A DNA stretch of 64,000 bases from Bolinopsis microptera (taxonomy: Eukaryota; Ctenophora; Tentaculata; Lobata; Bolinopsidae), in contig NC_087084.1 of NCBI RefSeq assembly GCF_026151205.1, forward strand, positions 720,312-784,311. The letters are read 5' to 3'. Made by a program: the position numbers and the translations under genes. Of this stretch, positions 1-64,000 are shown piece by piece. The notes under the pieces are model-generated. The model did not search any database and had not been told where the DNA came from. It worked only from the letters and a program-made list of their open reading frames with translations. The first letter of the stretch is position 1; every line of letters starts with the position of its first letter.

Positions 1-3000
1 TAACACAGTACATTATTAAAATAAGGTGGGTACCCTGAGAGCGTAGTTACAATAACACAGTACATTATTAAAATAAGGTGGGTACCCTGAGAGCGTAGTT
101 ACAATAACATAGTACATTATTAAAATAAGGTGGGTACCCTGAGAGCGTAGTTACAATAACACAGTACATTATTAAAATAAGGTGGGCACCCTGAGAGCGT
201 AGTTACAATAACACAGTACATTATTAAAATAAGGTGGGGACCCTGAGAGCGTAGTTACAATAACATAGTACATTATTAAAATAAGGTGGGTACCCTGAGA
301 GCGTAGTTACAATAACACAGTACATTATTAAAATAAGGTGTTCACCCTGAGAGCGTAGTTACAATAACATAGTACATTATTAAAATAAGGTGGGTACCCT
401 GAGAGCATAGTTACAATAACACAGTACATTATTAAAATAAGGTGGGTACCCTGAGAGCATAGTTACAATAGCACAGTACATTATTAAAATAAGGTGGGTA
501 CCCTGAGAGCATAGTTACAATAACACAGTACATTATTAAAATAAGGTGGGTACCCTGAGAGCATAGTTACAATAACACAGTACATTATTAAAATAAGGTG
601 GGTACCCTGAGAGCGTAGTTACAATAACACAGTACATTATTAAAATAAGGTGGGTACCCTGAGAGCGTAGTTACAATAACACAGTACATTATTAAAATAA
701 GGTGGGTACCCTGAGAGCGTAGTTACAATAACACAGTACATTATTAAAATAAGGTGGGTACCCTGAGAGCATAGTTACAATAACATAGTACATTATTAAA
801 ATAAGGTGGGTACCCTGAGAGGGTAGTTACAATAACATAGTACATTATTAAAATAAGGTGGGTACCCTGAGAGCGTAGTTACAATAACACAGTACATTAT
901 TAAAATAAGGCGGGTACCCTGAGAGCGTAGTTACAATAACACAGTACATTATTAAAATAAGGTGGGTACCCTGAGAGCGTAGTTACAATAACACAGTACA
1001 TTATTAAAATAAGGTGGGTACCCTGAGAGCGTAGTTACAATAACATAGTACATTATTAAAATAAGGTGATCACCCTGAGAGCGTAGTTACAATAACACAG
1101 TACATTATTAAAATAAGGTGGGTACCCTGAGAGCGTAGTTACAATAACACAGTACATTATTAAAATAAGGTGGGTACCCTGAGAGCGTAGTTACAATAAC
1201 ACAGTACATTATTAAAATAAGGTGATCACCCTGAGAGCGTAGTTACAATAACACAGTACATTATTAAAATAAGGTGGGCACCCTGAGAGCGTAGTTACAA
1301 TAACACAGTACATTATTAAAATAAGGTGGGTACCCTGAGAGCGTAGTTACAATAACACAGTACATTATTAAAATAAGGTGGGTACCCTGAGAGCGTAGTT
1401 ACAATAACACAGTACATTATTAAAATAAGGCGGGTACCCTGAGAGCGTAGTTACAATAACACAGTACATTATTAAAATAAGGCGGGTACCCTGAGAGCGT
1501 AGTTACAATAACACAGTACATTATTAAAATAAGGTGGGTACCCTGAGAGCGTAGTTACAATAACACAGTACATTATTAAAATAAGGTGGGTACCCTGAGA
1601 GCGTAGTTACAATAACACAGTACATTATTAAAATAAGGTGGGTACCCTGAGAGCGTAGTTACAATAACACAGTACATTATTAAAATAAGGTGGGTACCCT
1701 GAGAGCGTAGTTACAATAACACAGTACATTATTAAAATAAGGTGGGTACCCTGAGAGCGTAGTTACAATAACACAGTACATTATTAAAATAAGGTGGGTA
1801 CCCTGAGAGCGTAGTTACAATAACACAGTACATTATTAAAATAAGGTTATCACCCTGAGAGCGTAGTAACAATAACACAGTACATTATTAAAATAAGGTG
1901 GGTACCCTGAGAGCGTAGTTACAATAACACAGTACATTATTAAAATAAGGTGGGTACCCTGAGAGCGTAGTTACAATAACATAGTACATTATTAAAATAA
2001 GGCGGGTACCCTGAGAGCGTAGTTACAATAACACAGTACATTATTAAAATAAGGTGGGTACCCTGAGAGCGTAGTTACAATAACACAGTACATTATTAAA
2101 ATAAGGTGGGTACCCTGAGAGCGTAGTTACAATAACACAGTACATTATTAAAATAAGGTGGGTACCCTGAGAGCGTAGTTACAATAACACAGTACATTAT
2201 TAAAATAAGGTGGGTACCCTGAGAGCGTAGTTACAATAACACAGTACATTATTAAAATAAGGCGGGTACCCTGAGAGCGTAGTTACAATAACACAGTACA
2301 TTATTAAAATAAGGTGGGTACCCTGAGAGCGTAGTTACAATAACACAGTACATTATTAAAATAAGGTGGGTACCCTGAGAGCGTAGTTACAATAACACAG
2401 TACATTATTAAAATAAGGTGGGTACCCTGAGAGCGTAGTTACAATAACACAGTACATTATTAAAATAAGGCGGGTACCCTGAGAGCGTAGTTACAATAAC
2501 ACAGTACATTATTAAAATAAGGTGGGTACCCTGAGAGCGTAGTTACAATAACACAGTACATTATTAAAATAAGGTGGGTACCCTGAGAGCGTAGTTACAA
2601 TAACACAGTACATTATTAAAATAAGGTGGGTACCCTGAGAGCGTAGTTACAATAACACAGTACATTATTAAAATAAGGTGGGTACCCTGAGAGCGTAGTT
2701 ACAATAACACAGTACATTATTAAAATAAGGTGGGTACCCTGAGAGCGTAGTTACAATAACACAGTACATTATTAAAATAAGGTGGGTACCCTGAGAGCGT
2801 AGTTACAATAACACAGTACATTATTAAAATAAGGTGGGTACCCTGAGAGCGTAGTTACAATAACACAGTACATTATTAAAATAAGGTGGGTACCCTGAGA
2901 GCGTAGTTACAATAACATAGTACATTATTAAAATAAGGTGGGTACCCTGAGAGCGTAGTTACAATAACACAGTACATTATTAAAATAAGGTGGGTACCCT

Positions 3001-6000
3001 GAGAGCGTAGTTACAATAACACAGTACATTATTAAAATAAGGTGGGTACCCTGAGAGCGTAGTTACAATAACACAGTACATTATTAAAATAAGGTGGGTA
3101 CCCTGAGAGCGTAGTTACAATAACACAGTACATTATTAAAATAAGGTGGGTACCCTGAGAGCGTAGTTACAATAACACAGTACATTATTAAAATAAGGTG
3201 GGTACCCTGAGAGCGTAGTTACAATAACATAGTACATTATTAAAATAAGGCGGGTACCCTGAGAGCGTAGTTACAATAACACAGTACATTATTAAAATAA
3301 GGTGGGTACCCTGAGAGCGTAGTTACAATAACACAGTACATTATTAAAATAAGGTGGGTACCCTGAGAGCGTAGTTACAATAACATAGTACATTATTAAA
3401 ATAAGGCGGGTACCCTGAGAGCGTAGTTACAATAACACAGTACATTATTAAAATAAGGTGGGTACCCTGAGAGCGTAGTTACAATAACACAGTACATTAT
3501 TAGAATAAGGTGGGTACCCTGAGAGCGTAGTTACAATAACATAGTACATTATTAAAATAAGGTGGGTACCCTGAGAGCGTAGTTACAATAACACAGTACA
3601 TTATTAAAATAAGGCGGGTACCCTGAGAGCGTAGTTACAATAACACAGTACATTATTAAAATAAGGTGGGTACCCTGAGAGCGTAGTTACAATAACATAG
3701 TACATTATTAAAATAAGGTGGGTACCCTGAGAGCGTAGTTACAATAACATAGTACATTATTAAAATAAGGTGGGTACCCTGAGAGCGTAGTTACAATAAC
3801 ATAGTACATTATTAAAATAAGGTGGGGACCCTGAGAGCGTAGTTACAATAACACAGTACATTATTAAAATAAGGTGGGTACCCTGAGAGCGTAGTTACAA
3901 TAACACAGTACATTATTAAAATAAGGTGGGTACCCTGAGAGCGTAGTTACAATAACACAGTACATTATTAAAATAAGGTGGGTACCCTGAGAGCGTAGTT
4001 ACAATAACACAGTACATTATTAAAATAAGGTGGGTACCCTGAGAGCGTAGTTACAATAACACAGTACATTATTAAAATAAGGTGGGTACCCTGAGAGCGT
4101 AGTTACAATAACACAGTACATTATTAAAATAAGGTGGGTACCCTGAGAGCGTAGTTACAATAACACAGTACATTATTAAAATAAGGTGGGTACCCTGAGA
4201 GCGTAGTTACAATAACACAGTACATTATTAAAATAAGGTGGGTACCCTGAGAGCGTAGTTACAATAACACAGTACATTATTAAAATAAGGTGGGTACCCT
4301 GAGAGCGTAGTTACAATAACATAGTACATTATTAAAATAAGGTGGGTACCCTGAGAGCGTAGTTACAATAACACAGTACATTATTAAAATAAGGTGGGTA
4401 CCCTGAGAGCGTAGTTACAATAACACAGTACATTATTAAAATAAGGTGGGTACCCTGAGAGCGTAGTTACAATAACACAGTACATTATTAAAATAAGGTG
4501 GGTACCCTGAGAGCGTAGTTACAATAACACAGTCCATTATTAAAATAAGGCGGGTACCCTGAGAGCGTAGTTACAATAACACAGTACATTATTAAAATAA
4601 GGTGGATACCCTGAGAGCGTAGTTACAATAACACAGTACATTATTAAAATAAGGTGGGTACCCTGAGAGCGTAGTTACAATAACACAGTACATTATTAAA
4701 ATAAGGTGGGTACCCTGAGAGCGTAGTTACAATAACATAGTACATTATTAAAATAAGGTGGGTACCCTGAGAGCGTAGTTACAATAACACAGTACATTAT
4801 TAAAATAAGGTGGGTACCCTGAGAGCGTAGTTACAATAACACAGTACATTATTAAAATAAGGCGGGTACCCTGAGAGCGTAGTTACAATAACACAGTACA
4901 TTATTAAAATAAGGTGGGTACCCTGAGAGCGTAGTTACAATAACACAGTACATTATTAAAATAAGGCGGGTACCCTGAGAGCGTAGTTACAATAACACAG
5001 TACATTATTAAAATAAGGTGGGTACCCTGAGAGCGTAGTTACAATAACACAGTACATTATTAAAATAAGGTGGGTACCCTGAGAGCGTAGTTACAATAAC
5101 ACAGTACATTATTAAAATAAGGCGGGTACCCTGAGAGCGTAGTTACAATAACACAGTACATTATTAAAATAAGGTGGGTACCCTGAGAGCGTAGTTACAA
5201 TAACACAGTACATTATTAAAATAAGGTGTTCACCCTGAGAGCGTAGTTACAATAACACAGTACATTATTAAAATAAGGTGGGTACCCTGAGAGCGTAGTT
5301 ACAATAACACAGTACATTATTAAAATAAGGTGTTCACCCTGAGAGCGTAGTTACAATAACACAGTACATTATTAAAATAAGGTGGGTACCCTGAGAGCGT
5401 AGTTACAATAACACAGTACATTATTAAAATAAGGTGATCACCCTGAGAGCGTAGTTACAATAACATAGTACATTATTAAAATAAGGTGATCACCCTGAGA
5501 GCGTAGTTACAATAACACAGTACATTATTAAAATAAGGTGATCACCCTGAGAGCGTAGTTACAATAACACAGTACATTATTAAAATAAGGTGGGTACCCT
5601 GAGAGCGTAGTTACAATAACACAGTACATTATTAAAATAAGGCGGGTACCCTGAGAGCGTAGTTACAATAACACAGTACATTATTAAAATAAGGTGATCA
5701 CCCTGAGAGCGTAGTTACAATAACATAGTACATTATTAAAATAAGGTGATCACCCTGAGAGCGTAGTTACAATAACACAGTACATTATTAAAATAAGGCG
5801 GGTACCCTGAGAGCGTAGTTACAATAACACAGTACATTATTAAAATAAGGTGATCACCCTGAGAGCGTAGTTACAATAACATAGTACATTATTAAAATAA
5901 GGTGATCACCCTGAGAGCGTAGTTACAATAACACAGTACATTATTAAAATAAGGTGATCACCCTGAGAGCGTAGTTACAATAACATAGTACATTATTAAA

Positions 6001-8740
6001 ATAAGGTGATCACCCTGAGAGCGTAGTTACAATAACACAGTACATTATTAAAATAAGGTGATCACCCTGAGAGCGTAGTTACAATAACATAGTACATTAT
6101 TAAAATAAGGTGATCACCCTGAGAGCGTAGTTACAATAACATAGTACATTATTAAAATAAGGTGGGTACCCTGAGAGCGTAGTTACAATAACACAGTACA
6201 TTATTAAAATAAGGTGGGTACCCTGAGAGCGTAGTTACAATAACATAGTACATTATTAAAATAAGGTGATCACCCTGAGAGCGTAGTTACAATAACACAG
6301 TACATTATTAAAATAAGGCGGGTACCCTGAGAGCGTAGTTACAATAACACAGTACATTATTAAAATAAGGTGATCACCCTGAGAGCGTAGTTACAATAAC
6401 ACAGTACATTATTAAAATAAGGTGATCACCCTGAGAGCGTAGTTACAATAACACAGTACATTATTAAAATAAGGTGGGTACCCTGAGAGCGTAGTTACAA
6501 TAACACAGTACATTATTAAAATAAGGCGGGTACCCTGAGAGCGTAGTTACAATAACATAGTACATTATTAAAATAAGGTGATCACCCTGAGAGCGTAGTT
6601 ACAATAACACAGTACATTATTAAAATAAGGTGATCACCCTGAGAGCGTAGTTACAATAACATAGTACATTATTAAAATAAGGTGATCACCCTGAGAGCGT
6701 AGTTACAATAACACAGTACATTATTAAAATAAGGTGATCACCCTGAGAGCGTAGTTACAATAACATAGTACATTATTAAAATAAGGTGATCACCCTGAGA
6801 GCGTAGTTACAATAACATAGTACATTATTAAAATAAGGTGGGTACCCTGAGAGCGTAGTTACAATAACACAGTACATTATTAAAATAAGGTGGGTACCCT
6901 GAGAGCGTAGTTACAATAACATAGTACATTATTAAAATAAGGTGATCACCCTGAGAGCGTAGTTACAATAACACAGTACATTATTAAAATAAGGCGGGTA
7001 CCCTGAGAGCGTAGTTACAATAACACAGTACATTATTAAAATAAGGTGATCACCCTGAGAGCGTAGTTACAATAACACAGTACATTATTAAAATAAGGTG
7101 ATCACCCTGAGAGCGTAGTTACAATAACACAGTACATTATTAAAATAAGGTGGGTACCCTGAGAGCGTAGTTACAATAACACAGTACATTATTAAAATAA
7201 GGCGGGTACCCTGAGAGCGTAGTTACAATAACACAGTACATTATTAAAATAAGGTGATCACCCTGAGAGCGTAGTTACAATAACACAGTACATTATTAAA
7301 ATAAGGTGGGTACCCTGAGAGCGTAGTTACAATAACACAGTACATTATTAAAATAAGGTGGGTACCCTGAGAGCGTAGTTACAATAACACAGTACATTAT
7401 TAAAATAAGGTGATCACCCTGAGAGCGTAGTTACAATAACATAGTACATTATTAAAATAAGGTGATCACCCTGAGAGCGTAGTTACAATAACACAGTACA
7501 TTATTAAAATAAGGTGATCACCCTGAGAGCGTAGTTACAATAACATAGTACATTATTAAAATAAGGTGATCACCCTGAGAGCGTAGTTACAATAACACAG
7601 TACATTATTAAAATAAGGTGATCACCCTGAGAGCGTAGTTACAATAACATAGTACATTATTAAAATAAGGTGATCACCCTGAGAGCGTAGTTACAATAAC
7701 ATAGTACATTATTAAAATAAGGTGATCACCCTGAGAGCGTAGTTACAATAACACAGTACATTATTAAAATAAGGCGGGTACCCTGAGAGCGTAGTTACAA
7801 TAACACAGTACATTATTAAAATAAGGTGGGTACCCTGAGAGCGTAGTTACAATAACACAGTACATTATTAAAATAAGGCGGGTACCCTGAGAGCGTAGTT
7901 ACAATAACACAGTACATTATTAAAATAAGGTGGGTACCCTGAGAGCGTAGTTACAATAACACAGTACATTATTAAAATAAGGTGGGTACCCTGAGAGCGT
8001 AGTTACAATAACATAGTACATTATTAAAATAAGGCGGGTACCCTGAGAGCGTAGTTACAATAACACAGTACATTATTAAAATAAGGTGGGTACCCTGAGA
8101 GCGTAGTTACAATAACACAGTACATTATTAAAATAAGGTGGGTACCCTGAGAGCGTAGTTACAATAACACAGTACATTATTAAAATAAGGCGGGTACCCT
8201 GAGAGCGTAGTTACAATAACACAGTACATTATTAAAATAAGGTGGGTACCCTGAGAGCGTAGTTACAATAACACAGTACATTATTAAAATAAGGTGGGTA
8301 CCCTGAGAGCGTAGTTACAATAACACAGTACATTATTAAAATAAGGCGGGTACCCTGAGAGCGTAGTTACAATAACACAGTACATTATTAAAATAAGGTG
8401 GGTACCCTGAGAGCGTAGTTACAATAACACAGTACATTATTAAAATAAGGTGGGTACCCTGAGAGCGTAGTTACAATAACACAGTACATTATTAAAATAA
8501 GGCGGGTACCCTGAGAGCGTAGTTACAATAACACAGTACATTATTAAAATAAGGTGGGTACCCTGAGAGCGTAGTTACAATAACACAGTACATTATTAAA
8601 ATAAGGTGGGTACCCTGAGAGCGTAGTTACAATAACACAGTACATTATTAAAATAAGGTGGGTACCCTGAGAGCGTAGTTACAATAACACAGTACATTAT
8701 TAAAATAAGGTGGGTACCCTGAGAGCGTAGTTACAATAAC
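1..8740. repeat. 52-bp satellite array 1 (168 units, clean)
   Basis: About 168 direct copies of a 52-bp unit run from the window edge to 8740. The unit reads TAACACAGTACATTATTAAA, then ATAAGGTGGGTACCCTGAGA, then GCGTAGTTACAA. Every unit start I checked falls at 52(n-1)+1, so I see no indel in 8.7 kb. Variation is limited to a few positions: AACAC/AACAT, GGTG/GGCG, GCGTAG/GCATAG, and the core GGTACC, which can be ATCACC, TTCACC, GGCACC or GGGACC. The array extends beyond position 1. Its right end lies within 3 bases of the 5' splice site of the VPS13B exon at 8743, so it occupies an intron of that minus-strand gene. Confidence 0.98.
5877..7228. repeat. Higher-order repeat: two identical 13-unit (676-bp) blocks
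   Basis: I scored each 52-bp unit by its C/T position and core type. Units 114-126 (5877-6552) and units 127-139 (6553-7228) then show the same 13-unit series. It runs tA cA tA cA tA tW cW tA cC cA cA cW cC, where A is the ATCACC core, W is GGTACC, and C is the GGCGGGTACC form. This is a recent tandem duplication of a multi-unit block, as in higher-order satellite repeats. Confidence 0.9.
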
Positions 8741-8742
8741 AC

Positions 8743-11700
8743 AGTTTAGTAGTGAGCGAGTGTTGTGCTCCCAGCTTGGTAAGCTGTGAGACCCACAGAG
8801 GGGCGTGCTGGTCCAGGTCAACGCGCGAGCACGTGTAGAACATGCAAACTGGGTGGGTACCGTCTCCCTCTCTGTACGTGGGGTTATTCAATTAGGTAAT
8901 TAGTGGGTTATTCAATCAGGTAATTAGTGGGTTATTCAATTAGGTAATTAATTATTCAATTATGTAATTAGTGGGGTTATACAATTAGGTAATTAGTGGG
9001 TTATTCAATTAGGTAATTAATATTCTTTATTGTAAATAGACGATCAATTTTCATTTTATTCAGGTTGGTGTTCAAGTAAATAAAAACTAATACACTTAAT
9101 AAACAAAATTACCTTTGTTGTGCAGCTGTACAGATGGCTTAAGTGACGTAACAAGAGAAAGAGAAAGAGAAAGTGAAAGTGAAAGTAGCTAACCTAACGT
9201 TGCTCCCTGAGAGATACACAGTAGCACCTAGACACGTAACACTCAGGTGAGACATGACGTGTAGTCGTGTGGTGGAGACAGCACGTTTAGGGTTGGGTTG
9301 GGCGGGCAGACGCTCAAACAGGGCCCACATCGTCTGGGAGAGGTATTATATTATATTTACTTATTTACTTTAGGTAAAATAGCACAAAATGTCTGGAAAT
9401 TCAAAGTTTAACAATTATTACTTTGCAGTCTCGAATGTGAAGGAGACTGAGTGATCGAGGAGCTGAAAGAGAGAAAGAACAAGGAAAGAAAGAGAAAGTG
9501 AAAGAGAAAGAAAAAGCAAACCTTGGAGTTAAAGAAGAGGGAGAGGGAGTTGAGGATGGAGTTATTAAGGAATACAGTAAACTTGTTAGCTACCATTCGT
9601 ATCTCAAACAACTCGGTCTCGTTTCTTTCCAATCTGTCCAATTCGTCCCTGATTTATAGAGATCATTTATTTAATAACTGTAATTTATTTTAATAACTGT
9701 ATAGATTAAAACTTTAAAACTATGTCTTCATCGACCGCCTTCACTATTTTCGCTAATAAAGCATGTACAACCAAACTCTGATTAACCATTTCCTCCAAAC
9801 TTTACGGTAACTCGGGGTTAACCTCACTTAATATTAGCACTATATTGATTATGGTGTGTTGGTGTACAAGATACAAGATATAACGCTGTTTATATTCACC
9901 ACACCATAGTGCAAGAAAATTTCAAGTGAAAGGGATGATAACAATATAGTAAAGGTTGTGTATTTGTACTCACAAAGGGCGCTGTTTGAACTCAGGTATA
10001 ATGTTTAACATACAGAGCCACAGAGCACGGAACTTGGTGAACTTTAGTGTCTCCTCCTCGGTAGCGTGTCTCTTGTCCTGAGTTAACGGAGTTTTCTTTA
10101 ATTAACTTAGTTTTAATTAATTAATAAGTTAATGTAGTTTTCTTTAATTAACTTAGTTTTAATTAATTAATAAGTTAATGTAGTTGTATTTCATTAATTA
10201 ATTACCATATTATTTACACAGATTGTATCACCTCATAGTCTAGTTGAGGCAGCAGGTCGAACAGGGAGCCCTCTGTTAATGTACTCATAGTATCCACCTC
10301 AACATCTCCGAACACAAACATTTGCTCCTTCTGAAACCATTAATCATTATTAACATTGTAAATCAGGGTTTAAAGGTTTAATACCATACTTAAATCAGGG
10401 TTCATGGCATACCAAACTTGTAAAGGGAAAATTAAATTTTGGTTTTCGGTGGTTGGTTTCTGTAAATGGACTAATTTTCTGTTAAAGGGCTGGCAACTCA
10501 TTAAACAACTAAATAACTAACTCATTAAATAACTAACTCATTAACTCATTAAATAACTAAATAACTAAATAACTAACTAAATAACTAACTAACTAACTAA
10601 TTTTCACTAATTAACTAACATGGTGAGAGAGGTTTGCAGTTAAACTACACACTCCCAATGTGAAATGAGAGTAGTAGTATCCCTTAGCAACGCACTCCAT
10701 CGCTAAACCTCGTATCTTCATGTTCAGGAACGGAGTGAACTGGTACTTTGCTGACCTGAGCCACATTTATAATTTAACTAAATATATATATAATATATAA
10801 TATATATATAATAATATAGAGAACATAGTTATTTGCGATAGTTAACCAAGAACACACTGGTTACCCCTAGTAGATTATTAACCGACATTAGGCCATTATA
10901 TTATCAAACCACCAGTACAGTGTTCACTGATGTATATAAAATACAGTTCATTCTCCAAGAATCAAACCTAGAACAACATATTGATCTACACACTGTGACA
11001 TCTTACTATATATAAAGCGAGACGATATATATATATATATATTTGTGCCATTTTACTGACACCACGGCATCAACTTTAACGCGACTTTCCGCAAAAACCG
11101 TAAAAGATATACAACTGAAACTTTTTTGACTGGGTCAAATGCTTTTATGCTTTTCAAATCAGCATGAAAAAATAAAAAATTGGCCAAGGAATAAGAGTTT
11201 TAGAGCCCAAAATTTGGACCCCCAAGTGGTGTCAAAAACGCGAATTAAATAGGTAATAATTATTTTAGTCTCTTGAGTCTTGACACCATTTTAGGGTTAT
11301 ACGGGTTCCTGCTAGTAAAGCTAACCTCTTTCTGCGCTGAGCTAGAACTTGTGTACATGAGATATTGAAACTCTTAACAAAGAGAGAGAAGTTGAAGAGC
11401 ATTTCAGCAGGAGGAGCGGGGGAGACTCCGTAGTCCTCATATGCTGCCATTCCTAGCATACTCCACCCCCAACCAATCCAACCTGGGGACATATAATATA
11501 TCCTTGTGTTTGACTACAGAACACAAAATATATATCATTGTGTAGGACTACAGAACACAAAATATATCATTGTGTTCGACTACACAACACAGAATATATA
11601 TCATTGTGTTTGACTAAATTACATAAAATATATCTGTGTGTTCGACTACACAACACAGAATATATCCTTGTGTTTGACTATTACCTTCCTCGTCAGCTGA

Positions 11701-14279
11701 CATGACGGGAGGGGGAGCAGGGTGGACTACTTGTTTAGTTGTGTCTGAAGAGTTGGTCAGGTAGTACAATCTTCTTAGTAGCACTATCAGGGCAGGGAAC
11801 TGTGGGGGAGCAAGTTATAGTTTCACTAACTATATATAATGTATATATATAATATACATAGTTAGTTATAGTAGTGTTACCTATAGTTACTATATATAAT
11901 ACAGGGTATACAGCAAGTTATAGTTTCACTAACTAAATTATATATATAATATTGTATATATATAATATAGTTACTATATATAGTTCCGGTTGTAAATACT
12001 AGTCATGTTTGTTATTAAGGGGGCCGGGGGGGGGGGGGGTCTTCTTAAGTTAATAAACCAGAGTAATCTACTTGCAGACCTGTTGATCGGAAATGTTGAG
12101 GTTAATATCGTCACACAGAACATGTACGAATATAGCGGAGGGAGAGAAGGAGTAGACGTTAGGGAAGGTGAACAGAGACCTGCAGTTTATGTGCGCTCTG
12201 TAAAGTACTGGCTCTTCGTACACTTCTATTCGACCTGCAAATAGCATACATATAAGATACTGTTATTGGTTACCTTAAATCTGAAATTAAATCTAATATA
12301 AGATACTGTTATTAGTTACTATAGTTACTGTTATTAGTTACCTGACTATGGTTACTATAGTTACTGTTATTAGTTACCTGACTATGGTTACTATAGTTAC
12401 TGTTATTAGTTACCTGACTATGGTTACTATAGTTACTGTTATTAGTTACCTGACTATGGTTACTATAGTTACTGTTATTAGTTACCTGACTATGGTTACT
12501 ATAGTTACTGTTATTAGTTACCTGACTATGGTTACTATAGTTACTGTTATTAGTTACCTGACTATGGTTACCATAGTTACTGTTATTAGTTACCTGACTA
12601 TGGTTACTATAGTTACTGTTATTAGTTACCTGACGCGCTGTTTCTATCCAGACAGATAGTGAGATCTACCAGCTCAATAACTCTTCTCAGAGTCAGTTCA
12701 GGAGACTGTACATCAGAGAAGGCCTGGCTCCACTCAGAGTTTACAGTGTACATACCTGGCGTGTTTTATCTATTTTTATACAATATGTGCATTTGTAACA
12801 ATACATTTTATAATATAATATTGTCATATCATCATGTCTTTACTGAATGTTATTTGTTTATGCCAGCGATTTCAACCATCTGCTTTTATATTTGTTCAAA
12901 CAAATATCAATTTTGTAAGATGAAAAATGTTAGATTATGAAAAAATGTGTCGGAAAACTCACAAGCTGATTTGATGTTGACTGATAGAACAATGTCATCT
13001 TCAATATATTTGAAAATCAGGTTGTTCACGTGAATTTCTACGTTGTTCAGTATCCGCTGCAAAGATAATCTTTCGTTAGCAAAATACAACTTACAGTAAA
13101 ACCATATTCACTGTTTTATTTTCCCCAAATTGTGCACTGAATTAAATACTACATCTCTGTTTATCTACAATTAATTGGTAATACAGTGACACAGCTAAAC
13201 AAGAGTTGTTACCTGAGTGAGAAGCTGCACATAGCTGGGTGCAACAGCTTGTTGTCCGCTAGCATCAGATATACCACTATCTGATTCCTTGTCTTCTTCA
13301 TCTTCTGCTGTACTTGCTGCTTCTAGTTGAGGATGTAATGAGGTTAATGTCTGAACAATTGACATCTTAATGACTCTTTTTATAAAATACATAGATTCTG
13401 TTTAGGTTTATTCAAAGTGTTCAATTTCAATCCAAACCCACATCAAGAAGTAACATTAACATTCAACACATAAGCAGGTAATTGTGCAGCTATAATCAAA
13501 CACCTCTTTTAGTTTCCTCTAGAGGTCTATAAGTCAAGGAACACTCCAAAGTGTTGAGCGTGATAACAACTGAATCAGACCCAAGACTAGTCCAGGGAAT
13601 GTGTATCTTTAGCTCGTGTATCCTACCGCTCAGAAATTTGACTGGGAATAGGAACTCCTGATGTGGCAAAGGAGTTGTTAAGTTGCTCGTAACAGTATTA
13701 TTATATCAGTTTTGTAGAAGCTTAGGGTTGTCTCAATAATATGCAAAAAAACTAGAGACGAGACTCAAGTTATTCTGCATTCATTCACATATAATTTTGA
13801 TAAGCTGAAGATAATTAATAGATCACAATTGGCAAAGAAAATATTAAGAAATTGTATAGCAGTATAATGCACATCCATCATCAACTTATAATTAAGATTG
13901 CAGAATTTAAGATGTTACATTCTGTCACCTGTTCTAAGACGTCAAGTTTGAGCTCCAGATTCTTTAACAACACATCTCCTCCCCAAAGAGACACACCCAG
14001 ATCATTTGGGGAGAGGTTCTGAAACACAAATCATGAGCTGACAAAAAATTATGGAGCAGAAATGTAGTTAAGGAACAAATAAGTTGGTTTTTTTTTCTGT
14101 GTTGACGAGGGATTAACTCATCCTAAAAATTCCTTGCACAAATACTCAATAAGTGAATTTGAACAGTCCTCTGGAAAGAAACAGTTGACGTATCCCTACA
14201 CATTTGGTAGATGTTTGCTAACCTTGATGTACTTGTCCACATAGGACATCAAGAGAGGAGTAATGTACTTCTCCAACAT
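8743..14279 (-). CDS. VPS13B: VPS13B homologue, N-terminal part (15 exons, incomplete at 3' end)
   Basis: VPS13B is a bridge-like lipid-transfer protein of the Golgi and endosomes (Cohen syndrome protein in humans). Exons in transcription order: 14279-14223, 14018-13929, 13657-13504, 13397-13213, 13056-12963, 12755-12630, 12234-12080, 11799-11685, 11482-11326, 10755-10620, 10330-10232, 10077-9974, 9648-9594, 9333-9199, about 8867-8743. All have GT-AG borders and reading phase stays continuous, giving about 595 codons. The start MLEKYITPLLMSYVDKYIK followed by NLSPNDLGVSLWGGDVLLKN is the chorein N-terminus. FLSGRIHELKIHIPW, YIEDDIVLSVNIKSA and GWIGWGWSM match family blocks I remember. The ATG at 14279 matches the family start. 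The gene does not end here: exon 15 ends in phase 2 at satellite array 1. The matching continuation is at 60114-48318. Weakest calls are the acceptors of exons 4 and 15. Confidence 0.93.
8884..9020. repeat. About 24-bp repeat upstream of the exon-15 acceptor
   Basis: Five or six imperfect copies of GGTTATTCAATTAGGTAATT with spacer AGTGG. Read on the gene strand this is CACTAATTACCTAATTGAAT, ending beside the acceptor near 8868. CACTAAT resembles a branch site, so the repeat multiplies the 3' end of the intron. Confidence 0.8.
10094..10190. repeat. Two 48-bp copies abutting the exon-12 acceptor
   Basis: Two near-identical copies of TTTCTTTAATTAACTTAGTT followed by TTAATTAATTAATAAGTTAA lie directly beside the 3' splice site at 10078. 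The acceptor-proximal sequence AAAGAAAACTCCGTTAACTC resembles the repeat's AAAGAAAACTACATTAACTT, so the unit includes the intron end. Confidence 0.75.
10490..10620. repeat. TTAGTTA-rich short repeat at the exon-10 donor
   Basis: A run of CTAACTAAATAA/AACTCATT motifs ends at the exon-10 donor. On the gene strand the donor GTTAGT at 10619 begins a run of GTTA-containing motifs, so potential 5' splice sites are repeated. Confidence 0.7.
11014..11240. repeat. Dispersed repeat, copies at 11014 and 51033, partial copy at 24270
   Basis: AAAGCGAGACGATAT and ACTGACACCACGGCATCAAC with about 60 further bases recur at 51026-51137 in another VPS13B intron. The 3' part, including TTTGGACCCCCAAGTGGTGT, recurs at 24270-24330 in the VPS13A/C intron. 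No coding capacity or clear terminal repeats were seen; it may be a decayed transposon. Confidence 0.6.
11515..11684. repeat. About 45-bp repeat at the exon-8 donor
   Basis: Four imperfect copies of a unit containing CCTTGTGTTTGACTACAGAA and ACACAAAATATATATCA. It starts within about 5 bases of the exon-8 5' splice site at 11684 and extends into the intron. Confidence 0.8.
12306..12629. repeat. 36-bp repeat, about 9 copies, starting at the exon-6 donor
   Basis: On the gene strand the unit starts GTAACTAATAACAGTAACTA and ends ACCATAGTCAG. Exon 6 ends TCAG/GTAACT, and each unit recreates TCAG/GTAACT, so about nine consecutive donor-like sites follow the real one. Each unit also begins with GT and ends with AG. 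Confidence 0.92.
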
Positions 14280-17200
14280 TTTGCATCCTAAATAATGGTT
14301 TTGTCAGTGGCGTTGTCAGGCTATATATTTCCAGTCCTATATATTACACCTTTAGTTTATATTATAGGACCTTTGCCTTATATACTGTTACCTTAACTTT
14401 GTTATCTCTCAGGATATATTGTTAACTACATGTACTTGTGCTAATCCTTTGAACACTCTTTTACTATACCCAGTGGAGTATCATTGCCTCGGAACACAGG
14501 CCGACAGCGTAATAAAGGGCCTCTATACTATACATAAATATAGTTAGATTCAGCAATACTCTTAGGTGCAGTGTGATACCCAAATTCTCAAAATTGACCT
14601 GTAATTTGTGATAATTTGGTCCAAGTCTAATGAAATTTGACATCTATGTGTGTTTTAAAAGGGGTGGGTACATTGAAAACTGAGACGAATGTTCTTCTCA
14701 TTCCATGTCAAGTTTAGTTTTGTTGCATTGCACATGTTGCAAAAATTGCAAATTGTAGTCCCTCTAGTCATGTTTTAGGGATACAATTTTTAAAATTATA
14801 TTGAAGTGTTTATTTTAAGGAAACACAATTACAGTTTTTGTTTATACTAATAGAAACTGATTGTCTTTGGTGCATTTACAGTAGTTTAGGAGTGAAATTA
14901 GTAGTCAAACAGTGGTGGTAAGAAAAGCCCTGCTTACTTCCAGTCAGTACGAATTTCGAAAAAGAAATCAGAGAAATTCATGGGATTGAAATAATTTGTT
15001 AAACAGCGGAGTGTTTAATCAGAGGGGAGCCATTTTACCGAATTATAGGTTTTTGTTATTTGGGGTATAAATATTTCCAGGGAATAAAATTTGTTCACAC
15101 CTTTTCAATTTATTTTCCTGTAACAAACAACATTAACCAAACAACCGTTCAAGCGATAATACAAAAAATGTGGTTTGTACCAGTAAAACCAGTTGGAAAA
15201 GGATAAAGCTTGTAAATGGAGTGCTATCATCTTTGGATAATATGGTTCATTCCCACATTGTTATTTTGGTTCTGAATTGTCTTTTCTCAAAAACTTGCCT
15301 TTTCTCTAATATTATTGAATTCATAAATATATGGAAATATTTTTTTGTAATTAAATTCTGTAATGGTTTTTTACAGGTTTCCTTTATATTAAATCATCAT
15401 CATCATCAAACAACTAAGAAAACTTATTTTCATAGAATCCGCGCTCCGTTTATATCATTGGAAAAGTAATTGGGCGTTAAAACACAAACATTGCATTTCC
15501 GGGGCACCAGAAAAAAGCCTAGCAAGGGCAATCATTAAGACACTTAAATAGGATTCATTAAAAGGAGGTCGTATCCTCAAGAAATCCGAAAGAGGACCGC
15601 AAGGAGGAAAATTAAAGACAACGTAGTTGTTGAGTTATCTCAAAATCTCCAGAAAAATCCCATTTCGGGCCGATCAAAAGTATGCAACTTTAACTTTGCG
15701 GATTCTTGTACTCTGATTGGCTGAATTGTGTTACGTGGTAGCTGCTTGAACATTGGAATGCGCCACGCGTTCAAATCATGCTTAATGTCGCGCGCGAGGT
15801 CGAGCCGTCTGTCTAAATTAAACCAATTCTAGTACCACCACCAGCCAGTAACTTTTCCTGGGACTCGTGCGCAGCGGGTCTACAACGCAGAACGTGTAAC
15901 AAATTATGTTTATTTAAACTTTTCTTTTGGCCATTATTGTTTATTAATTTTTCTTTTGAATTAATATTTTAAACGGGTGATACTCTTGTAGCGCGATGCG
16001 TTACTGTGCCGCGCCGCGCACTCAATGAGGCTTCTCACAGCGATCTGGCTAGATCACAGCGATCCGGCTAGATCGGCGAAATGCGCTACTGTGCTGCGCC
16101 GAGCTGCCATGAATTGACATCGTCAATTAAGTGATACTCGTAAAATAATTGTTTCATTAAGTATTACCGTCGACGAGTCCAACTCGGCGCGCGTTTTATT
16201 ACAGTAGGTTTCAAACCTACAAATATTTTTTTGAAATTTTTGATGTACATTTACTTTATTTACAATAGTTACTAAATCAAATTCATTTAAAAATTACTCG
16301 TATTGCGCGCGTGCGTTCATATTAATTTATTTGCTATATAATAAGTTGGATTTTTTGATCTTACAGCGCAGCCAAACCACAAACAAAATATAATTTTACA
16401 TTCTACATTGTAAATTTATAACCTACCAGGACGCGCGCCGAGTTTTTTGAAACAAATATTTTACGAATATCAGCCGTTAAATTGTACATCATACATATTT
16501 GAATTGTACGTTTATAAAATATTAAGTTGCTCCGTAAAACGCAATTGAGCAATTCATCAATATTTACAAAATCGTTGATATGCAAAGCTGCAAATTAAAA
16601 AAGTTGGGATCGTTAATCAAAACCTCTAAGCATTTTAATTTTTACTTTATAAACTTATACATTATATCAATTGGTTAGCAGTATATTTTGCGCTCTGCCG
16701 CAATCTTTTGAAAAGCATTATTATATACTATACGTTGACCATTGTTAATGGTCCGGCCCGGCGAGAAGAAAGCGGCGCGCGCTACTTCGAAGAAATTTAG
16801 ACGAGTAACATCCGTCAATTATATACGCTCCGTCCCAATTAAATAGCGCATTGCTGATTGACAAAGTCTTTTCAAGCAATTAAAACAAATTTAAGAAAAA
16901 CAACTTTCCACTGTCCAGGGTAGCATTTTTAAAGTAATTTTGTATTTATTTAATAAATGTGTGCGCTCCACCAAAAGCACACCCACTTTGATATGTATTA
17001 AGTATATTTATAACTTATTAATTTGTTCTGACAAGTTTTGGCAACTTTTATTCCTTTCTAAAACCCGTTTTCGGTTCAGCAAAATCCAGCTAACTGGAAA
17101 ATACATTAGTACCGGCAAAATCCGGTCTAGCAGATCAAACACCAGACTGGTCAGTTTCTACTTATGACCAGTTGCTCTGATCAGCCTCACACATCATGTT

Positions 17201-18597
17201 TTGGATACAGTCTTGTTTATTTGTTCACCGTGATACAGATCCAAGAAAGTGCGCTAACAAATACATTAAGTACAAATCTTACCATCATCATATGTTGACA
17301 TGCCGTATTTTGGATCTTCTTGGCCCTAAATACAGAATTGCAGTAGTGCCCTGCTTCACATGATGGCCAAAACGAAATTGCTTTAACTCACGTGATGCCT
17401 AAATAAGGTTATAACTTTCTGGTTCCTATCAGCAGTATAATTTATGATTTGATTTACATGAACTTTTGTTAAGAAATATGTAAAGTAATGCTTAAAACCT
17501 GACTTTGTGAACACATCCTGTAACTCAATCAAATCAAGGCTAAACCGATCTCTTCTAGATGCCCAAAGCAGGTTCGATAATGAGTGGCATAATGACAACT
17601 TTAACAGTTTTGGACCATGCTAGATTATTGATAAAAACGTGGAATTTATGTAAACAAATACTTAATTACTTAAATATTGCCGTTTCCGTACGGCGCTATA
17701 CGTAATATATGTTAAAAGCGCGCCGTAGCTACTCCCTACCTCAACATTTGCGCGGGTTTCTTAAGCGCGCACGTACGTTTATTCTTGGCCGTTAATCAGA
17801 CCCATGACATAACGCTATAGGTGGCAGTGACTGTAATTTTCTTCAACAATTACTGAATTATCCATCCATAAAGTGATTTACAAAATGACACCTAAACCTC
17901 GTGTTTCGGTGTTCACTTAAACGGTACTTGGCGGCTGAACTGTGGTGTCTGACGTTTGCAGCTAGATCGGACTCTGCATGATATTGTATTAGCAAATTTG
18001 TATAGTGTATAATTGTTTAGTGTTTATAATACTCTGCAACCTGGTAGCACGGCTGACACAAAAACAAAATGTTGGCCTGGCTTGTGCATAACCAAGTAAA
18101 TAACACGCACTCCGATAAAAGCCGTCTGGAGAAACTCCGCAAAATGTTCATTGTAGTCAACGGGCACAAAGAAGCACTACTAGCAATTGTGTCCTTTACC
18201 CTCCTACATAATTTGAACATTTTTGTGGCTAACTCATTGAACAACATCTGAATTAAAATGTGTCTAGTATTAAAAGATTCAGTAAGTAATTTTTCATGTA
18301 CGCTGTACACTGTAGTTAGTAAATCAAATCAAACTTTTTCGATCAGCCGCGCGCTGAACCAGTGTTGCACTAGGTAAAAATTGTGTATATTTTGTTCATT
18401 TTTTAGCGTAAATTAATTTATTAATTTATCACAAATTATTTTATTATAATATAACCACTTATGTAAATGGTTATTTTGACTTTAAATATTTGAACTAAAT
18501 ATGAATTGATTGTGGGTATAAAATAAAATTTGTTTTACTAAAATTTGTTTTACTAAAAATATCTTACAGCATGTGCTATGAACTGCACTGATTAGAA
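14280..18597. other. Intergenic region, no recognised gene
   Basis: This stretch separates the VPS13B start from the F-box gene. I found no conserved protein or RNA. It has GC-rich patches with repeated GCGCGC (15780-16120, 16180-16210, 16760-16785, 17700-17775). A local imperfect repeat around 15990-16110 shares TGCGTTACTGTG/TGCGCTACTGTG and AGCGATCYGGCTAGATC. Short ORFs (15170-15469 plus, 18017-18310 minus) resemble nothing I know. The VPS13B promoter should lie here but cannot be placed. Confidence 0.6.
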
Positions 18598-19239
18598 ATG
18601 GTTGAAACCTTGACTGAGCTTCCGTCAGAACTACTTTACAAAGTCTTGTCGTACCTGGATGTCAAGGACATTCTCCAAGTCTTTGCGTGTTGTTCAGACA
18701 TTTATGAACAATTTTCTACTGATATTCGGCTGTGGAGTTTCCTTTGTTTTCGTGATTATGGCATAAAGCCAGAGTTTGTAGAGCATTCAATGATATTTTA
18801 TCAAAGTTTGCTTTTTCCTAACAAGGTTATGATTGGCAACACATTTAGATGTGGTTCAATGATTGTTATAACAAACAAAATGTCGAAGGGGCTATCAGGA
18901 TTTTATCAAGTTTGGGGCCCAGATGAAGACAAAAAGCCTCTGTTTGAAATCACCATGAACTCCGAAGGGACTATCATTTCAACTTGTTGTCTAGATTCAG
19001 GTGATTTGGATACAATAAGTGAACAGGAATCAAATTTTCGCTGGGAAGAAAATCACTGTGACTCTCTGCATTACTGTTCTGTTGAAGTTCGCTTATCCCG
19101 GAAAGCCCCCAGCCGTCATCCTGAGTACGCAGAAAATCCCTACCATGTGCTACATTTCCTATGTGATAAAGGCTTGTTGTATAGATTTAAAGTCATGGGG
19201 GTTAAAGGAGCCTTTTCTGGAAACACACACAGCTTTTAA
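18598..19239 (+). CDS. F-box domain protein, single exon, 213 aa
   Basis: F-box proteins usually link substrates to SKP1-CUL1 ubiquitin ligases. Residues about 5-50 have the F-box pattern: LPSELLYKVLSYLDVKDILQ, then a CC(S)xxY stretch, then LWSFLCFRDYG. The rest (about 55-213) is unlike WD40, LRR or Kelch repeats and I do not recognise it, so the substrate class is unknown. The ORF is uninterrupted and the start has purine at -3 and G at +4. It lies between two divergent VPS13 genes, 4.3 kb from the VPS13B start and 0.9 kb upstream of the VPS13A/C start on the same strand. Lack of introns between intron-rich genes suggests a retrocopy or a naturally single-exon gene. Confidence 0.8.
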   Translation: MVETLTELPSELLYKVLSYLDVKDILQVFACCSDIYEQFSTDIRLWSFLCFRDYGIKPEFVEHSMIFYQSLLFPNKVMIGNTFRCGSMIVITNKMSKGLSGFYQVWGPDEDKKPLFEITMNSEGTIISTCCLDSGDLDTISEQESNFRWEENHCDSLHYCSVEVRLSRKAPSRHPEYAENPYHVLHFLCDKGLLYRFKVMGVKGAFSGNTHSF

Positions 19240-20151
19240 CAGTTGCTGATTTATAATTTAAAGTTTTCGTATAATAGTTTGTGATGGATTTTAATCTTGA
19301 CCATTTTGATTATTCACTTTTATGGATCTTGAAACAATAATTTATATTCATTTATTTATTTGATACACTGTTTTTACAGTGACCATATCATTAAAGTTTT
19401 ATATTCATTGCATGAAAGTACTATTTATTTTACGCATAAATTTACCCTCTCGTTTTGGTATAGTTTTTAAGAAAAGTTAATTTTTTGAGAAAAGAAGTAG
19501 TAAATATCTAATTATATGATAATAGATATATTATGTTTTTAATGCTGCACTTTATAGATTAAGTAGTTGGTTATTACTTTGTATTATTATATGGATACAG
19601 TTTACACACATTGCTCTACAGACAATGCACAAAAATTATCAAATCAATGTTTAGATAATTAGATACATAAAATGTAAAAATGTAAATATTCCATGTAAAT
19701 ATAATTATGTGTTGGTATTGGTTCAAATTTTGAAAAATGTTTTGCTGCTGTATCAATATGCTGTTTCAATTCTGAATTCTACCTATTTGATAACACAGTT
19801 TTACTCAATATAGAATATCTTTGCCTAAATTTACTTCTAATTGCTTCTGATTTTTAAAAGTTATGTTTTCAAATCACTAAATACTGCTAGAAAAATTTGA
19901 CAGTATTAGTAGAGAAGACAATCCATTTCTCTGTATTATGCCTCAATTTGTTTTAGTGATTGATAATGCTATGGATGTGAAAGAAATATCTATGATGACG
20001 AGGGTGTTTGGCATGTGCTGATCTTAACTTTTAGTGAGTTCATTGTTATAGCTACCTTAAAATAAGGCTGTGTTGAAAGAAAATTACAATCGACTTCTGT
20101 CAGCAGGTTACCCTAACTAACACGGAATGTTTTGTCAGGAGGTGTTGTCCC
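19240..20151. other. F-box 3' flank and VPS13A/C 5' flank
   Basis: AT-rich sequence with no recognised coding or RNA gene. ATTAAA near 19391 could be the F-box polyadenylation signal. The VPS13A/C promoter should lie in the right half, but no core motif is convincing. Confidence 0.5.
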
Positions 20152-23100
20152 ATGTTTGAGAGGGTTTTAGAGACTGTTTTAGAAAAAGTACTCGGAGAGT
20201 TTGTACAGGATATAAACAGCAAGGACCTTAAACTTGCTGTATGGAGCGGTCAGTTAATTTTGTAATTACTTTCAAACTTTGAAGAGAGTTTTTCAAATCT
20301 CATCATTTGTTTCTCTCTAATGTGACACTCTGAGTTTCCATATTTTCAAAGTCTAACATTTTTTATTTTCAGGGAATGTCGTCCTCAAGAACTTACGACT
20401 CAAAGCTGAGGCATTAGTGCGTACTGCGTAATTATAGTTAAATAATTATATGATCTGATAAGCAACCAGCATTATACAGGGTGGGCCAAAAGTCAGTGTG
20501 CAAACGTTGGGTCTTATACCTCCGCCGTGTTTTATATTTGAGAGCTGTTGCTTTGCAGATGGCATACTGTACTTACTGGTTCGAGGATTCCGTCGTCAAA
20601 ATTTGAAAATTCGAATATTTTAGACCACGCCCATTCAATATTAAAACACCTATATTGTTTTCTCTGAACATGCTGAACGCCTAATTTTTTCAGAGACGGT
20701 AGATTATCAAATGTTGCATATGATCCGAAAACATGAGGCAAAACGGATTAGAAATGACGAAGTTATCAAGCATTTTGTGTATCTCGTTAACAAAATTGAC
20801 TGGGTGATTATGTGACACCGTGACACGACACCTTAATTGGGCACCCTTAACAATTCCCATAATGTTTAACGGGGTAGTTAACGGGGGCACCTTATCACGT
20901 GATTAGGTAAACCAATCACCTGATCACACGTAATGAATAAACTCGTTATGCTTCATATCTCGGTCATCTGAGAAGCTACAGTTCTAATTCTTTCAGGACA
21001 AACGTAATTCGAATGGCCAAACACAATTCAATAACATTTAGCTTGATCCGACTATCCAAACTATCAAATAAATGTGAAAATGAACCTCCATTTGAAAAAA
21101 ATGAACGCGAATATTTTTCGAGTTGACAAATACCTCGAACCAGTGGTGGTACTAAGTCATACCAGAGGGAAGTATTTCAATTGAGCACTCAGTGACTGAG
21201 CTATTAAGGCCAACGTTTGCACACTGACTTTTGGCCCACCCTGTATTATGGCACAACATTATATTTATCTAGGAATATCTTAAATCTTCATACTGTTGCT
21301 GGTATTTTGTCACTATACTGCACTATTTACTATCTGATACTGACTATTATTACAGGCTAAATTTGGTATTTTGTCACTATACTGCACTATTTACTATCTG
21401 ATACTGACTATTATTACAGGCTAAGTTTGACCTGCCAGTGTTTGTGTATGCTGGACTGATAGGGTCTCTGGAACTACAGGTGCCATGGAAAGCACTGTGG
21501 ACTGCTCCTACCAAAGTGGTTGTTGAGGACCTTGTTTTATTAGTCGTTCCTAAAGAAGCTGCTCCTTACAAGTTAGTCCAAACCTTGTTCAATTAATTGT
21601 TAATATATTATATATAAGCAGTGAAACTATTATATTGTATGTGGAGTTTTTCAAGGATAAGGTTATAATAATAGCAGCTGAAAAGTTTGAAAACCATGGA
21701 AAAAAGCAAAAGCATCAAATTATTTTTGTATTATGCCATTTATGAATGTTCACTTTGTTCCAGTGAAGAGAAGGCGAAGAAGGAAGAGAGAGCAAGAAAG
21801 AAGGCAATGTTACAAGCAGTAGAGGAAGCTCAGACCCGCATGTCTGAAACACAGGGAAAGGGACAGAAACAGACCTGGGCTGAGAGCCTCATCACTGCTA
21901 TCATCAAGAATCTGGAGGTAAAGTCCTGCTATTTATTTAAACAATTAGTAGTGATAGCAGGGACTAGGGAGGTAAATTCCTGCTATTTATTTAAACAATT
22001 AGTAGTGATAGCAGGGAGGTGGTTTTTGGAAAAACGCGAATTCAGGGCCGTAAATATAAGCACTGGAGTTAATTTTTGAAACTTGCAAATTTCAGGTTTC
22101 AGCACTGTTTGATTCAGTTGCTGAACCTCTAACCTGTAACCACCCCTCCCAGCTAAATATAAAGAACATCCATATCCGGTACGAGGACCCGGACTCTGGT
22201 TACGCAGCTGGAGTTACACTGGATCACTTGTACGCGACTACTACTGATGAGATGTGGTCACCTGCTGTTATCAGTAATCAGACAATTCAGAGGATATTCA
22301 AGGTAACTCCTTATATGGGCATCACGTGTCTCTACATCTCCTTATATGGGCATCATGTGTCTCTACATCTTCTTGTATGGGCATTGGGCATACCGTGGTT
22401 TCGCTTCTTGTATCAGCTCATTTCTTTTTCTTTTCTGTGTTCTAAATACATTACCTCCCAGCTTGCGAAGATAGAGAACTTCTGTGTATACTGGAACAAC
22501 CCCAGTTTGGAGTTGTTCAACCTCCCTCAGCACAAAATAGAAGCAGAGTTGTTGAAACTCATCGTCACCAAGGCGACCCCAAACTCTCAACATAACTTCG
22601 GTTAGCATTAAAGGCACCATAACGTCATGATGCGTGGTCTGCAAGATTATTTCCTACTTTAATGTACAATAAGTACATACTTTGAGAGAATTCGTATCCC
22701 ATTTTATTTTATTGGATTAGGGTAAGGCACGTAATTTTGTCAGGGTACCTAATTTTGTCATTTTGCTCTGAAAAACTGCCTCGGCTCGGAATTTCAGCTT
22801 GAAAGAAAAGGTTTGTGTATAAAAAGAAAGCTTAGACTTTGCTGAAACTGCTCCTACAAAGTTTAAGTTTCTAGCTCTTTTGCATCTGTGTCAAAAATGA
22901 AGGCGAAACTGTTAACCCGAAAAATAAATAAGATCCTTAAAGTTTTCTTAAGGAATTTTCAAAATTTTGATTTATTGCTATTTCAAAAGTAATTGAGCTA
23001 GCTTCATGCCATTGCATATTTCAAATATCTTCTACAGCAGAAGTATACGTACAAATTTTCAAGTCTCTAGCGCAATTATTGTTCAAGTTACAGAGGGTGA

Positions 23101-26100
23101 CAAAATTAGGTTCGATTTTGCCAAAAGTACCTAATTTTGTCAAAAAAATCGACCTTTCTCAAATTTCTTGTAAATCACAGATTGTGTTGAAAATGGCCTT
23201 ATAGAACTATTCTGAAGTTTTTTTGCCCATAGGATATGTATAAGGCACTTATAATAGCATTTAAACACTTATAATAGCATATTTTCGCCGAGAAATATAT
23301 TGTAATTCTGGGTTTTAAAGAGCTATTGGTAAATATAGTTTCGTGAATCAGTAACCAATATTGATTCATGCGTCATAGAAAGTTTTCAAGATGCCAGTGG
23401 TTTCAGGGGCATTTGGGGGCTATTTTCTAAGATTAGATACCCAAAAAGTGTCATCTTTTCATCAAGCTACAAAACTATGAAAACATCATATCTTTGGGAT
23501 TTTTGAGGTCAATGTTGGTAAAAAAGCGCTCGAATGATGCATCCAGGTAGTCTAAAATACCGAGAAACGGTTAATTTTTGCACAATCTTCAAGTGACAAA
23601 ATTAGGTTCGGGGTGACAAAATTAAGTAAAGTCACCTAATTTTGTCATTTTTTCAAAATAATTTTTTTGAACATCTTCAACCCCAGCAATTTCGATCATT
23701 TTTGTGTTAGAACTTGCCTAGACTGTCTACTATAACATGGTGGAGGTTTCATCTAAATCGGAATTTCAGACGAGGTTAAAACCCATGGTTTATATCAGGC
23801 AGTCGGAAAATTGCCAAAAAATGACAAAATTATGTGCTTTACCCTATGTAATGAGGTATGCATACTATTACTACTGTTGTTACTGCTATGTTACTATGTT
23901 GAATGAGCAATATCCCAGTGATCCACCCTATGGGATGTGAAGTGAAGATGGTGATAGATCCCAGTAACAAGGTTGTTATGGACGTTCCCAAAGCTACAGC
24001 CAGTGTTCACTTCTCCTCTCTCACAACCGAGGTAATACTAATCACGTGGGTAATGTGTGGTGTCCTTATATAGGCATCACGTGTAGTATACACTCCTTAT
24101 ATGGGCATCACGTGTCTCTACAGCCAGTGTTCACTTCTCTTCTCTCACAACCGAGGTAATCACGTGGCAATTATTACTGAACCATAAGTTTTTTGGCGTT
24201 ATGCCATATATGCCGGTTACAGAATGAGAGGAATGTAATTCCTAGCCAAAAAATAATAACTTTGGAGTTTAGGTCCCCAAATTTGGACCCCCAAGTGGTG
24301 TAAATATTGTTTTATCACCACTTTAGGGTAAGATAATGTGGTTTAACACTAACTGTCCCCAGGTGCGTAAGACGCAGTACCTTGATACGATGTCCCTGTT
24401 AGACTCGATGGAGCGCGGAAAGAAGAAACAACCCTTCGCTAAGTGGCACCCTGGTACCCCTATTAAGGGGAACGCTAGGAAATGGTGAGTTACAAAGGGG
24501 GGGGGGGGGGGGGGGGGGGGTGAGTTACAAATGTGGTATCTTTAAAGCCGGGTATCTCCTTCTCTCACTAGCAATCTTGTGGAATAGTCTTGAACTATAT
24601 CCGTATCGGGCCCCCTCTCTTGTGTAAAAGCGACCGTCGCTTTTGATGACGAAAAGTGGCCCTTTTGGGTCACTTTTTTTTTAAACAACGTCGACTTTTG
24701 GTCGCTTTTTTCACGTTGAGGCCGCTTTTTGGTCGCTTCTGGTCGCTTTTTAAATTTTGGTCGCTTCTGGTCGCTTTTAGTCGCTTTTGGTCGCTTCTAG
24801 TCGCTTTTTGGTCGCTTCTGGTCGCTTCTAGTCGCTTCTAGTCGCTTTTTGGTCGCTTTTGGTCGCTTTTTGGTCGCTTCCGGTCGCTTTTGGGTCGCTT
24901 CTGGTCACCTTTTAGGGTTCATGTCGCTTTTACACAAGAGAGGGGGCCCCGTATCTTAGATAGTTAGATGCCTCTTATCAGTCTAGATGAAGCTTATAAT
25001 ATGATGCCATTGGAACACCCCCCCATATGATTGGACCTCCCCTCCCCCCATATTATGATGCGAGCTGTGTTGTTGTAGTAATGGTAGTAATGACACACTA
25101 CAATACAAATACGCGTGTAAAACATTGTCTAGTGTCATGAGCAGCTTGCTCTTTTGTACTACTCAATACACTGAGCTAGTTTATAAAGGAGCAAAATGTG
25201 ATTATAATTAATAATTGTAGTTGTAGTTTTACAGAACTATAGTTACATGGAATTTCATTGACGATTGAGAGTAATGTTGTTAAACTTCATTAAAAGTTTA
25301 TTAAATTATATTATATAATAGTATTATATATTTAATACCTTATAAAATAGTTATAGAATAAATGATTCGAGTTTCTCCGAAATAACGGGACTAAGTAGCA
25401 GCACACTTTGTAAAATATTACTTGCTCCTTTATAAATGTAACCAGGTGGCAGTATCTACACCGGTATTGTGTAGAGACGAGAGTAAAGCGCAGGATAATC
25501 GCGTGGAGATGGAGCAGTATCAGGAGACACAGGGAAATGTGCAGAGAGTACACTAACCTCAGGTTAGTTCTTATAGTGATTATTATTTTACTAGTATTAA
25601 ATCCAGATTCACCTGAATTTGTTAAGCAGCATAAAATATAACACATTAAATGAACAATGTTACTAAAGATCAGACAACTGCCCAGAGTAAGTTACTTGTA
25701 CACTACTACTATATTACATATATAATATTATATACTGTATCTCCATTAAATAACATGTTACATGATTTGTTGGTTTTTAACAATAATTGTGTGTAAAGTG
25801 GCTTACGTAATATTATATAATACTAGTGTAACCCGAGCCTACGGCCGGGATTTCAATATCACAGTTGAAATGCAAAAGTATAAACCCGCCTATTATATTT
25901 TACAAAAACGCATTACATTTTCGTAGAGAGAGTGGAAGAGAGGGAGAGTAAGTGAGACGCTTTAGCATGGGAGTCTTACTATATTACTTAGTTTACACTT
26001 AATTACTGTATAAATATAATACTAATTAATTACTGTAACGTGTAGAAATATGTTAAACTCTAAGGACAGTATAATATGCACATTGCATATTACTATTAAC

Positions 26101-29100
26101 TATATAATATATTTAAATATATAGTGTATAGTGGTGTAATAAAGCTAATAGCCTCGTCAGTAAACAGTGTTAAACTGTATACAGTACTATACTGTAGTGC
26201 CAGTGTAACTAGTGTGTAGTTGTTGCTGGAGCTTATAGCTGTGTTTATTATCATATTAATAATCAAATGAGGTATCTAGTATACTTGGATAATGTAATTT
26301 AGCGTATTATATTATACGTTCAATAATTCAAGATATAATAGAATACAAGTCTTTATCAACTATTACCAGTAGCCTCGACGATACGAGTCTCGTATTACAA
26401 TAATTTTAAATATATACAGTTAAATTAATTAGTGGCTTGATGCCATGATAGCCGAGTGGTATAAGACGGCACACTCCAGACTATCTGTATGGAAGTATTC
26501 TGGTGTTATTGGTTCAAACCCCACTGCTAGCAACTTCCTGCTACTAACCTATCTTGGAATGCAAAACAAAAAGTGTTACATTACAAAATATCATGATAAG
26601 TTCACATTGTTTAACACTACGTCATGTGATATTTAACACTAATGAGAGATAATATATACTGCTATTCACGTGTAAAGAACATGTCAGGATGGCCGAGTGG
26701 TCTAAGGCGCCAGACTCAAGAGATAATATCTTGTCTTCACACGAAGGAGCATTCTGGTCCACGAATGTGGGCGTGGGTTCAAATCCCACTTCTGACACTT
26801 TTACGATTATCATCAACATTCGTTTTTATTTTATCAGTTTAAAATTATAATTTAAAAAAATCTCGCTTCATCTGGTATTCAATTTGTGGTATTCGTTGTT
26901 TATTTCTGCGAAATGTATTTATATTATATATATATAAATATATATAATATTACTACAAATTTTTTAAAAATTTGTATTTATTAAAAAAATAAAATAAAAT
27001 AAATGTGCAACCTACTAAAACCAATGGGGCCCTCCCCGGGGTCATTCCTCTCGCATTTGCTAGAACTAGTATTACTAATAATACTAATAATAGTAGTCCC
27101 TTTTAATAGGGGATCATGTTTTTTGTCCATTTTTGATTTTTGTCCATGCGGTACCCTATATTTTTAAGATGGACAAAAAATAAGGTGGACAATAATAACA
27201 CTACACTTTTTTACACCATACATAAAACAAGGCAAAAGTGTAGTGTAAAAAAGTGTAATTAAAGGTGTAGTGTAAAATAGCCTAAAATAGCCTAAAAAGC
27301 CTTTTTAAAAAGTGTAAAAAAGTGACATTTTTTTCCTCATCAAAGGTATGTTTTACCTTTGGAAATGTACTATGTGAAGACTGATTGGAAAATAATTACA
27401 TGAACTGAAAGTTTTTTCTCGAACATTTAAGATAATCTTAAAATTGTCAGAATTGGGATTTGAGATGTTGTAACACTACACGAAGTGTACACTTACACAG
27501 AACACACTACACGAACAATTAAAATTCATAATACAATATTCAGTAATGTACAGTAATTACCAGCCAATTTTATGAATCTGAGTAGTTTTCATAGAAAAAG
27601 TTCAAACTTCGAAAACATGATATACTTTTTAAAGAAGATTTTAATAATGCATTTTAACAATTTATTTTAACAATGCATTTTAACATAATATACAGTTAAA
27701 TTAATTAGTGGCTTGATGCCAGGATAGCCGAGTGGTATAAGACGGCACACTCTAGACTATCTGTATGGAAGTATTCTGGTGTTATTGGTTCAAACCCCAC
27801 TGCTAGCAACTTCCCGCTACTACCCTATCTTGGAATGCAAAACAAAAAGTGTTACATTACAAAATATCATGATAAGTTCACATTGTTTAACACTACGTCA
27901 TGTGAGATTTAACACTAATGAGAGATAATATATACTGCTATTCACGTGTAAAGAACATGTCAGGATGGCCGAGTGGTCTAAGGCGCCAGACTCAAGAGAT
28001 AATATCTTGTCTTCACACGAAGGAGCATTCTGGTCCACGAATGTGGGCGTGGGTTCAAATCCCACTTCTGACACTTTTACCATTATCATCAACATTCGTT
28101 TTTTTATTTTATCAGTTTAAAATTGTAATTTAAAAAAATCTCGCTTCACCTGGTATTCAATTTGTGGTATTCGTTGTATATTTCTGCGAAATGTATTTAA
28201 TTACTAGTAAAAACTTTTAAAAACTTTTTATTTATAAAATAAAATTCCTCTCACATTTGCTACAAACTAGTATTACTAATAATACTAATAATAGTAGTCC
28301 CTTTTGATAGGGGATAATGTTTTTTGTCCATTTTTGTCCATGCAGTACCCTACATTTTCAACTTTTCAAGATGGACAAAAAATAAGGTGGACAAAAAAAT
28401 AAGGTGGACAAAAATGGACAAATATGGACAATAATGGACACAAATTTCAAAATACATGAAATATTCCGAGATGAAAGGGGAACACGCTAGCTTTTCGGGA
28501 TAAAATCGATTTCTCTACGATTATCACCTCTCTAGATGATTCTTATTTAATTATTTGGCCTTTAGTTCATTTTTGTACTAAATGTATTAATGGTGTTTTG
28601 GGCCACACCCTTTTCCAGAGTTTCGCAATCACTCAAATTTTTGTATTTTAGCCCAGGAAGATCGTAGAGACTATTTCAATACACCAAAATGTGCCCAATA
28701 GCCATATTTATCTACAACTTATGCATTAAAGTATACCTTTAAATGCTTATTTTCGGAATTATGGCCGATGATAATTCTTCTTACTGTCGAAATAAAACGG
28801 TTACGTACTGATAATCGTAAAAGTGTCAGAAGTGGGATTTGAACCCACGCCCACATTCGTGGACCAGAATGCTCCTTCGTGTGAAGACAAGATATTATCT
28901 CTTGAGTCTGGCGCCTTAGACCACTCGGCCATCCTGACATGTTCTTTATAAGTAAATAGCAGTATATATTATCTCTCATTAGTGTTAAATCTCACATGAC
29001 GTAGTGTTAAACAATGTGAACTTATCATGATATTTTGTAATGTAACACTTTTTGTTTTGCATTCCAAGATAGGGTAGTAGCGGGAAGTTGCTAGCAGTGG

Positions 29101-32100
29101 GGTTTGAACCAATAACACCAGAATACTTCCATACAGATAGTCTAGAGTGTGCCGTCTTATACCACTCGGCTATCCTGGCATCTAGCCATAAAGTAATTTA
29201 ACTGTATATTAATATATATATTATAATATGTTAAAATGCATTGTAAAAATAAATTGTTAAAATGCATTGTTAAAATTTTCGAAGTTTGAACTTTTTCTAT
29301 GAAAACTACTCAGATTCATAAAATTGACTGGTAAGAACATTACTGAATATTGTATTATGAATTTTAATTGTTCGTGTAGTGTATTCTGTGTAAGTGTACA
29401 CTTCGTGTAGTGTTACAACATCTCAAATCCCAATTCTGACAATTTTAAGATTATCATAAATGTTCGAGAAAAAAACTTTCAGTTCATGGGCTTATATAAT
29501 ATATAAAATAATTTGGGGATTCATTCACCCGCTGTGTTGTAAACGGAATATTATATATGATACTATATAAAATACTATGTATTATATTCTGTTAACAAAA
29601 TATAATCAGTTTCAAATTAGACTCAAATATGAATCTATTTGCACAGCTAGGAGGCACATTCATTACACTATAGTTACTATGATAAAGCTAGTAAATTACG
29701 TAAACTTGGTATGTAAACTTTGGTATTGTGGTAGTGATAATTTAAGACACATTCATTATTGAACAACAGCTTGGTAGGAAACCTTGCTGAGGCCACTCAT
29801 ATTATATATTTACATGATATTGTTATTTTACTATTTATTACTAACTATTACTAATTATTACTAGAATTATTACTAATTATTACTAATTATTACTAATTAT
29901 TATTAATTATTACTAATTATTACTAATTATTACAAATTATTACTAATTATTACTAATTATAATGTTTTCAGAGTAAAAGAAATGGTAGGTAAGCCTACAC
30001 TGAACGAGTTAGCGAGGATAACAGAGATATTTGACACACTTGATATCGTTAATATCACTATTTGCGAACAGAGTGAGTTAGTATAATATTATTTTAGTGA
30101 TAATTATAATTAAAATATTATTTATGTGATAATCATTTCATATACACATCGCTTCAACATATTTGCTCTTTTCATGTATCTTAACATTTGCAACTCTATA
30201 TTATTATAACAGAAAAATAAGCAAATTCCTAGTTATTTTCCATCAATTAAAGTACAATTAAAATGTTCGTAAAGCATTCATAGTGTACTCTACATATATA
30301 GTGTGATCAGTTGTGATCTTTGTTATCTTATATGCTACTCTATAAACTATAAACTATAAACTATAAACTACCCCCCCCCAGGCGCTAAGTTGGAGGCAGA
30401 TAAGGTGCAGGCGAGTACGTCCTGGTTCGGCGGGTGGTGGGGAGGCGGTACTAGTAGATCTACAACTAGTGTTGTGGACAAGTTCGGGATGAGCACCGAG
30501 GAGAAGGATACACTTTATAGCGCTATAGGTAGGTGTTTACTGTAAACTGTATACAGTATACTGTGTACTATAGGTAGGTGCAAATAATTAGTAATTATTA
30601 AAAAGCCGAAACTAGTCGAGTCATAAGCGGGCTGCCTCGAGATACTTCGTTTCACATTCTGCTACACTCTAATAACCTGCTATTACCCTGCTACTAAAGT
30701 ATTTAGTTCTACTACACCTGCACCTGCTATTACTGTATACTGTATAGTGTATACTGTATACTGTATACTGTATACTGTATACTGTATACTGTATACTGTA
30801 TACTGTATACTGTATACTGTATACTGTATACTGTATACTGTATACTGTATACTGTATACTGTATACTGTATACTGTAAACTGTATACTGTATACTGTATA
30901 CAATATACAGTATACAGTGTATACTGTATATTGTATACTGTATACTGTATACTGTATACTGTATACTGTATACTGTATACTGTATACTGTATACTGTATA
31001 CTGTATACTGTATACTGTATACTGTATACTGTATTACTGTATACTGTATACTGTATACTGTATTACTGTGTACTGTGTACTGTGTACTATGTACTGTGTA
31101 CTGTGTACTGTTTACTGTGTACTGTACACTGTACACTGTATACTGTGTGTTATTCCAATCACCCCATCAATCTAAATGTGTGTTACTGCAGTGTACACCC
31201 TTTCTCATGAGATGACGTGTGTTAAGTACTATAAAGCTATAATTCTGTTCTTACAGATTATTTTAAGCTTCAAGTTCATTTATCATGATTATATTCACAT
31301 TTAATAACATTACACTATTTAATATAGTATACGGGTAACACTAGTATAATATATTACAATGTGTAACACTGATTACCCACTGTTGTCTGAATATGAAAGA
31401 GAGAGAGGAACCTTACTTGCAGATTAGTGACTGTTAATTAGCAGAATTATTAATTTTACAAGTTGTGTAACTCTATTATGTTAATATAATTAATTATGTA
31501 ACATATTGACATAATGAATGCTATAACCGCAGAACAAAGTGAAGCAGCAGCCTCCAGTCAGATTTACCCTGAGAAATATGTGAAGTTCAGACTGAAGCTG
31601 GACGTGGATAAAGTATCGTTCAAACTGAATGATGATATCAGGGTTATAACTGAGGTAGGTACTGATGCTTTAGTTACACTAGTTACCCCCTCCCCCTGCC
31701 CCTGCCCCTCCCCCTGCCCCTCCCCTTCCCGGCTCCCCCTATCGTTCAAACTGAATGATGATATCAGGGTTATAACTGAGGTAGGTACTGATGCTTTAGT
31801 TACACTAGTTACCCCCTCCCCCTGCCCCTTCCCTTGCCCCTCCCCCTGCCCCTCCCCTTCCCGGCTCCCCCTATCGTTCAAACTGAATGATGATATCAGG
31901 GTTATAACTGAGGTAGGTACTGATGCTTTAGTTACACTAGTTACCCCCCTCCCCCTGCCCCTCCCCCTCCCCCTTCCCCTGCCCCTCCCCCTGCCCCTCC
32001 CCCTCCCGGCTCCCCCTATCGTTCAAACTGAATGATGATATCAGGGTTATAACTGAGGTAGGTGCTGATGCTTTAGTTACACTAGCCCCCCCTCCCCCAC

Positions 32101-32968
32101 CACAATATGTAAAAAGCTGCTAATCTTACATTTGTTACAATATGTAAAAAGTTGCACATATTTGCATATTACTGAGTTGCACAATGCACATATTATTGCA
32201 TATAGTAAAAGTGCTTACTTTGTCACTAGTATGAGAGTTGACGCAGAACAATACGGTTATAATACCTTTTGTTCGTGATACAATTGGGGTTTTTACTTTG
32301 TCGATACAAATATTACGAAAACAATGTGCATTCCACATATATTATACATATGTGCATACCTTAATACATGTTATAATATATGTAATAATATATATTATAT
32401 GTGTAATGATGATACCGTGAGAAAAGCACCCCGCAGGTATTACACAGGACTAACCCGTGCTTACTTGAGATTACTACTTTACCAGTATAGATGTGTGCAA
32501 ATGTTTGGGTTATAACATGTTTGAGACTTGTAACATTTAATTACAAATACGGTTCCTACTCAAACTTTCAACATTAAATTGCTTATACCCGTTCTGGGAA
32601 ACAAGCTAGAAGCTCCTATTATTGCAATGAGTTATTATTTATCTGAAACATGATCTGAAAATATCCGTGTAATCTTGCTGAAATTCGACGTCGGACTGTT
32701 TTGAATAGCTCATTAATAAATTGTTTTGAAACGAAAGAACCTGTTACTAGAGTTACACAATAGCATAATATTAATTAACTCAACCTAAAGATAGGAAGGT
32801 GCCTGTATAATTGCTTTATACCCCTGCAGGCTGCAGTTAAAGGAATAACGAGTGAAGTGGGTATAATACCTAACAATAACGGTATAGTGTTGTCCTACCA
32901 AATACACACTGTGTACGTGCTATCGGATAAGGTGGACATTCTCATACCTTCAGATTCTCATGCTATTG
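20152..32968 (+). CDS. VPS13: VPS13A/C-type homologue, N-terminal part (13 exons, incomplete)
   Basis: A bridge-like lipid-transfer protein of membrane contact sites. Exons: 20152-20248, 20373-20416, 21420-21571, 21764-21917, 22153-22302, 22462-22600, 23919-24031, 24363-24484, 25446-25562, 29972-30072, 30382-30528, 31533-31654, 32830-32968. Phase is continuous throughout, about 532 codons. Exons 1-3 encode the chorein domain (GEFVQDINSKDLKLAVWSG, NVVLKNLRLKAEAL, LELQVPWKALWTAP). Later landmarks are IIKNLE/LNIKNIHIRYED, KWWQYLHRYC across the exon 8/9 join, and the Trp-rich SWFGGWWGG typical of VPS13A/C. Exon 13 is the least certain. EKxxKKEERARKKAMLQ in exon 4 also resembles VPS13D, but the overall pattern favours A/C. 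The gene does not end: after 32968 the intron meets the noisy 52-bp array and no later exon is found on this strand. Confidence 0.92.
20477..21243. mobile_element. Tc1/mariner-type MITE, 767 bp, TA-flanked
   Basis: The ends are near-perfect inverted repeats of about 33 bp: CAGGGTGGGCCAAAAGTCAG at the left, mirrored at the right by CTGACTTTTGGCCCACCCTG. TA lies on both sides (20475-20476 and 21244-21245). No transposase is visible, so it is non-autonomous. It sits in the intron between VPS13A/C exons 2 and 3. A shorter copy in opposite orientation is at 57761-58143. Confidence 0.93.
21301..21429. repeat. 64-bp tandem duplication of an intron end and 3' splice site
   Basis: GGTATTTTGTCACTATACTG through TTATTACAG/GCTAA occurs twice in tandem. 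Both copies keep the acceptor; only the second continues into exon 3 of VPS13A/C (from 21420). Confidence 0.93.
21914..22016. repeat. 54-bp tandem duplication including the exon-4 donor
   Basis: GGAGGTAAAGTCCTGCTATT at the exon-4 5' splice site is repeated 54 bp later as GGAGGTAAATTCCTGCTATT, followed by the same intronic sequence. The donor motif GAG/GTAAA is present in both. Confidence 0.9.
22303..22384. repeat. About 31-bp repeat at the exon-5 donor
   Basis: Three copies of CTCCTTATATGGGCATCACG TGTCTCTACAT follow the donor of exon 5. The same motif appears again at 24064-24120, just after the exon-7 donor. It contains CACGTG. Confidence 0.85.
22730..23844. mobile_element. TA-flanked MITE, about 1.1 kb
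   Basis: GGGTAAGGCACGTAATTTTG at the left is mirrored at the right by CAAAATTATGTGCTTTACCC (two or three mismatches), with TA on both sides. AATTTTGTCA and its complement recur internally near 22745, 23097, 23130, 23590 and 23640, so the element is built from several inverted blocks. No transposase seen. It lies in the intron between VPS13A/C exons 6 and 7. Confidence 0.85.
23996..24165. repeat. 124-bp duplication of the exon-7 3' end and donor
   Basis: ACAGCCAGTGTTCACTTCTC through CTCACAACCGAG/GTAAT occurs at 23996 and again at 24120. The first is the real end of VPS13A/C exon 7. The second keeps the donor and is preceded by TCTCTACAG, which looks like an acceptor. It could therefore serve as a cryptic micro-exon. 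Confidence 0.9.
24608..24949. mobile_element. Foldback/MITE element with an internal GGTCGCTT minisatellite
   Basis: Left end GGGCCCCCTCTCTTGTGTAA followed by AAGCGAC is mirrored at the right (27-bp inverted repeats). The 6-bp direct repeat CGTATC flanks both sides (24602-24607, 24950-24955), indicating a target-site duplication. The interior (about 24630-24920) is filled with about 20 copies of a 10-13-bp GGTCGCTTYTG-like motif related to the inner end of the inverted repeat. No coding capacity. Confidence 0.85.
26441..26532 (+). pseudogene. tRNA-like sequence, cassette copy A
   Basis: GATAGCCGAGTGGTATAAGA resembles the tRNA A box and GGTTCAAACCCC the B box, in a Leu/Ser-like layout. Acceptor and T stems contain mismatches. 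The anticodon region is ambiguous: CTCCAGA here, CTCTAGA in the other two copies. It is probably a tRNA pseudogene or tRNA-derived repeat. Confidence 0.6.
26683..26797 (+). tRNA. tRNA-Leu(CAA) with intron, copy A
   Basis: The type II leucine tRNA begins GTCAGGATGGCCGAGTGG and ends TCCCACTTCTGACA; acceptor and T stems pair well. The anticodon CAA is at 26717-26719 in CCAGA-CTCAAG, and the stem closes with TCTGG after an intron of about 31 nt. Sequence outside the intron is very close to animal tRNA-Leu-CAA. TTTT follows as a Pol III terminator. It lies in the large VPS13A/C intron, sense strand. Confidence 0.95.
27717..27808 (+). pseudogene. tRNA-like sequence, cassette copy B
   Basis: Same 92-bp tRNA-like sequence as copy A, with TGCCAGGATAGCC at the 5' end and CTCTAGA in the anticodon region. 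The same stem mismatches are present. Confidence 0.6.
27959..28073 (+). tRNA. tRNA-Leu(CAA) with intron, copy B
   Basis: I see no difference from copy A within the 115-bp gene, including the intron, and it is followed by TTTT. It lies in the left arm of the inverted duplication. Confidence 0.95.
28824..28938 (-). tRNA. tRNA-Leu(CAA) with intron, copy C
   Basis: Reverse-strand copy of the same 115-bp gene, in the right arm of the inverted duplication. All boxes, the anticodon and the intron are kept; TTTTACGATTA follows on its own strand. Confidence 0.95.
29089..29180 (-). pseudogene. tRNA-like sequence, cassette copy C
   Basis: Reverse-strand copy matching copy B (CTCTAGA form), placed upstream of tRNA-Leu copy C in the same relative order as in the other cassettes. 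Confidence 0.6.
29820..29960. repeat. (ATTACTAATT)n repeat before the exon-10 acceptor
   Basis: About 15 copies of a 9-mer ATTACTAAT/ATTATTACT. TACTAAT resembles the branch-site consensus. The run ends about 12 bases before the acceptor TTTTCAG of VPS13A/C exon 10 (29972). Confidence 0.85.
30731..31143. repeat. (TATACTG)n minisatellite
   Basis: About 55 copies of the 7-mer TATACTG/TGTACTG in the intron between exons 11 and 12. A shorter TAAACTGTATACAGTATACT tract at 30540-30570 lies just after the exon-11 donor. Translated ORFs here are repeat artefacts. Confidence 0.95.
31611..32063. repeat. Tandem copies of the exon-12 3' end plus donor, with C-rich spacers
   Basis: TCGTTCAAACTGAATGATGA through ACTGAG/GTAGGT, the last 39 bases of VPS13A/C exon 12 and its donor, occurs four times (31616, 31742, 31874, 32019), separated by CCCCTGCCCCTCC-type tracts. 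The first two spacings are 126 and 132 bp, both divisible by 3, and the frame is open from the first to the fourth copy. Donor choice could therefore add 42 or 86 codons. Confidence 0.93.
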
Positions 32969-33056
32969 GTGAGTACACTATACATAGTACATTATACACA
33001 GTACATTATACACTTATACACATTCTCATACCTTCAGATTCTCATGCTATTGGTGA
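32938..33056. repeat. 84-bp duplication of the exon-13 3' end and donor
   Basis: ACATTCTCATACCTTCAGAT through GCTATTG/GTGAG occurs at about 32938 and again 84 bp later. The spacing is 28 codons and the frame remains open across both copies. Confidence 0.9.
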
Positions 33057-33087
33057 GGAAGCTTATTTTGTTGTTATTTTATATCAG

Positions 33088-33203
33088 GGGTACCATTCAG
33101 GTGCCTTGAAAATCTTGAATTGTAAATTTATAGATTTTTATTGCAAAATTATACATGATACAAATTAAGAAAATAAGCGATTAAACTGAATGGTACCCCG
33201 GTA
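33088..33203. repeat. Small inverted-repeat element
   Basis: GGGGTACCATTCAG near 33089 is mirrored by CTGAATGGTACCCC near 33186, about 110 bp overall. The length and perfect arms fit a very short MITE. Confidence 0.6.
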
Positions 33204-33245
33204 TTATTGTAAATCCTTGTTTTAATTACATATTTTCTAAATATA

Positions 33246-33320
33246 CAGGGTGTTTCAAAAGTTCTGCAAGGACGTACTTTTTGAATAACTTCTAATCCAT
33301 TAATTGCCTAATTCTGTAAA
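33246..33320. mobile_element. Possible single end of a mariner-like element
   Basis: TACAGGGTGTTTCAAAAGTT is similar in form to mariner-type ends (TA then CAGGGTG). No matching second end was found before the array, so it may be a truncated copy or chance. Confidence 0.4.
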
Positions 33321-33774
33321 AAGTTATTGGTACTTCTAAGGTTTAATGGTACATTGATATATCATATAATTATTGTTATGTAATATATTTTAGATAATAT
33401 GTCTTTAATACCAGGTTCGCACCGCATTTCAGAGACTTATAAGTTTCTCCAAGGTTATATTCTGTAGCTGTTGTTTTATCAATACAATGTAGTACAATGT
33501 GTACAATGTGTACAATGTGTACAATGCAGTACAATGCAGTACAATGTAGTACAATGTGTACACTGATCTTCTAAATCAGAGAAATATTACCAATTTGTAA
33601 AGCTATTTGATTTCAGTGATTCTTGTCTGCTAGGATAAAAACTTTGATCGGTGTTAAAACAATAAAATTAACTTCTTATTTAAAGAAATTAAGTGATTTA
33701 AGTAATTACGAGATTTAATGAGTTCAACTGAAAATATTCACATTTCTTATTTTGTGTTTTGATATTTTCAACTA

Positions 33775-34029
33775 AATATATACACAATACACTATAAACA
33801 GTACACTATACACAGTACACTATGTACTATACACTATACACTATACACTATACACTGTACACAGTACACTATACACAGTGCACTATATAATACAGTAAAC
33901 TATACACTATACACAGTACACTATACACAGTACACTATACACATTACACTATACACAGTACACTATACACAGTACACTATACACAGTACACTGTACACTA
34001 TACACACTAAAACAATACACTAAAAAATA
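33775..34029. repeat. (ACTATACACAGTAC)n repeat
   Basis: Tandem CACTATACACAGTACACTAT motifs of 8-16 bp continue up to the start of the noisy 52-bp array. A related ACAATGTGTACAATGTAGT run is at 33480-33560. No gene seen. Confidence 0.9.
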
Positions 34030-34987
34030 AAGGGGGTACTGACGAGCGTAGTTACAATAAAACAGTACCATTATTAAAATAAGGTGGGTACCCTGAGAGC
34101 GTAGTTACCAATAACACAGTACATTATTAAAATAAGGTGGGGTACCCTGGAAGAGCGTCGTTACAATAAACACAGTACAATTATTAAATAAGGCGGGGGT
34201 ACCCTGAGAGCTTAGTTACATAACACAGTACATTATTAAAATAAGGTGTGGTAACCTGAGAGCGTGTAACAATAACAAGTACATTATTACATAAGGGTGG
34301 GTACCTGAGAGCCGTAGTTACAATAACACAAGTAACATTATTAAATAGGTGGGTACCTGACGAGCGTGAGGTACAATAACACACAGTACATTATTCAAAT
34401 AAGGCGGGTACCCTGAGAGCGAGTTACAATAACCACAGTACAATTATTAAAATAAGGTGGGTACCCTGAGAGCGTAGTTACAATACAGTACATTATAAAT
34501 AGGATGGTTACCCTGAGAAGCGTAGTTACCATAACACAGTACATTATTAAAAATAAGGTGGGTACCCTAGAGAGCGTAGTTACAATAAACACAGTACATT
34601 ATTAAAAATAGGTGGGGTGGTACCCTGAGGAGCGTAGATTTACAATAACACAGTCATTATTAAAAGAAGGTGGGTACCCTGAGGACGTAGTTACACTAAC
34701 ACAGTACATTATTAAAATAGGTGTGTACCCAGAGAGGTAGTTACAATAAACACAGTACATTATTAAAATAAGGTGGGTACCCTGAGAGCGTTAGTTACAA
34801 TCACAACAGTACATTATTAAAAATAAGGTGGGTACCCTGAGCGCGTAGTTACAATTACATAGTACATTATTAAAATAAGGTGGGTACCCTGAGAGCGTAG
34901 TTACAATTAACACAGAACTTTATTAAATTTAAGGTTGGGTACCCTGAGAGCGTAGTTACAATAACCACAGTACATTATTCCACTCAT

Positions 34988-35030
<43 letters not shown>

Positions 35031-38000
35031 CCCCTGAGAGCGTAGTTACAATAACACAGTACATTATTAAAATAAGGTGGGTACCTGAGGCGTTGTTACA
35101 ATAACACGAGTACATTATTAAAATAAGGTGGGTACCCTAGAGTGAGAGGCGTAGTTACAATAACAAAGTTTCATTATTAAAATAGTGGGTACCTGAGAGC
35201 GTAGTTACAATAACTAGTAATTATTACAAATAAGGCGGGTTACCCTGAGAGCGTAGTCTACACTAACATCAGATACATTAGTAAAATACAGGTGTGTACC
35301 TGAGAGGCGTGTTACATAACACAGTACTTATTAAAATAAGGTGGGTACCTGAGAGCGTCGTTACAACTAAACATAGTACATTATTAAATAAGGCGGGTAC
35401 CCTGAAGAGCGTTTAGTTAACATAACTCAGTAATTATTAAAATAAGGTGGTACCCTGGAGAGCGTAGTTACAATAACACAGGACATTATTAGAATAAGGT
35501 GGGTACCTGAGAAGCGTAGTTACAATAACATAGTACATTATTACAAAAGGTGGGTTACCCCTGAGAGCGTAGTTACAATAACACAGTACATTATTAAATA
35601 AGGCGGGTACCCTGAGAGCGTAGTTACAATAACACAGTACATTATTAAATAAGGTGGGTACCCTTGAGAAGCGTTTAGTTACAATAACATAGTACAATAT
35701 TAAAATAAGGTGGGTACCCTGAGAGCGTAGTTACAATAACATAGTACATTATTAAAATAAGGTGGGTACCTGAGAGCGTAGCGTAGTTACAATACATAGT
35801 ACATTATTAAAAAAATAAGGTGGGGACCCTGAGAGCGTAGTTACAAATAACACAGTACATTATTAAAATAAGTGGGTACCTGCGAGCGTAGTCTACTATA
35901 ACACAGTACCATTATTTAAAATAAGGTGGGTACCTGGAGAGCGTAGTTACAATAACACAGTACATATTAAAATAAGGTGGGTACCCTGAGAGCGTAGTGT
36001 ACTTTAACACAGTACATTTTTAAAATAAGGTGGCGTACCTGAGAGAGTCGTTCAATAACACAGTACATCTATTAAATAAGGTGGGTACCCTGAGAGCGTT
36101 AGTTACAATAAACACAGTACATTATTAAAATAAGGTGGGTACCTGAGAGGTAGTTACAATAACACAGTACATTATTAAAATAAGGTGGGTACCACTGAGA
36201 GCGTAGATAACAATAACACAGTACATTATTAATAGGTGGGGACCCTGAGAGGTAGTTACATTATAACCACAGTACATTATTAAAATAGTGCGGACCCTGA
36301 GAGCGTAGTTACAATAAATAGTACTTTATTAAAATAAGGTGGGTACCTGAGAGCGTAGTTACAATAACAACAGTACATTTATTAAAATAGGTGGGTACCC
36401 TGAGAGGTAGTTACAATAACCAGACATTATATAAATAAGGTGGGTACCTGAAGAGCCGTAGTTACAAGAACACAGTAATTATTAACATAAGGTGGGACCC
36501 TGAGAGCGTAGTTACAATAACACAGTCCATTATTAAAATAAGGCGGGTACCCAGAGAGCGTAGTGACAATAACACAGTCCATTATTAAAAATAAGGTGGA
36601 TACCCTCTGAGAGCGTGTTACAATAACACACAGTACACATTATTAAAAATAAGGTGGGTACCTGAGAGCCGTAGTTACAAATAACACAGTACACATTATT
36701 AAAATAAGGTGGGTACCTGGAGCGTAGTTCAATAACATAGTACATTATTATATAAGGGGGTACCCTGGAGAGCGTAGTTCAATAACACGTGTACATTATG
36801 AAAATTAAGGTGGGTACCTGAGAGCGTAGTTACAAATAACACAGTTCATTATTAAAATAAGGCGGGTACTGATGGCGTGTACATAACACAGTACATTATT
36901 ACATAAGGGGGTACCTGAGAGCGTAGTTACAATAACACTGTACCATTATTAAAATAAGGCGGGTCAACCCTGCGAGCGGAGTTCACAATAACACAGTACA
37001 TTATTAAAATAAGGTGGGTACCCTGAGCGCGTAGTTACACTAACACAGTACATTATTAAAATAAGGTGGGTACCCTGAGAGCGTAGTTACAATAACACAG
37101 TACATTATTAAATAAGGCGGGTACCCTGAGAGCGTAGTTACAACTAACACAGTACATTATTAAATAACGTGGGTTACCTGAGAGCGTATGTCAATAAACA
37201 CAGTACATTATTAAATTAAGGTGTTCACCCTGAGAGCGTTAGTCGTTAGTTTACAATAACACAGTTACATTATTAAAATAAGGTGGGTACCCTGAGAGCG
37301 CGTAGTTACAATAAACCAGTACATTATAAAATAAGGTGTTCCACCCTGAGAGCGTAGCTTACAATAACACTCAGTACATTATTAAAATAGTGGGAACCTG
37401 AGAGCGTAGTTGACAATAACACCAGTACATTATTAAATAAGGTGAATCACCCTGAGAGCGTAGCTACATACATAGTACCATTATTAAAATAGGTGATCAC
37501 CCTGCGAGCGTGTTACAATTACACAGTTCATTATTAAAATAACGGTGATCACCTGAGTGCGTAGTCCATAACACAGTACATTATTAAAAATAAGGTGGGT
37601 AGGTACCCTGAGAGGTAGTTACAATAAACACAGTTTACATTATTAAAATTAAGGCGGGATACCCTGAGAGCGTAGTTACAATAACACAGCACATTATTTA
37701 AATAAGTGATACCCTGACGAGGTAGTTACAATAACATAGTTACCATTATTAAAAAATGTGATCACCTGAGAGCGTTAGTTACAATAACACGTTACATTAT
37801 TAAAATAAGGCGGGTACCCTGGAGAGCCGTGTTACAATAACACAGTACATTATTAAAACTAAGGTGATCACCCTGAGAGCGTAGTTACAATAACCTTAGT
37901 ACATATTCTAAATAAGGTGATCACCAGAGAGCGTAGTTTAATATCAACAGTACATTATTAATAAGGTGATCAACCTGGAGCGTAGTTACAATACATAGTA

Positions 38001-41000
38001 CATTATTAAATTAAGGGTGAACACCCTGAGAGCGTAGTTACATAACCACAGTACATTATTAAAAATAAGGTGATCACCCTGAGAGCGTAGTTACAATAAA
38101 ACTAGTACATATTAAATAAGTGATCACTGAGAGCGTATGTTACAATAACTTAGTACATTATTAAAATAAGGTGTGTACCCTGAGAGCGTAGTTACTATAA
38201 ACACAGTACATTAATAAATAGGTGGGTACCCTGAGGAGCGTAGTTACAATAACATAGTACATTATTAAAATAAGTGATCACCTGAGAGAGTAGTTACCAA
38301 TAATACACAGTACATTATTAAAATAAGGCGGGTACCCTGAGTGCGTAGTTACAATAACACAGTATTATTAAAATAGTTGATCAAACCTGAGAGCGTAGTT
38401 ACAATGAACCACATTCCATATTAAAAAGAAGGTGCTCACCCTGAGAGCGTAGTTACAATAACACAGTACATTATTAAAATAAGGTGGGTACCCTGAGAGG
38501 TGAGTTTACATAACACAGTACATTATTAAATAAGGCGGGGACCCCTGCGAGCGTAGTTCAATAACTAGTCCATTATTAAAATAAGGTGATCACCATGAGC
38601 AAGCGTAGTTTCCAATAACACAGACATTAATAAAATAAGGTGATCACCCTGAGAGCGTAGTTACAACTAACATAGTACATTATTAAATAAGGTGATCACC
38701 CTGACGCGCGTAGTTACAATAACACAGTACAGTATTAAAATAAGCGGGGTACCCATGAGAGAGTAGTAAACAAAACATAGTACATTATTAAAATAAGGCG
38801 GGGTACCCTGAGAGCGTAGTTACAATAGACAGTTACTTATTAACAATAAGGTGGGTACCTGAGAGCGATAGTTACAATAACACAGTAATTATTAAAATAA
38901 GGCGGGTACCCTGGAGCGTAAGGTTAAACTTGCACAGTACATTATTAAATATAAGGTGGGTTTCCCGAGAGCGTAGTTACAATAACACAGTACCATTATT
39001 TAAAAATAAGATGGGTACCCTGAGAGCGTGTTACAATAACATAGTACATTATTTAAAAATAAGGTGGGGACCTGAGAGCTAGTTACAATAACATAGTTAC
39101 ATTATTAAAAATAAGGTGGGGGACCCTGAGAGCGTACGTTACATTAACACAGTACATTATTAAAAATAAGGTGGGTAGTACCCTGAGGCGTAGTTACAAT
39201 AACATAGTTACATTATTTAAAATTAAGGTGGGACCCTGAGAGCGTAGTTACAATAACACAGTACATTGATTAAAAAATAAGGTGGTAACCTGAGAGAGTA
39301 GTTACAATAACACGACATTATTAAAATAAGGCGGGGGTACCTTGGAGAGCGTCAGTAACAAAACCAAGTTACATTATTAAAATAAGGAGGTACCAGAGAG
39401 CGTAGTTACTATAACACAGTACATTATTAAAAATAAGGTGTTCACATGAGAGCGTGTTAAATAACACAGTCCATTATTAAAATAGGTGGGTACCCGAGAG
39501 CGTTAGTTACATAACACAGTACATTTATTATAATAAGTGGGTTCCCTGAGAGCGTAGTTACAATAACACAGTACTTATTAAAATTAAGGGGGTACCCTGA
39601 GAGGTAGTTACAATAGCACAGTACCCAATACATCTTAAAATAAGGTGGGTACCCTGAGAGCGTAGTTGTGACAATAACACAGTTACATATGTAAATAAGG
39701 TGGGTTACCCCTGAGAGCGTAGTTCAATAACACAGTACATTATTAACATAAGGCGGGTACCCTGAGAGCGTAGTTACCATAAAAACAGTAATTATAAAAT
39801 AAGGTGGGTACCCCTGAGAAGCGTAGTTACATAACACAGTCATTATTAAAATAAGGTAGGGTACCCTGTGAGCGTAGTTACAATAACACATACATTATTA
39901 AAATAAGGTGGGAACCTGAGAGCGTATTACAATAACACAGTACATTCTATTAAATAAGGTGGGTACCTCTGAGAGCGTAGTTACAATACACAGTACATTA
40001 TTAAAATAAGGTGGGGTACCCTGAGAGCTTGTTACAATAACATTAGTACATTTAAAATAGGTGGGTACCCTGAGGGTAGTCCAATAACACAGTAACATTA
40101 TTAAAATAAGGTGGGCACCCTGAGAGCGTAGTTACAATTAACCCAGTACATTATTAAAATAAGGTGGGGACCTGAGGGTTTGTTACAATAACTTAGTACA
40201 TTATTAAAATAAGGTGGGTACCTGAGAGCGTAGTACAAGAACACAGTAACAATATTAAAATAAAGTGTTCACCTGAGGAGCGTAGTTACACTAACATTGT
40301 ACATTATTAAATATGGTGGGTAACCTGAGAGCATAGTTACAATAACACAGTCATTATTAAAATAAGGGGGGTACCCTGAGAGCATAGTTACAATAGCAGT
40401 ACTTTATTAAATAAGGTGGGTCCCTGAGAGCATGTTACAATAACACCAGTACATTATTAAAATAAGGTGGGTACCCTGTGAGCATAGTTAAATAACCAGG
40501 ACATTTATTAAAATAAGGTGGGTACCTGAGAGGTCGTTTACAAATAACACAGTACATTATTAAAATAAGGTGGGTACCCTGAGAGCGTTAGTTAAATAAC
40601 ACAGTACATTATTAAAATAAGGTGGGTACCTGAGAGCGTAAGTTACAATAACACAGTACATTATTAAATAAGGTGCGGTACCCTGATAGCATAGTTACAA
40701 ATAACATTGGACATTATGAAAAATAAGGTGCGGTACCTGAGAGGGTAGTAGTTACTATAACATAGTACATTATTAAAATAAGGGGGTACCTGAGAGCGTA
40801 GTTACAATAAACAGTACATTATTAAATAGGGGGTACCCTGAGAGCGTAGTTACAATTACACAGTACTTATTAAAATAGGTGGGTAAGCTGAGAAGCGTAG
40901 TGACAATAACTAGGACAGTATTAAAAATAAGGTGGGTACCCTGAGAGCGTAGTTACAATAACATAGTACATTATTAAAATAAGGTGATCACCCTGAGAGC

Positions 41001-44000
41001 GTTGCTTACAATAAACACAGTACATTATTCAAATATGGTGGGTACCCTGAGAGCGTAGTTACATAACACAGTACATTATTAAATAGGTGTGTACCCTGAG
41101 AGCGTAGTTAACATAACACGTACATTATTAAATAAGGGTGATCAACCTGAGCGCGTAGTTACAAATAACACCTTACAAGTTTAAAAGGTGGTGGGCACCC
41201 GAGAGCGTAGTTACAATAACACAGTACATTTATTAAAATAATGTGGGTACCATGAGAGCGTAGTACAATAACACAGTACATTATTAAAATAAGGTGGGAC
41301 CCTGAGGCCGTAGTTACAATAACACAGGTACATATTAAAATTAGGGCGGGTACCTGGAGAGCTTAGGTTTACAATAACACCGTACATTAATTAAAATAAG
41401 GCGGGTACCTGAGAGCGTAGTTACATAACACAGTACATTATTAAATAAGGTGGTACCCTGAGAGCGTAGTTACAATAACACAGTACATTATTAAATAAGG
41501 TGGTTACCCTGAGAGCGTAGTTTACATAACAAGTACAATTTATTAAAAATAAGTGGGTACCCAAGAGCGTAGTTCAATACAGTACATTTTTAAATAAGTT
41601 GGAGTACCCTGAGAGCGTAGTTACATTAACACACAGTACATTACTTAAAATAAGGTGGGTACCCTTGAGAGCGTAGGTACAATAACACAGTACTTATTAA
41701 AATAAGGTGGGTACCTGAGAGAGTAGTTACAATAACCAGACATTATTAAAATAAGGTTATCACCCTGGAGCGTTAGTAACAATAACACAGTTACCATTAT
41801 TAATTAGGTGGGTACCCTGAGAGCGTAGTTACAATAACACAGTAATTATTAAAAATAGGTGGGTACCCTGTGGGGTAGTTACAATAACATAGTACATTAT
41901 TAATATAAGGCGGGTACCCTGAGAGCCGTATGTTACAATAACCAGTACATTATTAAAATAAGGTGGGTTTACACTGAGAAGCGTAGTTACAATAAACACA
42001 GCTCATTATTTAAATAAGGTGGGTACCCTGAGAGCGTAGTTACAATAAACACAGTACATTATTAAAATAAGGTGGGTACCCTGAGAGTGTAGTTACAATA
42101 ACACAGTTACATTATAAATAAGGTGGGTAACCTGAGAGCGTTGGTTACAATAACACAGTACATTATGAAATACGGCGGGTCCCTGAGAGAGCGTAGTTAC
42201 ATATAACACAGTACATTATTTAAAATAAGGTGGGTAACCTGAGAGCGTAGTGCCAATAACACCAGTACATTATTAAATAAGGTGGGTACCCTGAGAGCGT
42301 ATTACATAACACTGTCATTTTAAAATAGGTGGGTACCATGGAGCGTAGTTACAATACACAGTACATATTAAATAAAAGGGGGGGGTGGGGGGGGGGGGGG
42401 CGGGGTAAAAAAACCCCTTTGAGAGCGTAGTTCAATAACACAGTAACATTATTAAAATTAAGGTGGGTACCCTGAGAGCGTTAGTTACATAAAACTGTAC
42501 ATATTAAAATAAGGTGGGTACCCTGAGAGCGTAGTTACAATAACACAGTACTTATTAAATTAAGGTGGTTACCCTGAGAGCGTAGTTACAATAACACCGT
42601 ACATTATTAAAATAAGGTGGGTACCCTGAGAGGCGTAGGTTACAATAACACAGTTCATTATTAAATAAGGTGGGGTACATGAGAGCGTAGTTACAATAAC
42701 ACAGTTACATTATTAAAATAAGGTGGGTACTGAGAGCGTAGTTACAATACACAGTACTTATTAAAATAAGGTGGGTACCCTTGAGAGCGTAGAGACAATA
42801 ACACAGTACATTATTAAAATAATGGTGCGGTACCTGAGAGCGTAGTTACAATAACATAGTCCATTATTAAAATAGGGGGTGTACCCTGAGAGCGTAGTTA
42901 GCAATAAACACAGTAACATTATTAAAATAAGGGGGCGTACCCTGAGAGCGTAGTTACAATTAACACAGTACATGATTAAAATAAGGTGGGTACCTGAGAG
43001 CGTAGTTACAATAACACAGTACATTATTTAAAATAAGGTGGGTACCCTGAGAGAGTAGTTACAATAACACAGTACACTTATTAAAATATGGTGGGTACCC
43101 TGAGAGCGTAGTTACAATAAACACAGTTACATTATTAAAATAAGGTGGGTACCCTGAGAAGCGTAGTTTACAAAAACATAGTAATTATTAAATAAGGCGG
43201 GTACCCTGAGAGCGTAGTTCAATAACACAGAGTACATTATTAAAATAAGGTGGGTACCCGGAGAGCGTAACGGACACTAACACAGTACATTATTAAAAAA
43301 TAAGGTGGGTACCTGAGAGCGTAGTCACAATTAACATGTACATTCTTAAAATAAGGCGGGTACCCTGAGTGCGTAGTTACAATAAAACACAGTACTTTCA
43401 AAATAAGAGTGGGACCCTGAGAGCGTAGTTACAATAAAACACAGTACATTTTTTGAATAAAGGTGGGTAACCTGAGAGCGTAGTTACAATAACATAGTCT
43501 TATTACAATAAGGTGGGTACCCCTGAGAGCGTAGAGTTACAATAACACAGTACATTATTAAAATAAGGCGGGGGCTACCTGAGAGCGTAGTTACAAAACC
43601 ACCAGTACATTATTAGAAATACGGTGGGGTACCCTGAGCGCGTAGTTACAATAACAGAATGTACATTATTTAAAATAAGGTGGGTCCCTGCGAGCGTAGT
43701 TACCATAAACAGTAGTTACATTATAAAATAAGGTGGGTACCCTGAGTGCGTAGTTACAATAACATAGTACCATTATTAAAAATAAGGTGGGGACCCTGAG
43801 AGCGTAGTTACAATAACACAGTACATTATTAAATATAAGGTGGGTACCCTGAGAGCGTAGTTTACTATAACCCAGGTACATTATTTAAATAGGTGGGGTA
43901 CCTGAGAGCGTAGTTTACAAAACACAGTACATAATTAAAATAAGGTGGTGTACCCTGAGAGCGTAGTTAAATTACCACAGTACATTATTAAAATAAGGTG

Positions 44001-47000
44001 GGTACCCTGAGAGCGCGTAGTTACAATTACACAGTACTTATTAAAATAGGTGGGTACCCTGAGAGGCGTAGTTACAATAACACAGTACATTATTAAATCC
44101 CCCCCCCACCCCCCCCCCCCCCCCGTTGGGGTACCCTGAGAGCGTTGTTACAATACACAGTACATTATTAAATTAACGGTGGGTACCCTGAGGCGTAGTT
44201 ACAATAACACAGTACATTATTAAAAATAGGTGGGTACCCTGAGGCGTAGTTACAATAACACAGTACTTGATTAAAATAAGGTGGGTTCCCTGAGCGCGTA
44301 GTTACAATAACATAGTTACATTATTAAAATAAGGTGGGTACCTGAGGCGTAGTTACATAAACACAGTTACATTATTATAAAATAAGGTGGTACCCTGAGA
44401 GCGTAGTTACAATAACACAGTACATTATTAAAATAAGGTGGGTACCCTGAGAGCGTAGTTACAATAAACAGTACATTATTAAATAAGGTGGGACCCTGAG
44501 AAGCGTAGTTACAATAACACAGTCCATTATTAAAATAAGGCGGGTACCCTGACGCGTAGTTACAATAACACAGTCATTATTAAATAGGTGGATACCCTGA
44601 GAGCGTAGAATTACAATAACACAGTCATTATTAAAATAGGTGGGTACCTGAGAGCGTAGTTACAATAAACAGCACATTATTAAAATAAGGTGGGTACCTG
44701 AGAGCGTTAGTACAATAACATAGTACATTATTAATATAAGGTGGGTACCCTGAGAGCGTAGTTACAACATAACACGGTTTCATTATTAAAATAAGGTGGG
44801 TACCCTGAGAGGCGTAGTACAATAACACAGAACATTATTAAAAAAGGCGGGTACCCTGAGAGCGTAGTTACAATAACACAGTACATTATTTAAATAGGTG
44901 GGTTACCCTGAGAGCGTAGTTACTATAACACAGTACATATTAAAATAAGGCGGGTGACCTGAGAGCGTAGTTACAATAAACACAGTAATTATTAAAATAA
45001 GGTGGGGTACCCTTGAGAGCGTAGTTACAATAAAACGTCATTATTAAAATAAGGTGGGTACCCTGAGAGCGTAGTTACAATAACATCCAGTACATTATTA
45101 AATAAGGCGAGGTTACCCTGACGGCGTAGTTACAATAACACAGTACATTATTAAAATAAGGTGGGTACCCTGAGAGCGTAGTTAGTTACAAGAAACACAG
45201 TACATTATTAATAAGGTGTTCACCCTGAGAGCGTAGTTACAATAACAAGTACATTATTAAAATAAGGTGGGTACCTGAGAGCGTAGTTACATTAACACAG
45301 TTACATTATTAAATAAGGTGTTCACCTGAGAGCGTAGTTACAATAACACAGTACATTACTGTAAAATAGGTGGGTACCCTGAGAGCGGAGTTACATAACA
45401 CAGTAATTATTTAAAATAGGTGATCACCCTGAGAGCGTCAGTTACAATAACCTAGTACATATTTAAAATAAGGTGATCACCCTGAGAGCGTTGTTACACT
45501 AACACAGTACATTATTTAAAATAAGGTGATCACCCTGAGAGCTTCAGTTACAATTACACAGTTAATTATTAAATAAGGTGGGTACCCTGGGAATGAGAGC
45601 GTAGTTACAATAACACAGTACATTATTAAAGAAGGCGGGTACCCCTGAGAGCCGTTAGTGACATAACACAGTAATTATTAAATAAGGTGATCACCCTGAG
45701 GCGTAGTTACAATAACATAGTCCATTATTTAAAAGAGGTGATCCACCTGAGGGCGTATTTACATAACACAGTACATTATTAACAATAAGGCGGGGGTACC
45801 CTGAGAGCGTATTACAATAAACACAGTACATTATTAAAAATAAGGTGGATCACCCTGAGAGCGTAGTTACAATAAAACATAGTACATTATTAAAATAGGT
45901 GGATCACCCAGATGAGCGTAGTTACAATAACACAGTACATATTAAAATAGGTGATCACCTGAGAGCGTAGTTACATATAACAAGTACATTATTAAAATTA
46001 AGGTGATCACCCTGAGAGCGTAGTTACAATAACACAGTACATTATTAAAAAAGGTGATCACCCTAGAGCGTAGTTACAATAACATAGTACATATTAAAAT
46101 AAGGTGATCCCCTGAGAGCGTAGTTACAATAAACATAGTACCATATTAAAATAAGGTGGGTACTGAGCGCGTAGTGACCAATAACACAGTACATTATTAA
46201 AATAAGTGGGTACCCTGAGTGGTAGAGTTACATTAACATAGTACATTATTAAAATAAGGTGATCACCTGGAGCGTAGTTACTATAACACAGTACTTATTA
46301 AAATAAGGCGGGGTACCCTGAGAGCGTAGTTACATTAACACAGTACTTATTAAAATAGGTGATCCCCTGAGGAGCGTCCGTTACGATAACACAGTACATT
46401 ATTAAAATAAGGTGATCACTGAGAGCGTAGGTTACAATAACACAGTACATTATTAAAATAAGGTGGGGTACCTGAGAGCGTAGTTACAATAAACACAGTA
46501 CATTATTAAAATAAGGCGGGTACCCTGAGAGCCGTAGTTACAATAACATAGTACATTATTTAAATCGGTGATCACTCCTGAGAGCGTAGTTACAATAACA
46601 CAGTACATTGTTAAAATAGGTGATCCACCCTGAGAGCGTAGTTACCAATAACATAGTACATTATTAAAATAAGGTGATCACCCAGAGAGCGTAGTTACAA
46701 ATAACACAGTACATTATTAAAATAAGGCGCGGTACCCTGAGAGCGTAGTAACAATAACCTAGTACATTATTAAAATAAGGCGGGTACCTGAGAGCGTATT
46801 TAAATTGCACAGACTTTATTAAATTAGGTTGGGTACCGAGAAGCGTAGTGACAAACACAGTTACATTAATTAAATTTTAAGGCGGGTACCCTGAGAGCGT
46901 AGTTACAATAGCAAGTACATTATTAAAATAAGGTGGGTACCTGAGAGCGTAGTTACAATAAAACAGTACATATTAAAATTAAGGTGGGTACCCCTGAGAG

Positions 47001-47490
47001 CGTAGTTACAATAACATAGTACATTCATTAAAATTAAGGTGGGCGACACCCTGAGAGCGTAGTTACAATAACATAGTACATTATTAAAATAAGGTGGGGA
47101 CCCTGAGAGCCTAGTTACCAATAACCACAGTACATTATTAAAAATAAGGTGGGTACCCTGAGAGCGTAGTTACAAATAACATAGAACATTATTAAATAAA
47201 GGTTGGAAGACCCTGAGAGCCGTAGTTACAATAACACAGTACATTATTAAAATAGGTGGGTACCCTGAGAGCGTAGTTACATATAAACCACAGTACATTA
47301 TTTAAATAAGCGGGTTTACCCTGAGAGCGTAGTAACAATAACACAGTAACATTATTAAAATAGGCGGGTACCCTGAGAGAGTAGTTCACAATAACACAGT
47401 ACATTATTAAAATAGGTGTTCACCTGAGAAGCCGTAGTTACAAATAACACGTACATTATGAAAATAAGGTGGTAACTGAGAGCGGGTTAC
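34030..47490. repeat. 52-bp satellite array 2 (about 258 units, indel-rich)
   Basis: Same unit and orientation as arrays 1 and 3, but almost every copy has one or more single-base insertions or deletions. Homopolymer runs (C-run 34988-35027, G-run about 42378-42402, C-run about 44098-44124) interrupt units. The damage is indels rather than substitutions and also affects invariant positions, as expected for raw long-read sequence used to fill a gap. The rare-variant order from about 39900 to 46700 reproduces units 1-129 of array 1. ORFs in this stretch are not genes. Confidence 0.95.
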
Positions 47491-48317
47491 AATAACACAC
47501 TAACTTGATAATGGAGAGGGTAAGAGCCCTACTTAAGATATAATTTGAAAAGGAGGGGGTAAAGACCCTATCTTAAGTTACAATTGATAATGGAGAGGTT
47601 AGAACCCATTTTAAGTAGTACTAACTTGAAAAGGGAGGGTTAGAACCCTACTTAAGAGACTAATTTGAAAATGGAGGGGGTAAGAGCCCCATCTTAATAG
47701 TACTAACTTGATAAGGGAGGGGAAGAGACCCTTCTTAATGAAACAAACTTGATAATGGAGGGGTAAGAAACCCAATTTTAAAGTGTAACAACTTGAAAGG
47801 AGAGGGAAAGAGCCCCTATCAAAGTAGTACTAACTTGATAATGGAGGGGTAAGAACCCTATTTTAAAGTAGTACTAATTGAAAAATGGAGGGGTTAGAGA
47901 CCCCTACTTAAGTATACAAATTTGAAATGGAGGGGAAGAGACCCATTTTAAGTGTACAATTTGAAAATGGGGGGGGTTAAGCCCCCATTTTAAGTAGTAC
48001 AAATTGAAATGGAAAAGGGTTAGAGACCCACTTAAGAAAACTAATTGATAATGGAGGGGGTAAGAGACCCCTATCTTAAGTATACTAACTTGATTATAGA
48101 AGGTTGAGACCCTTCTTAAGTATACAAACTTGATAATGGAGGGGTTAAGCCCCTTTTTAAGTATACTAACTTGAAAATGGAGGGGGTTTAGAGACCCTAT
48201 CAAATAGACTAACTTGTAATGGAAAAAGGTTAGGACCCTAAAAAGTAGTTAACTTGAAATGGAGAGGGTAAAGACCCATCTTAAGTAGTACTAACTTGTA
48301 ATAGAGGGGGTTAGGAC
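47491..48317. repeat. About 46-bp repeat adjoining a VPS13B exon
   Basis: Roughly 17 noisy copies of a unit with ACTAACTTGATAATGGAGGGG and AGACCCTATCTTAAGTAGT. On the gene strand the exon ends CTGAAGATAGGGTCC, and the repeat contains CTTAAGATAGGGTC, so the unit begins at the exon-intron junction. Indels suggest the same low-quality sequence as array 2. Confidence 0.88.
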
Positions 48318-51300
48318 CCTATCTTCAGTTTCTTAGTCAGTAGTAATCCCTCCAGATCGGTACTAGCTGTAATATCTTCTGCTTCTATTTTCAGTGTGTC
48401 GTCCAATGTTACAGAGATCTGAGAACATTCCCTCAAGTTAGAGTTATTTTATAATAATAAGGATGGTAAGATCAGTGCGTATTGGTGAGGTTTAACGAGG
48501 TAAAATAATATTGTTAATTGTGGTTTATTATGTCAAGTGAGGTTTCGCGAGATTAAGCGAGGTTTAGTGAGGATAGGTGAGGTTACTTGAGGTATAAGTG
48601 AGGTATAAGTGAGGTATAAGTGAGGTATAAGTGAGGTATAAATGAGGTATAAGTGAGGTTTCGTGAGATTAAGTGGTGTTACTTGAGGTATAAGTGAGGT
48701 TAAGTGAGGTTACTTGAGTATAGGTGGGTATAATTGGGGTATAAGGGGGGGGGGGGTGTCATGTCCGTCTATGTCCGCCTATGTCCTGTCCTTTTTGGAT
48801 TCTATGAGACAACGGGACGTGTTTTTTTGGACCTTGCGGACACGGACGGACATTGGCGGACTCGGACGGACATTGGCGGACTCGGACGACATTGGCGGAC
48901 TCGGACGGACATTGGCGGACCCGTACGGACATTGCGGTCCCGGACGGACAGTGGCGGACTTGGATGGACATTGGGTGGACATTAGCGGACAAAAATTTTG
49001 AGGACTGAAGAGTACTGAAGAGTACTGAAGAGTACTGAGGAGGATGGCTGAGAAGGATGGCTGAGGAGGATGACTGATCACTGAGGAGGATGACTGAGGA
49101 GGATGACTGAGAGGGAGGAGAAGATCAGGAAGACCCTGGAGGAGGAGGACCCAGAAGGAGGACCTATGAGGAGGAGGAGGAGAACTGAGGAGGATGATCT
49201 AGAGGAGGGAGGAGGACTCAGAGGGAGGAACTGAGAAGGAGGAGGACTGAGGAGGATGGCTGAGGAGATGGCTGAGGGAGGATGACTGAGAGGGAGGAGG
49301 AGAGGAAGAGGGGGAAGAGGACTGAGGAGGAGGAGGGAGAAGGACAGAGGAGGAGAAGGAGGACCCAGAGGGAGGAGGACCCAGGAGGAGGAGGACCCAG
49401 GAAAAGGCCCCAGGAGGATGAGAACTGTTGAGGACTGATGAGGAGGACTGAGGACGATGAGGAGGAGTAGGATGAGGACTGAGAGGGGAGGAGAAGAGAC
49501 TGGGGAAGATCAGGAAGACCCAGAGGACCCAGGAGGAGGAGGTGGACCCAGGAGGAGGAGGAGACTGAGAGGACTGAGAGGGAGGACTGACGATGACTGA
49601 GAAGGAGGAGGACTGAGGAGTACTGAGGAGGAGGACTGAGGAGAACTGAGGAGGAGGAGGAGGAGGAGGAGGACTGAATAGGGAGGAGGAAAGGAGGGGG
49701 ACTGGGAGAGGACTGGGGAGGAGGAGGACTGATGAGAAGGATGAGGAGGAGGACTCAGGAGGAGGACTCAGAGGAGGACTTAGGAGAAATGAGAAGGAGA
49801 CTGAGGAGAACTTAGGAGGGAGGAGGAGGAGGGACTGAATAGGAGGAGGAGAAGAGGGGGACTGGGAGAGGACTGGGGAGGAGGAGGACTGATGAGAAGG
49901 ATGAGGAGGAGGACCCCAGGAGGAGGAGGACTGAGTGACCGAGGAGGAAGATGAAGAGGAGGAGGAGGACCCAGGGAGGAGGAGGGACTGAGGAGGAGGG
50001 ACTGAGGAGGACTGAGGAGATGGCTGAGGAGGATGACTGAGAGGGAACTGGGAAGAGAGGAGGGGACGGAGGAGGAGGAGGAGGACTGAGAGGACTGAGA
50101 AGGAGGGAGGAGGAGGATGAGGACTGAATAGGAGGAGGAGGATGGAGGACTGAGGAGAAGGATGAGGAGGAGGACTGAGGAGACTGAGGACTGAGGAGGA
50201 AGAGGGAGGAGGATGAAGAGGAGGAGGAGGACCCAGGAGGAGGACCCAGGAGGAGACTCAGGAGGAGGAGGAGGACTGGGGAGGAGAAGGACTGTTGACG
50301 ACTGATGAGGAGGACTGAGGACGAGGAGGAGGAGTAGGAGGAGGACTGAGGAGGGGAGGAGGAAGAGGACTGAGGAAGATCAGGAAGACCCAGGGGGAGG
50401 AGGAGGAAGAGTAGGAGGATGAAGCATCTAAATGTTATTTCCATTTTTGGCCGTTATTGTCCATTTTTGTCCGCTCTATTTTTTGTCCGTTTTGAAAATA
50501 TAGGGTACCGAACGGACAAAAACATGATCCCCTATAACAGCAAAAATTGAACATTTTATTTAGCAATTTAGGTGTCCATTAATGTCCGCCTATGTCCGCC
50601 TATGTCCGTCTATGTCCGCCTATGTCCGTCTATGTCCGCCTATGTCCGCCTATGTCCGCCTATGTCCTGTCCTTTTTGGATTCTATGAGACAAGCGGACA
50701 TAGACGGACGTGACACCCCTATAAGTGAGGTTTCACGAGATAAAGTGAGGTATAAGTGAGGTATAAGCGAGGTTTAGTGAGGTATAAGTGAGGTGTACTA
50801 ATAACAGGTGACATCCTACCTTTGGTATAGCGTACTGTAGCCACACGTAAAGGAAAGGTTTAGAGTCCCCCTCATTGTCTGGTATAACACTACCACTATC
50901 AGTATAGTACACTAGATCTGGTAGGTAGGTGTGGATTGAGGAGATCTCAGAGCCTGAGGGGGATATTACAGTGTTAATATCTGGAGGGGGATATAATCTT
51001 AGTACTATATAGTATATACTTATATATATAATAAAGCGAGACGATATTATATATGGATGGATGTGTTTATCCGTACCATTTTACTGACACCACGGCATCA
51101 ACTTTAACGCGACATTCCGCAAAAACCGTAAAATATATAATAGAGGGGTTGTTTATCTAGCGTTAACATTTCACATCACAGCTACTACACATGTTACTAC
51201 ACATGTTACTACACATGTTACTACACGACACATGTTACTACACATGATACTACACATGTTACTACACATGTTACTACACATGTTACTACACATGTTACTA

Positions 51301-54300
51301 CACATGTTACTACACATGTTACTACACATGTTACTACACATGTTACTACACATGTTACTACACATGTTACTACACGTGTTAATACACAAGTTACTACACA
51401 TGTTACTACACATGTTACTAACACATGTTACTACACATGTACTACCATGTTACTACAACATGTTACTACACATGTTACTACTCATGTTACTACACATGTT
51501 ACAAAACATGTTACTTTCCAAAGTTACTACACATGTTAAATAAACATGTTACTAAAACCCCTGTTTACTACACGTGTTTTTCTACACGTGTTACTTAAAA
51601 CATGTTTTCTACACATGTTTCACACATGTTACTACACACAATACACTGCACTAGTTACCTGTGGTAGATACTTGAGTGAGAGGAGTGTCCAGACTACTAG
51701 CCACACTAAACGAGCGTGTAAGGGAGGCCACTACACGTAACACTAGTCTTATCTGCAGTGGTAATCAATTAGTTAATTAGCAAACTAATTGGTTAGTTGA
51801 CTGGGTAATTGCAGTGGTGATTAATCAATTAGTTAATTAGCAAACTAATTGGTTAGTTGACTGGGTAATTGCAGTGTTAATCAATTAGTTAATTAGCAAA
51901 CTAATTGGTTAGTTGACTGGGTAATTGCAGTGTTAATCAATTAGTTAATTAGCAAACTAATTGGTTAGTTGACTGGGTAATTGATTAATGAATACAATAA
52001 TTGTGTTGATGGAATTCGGAGAGATATGAACTGTATTATGAACCTATATAATATGAACCTATACCTGATCCAGATGTACAGCTACTGATATGGGATGGGT
52101 GTCAGCGTGTAAACAAATGTCATTACTTCCTCTGCTGCCCAGAGCTAGTACCACCTGAGAAACATGTCTCTTAATTATTTTAATGTTAATTTAATTAATT
52201 ATTAAGTTATTTTAATGTTAATTACTTGATTAGCAATATTAGAAATATTAGCATCCTTATAAAGATGTATAATTGAAGTTAAAATGACAGATTTTTGATT
52301 GAACATTTTATTTATTCGCTCCAAACCGAGTAATAACTGTACGATATGCAAATTTTCCATCGGTTTATTGATTAATTAACTAATTAGCTAATTAGCTCAC
52401 GTCAAGAGACAGAGGAGCAAGGAGCGGTTGAACAGTGTGGAGACGGTGGTACAGCCAAGTTGCTGAGGGATATCTTCCAGGGTAGAGTTTTTATAATCAG
52501 TAGGATTACCTACTAGTCCACCTGTTGTAGTTACTGATAGGGGTAATTCCCTGGGGAGAAAGGGTTTTATAATCAGTAGGATTACCTACTAGGTCCACCA
52601 GTTGTAGTTACTGATAGGGGTAATTCCTGGGGAGAAAGGGTTTTTATAATCAGTAGGATTACCCACTAGTCCACCAGTTGTAGTTACTGATAGGGGTAAT
52701 TCCTGGGAGAAAGGGTTTATAATCAGTAGGATTACCTACTAGTCCACCTGTTGTAGTTACTGATAGGGGTAATTTCCTGGGGAGAAAGGGTTTTATAATC
52801 AGTAGGATTACCTACTAGTCCACCTGTTGTAGTTACTGATAGGGGTATTCCTGGGGAGAAAGGGTTTTATAATCAGTAGGATTACCTACTAGTCCACCAG
52901 TTGTAGTTACTGATAGGGGAAATTCTGGGGAGAAAGGGTTTTATAATCAGTAGGATTACCCACTAGTCCACCAGTTGTAGTTACTGATAGGGGTAATTCC
53001 TGGGGAGAAAGGGTTTTATAATCAGTAGGATTACCTACTAGTCCACCAGTTGTAGTTACTGATAGGGTTAATTCCTGGGGAGAAAGGGTTATATAATCAG
53101 TAGGATTACCTACTAGTCCACCTGTTGTAGTTACTGATAGGGGTAATTCCCTGGGAGGAAAGGGTTTTTATAATCAGTAGGATTACCCACTAGTCACCAG
53201 TTGTAGTTACTGATAGGGGTAATTCCTGGGGAGAAAGGGTTTTAAAATCAGTAGGATTACCTACTAGTCCACCTGTTGTAGTTACTGATAGGGGGTAATT
53301 CCTGGGGAGAAGGGTTTTATAATCAGTAGGATTACCCACTAGTCCACCTGTTGTAGTTACTGATAGGGGTAATTCCTGGGGAGAGAGGGTTTTATAGTCA
53401 GTAGGATTACCTACTAGTCCACCAGTTGTAGTTACTGATAGGGTAATTCCTGGGGAGAAAGGGTTTTATAATCAGTAGGATTACCTACTAGTCCACCAGT
53501 TGTAGTTACTGATAGGGGTAATTCCTGGGGAGAAAAGGGTTTTATAATCAGTAGGATTACCTACTAGTCCACCGGTTGTATGTTACTGATAGGGGTAATT
53601 CCTGGGGAGATAGGGTTTTTATAATCAGTAAGGGGAGGATTACCCACTAGTCCACCTGTTGTAGTTTACTGATAGGGTAATTCCTGGGGAGAAAGGGTTT
53701 TATAATCAGTAGGATTACCCACTAGTCCACCAGTTGTAGTTACTGATAGGGGTAATTCCTGGGGAGAGAGGCATATTACAGACTTTTAGAGAGTTACTTT
53801 AACTCACTATGAAGTTACTATTACTCACTATAAAGTTACTATAACTCACTACAGAGTTACTATTCCTCACTATAAAGTTACTATTCCTCACTATAAAGTT
53901 ACTATTCCTCACTATAGAGTTACTATTCCTCACTATAGAGTTACTATAACTCACTATAAAGTTACTATTCCTCACTATAAAGTTACTATTCCTCACCTGA
54001 GGGTTGATAAGTCCACAAGTTGTAGTCTGGTTAGTAACGAGTAGAGCAGGTAAGCAGATCAGCACTGCGTCCAGATCCGCGCTGTTCTGCGCGTACTCTA
54101 ACACGTCCCCTTGAGGTGAGCCACACCCTGCTGAGCTGACTAGCAGTACTATTGGGGACACCACCATCTGGAGAGAGGAGGGAGGTTAGTGGGATGTTAG
54201 TGGGGAGGTTAGTTGGGAGGTTAGTGGGGAGGTTAGTGGGGAGGTTAGTGGGGAGGTTAGTGGGGAGGTTAGTGGGGAGGTTAGTGGGGAGGTTAGTGGG

Positions 54301-57300
54301 GAGGTTAGTGGGGAGGTTAGTGGGGAGGTTAGTGGGAGGTTAGTGGGGAGGTTAGTGGGAGGTTAGTGGGGAGGTTAGTGGGGAGGTTAGTGGGGAGGTT
54401 AGTGGGGAGGTTAGTGGGGAGGTTAGTGGGGAGGTTAGTGGGGGAGGTTAGTGGGGGAGGTTAGTGGGGAGGTTAGTGGGGAGGTTAGTGGGGAGGTTAG
54501 TGGGGAGGTTAGTACTCTAACACGTCCCCTTGAGGTGAACCACACCCTGCTGAGCTTATTAGCACTACTATTGGGGACACCACCATCTGGAAGGAGAGAG
54601 GAGGTTAGTGGGGAGGTTAGTGGGGAGGTTAGTGGGGAGGTTAGTGGGGAGGTTAGTGGGGAGGTTAGTGGGGAGGTTAGTGGGGAGGTTAGTGGGGAGG
54701 TTAGTTGGGAGGTTAGTGGGGAGGTTAGTGGGGAGGTTAGTGGGGAGGTTAGTGGGGAGGTTAGTGGGGAGGTTAGTGGGGAGGTTAGTGGGGAGGTTAG
54801 TTGGGAGGTTAGTGGGGAGGTTAGTGGGGAGGTTAGTGGGGAGGTTAGTGGGGAGGTTAGTGGGGAGGTTAGTGGGGAGGTTAGTGGGAGGTTAGTGGGG
54901 AGGTTAGTGGGGAGGTTAGTGGGGAGGTTAGTGGGGAGGTTAGTGGGGAGGTTAGTGGGGAGGTTAGTACTCTAACACGTCTCCTTGAGGTGAGCCACAC
55001 CCTGCTGAGCTTACTAGCAGTACTATTGGGGACACCACCATCTGGAGAGAGGAGGGGAGGTTAGTGGGGATGTTAGTGGGGAGGTTAGTTGGGAGGTTAG
55101 TGGGGAGGTTAGTGGGGAGGTTAGTGGGGAGGTTAGTGGGGAGGTTAGTGGGGAGGTTAGTGGGGAGGTTAGTGGGGAGGTTAGTGGGGAGGTTAGTGGG
55201 GAGGTTAGTGGGGAGGTTAGTGGGGAGGTTAGTGGGGAGGTTAGTACTCTAACACGTCCCCTTGAGGAGAACCACACCCTGCTGAGCTTATTAGCAGTAC
55301 TATTGGGGACACCACCATCTGGGGGGAGAGAGAGGAGTTTAGACTCAACTTTTATCATAAAGTTGAGGGGATCAGAGTTTAGACACAACTTTTATCATAA
55401 AGTTGGAGGTATATACTCCTATATTATAGTATCCTTACCTTCTTATTTTATATTATAAAGCATGTTTTAATTTTACCTGCACAGCAAGATACTCCACTAC
55501 ATGCCACAAACTAGTTACCTGGTTACCTGGTTACCTGGTTACCTGGTTACCTGGTTACCTGGTTAATTTTACCTGCACAGCAAGATACTCCACTACATGC
55601 CACAAACTAGTGCTTTCCACCGAGTCAGTGACACGTGACGAGGAGCCACTAGCTGACACGTCACGTGGTATGACGTCATGTGCTGTGACGTCACGCGGTA
55701 TGACGTCATGTGTTGTGTCGTCATCAGGAGAGTACCGTGTGTCGGGGACTTTATTGTCTGGAAGAGTGGTCATTATACACCTCAGTCCTCAGAAAATGAG
55801 CATGTAGCATGTAACCTCAGTCCTCAGGGGTGTAGTACCTCTGGTCCTCAGTATCATTATAAACATACTCAAACTCTCAACAATTAGAGCAACTAATCTG
55901 TTTAATTAACCTGATGGTGTGGAAGCAGGAGTAGTGAAGTTGTTAGGAGAGGGGCCTGTGGAAGAGGGTGCTGTGGAAGAGGGAGCAGTGGAAGAGGCGG
56001 GTGTAGAGCTAGCTACACTTTCTAGTGAACAAGACCTGAGGTTTATAATTGAGTATCAGTAACCAACTAGTAACCAACTAGTAACCAACTAAGGATGCTA
56101 CTGTTTAAACTAAACTAATTTCAATAAAGTACTTTAAAGATTTTGCATTCGATTTTGAAAATCTTGGACCTCGTTTTTTGATGATTTTTCGAGGTCCACG
56201 ATTTTCAAAATCGAACAAAAAAATTTAAAGGCCTATCTCAAAATTCTGTCGGGCTCATTTCTTCTAAATGATCCCTAGAACATATCCTGAAAGTTTCAGG
56301 GTGATTGCTCAAAGAATGTAGGAGAAGATAGATTTTTAGACTAGATTTTCAGGGCACGCGATCAAAAATCGCTGGCCCAATACAATTACACACACGCGCT
56401 GACCTTTGACCGGCAATAATTTTGGCTAGGAACGATATTTTTCCACGGGATCAAAAGCATCTGATAGATATTACCCCCCTCTATCAGAAACAACTAAAAA
56501 ATCGATTTTGAGACAATTTCCATGAAGACCACCCCCTGGCCCTTAATAATGTTATCGTAGTGTTGAGTAGTGGTGACTACTAAAACCGCTCACCTCACAT
56601 AAGTACCAGAGTTGACAGGGGGCTGATAAGCAAGGAGAGCAGGAAGGGCTTTGTCCCAACATATCACTACACCGCTACTGTGCACTATTAACACTGGCCT
56701 GTCTGATGGGGTCGAACCTGAGCAAAACACAAGGATATATTTTATAAGGGAAAATGTAAAACACAAGGATATATTTTATAAGGGAAAATGTAAAACACAA
56801 GGATATATTTTATAAAGGAAAATGTAAAACACAAGGATATATTTTATAAGGGAAAATGTAAAACACAAGCATATATTTTATAAGGGAAAATGTAAAACAC
56901 AAGGATATATTTTATAAAGGAAAATGTAAAACACAAGGATATATTTTATAAGGGAAAATGTAAAACACAAGCATATATTTTATAAGAAAAATGTAAAACA
57001 CAAGGATATATTTTATAAAGGAAAATGTAAAACACAAGGATATATTTTATGAAGGAAAATGTAAAACACAAGGATATATTTTATAAAGGAAGATCTAAAA
57101 TATCATTGAAACTCTTTAAAACACGCAGATTTTTTACCAACGTAAATTTACGAGACAAGTGCAATTCTTCTTGTAATATGATAAATATTAGAACGGTTAT
57201 GATAAAGTTATAGAACTGGGTACCACGTGTACTTACTGGTGGTAAAGGGAACGTGAGGCCACTGAACAGTAACACTCAATAAACTGGGTACCACGTGTAC

Positions 57301-59960
57301 ATCAGAAGGTTGCTCCAGCGACCTGAACAGTTAGGTGACATAGGTAGGTGATTACTTACTAATTGATAATTCTTTACTTATTAACATCAGTTACTAAATT
57401 TTGTAACCAAATTTTGTAAATTCAAATTTAATCATTAGTTTAGTAGTGATTATATTACCTGTATACATCTTTAGTGAAGTAGGGCCCAGATAAAATGCAT
57501 ACCGCCTCATCCGCTGTAACGAAATAATTGTTAGCACATAATTTAGTTAGCACATAGTTTTATAGTTTAGTTAGTACTTTAGTACAAAGTTCATATCCAT
57601 TGTTCATTCTCGTTGTAGTCTCTGACATTTAAATAATTTATGTTTTGCACTATTATTTTACAGCAGTTATTTGTTAATAAAATAAAAAATAGCGAGAATA
57701 AAATAAATCTGATCAGCTAACCAAAATATAAGCCAATTAAAAATCAATCTATACTAAATACAGGGTGGGCCAAAAGTCAGTGTGCAAACGTTGGCCTTAA
57801 TAGCTCAGTCACTGAGTGCCCAATTGAAATAATTTGTTCTGGTATGACTTACTACCACCACTGGTTCGAGAAATTTGTTTGATAACTTCGTCATTTCTAA
57901 TCCATTCAACATTTAATAATCTACCGTCTCTGAAAAATTAGGCGTCCACCATGTTCAGAGAGAATAAGATAGGTGTTTTAATATTGAATGGGCGTAGTCT
58001 AAAACACTCGAATTTTCAAATTTGGCGACGGAATCCTCGAACAAGTAGGTACAGCAAAGCAACAACTCTCAAATATAAAACACGGCGGAGGTATAAGACA
58101 AACTTTTGCGCACTAACTTTTGCCCCCCGGCCCCCCCCCCCTGTATATTTATCAGGAGATAATAATAATAAATAATTAAACATACTAAATTTGTAGATAA
58201 AGAGCCCCCCCCCCCCCCCGCTGTATATTTATCAGGAGATAATAATAATAAATTATTTAACATACTAGATTTGTAGAGAAAGAGCCCCCCCCCCCTGTAT
58301 ATTTATCAGGAGATAATAATAATAAATAATTAAACATACTAGATTTGTAGAGAAAGAGCCCCCCCCCCCCTGTATATTTATCAGGAGATATTAATAAATA
58401 ATTAAACATACTAGATTTGTAGAGAAAGAGCCCCCCCCCCCCCCTGTATATTTATCAGGAGATAATGATAATAAATAATAACACATACTAGATTTGTAGA
58501 GAAAGAGCCCCCCCCCCGCTGTATATTTATCAGGAGATATTAATAAATAATTAAACATACTAGATTTGTAGAGAAAGAGCCCCCCCCCCCCCTGTATATT
58601 TATCAGGAGATATTAATAAATATTTAAACATACTAGATTTGTAGAGAAAGAGCCCCCCCCCCTGTATATTTATCAGGAGATAATAATAATAAATATTTAA
58701 ACATACTAGATTTGTAGAGAAAGAGCCCCCCCCCCCTGTATATTTATCAGGAGATAATAAATTATTTAACATACTAGATTTGTAGAGAAAGAGCCCCCCC
58801 CCCCCCCCCTGTATATTTATCAGGAGATAATAAATTATTTAACATACTAGATTTGTAGAGAAAGAGCCCCCCCCCCCCCTGTATATTTATCAGGAGATAA
58901 TAAATTATTAAACATACTAGATTTGTAGAGAAAGAGCCCCCCCCCCCCTGTATATTTATCAGGAGATAATAATAACATAATTAAACATACTAGATTTGTA
59001 GAGAAAGAGCCCCCCCCCCCCCCCCCTGTATATTTATCAGGAGATAATAATAATAAATAATTAAACATACTAGCCCCCCCCCCCCCCCCTGTATATTTAT
59101 CAGGAGATAATAATAATAATAAATAATTACTAGATTTGTAGAGAAAGAGCTCAGCGCCCCTGTATATTTATCAGGAGATAATAATAAATAACATACTAGA
59201 TTTGTAGAGAAAGAGCTCAGCGCCGCGCAGTGTCAACATAGCAGAGTTAACTACCGTAGTTTGACAATACTTCATCCCAATGTGCGAAACACACAGTTCT
59301 ACACTCAACTGCTCTTCTGTGATATAATAGTGTTATTAACTAATTAACTAATTAAATAATACCATATTATTAGTATCAAATTAATGGTTGTTTTATTAAG
59401 GGTTCCCTTAAAATCGCGGTTTAAATTTATTTCATTTGAAAATTGACAGCCTCTTAAAAAACCTGCTCCCTTAATCACTTTTTCTTAACTGACATAACCC
59501 TAACCTATATCTAGAGCTTGCTGGGCTAGTGTTCTGAGTGCAGTGTCTAACCTATATCTAGAGCTTGCTGGGCTAGTGTTCTGAGTGCAGTGTCTAACCT
59601 ATATCTAGAGCTTGCTGGGCTAGTGTTCTGAGTGCAGTGCCGTGTAACAACTCCCCCTCCAACACTCCACCACACAGTTTGTTAGTCCAGTAATATAGGA
59701 AGTGATAGGAGAGGTGAACTTGTGGCATTGTCAGCATCACCGTGATCTGGGGCACTTCTAGTCGCACCTCTAATAAACCTTGCATTGTGGAGACCCTGAG
59801 GGAAGTAATAATAATAATAATACTATAGTATACTATATAATACATACTAAGTAGATATTATGGAAGAGGAATTAAAGTGAAAGATAAAGTAGACCCTGAT
59901 AACTGTACGTAAGTTTGTAAGAATGTAGCAGGTAAGACTTTGTGAGGCAGAAGATAAGTG

Positions 59961-59991
<31 letters not shown>

Positions 59992-60114
59992 AAGAGAAAT
60001 TTACAAACCAGCTCAGAGGGTAGCAATACACTTTGATAACAGTTTGTAGGAAGGTAGCAGGTAGAATAACTATACTGGACAAAATCTTCAGGTCTCTTAC
60101 TGAACAGAATCCTG
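48318..60114 (-). CDS. VPS13B: VPS13B homologue, middle part (about 14 exons)
   Basis: Exons in transcription order: 60114-60009 (3' end uncertain), 59795-59599, 59316-59197, 57513-57459, 57322-57237, 56717-56594, 56035-55911, 55757-55573, 54167-53997, about 52550-52401, 52154-52065, 51752-51659, 50953-50820, 48418-48318. From the second to the ninth exon every phase matches. Family blocks I recognise in order: [53 protein letters not shown], a Ser/Thr/Pro-rich linker, [33 protein letters not shown]. The first exon needs one base to complete a phase-2 codon, as left by the exon ending at 8743. This is therefore the expected continuation of the 8743-14279 part, yet it lies on the other side of it. 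The tenth exon carries frame problems in a noisy stretch. No later exons follow before array 2. Confidence 0.9.
48555..48725. repeat. (GAGGTATAAGT)n repeat
   Basis: About 12 copies of an 11-bp GAGGTATAAGT motif and variants (GAGGTTTAGT, GAGGTTACTT). The same repeat resumes at 50720-50800, so the TGTCC element appears to be inserted inside it. Confidence 0.88.
48752..50721. mobile_element. TGTCC foldback element, about 2 kb, inserted in the 11-bp repeat
   Basis: The left end GGGGTGTCATGTCCGTCTAT is mirrored at the right by ATAGACGGACGTGACACCCC; TATAAG occurs on both outer sides. Both ends contain runs of TGTCCGCCTA/TGTCCGTCTA and a shared stretch, CCTTTTTGGATTCTATGAGA. The middle is a 1.4-kb purine tract. 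No transposase. It lies in the intron between the VPS13B exons at 50820-50953 and 48318-48418. Confidence 0.75.
49010..50430. repeat. Purine-rich (GGAGGACTGA)n tract, 1.4 kb
   Basis: Plus strand is almost only G and A with regular CT dinucleotides: GAGGAGGA, ACTGAGGAGG and ACCCAGGAGG blocks. Strand asymmetry is extreme. Minus-strand ORFs rich in Ser and Pro arise from the composition. Confidence 0.92.
51026..51137. repeat. Second copy of the dispersed repeat at 11014
   Basis: Shares AAAGCGAGACGATAT and ACTGACACCACGGCATCAAC with 11014-11115 and ends in an AT-rich run. It lies between VPS13B exons. Confidence 0.65.
51171..51645. repeat. (ACATGTTACTAC)n 12-bp repeat beside a donor
   Basis: About 37 copies of ACATGTTACTAC, decaying toward 51640, about 12 bases from the donor of the VPS13B exon at 51659. 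On the gene strand the unit is TGTAGTAACATG, containing GTAACA, a weak match to the exon donor GTAACT. Confidence 0.93.
51768..51985. repeat. About 55-bp repeat beside the acceptor at 51753
   Basis: Four copies of TAATCAATTAGTTAATTAGC, AAACTAATTGGTTAGTTGAC and TGGGTAATTGCAGTG. On the gene strand the unit includes ACACTGCAAT, a variant of the real acceptor CCACTGCAG, so the repeat multiplies the intron end. Confidence 0.9.
52490..53775. repeat. 75-bp repeat, about 17 copies of a 3' splice site plus exon start
   Basis: On the gene strand the unit is CTTTCTCCCCAG/GAATTACC, continuing through ACTACAACTGGTGGACTAGT and AATCCTACTGATTATAAAA. The copy nearest 52400 continues into the VPS13B exon, so each unit carries the acceptor and about 60 bases of exon start. 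The 75-bp unit is 25 codons and open. Scattered one-base indels break the frame between units; some look like sequencing error. Confidence 0.9.
53797..53996. repeat. 21-bp repeat starting at a VPS13B donor
   Basis: About nine copies of GTTACTATTCCTCACTATAA. On the gene strand the exon ends CTCAG/GTGAGGAATAGTAAC, and the unit repeats GTGAGGAATAGTAACTTTAT, so donor-like GTGAGG is presented about nine times. Confidence 0.93.
54176..55322. repeat. Composite array: 12-bp repeat alternating with copies of an exon start
   Basis: Runs of GGTTAGTGGGGA (about 75 copies in four blocks) alternate with three extra copies (54511-54590, 54966-55045, 55243-55322) of the acceptor and first 76 bases of the VPS13B exon at 54167. 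Each copy keeps CCAG/ATGGTGGTGTCC and stops at the same base. On the gene strand the 12-mer is CCCCACTAACCT, a branch-site-like CACTAAC plus pyrimidines. The GEVS/GRLV repeat ORFs on the plus strand are artefacts. Confidence 0.93.
55475..55612. repeat. 97-bp duplication of an exon end and donor, with (TTACCTGG)6
   Basis: TTTTACCTGCACAGCAAGAT through CATGCCACAAACTAGT occurs at 55475 and about 55567. The second is the real end of the VPS13B exon at 55573. Between them lie six copies of TTACCTGG, which is CCAGGTAA on the gene strand, a strong donor motif. Confidence 0.92.
56148..56215. repeat. Hairpin-forming inverted repeat
   Basis: TTCGATTTTGAAAATC plus TGGACCTCG is mirrored after a 16-base loop by CGAGGTCCA plus GATTTTCAAAATCGAA, with one mismatched pair. 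It lies in a VPS13B intron. It may be the centre or end of a foldback element extending toward 56530. Confidence 0.8.
56726..57095. repeat. 33-bp repeat beside the acceptor at 56718
   Basis: About 11 copies of AAACACAAGGATATATTTTA TAAGGGAAAATGT, ending directly beside the VPS13B acceptor. On the gene strand the last unit reads ATATATCCTTGTGTTTTGCTCAG, so the unit includes most of the intron end. Confidence 0.93.
57761..58143. mobile_element. Mariner-type MITE, internally deleted copy
   Basis: Starts TA then CAGGGTGGGCCAAAAGTCAG and is the inverted, shortened relative of the element at 20477-21243. They share GTATGACTTACTACCACCAC (in complement) and CACGGCGGAGGTATAAGAC. The right end is eroded: the expected GGCCCACCCTG has become a run of C before CTGTA. 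It adjoins the C-run array that follows. Confidence 0.88.
58130..59226. repeat. About 75-bp array joining a MITE end to an exon end (about 15 copies)
   Basis: Unit: a run of 7-19 C, CTGTATATTTATCAGGAGAT, AATAAT-rich spacer, then CATACTAGATTTGTAGAGAA AGAG. The last part, on the gene strand, is the 3' end of the VPS13B exon at 59197 with its donor CTA/GTATGT. The C-run plus CTGTATA is the MITE terminus. Each unit thus spans exon end, donor, intron start and MITE end. Confidence 0.92.
59505..59640. repeat. 47-bp repeat, three copies of an exon end and donor
   Basis: TGTCTAACCTATATCTAGAG CTTGCTGGGCTAGTGTTCTG AGTGCAG occurs three times. On the gene strand each copy is the last about 40 bases of the VPS13B exon ending at 59599, followed by donor GTTAGA. 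47 is not a multiple of three, so only one donor keeps frame. Confidence 0.93.
59859..60060. repeat. Partial duplication of the exon at 60009-60114 and (GTGAAA)n
   Basis: CCTGCTACCTTCCTACAAAC on the gene strand at about 60060 recurs as CCTGCTACATTCTTACAAAC near 59935. Between them is a (GTGAAA)7 tract. The duplication makes the exon's 3' end uncertain. Confidence 0.7.
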
Positions 60115-60570
60115 CTGAGTTGTCAGTAACCTGGTGGTTATTAGGTGGTAATAGTAAACTAATTACAACACTACAAATCTATTACATTTATTGAGAATTA
60201 TGTAATGTAACGTGATGGAAATATTTTAAGCGGGCATATACTGTCCAAACCCAGGATGCATTACAAGAAGAATTTGTTCTAACTTTGTATGAATGAAAAG
60301 CATTAATAGTATTGTAACGGTATTGTTATGCTGTTACACTATTGTATAGTTACACTTATTGATATTTGTTATCATCGTACCGTATAATAATGGATAAACT
60401 GCACTATACTTTAGTTATACTATATTATTAGCATATAGCTATGCTAGTATATATTATTACCGCATGGGACCTCAGTCGTTAAATGTAACATTTATACTAT
60501 CAACATAGTAAATATAATGGTAAAATCAACATTTCGTTCATTTAATGAACCTATACAGCTATACTATGTG

Positions 60571-60897
60571 TTTGGGGGTGCTTAATCCAAAAACAAAACC
60601 CCGAACCAACCCCAAATGGGAATTTGAGATAAAATTGGGGTTTTTGGGTTTATTTAAGAATTGTGTTATGTTAGAATTGATAATACTTACACCTTCATTC
60701 TACATTTATTTGAGACTAAGTTATAAGTTATACCCCTTCACTCCCATTATCAATTATGATATGTTTCATTTGTAAATTGTATTATGTATTTTTGCATTTT
60801 TAGTTACAAATTATTTAGTTACAAAAAAAGGGAAAAAACCCAATTAAAACCCAAACCCAAAATGGAAATTTGAGTTTTTGGGGTTTGCACCCCCCAT
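60571..60897. mobile_element. MITE-like element with imperfect inverted ends
   Basis: Left TGGGGGTGCTTAATCCAAAA with ACCCCAAATGGGAATTTGAG is mirrored at the right by GGAAATTTGAGTTTTTGGGG and TTTGCACCCCCCA. ATGTGTT and ATGTTTT flank the ends, a possible target duplication. No coding capacity. Confidence 0.6.
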
Positions 60898-60956
60898 GTT
60901 TTGAAAAATACGTACAAATGAACTTTCTAATATCATTACATAATAATATAATAAAT

Positions 60957-63900
60957 GATACATTATTAAAATAAGGTGGGTACCCTGAGAGCGTAGTTAC
61001 AATAACATAGTACATTATTAAAATAAGGTGGGTACCCTGAGAGCGTAGTTACAATAACACAGTACATTATTAAAATAAGGTGGGTACCCTGAGAGCGTAG
61101 TTACAATAACATAGTACATTATTAAAATAAGGTGGGTACCCTGAGAGCGTAGTTACAATAACACAGTACATTATTAAAATAAGGTGGGTACCCTGAGAGC
61201 GTAGTTACAATAACACAGTACATTATTAAAATAAGGTGGGTACCCTGAGAGCGTAGTTACAATAACACAGTACATTATTAAAATAAGGCGGGTACCCTGG
61301 GAGCGTAGTTACAATAACACAGTACATTATTAAAATAAGGTGGGTACCCTGAGAGCGTAGTTACAATAACACAGTACATTATTAAAATAAGGTGGGTACC
61401 CTGAGAGCGTAGTTACAATAACACAGTACATTATTAAAATAAGGCGGGTACCCTGAGAGCGTAGTTACAATAACACAGTACATTATTAAATTAAGGTGGG
61501 TACCCTGAGAGCGTAGTTACAATAACACAGTACATTATTAAAATAAGGTGGGTACCCTGAGAGCGTAGTTACAATAACACAGTACATTATTAAAATAAGG
61601 TGGGTACCCTGAGAGCGTAGTTACAATAACACAGTACATTATTAAAATAAGGTGGGTACCCTGAGAGCGTAGTTACAATAACACAGTACATTATTAAAAT
61701 AAGGTGGGTACCCTGAGAGCGTAGTTACAATAACACAGTACATTATTAAAATAAGGTGGGTACCCTGAGAGCGTAGTTACAATAACATAGTACATTATTA
61801 AAATAAGGCGGGTACCCTGAGAGCGTAGTTACAATAACATAGTACATTATTAAAATAAGGCGGGTACCCTGAGAGCGTAGTTACAATAACACAGTACATT
61901 ATTAAAATAAGGTGGGTACCCTGAGAGCGTAGTTACAATAACATAGTACATTATTAAAATAAGGTGGGTACCCTGAGAGCGTAGTTACAATAACATAGTA
62001 CATTATTAAAATAAGGTGGGTACCCTGAGAGCGTAGTTACAATAACATAGTACATTATTAAAATAAGGTGGGTACCCTGAGAGCGTAGTTACAATAACAC
62101 AGTACATTATTAAAATAAGGTAGGTACCCTGAGAGCGTAGTTACAATAACACAGTACATTATTAAAATAAGGTGGGTACCCTGAGAGCGTAGTTACAATA
62201 ACACAGTACATTATTAAAATAAGGTGGGTACCCTGAGAGCGTAGTTACAATAACACAGTACATTATTAAAATAAGGCGGGTACCCTGAGAGCGTAGTTAC
62301 AATAACATAGTACATTATTAAAATAAGGTGGGTACCCTGAGAGCGTAGTTACAATAACACAGTACATTATTAAAATAAGGTGGGTACCCTGAGAGCGTAG
62401 TTACAATAACACAGTACATTATTAAAATAAGGTGGGTACCCTGAGAGCGTAGTTACAATAACACAGTACATTATTAAAATAAGGTGGGTACCCTGAGAGC
62501 GTAGTTACAATAACATAGTACATTATTAAAATAAGGTGGGTACCCTGAGAGCGTAGTTACAATAACATAGTACATTATTAAAATAAGGTGGGTACCCTGA
62601 GAGCGTAGTTACAATAACACAGTACATTATTAAAATAAGGTGGGTACCCTGAGAGCGTAGTTACAATAACACAGTACATTATTAAAATAAGGTGGGTACC
62701 CTGAGAGCGTAGTTACAATAACACAGTACATTATCAAAATAAGGCGGGTACCCTGAGAGCGTAGTTACAATAACATAGTACATTATTAAAATAAGGTAGG
62801 TACCCTGAGAGCGTAGTTACAATAACACAGTACATTATTAAAATAAGGCGGGTACCCTGAGAGCGTAGTTACAATAACATGATACATTATTAAAATAAGG
62901 TGGGTACCCTGAGAGCGTAGTTACAATAACACAGTACATTATTAAAATAAGGTGGGTACCCTGAGAGCGTAGTTACAATAACACAGTACATTATTAAAAT
63001 AAGGCGGGTACCCTGAGAGCGTAGTTACAATAACACAGTACATTATTAAAATAAGGCGGGTACCCTGAGAGCGTAGTTACAATAACACAGTACATTATTA
63101 AAATAAGGCGGGTACCCTGAGAGCGTAGTTACAATAACACAGTACATTATTAAAATAAGGCGGGTACCCTGAGAGCGTAGTTACAATAACACAGTACATT
63201 ATTAAAATAAGGTGATCACCCTGAGAGCGTAGTTACAATAACACAGTACATTATTAAAATAAGGTGGGTACCCTGAGAGCGTAGTTACAATAACACAGTA
63301 CATTATTAAAATAAGGCGGGTACCCTGAGAGCGTAGTTACAATAACACAGTACATTATTAAAATAAGGTGGGTACCCTGAGAGCGTAGTTACAATAACAT
63401 AGTACATTATTAAAATAAGGTGGGTACCCTGAGAGCGTAGTTACAATAACACAGTACATTATTAAAATAAGGTGGGTACCCTGAGAGCGTAGTTACAATA
63501 ACACAGTACATTATTAAAATAAGGCGGGTACCCTGAGAGCGTAGTTACAATAACACAGTACATTATTAAAATAAGGTGGGTACCCTGAGAGCGTAGTTAC
63601 AATAACACAGTACATTATTAAAATAAGGTGGGTACCCTGAGAGCGTAGTTACAATTACATAGTACATTATTAAAATAAGGTGGGTACCCTGAGAGCGTAG
63701 TTACAATAACACAGTACATTATTAAAATAAGGTGGGTACCCTGAGAGCGTAGTTACAATAACACAGTACATTATTAAAATAAGGTGGGTACCCTGAGAGC
63801 GTAGTTACAATAACACAGTACATTATTAAAATAAGGTGGGTACCCTGAGAGCGTAGTTACAATAACATAGTACATTATTAAAATAAGGTGGGTACCCTGA

Positions 63901-64000
63901 GAGCGTAGTTACAATAACACAGTACATTATTAAAATAAGTTGGGTACCCTGAGAGCGTAGTTACAATAACACAGTACATTATTAAAATAAGGCGGGTACC
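60957..64000. repeat. 52-bp satellite array 3 (about 58 units, clean)
   Basis: Same unit and orientation as array 1, clean and in register, running off the window. Variants include GGCGGGTACC, GGTAGGTACC (62120, 62800) and one ATCACC core (63214). It begins about 840 bp upstream (in gene sense) of the VPS13B exon at 60114. Arrays 1 and 3 could therefore be the two ends of one array in a single VPS13B intron. Confidence 0.97.

Follow-up and report, generated by a model that had tools for sequence, protein, structure and literature searches.

Tandem repeats and local duplications at splice junctions of VPS13-like and other genes in the ctenophore Bolinopsis microptera

Gene segments and exon models

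The 64,000-nucleotide stretch of the Bolinopsis microptera genome analysed here (contig NC_087084.1, positions 720,312 to 784,311; referred to as the window) contains three gene segments, which were modelled as 37 exons and 34 introns and checked against paralogs. Segment A (9974..14279, minus strand) comprises twelve exons, A1–A12, with the N-terminus at the right, and matches the Pfam domain VPS13_N; the joined exons A1–A3 score 126.8 bits against a cut-off of 80 bits. Segment P (20152..32968, plus strand), with exons P1–P12, matches VPS13_N in pieces of 67.6 and 71.2 bits, each under the cut-off, and 80 bits are reached when neighbours are included. Segment C (48318..59795, minus strand) has thirteen exons, C1–C13, with an unverified donor at C13. 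An earlier reading of the sequence alone had spoken of two VPS13 genes. Segments A and P match the domain as described, but for segment C the searched stretches (50.7–60.7k; exons C10–C13) produced no match to VPS13, and its name is that of the sequence-only reading. A PDB search in one frame gave no match. A noisy array (76% match, 11% indels) lies at 34–47.5k of the window.

The exon models are supported because paralogs 64–76 kb away show dN of 0 or dN/dS of 0.12, calculated from gap-free exons only and skipping codons that read as a stop in either copy. Segment A and its paralog at C13:794–798 kb have a dN of 0 over 1113 sites and a dS of 0.055. The values for segment P are 0 and 0.047 over seven of twelve exons (P1–P4 and P6–P8), with P5 gapped and P9–P12 lacking a paralog in the fetched stretch. 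Segment C differs from its paralog at C13:699–707 kb with a dN of 0.013 and a dS of 0.105 (ratio 0.12) over nine of thirteen exons, C1, C7, C9 and C12 being gapped. The exon ending at 8743 has six differences from its paralog, all synonymous in an alignment read by eye. A start of exon P5 at 22096 and an earlier A11 donor were ruled out by indels in the paralog and by homology.

Repeats and duplications at splice junctions

The sequence-only reading had listed nineteen junctions at which an intronic repeat begins at, or contains, the splice site. Eighteen of these touch a tandem repeat or local duplication, twelve lying inside it and six within 0–6 nt. The remaining one, 48317, has a donor score of −1.0 and is unverified.

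The junctions inside a repeat or duplication include both donors and acceptors. A 52-bp satellite found by Tandem Repeats Finder (TRF), with 168 copies in the window (1..8745, minus strand), extends 3 nt over the donor of the exon ending at 8743. Three further minus-strand arrays overlap the donor ends of exons: one with a 36-bp unit and 8.9 copies (12315..12634) covers the last 5 nt of A6 (donor 12629), one with a 73-bp unit and 15 copies (58131..59216) the last 20 nt of C2 (donor 59196), and one with a 47-bp unit and three copies (59500..59639) the last 41 nt of C1 (donor 59598). On the plus strand, a 64-bp duplication (21300..21429) covers the P3 acceptor (21419) with 10 exon nucleotides, a 54-bp duplication (21914..22017) with GGAGGT at either end covers the P4 donor (21917) with 4, and a 132-bp array of 3.6 copies (31614..32098) takes in the last 41 nt of exon P11 before the donor (31654).

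Five further junctions lie inside a repeat or duplication. At P7, the exon end and donor (24031; 38 exon nucleotides) are followed by an insertion and then by the exon end once more (23994..24160, plus strand); along 31 to 61 bp, this insertion matches the P5–P6 intron. The end of exon P12 and its donor (32968; 33 exon nucleotides) are present in a 38-bp duplication with copies 84 nt apart (32936..33057, plus strand). Neither of these two duplications is reported by TRF. On the minus strand, a 49-bp duplication (55467..55611) covers the C7 donor (55572) with 39 exon nucleotides around an 8-bp array (55514–55565), which itself begins 7 nt into the intron. A 75-bp array (52489..53771) covers the C9 acceptor, listed at 52550 and modelled at 52534, 45 nt inside the array. 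A 12-bp array (54180..55245) ends 12 nt short of the C8 acceptor (54168) and is accompanied by three further upstream, intronic copies of the start of exon C8 (79–90 bp, 95–98%).

The six abutting junctions are 11684, 22303, 53996, 10078, 51753 and 56718. An array fills the A8–A9 intron (11495..11680, minus strand) 4 nt from the donor and 12 nt from the acceptor, a 31-bp array (22307..22384, plus strand) begins 4 nt past the P5 donor, and a 21-bp array (53792..53996, minus strand) begins exactly at the C8 donor. Three further minus-strand arrays stop short of acceptors: a 46-bp array (10081..10202) 3 nt before that of A12, a 56-bp array (51754..51983) 1 nt from that of C11, and a 34-bp array (56724..57100) 6 nt from that of C5. 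The units differ, and the spread of a single repeat family is rejected, although the 31-bp unit at 22303 recurs in the insertion at 24031, so that the repeat units are not all unrelated as had been stated.

Genes outside the window

The pattern is not confined to the VPS13-like genes. In a genome sample of CCT, myosin, dynein and kinesin genes, 8 of 152 introns have their start within an array that crosses the donor, and the exon end and donor are repeated there up to 51 more times. The sample was drawn from 51 fetched regions; genes with a single exon, several widely scattered pieces of myosin and some of the pieces from dynein and kinesin genes were omitted. In the first exon-match set, 70 neighbouring pairs yielded 57 with a candidate junction and 47 passing the limits; in the second, 105 of 153 neighbouring pairs passed. 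Looser limits (179, then 186 introns) still gave eight donor and one acceptor crossings. The CCT and myosin genes alone contributed none of the crossings, with 0 of 16 arrays crossing, one within 6 nt and two within 12 nt of a junction.

Chance overlap and the difference between intron ends

In the comparison with random placement of whole arrays within their own introns, a test of the kind that the sequence-only reading had proposed, contact with junctions far exceeds expectation: 8 of 41 window arrays touch or cross a junction (0.39 expected), as do 10 of 53 arrays in the independent genes (0.31 expected). A random duplication will nevertheless often cover a junction, because the introns are short and the units long. 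With founders placed at random, 6.6–8.0 of the window arrays are expected to cross a junction, donors and acceptors together, and 7 of 41 do so, five at donors and two at acceptors (3.3–4.0 expected per side). Much of the junction overlap is therefore geometry. Pure geometry, in which duplications are random and neutral outside exon interiors and splice sites are irrelevant, also accounts for the donor counts in short ancestral introns of the sample (2, 3 and 5 observed; 1.5, 1.9 and 2.65 expected; not significant). However, it predicts equal sides. In all sets together (186 introns, 110 arrays), 13 arrays cross donors and 3 cross acceptors (P = 0.021 for equal sides), with 6.7–7.6 expected for each. 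Arrays crowd close to acceptors without crossing them: crossing arrays and those adjacent within 27 nt number 13 and 13 at donors and 3 and 21 at acceptors (Fisher P = 0.006).

Pure geometry is also at odds with the donor excess in the genome sample (P from 1e-4 to 0.02). Eight donor crossings were observed there against 3.4–3.6 expected (P = 0.013–0.019), and among strong arrays (TRF score >=80) 8 of 28 cross a donor against 1.9–2.1 expected (P = 1e-4 to 2.4e-4). Too many arrays lie within 12 nt of a junction, both in the window (17 of 41; geometric null 8.9–10.7, P = 2e-4 to 0.004) and in the dynein and kinesin genes (18 of 53; null 8.4–9.0, P = 8e-5 to 3e-4). We consider it unlikely that geometry is the whole explanation. 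The P values shift with the array threshold and are uncorrected for the several thresholds tried, and the 2–4-fold donor excess over geometry in the sample is threshold-dependent and explained only in part. The acceptor deficit alone is weak (P = 0.04–0.11 with all sets pooled, 0.05–0.54 across array-threshold settings). The crossing counts exclude cases in which TRF reports no crossing, namely the satellite at 8743, whose intron is incomplete, and the exon copies at P7, P12, C7 and C8; together with the C1 acceptor of the left paralog, these six would add four donors and two acceptors.

The donor excess could also reflect a mutation process linked to donors, such as breaks, R-loops or pausing near the intron start in transcription, that raises the duplication rate. 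A process of this kind, repeatedly duplicating exon-intron junctions, had been put forward from the sequence alone. However, exon overlap at donor-crossing arrays ranges from 0.07 to 0.96 of the reported unit. Since the edges are scattered over the unit at no fixed offset, nothing is anchored on the junction, and the arrays do not resemble the outcome of a break or R-loop fixed at the splice site. The crowding of 21 arrays within 27 nt of acceptors is likewise unpredicted, and we regard such a process as quite improbable. The alternative offered with it, that repeats are tolerated only at junctions, fails because 94 of 110 arrays cross none; tolerance fits the data if it is one-sided. The earlier interpretation is thus partly supported.

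Comparison with paralogs

Tandem duplication is a known route of intron gain. Gain is rejected for three introns, P2–P3, P4–P5 and P7–P8, each of which the paralog has without the duplication. No TRF array crosses both the donor and the acceptor of one intron in the 186 introns. The arrays at A6, C2 and C9 qualify as minisatellites, tandem repeats with units of about 10–100 bp and a changeable copy number, since their head-to-tail copies differ in number between paralogs. The A6 donor array has a 5-nt offset in both paralogs, with 8.9 copies in the window and 18.9 in the other, and the C2 donor array has a 20-nt offset in both, with 15 copies in the window and 3 in the other. For the C9 array, the copy numbers of the pair are 17 and 24. 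Offsets differ between window and paralog at C9 (45 and 49 nt) and at C10–C11 (1 and 53 nt). With regard to coding, the paralog's C9 array has an open frame of 542 codons, but the last copies there depart from the frame of exon C9, and the window array contains at least 27 stops in each frame. Among 29 introns and 17 arrays of the paralogs, three arrays lie over a donor and one over an acceptor; the C1 acceptor of the left paralog is repeated 12 times.

The paralogs also bear on whether an assembler made the extra copies. Some arrays are noisy, such as that at 34–47.5k, and a garbled stretch follows the L019 array. However, the A6 and C2 arrays recur 64–72 kb away with equal offsets and different copy numbers, and two-copy junction duplications of 53–55 bp (L029, L036) would fit within one read, which makes an assembly artefact extremely unlikely.

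Decoy donors

The extra donors within the arrays, here called decoys, are intact. Seven arrays with at least three decoys, one of them represented by both paralogs, have 3 variable columns among 71 donor columns and 69 among 363 other columns (L029, L036, L048, L052, C1, P4 and the satellite were left out). Random 9-column windows contain 10.1 variable columns on average against these 3 (P = 0.035, one-sided). In two kinesin genes, 49 and 24 decoys share an identical 9-mer. The low variation could mean that decoys are kept and are not merely harmless, for example if a run of U1 sites at the intron start aids splicing or blocks premature polyadenylation, so that arrays are kept and grow. We find such selection very doubtful. 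The same low variation would be expected of young arrays whose copies derive from the exon side, the one-sided P value is modest, and P11 alone supplies 34 of the 69 variable other columns. In the satellite (167 copies in this count), GT is present in 0.90 of copies against 0.98 elsewhere, with the GT near the edge of the aligned unit.

The reported unit is divisible by three in 6 of 16 crossing arrays, about the one in three of chance, and the decoys as a class therefore appear to stay out of the message. The repeats at P4 and P11 are open in the frame of their exons, so use of decoys is possible there. AG precedes the donor GT in 7 of 13 donor-crossing arrays and is absent in six. Because such arrays contain the end of an exon with its splice signal, in some cases dozens of times, splicing would apparently select the right copy by location and not by sequence.

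Proposed origin of the junction repeats

The difference between intron ends can be explained by random local duplication combined with a filter at splicing, permissive of additional donors downstream but resistant to additional acceptors upstream. We assign this explanation a probability of about 0.6. Slippage or template-switching repair, a route suggested by the microhomology and by the insertion that matches another intron, would produce short tandem duplications at approximately random places in these genes. Those wholly within exons would be removed unless in frame, while one covering a junction would leave an intact exon end and splice site in their native place. At the 5' splice site, the extra copies would lie downstream, within the intron, and the exon-proximal donor would presumably stay in use. 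Such a duplication may be nearly neutral and free to expand to dozens of copies. At the 3' splice site, the extra copies would fall on the upstream side and be prone to removal, leaving arrays that end just before the AG. Short introns and long units would make overlap with donors frequent. Plain neutrality is incomplete, because donor crossings and arrays within 12 nt of junctions exceed expectation. We speculate, with considerable reserve, that minisatellites straddling donors make up a class of their own across the genome in this lineage, formed or kept at 5' splice sites above chance, with tens of identical donors maintained against erosion and the exon-proximal one spliced; the array would then be a run of U1 sites that is either harmless or useful.

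Relation to known systems

In the published accounts of intron gain by tandem duplication (the model of Rogers 1989; ATP2A1, Hellsten 2011; potato RdRp, PMC4974935), as far as these describe it, the duplicated segment carries splice signals and the extra copy is tolerated because it is spliced away, as proposed here. Unlike in those cases, the intron is present without the duplication in the paralogous copy of three introns here, no new intron arises, and the array lies at one intron edge. In fission yeast, 24-bp AGGT exon arrays are removed by splicing as an intron, according to the summary of Zhu and Niu 2013 in PMC4974935. There, too, an exonic segment repeated several times in tandem is lost as intron; however, according to that summary the yeast intron spans between duplicates of one exon segment, whereas the B. 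microptera copies consist of the exon end and donor of an existing intron, number about 50 at most and occur in several genes. Splice sites are also repeated in tandem arrays in human introns inside tandem repeats with dual-specific splice sites, such as in UBC (Duan 2024, PMC10809524). The UBC copies, in the part of that study concerned with them, are used stochastically, whereas here 10 of 16 units break the frame and 6 of 13 donor arrays lack AG before GT.

Work on how one of several identical competing donors is chosen has mostly used artificial duplications. The genome of B. microptera offers natural identical donors, up to about 50 9-mers in a row, in conserved motor-protein genes. Whether the first copy, the last copy or exon definition decides the choice of donor would be readable directly from RNA at such arrays. 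CLR, HiFi or Iso-Seq libraries are described for the ctenophore and sponge species of PMC10232365. In gene annotation, a predictor choosing a decoy donor would often shift the frame. The donor-acceptor difference may serve as a natural gauge of the tolerance of each intron end for extra copies.

Gene models and duplication of the locus

The window (C13:720312-784311) belongs to a genome of 264.65 Mb in 232 contigs; published descriptions of Bolinopsis microptera give 13 chromosomes and 265 Mb (PMC11797021), with 97.23% of bases in 13 scaffolds (PMC10232365). Thirty-seven exons were modelled in three segments, A (9.97-14.28 kb, minus strand), P (20.15-32.97 kb, plus strand) and C (48.3-59.8 kb, minus strand). 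Pfam identified VPS13_N in A and P, whereas the stretches of C that were searched gave no VPS13 match. Across C13:694-832 kb (the window and regions L014-L019), the VPS13-like locus is segmentally duplicated, with copies of the A and P exons at C13:792-819 kb and a C exon copy at 699-707 kb. Comparison of the copies, restricted to gap-free exons, showed no replacement changes in 1113 sites of segment A (12 exons, dS 0.055), none in segment P (seven exons, dS 0.047), and dN of 0.013 with dS of 0.105 in segment C (nine exons). This absence or low level of replacement change shows that the exons and reading frames are genuine and that the genes are strongly constrained despite the arrays.

A further exon, ending at 8743, differs from its paralog at six positions, all synonymous by our reading of the alignment, and TRF extends a 52-bp satellite 3 nt into it. 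The order and strands of the segments suggest that the minus-strand genes each span two copies, an A segment of one being linked to segment C of the next by a giant intron that contains a 52-bp satellite. The two VPS13-like genes have a single-exon F-box protein gene (18598-19236) between them, which is split in the paralogous region into two parts some 6 kb from each other. Low-quality, garbled sequence follows a 56-bp array in L019 (6480-6740), and L018-L019 did not yield the remainder of exon C1; both are possibly an assembly fault. For three stretches that looked tRNA-like by eye (26689-26800, 27960-28072 and 28827-28941), ARAGORN found no tRNA.

Contact of arrays with splice junctions in the window

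TRF reported 114 rows across the window, and 41 arrays are in its 34 introns. The sequence-only reading had listed 19 junctions as touching repeats, and the list was borne out: twelve are inside a repeat or duplication and six within 6 nt, with 48317 outside both counts. When whole arrays were dropped at random within introns, 0.39 touching or crossing arrays were expected, and eight were observed. A fairer null, in which the founder unit is placed at random in the pre-array intron with exon overlap allowed, predicts 6.8-8.2 (P 0.35-0.64). Since the units are long relative to the ancestral intron and this null is matched, the striking pattern of the window is largely geometry. An excess over geometry remains once near contact is counted, with 13 arrays at most 6 nt from a junction (7.9-9.5 expected, P 0.012-0.077) and 17 at most 12 nt away (8.9-10.7 expected, P 2e-4 to 0.004).

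The same reading had proposed a process centred on the junctions, such as breaks. A mechanism that cuts at the junction should produce one fixed offset; instead, the fraction of the unit within the exon at donors is scattered from 0.07 to 0.96, without anchoring, which speaks against the proposal. Between paralogs, the offset is identical at A6 and C2, where copy number differs, and is 45 versus 49 nt at C9; the reported array edges in intron C10-C11 differ by 52 nt from one copy to the other.

Arrays in other genes, and the asymmetry of donors and acceptors

Gene families were sampled without regard to repeats. None of the 16 arrays in 47 CCT and myosin introns crossed a junction (1.1-1.2 expected). 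Among 53 arrays in 105 dynein and kinesin introns, ten touched or crossed one (5.9-6.2 expected, P 0.035-0.057), and 18 were at most 12 nt away (8.4-9.0 expected, P 8e-5 to 3e-4). One dynein gene repeats 53 exon bases and the donor in 11 extra copies, and kinesin genes contain 51 and 24 extra copies of exon end and donor. In a kinesin gene (L052), the intron before exon GNSMTLMIACCSP has an acceptor-crossing array of short units, in which TTTTCAG is followed by GAGGTAACA in almost all copies, resembling a chain of tiny introns. In a myosin gene (L007), two adjoining stretches, at 3212-3404 and 3455-3686 in oriented coordinates, align to the same part of the profile (positions 105-167 and 102-167, respectively), which is likely a tandem exon duplication.

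When the sample and window were pooled (186 introns, 110 arrays), 13 arrays crossed donors (P 0.010-0.028) and three crossed acceptors (P 0.037-0.076), with 6.7-7.6 expected per side. Crossings unreported by TRF would add four donors and two acceptors. Strong arrays of the genome sample crossed the donor in 8 of 28 cases (about two expected), whereas the donor excess was not significant for short ancestral introns only. Because these results differ, the donor excess is probably real, yet varies with threshold and assumed ancestral intron length. Arrays mostly halt on reaching the acceptor and pass through donors: 13 arrays end 0-27 nt inside the intron at donors and 21 at acceptors, against the 13 and three crossings (Fisher P=0.006). 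The genome sample alone gave crossing/adjacent counts of 8/6 at donors and 1/10 at acceptors (P=0.033); with an adjacency limit of 12 nt, P was 0.020 pooled and 0.070 in the genome sample.

Origin of the duplications

The single-copy state is present in the paralog at introns P2-P3, P4-P5 and P7-P8. The P4 duplication is flanked on both sides by GGAGGT motifs, and the P7 insertion combines a 43-bp exon-end copy with 31 to 61 bp matching intron P5-P6, about 1.7 kb upstream. In sequence, both look like slippage and template-switching repair; to name a polymerase would be to overreach. Exons C6/C7 contain minisatellites with units of 15 and 30 bp (55948-55997 and 55658-55723), which are in frame, as expected because splicing offers no shelter there. 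An element of about 780 bp (20470-21250), with 53-nt terminal inverted repeats (89%) and missing from the paralogous intron, is by these features a DNA-transposon-like insertion; a piece around 57760-58120 looks similar by eye. Intron gain by tandem duplication is described in PMC4974935, and human introns within tandem repeats in PMC10809524; we found no account of donor-straddling arrays or ctenophore intron arrays among the open-licence papers listed by the searches.

Decoy donors and splicing

Donor-crossing arrays can contain decoys, extra donor copies downstream of the exon-proximal donor. The exon-proximal donor, as chosen in the models, gave a continuous family alignment in all eight donor-crossing arrays of the genome sample (offset 0 in seven, -1 codon in one), and seven of the eight contain decoys with an identical 9-mer. 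In a separately chosen set of seven arrays, differences between copies affect 3 of 71 donor columns versus 69 of 363 others, and random 9-column windows had three or fewer variable columns in 3.5% of trials. The decoys are uneroded. The reported unit is divisible by three in 6 of 16 crossing arrays, one of which (L053) has decoys spaced 53 bp apart. P4 and P11 are possible exceptions, in which decoys may be used because their repeats remain in frame. Taken as a class, decoy donors appear to be neither used nor harmful, as suggested by the continuous alignments, the uneroded decoys and the six of 16 units divisible by three.
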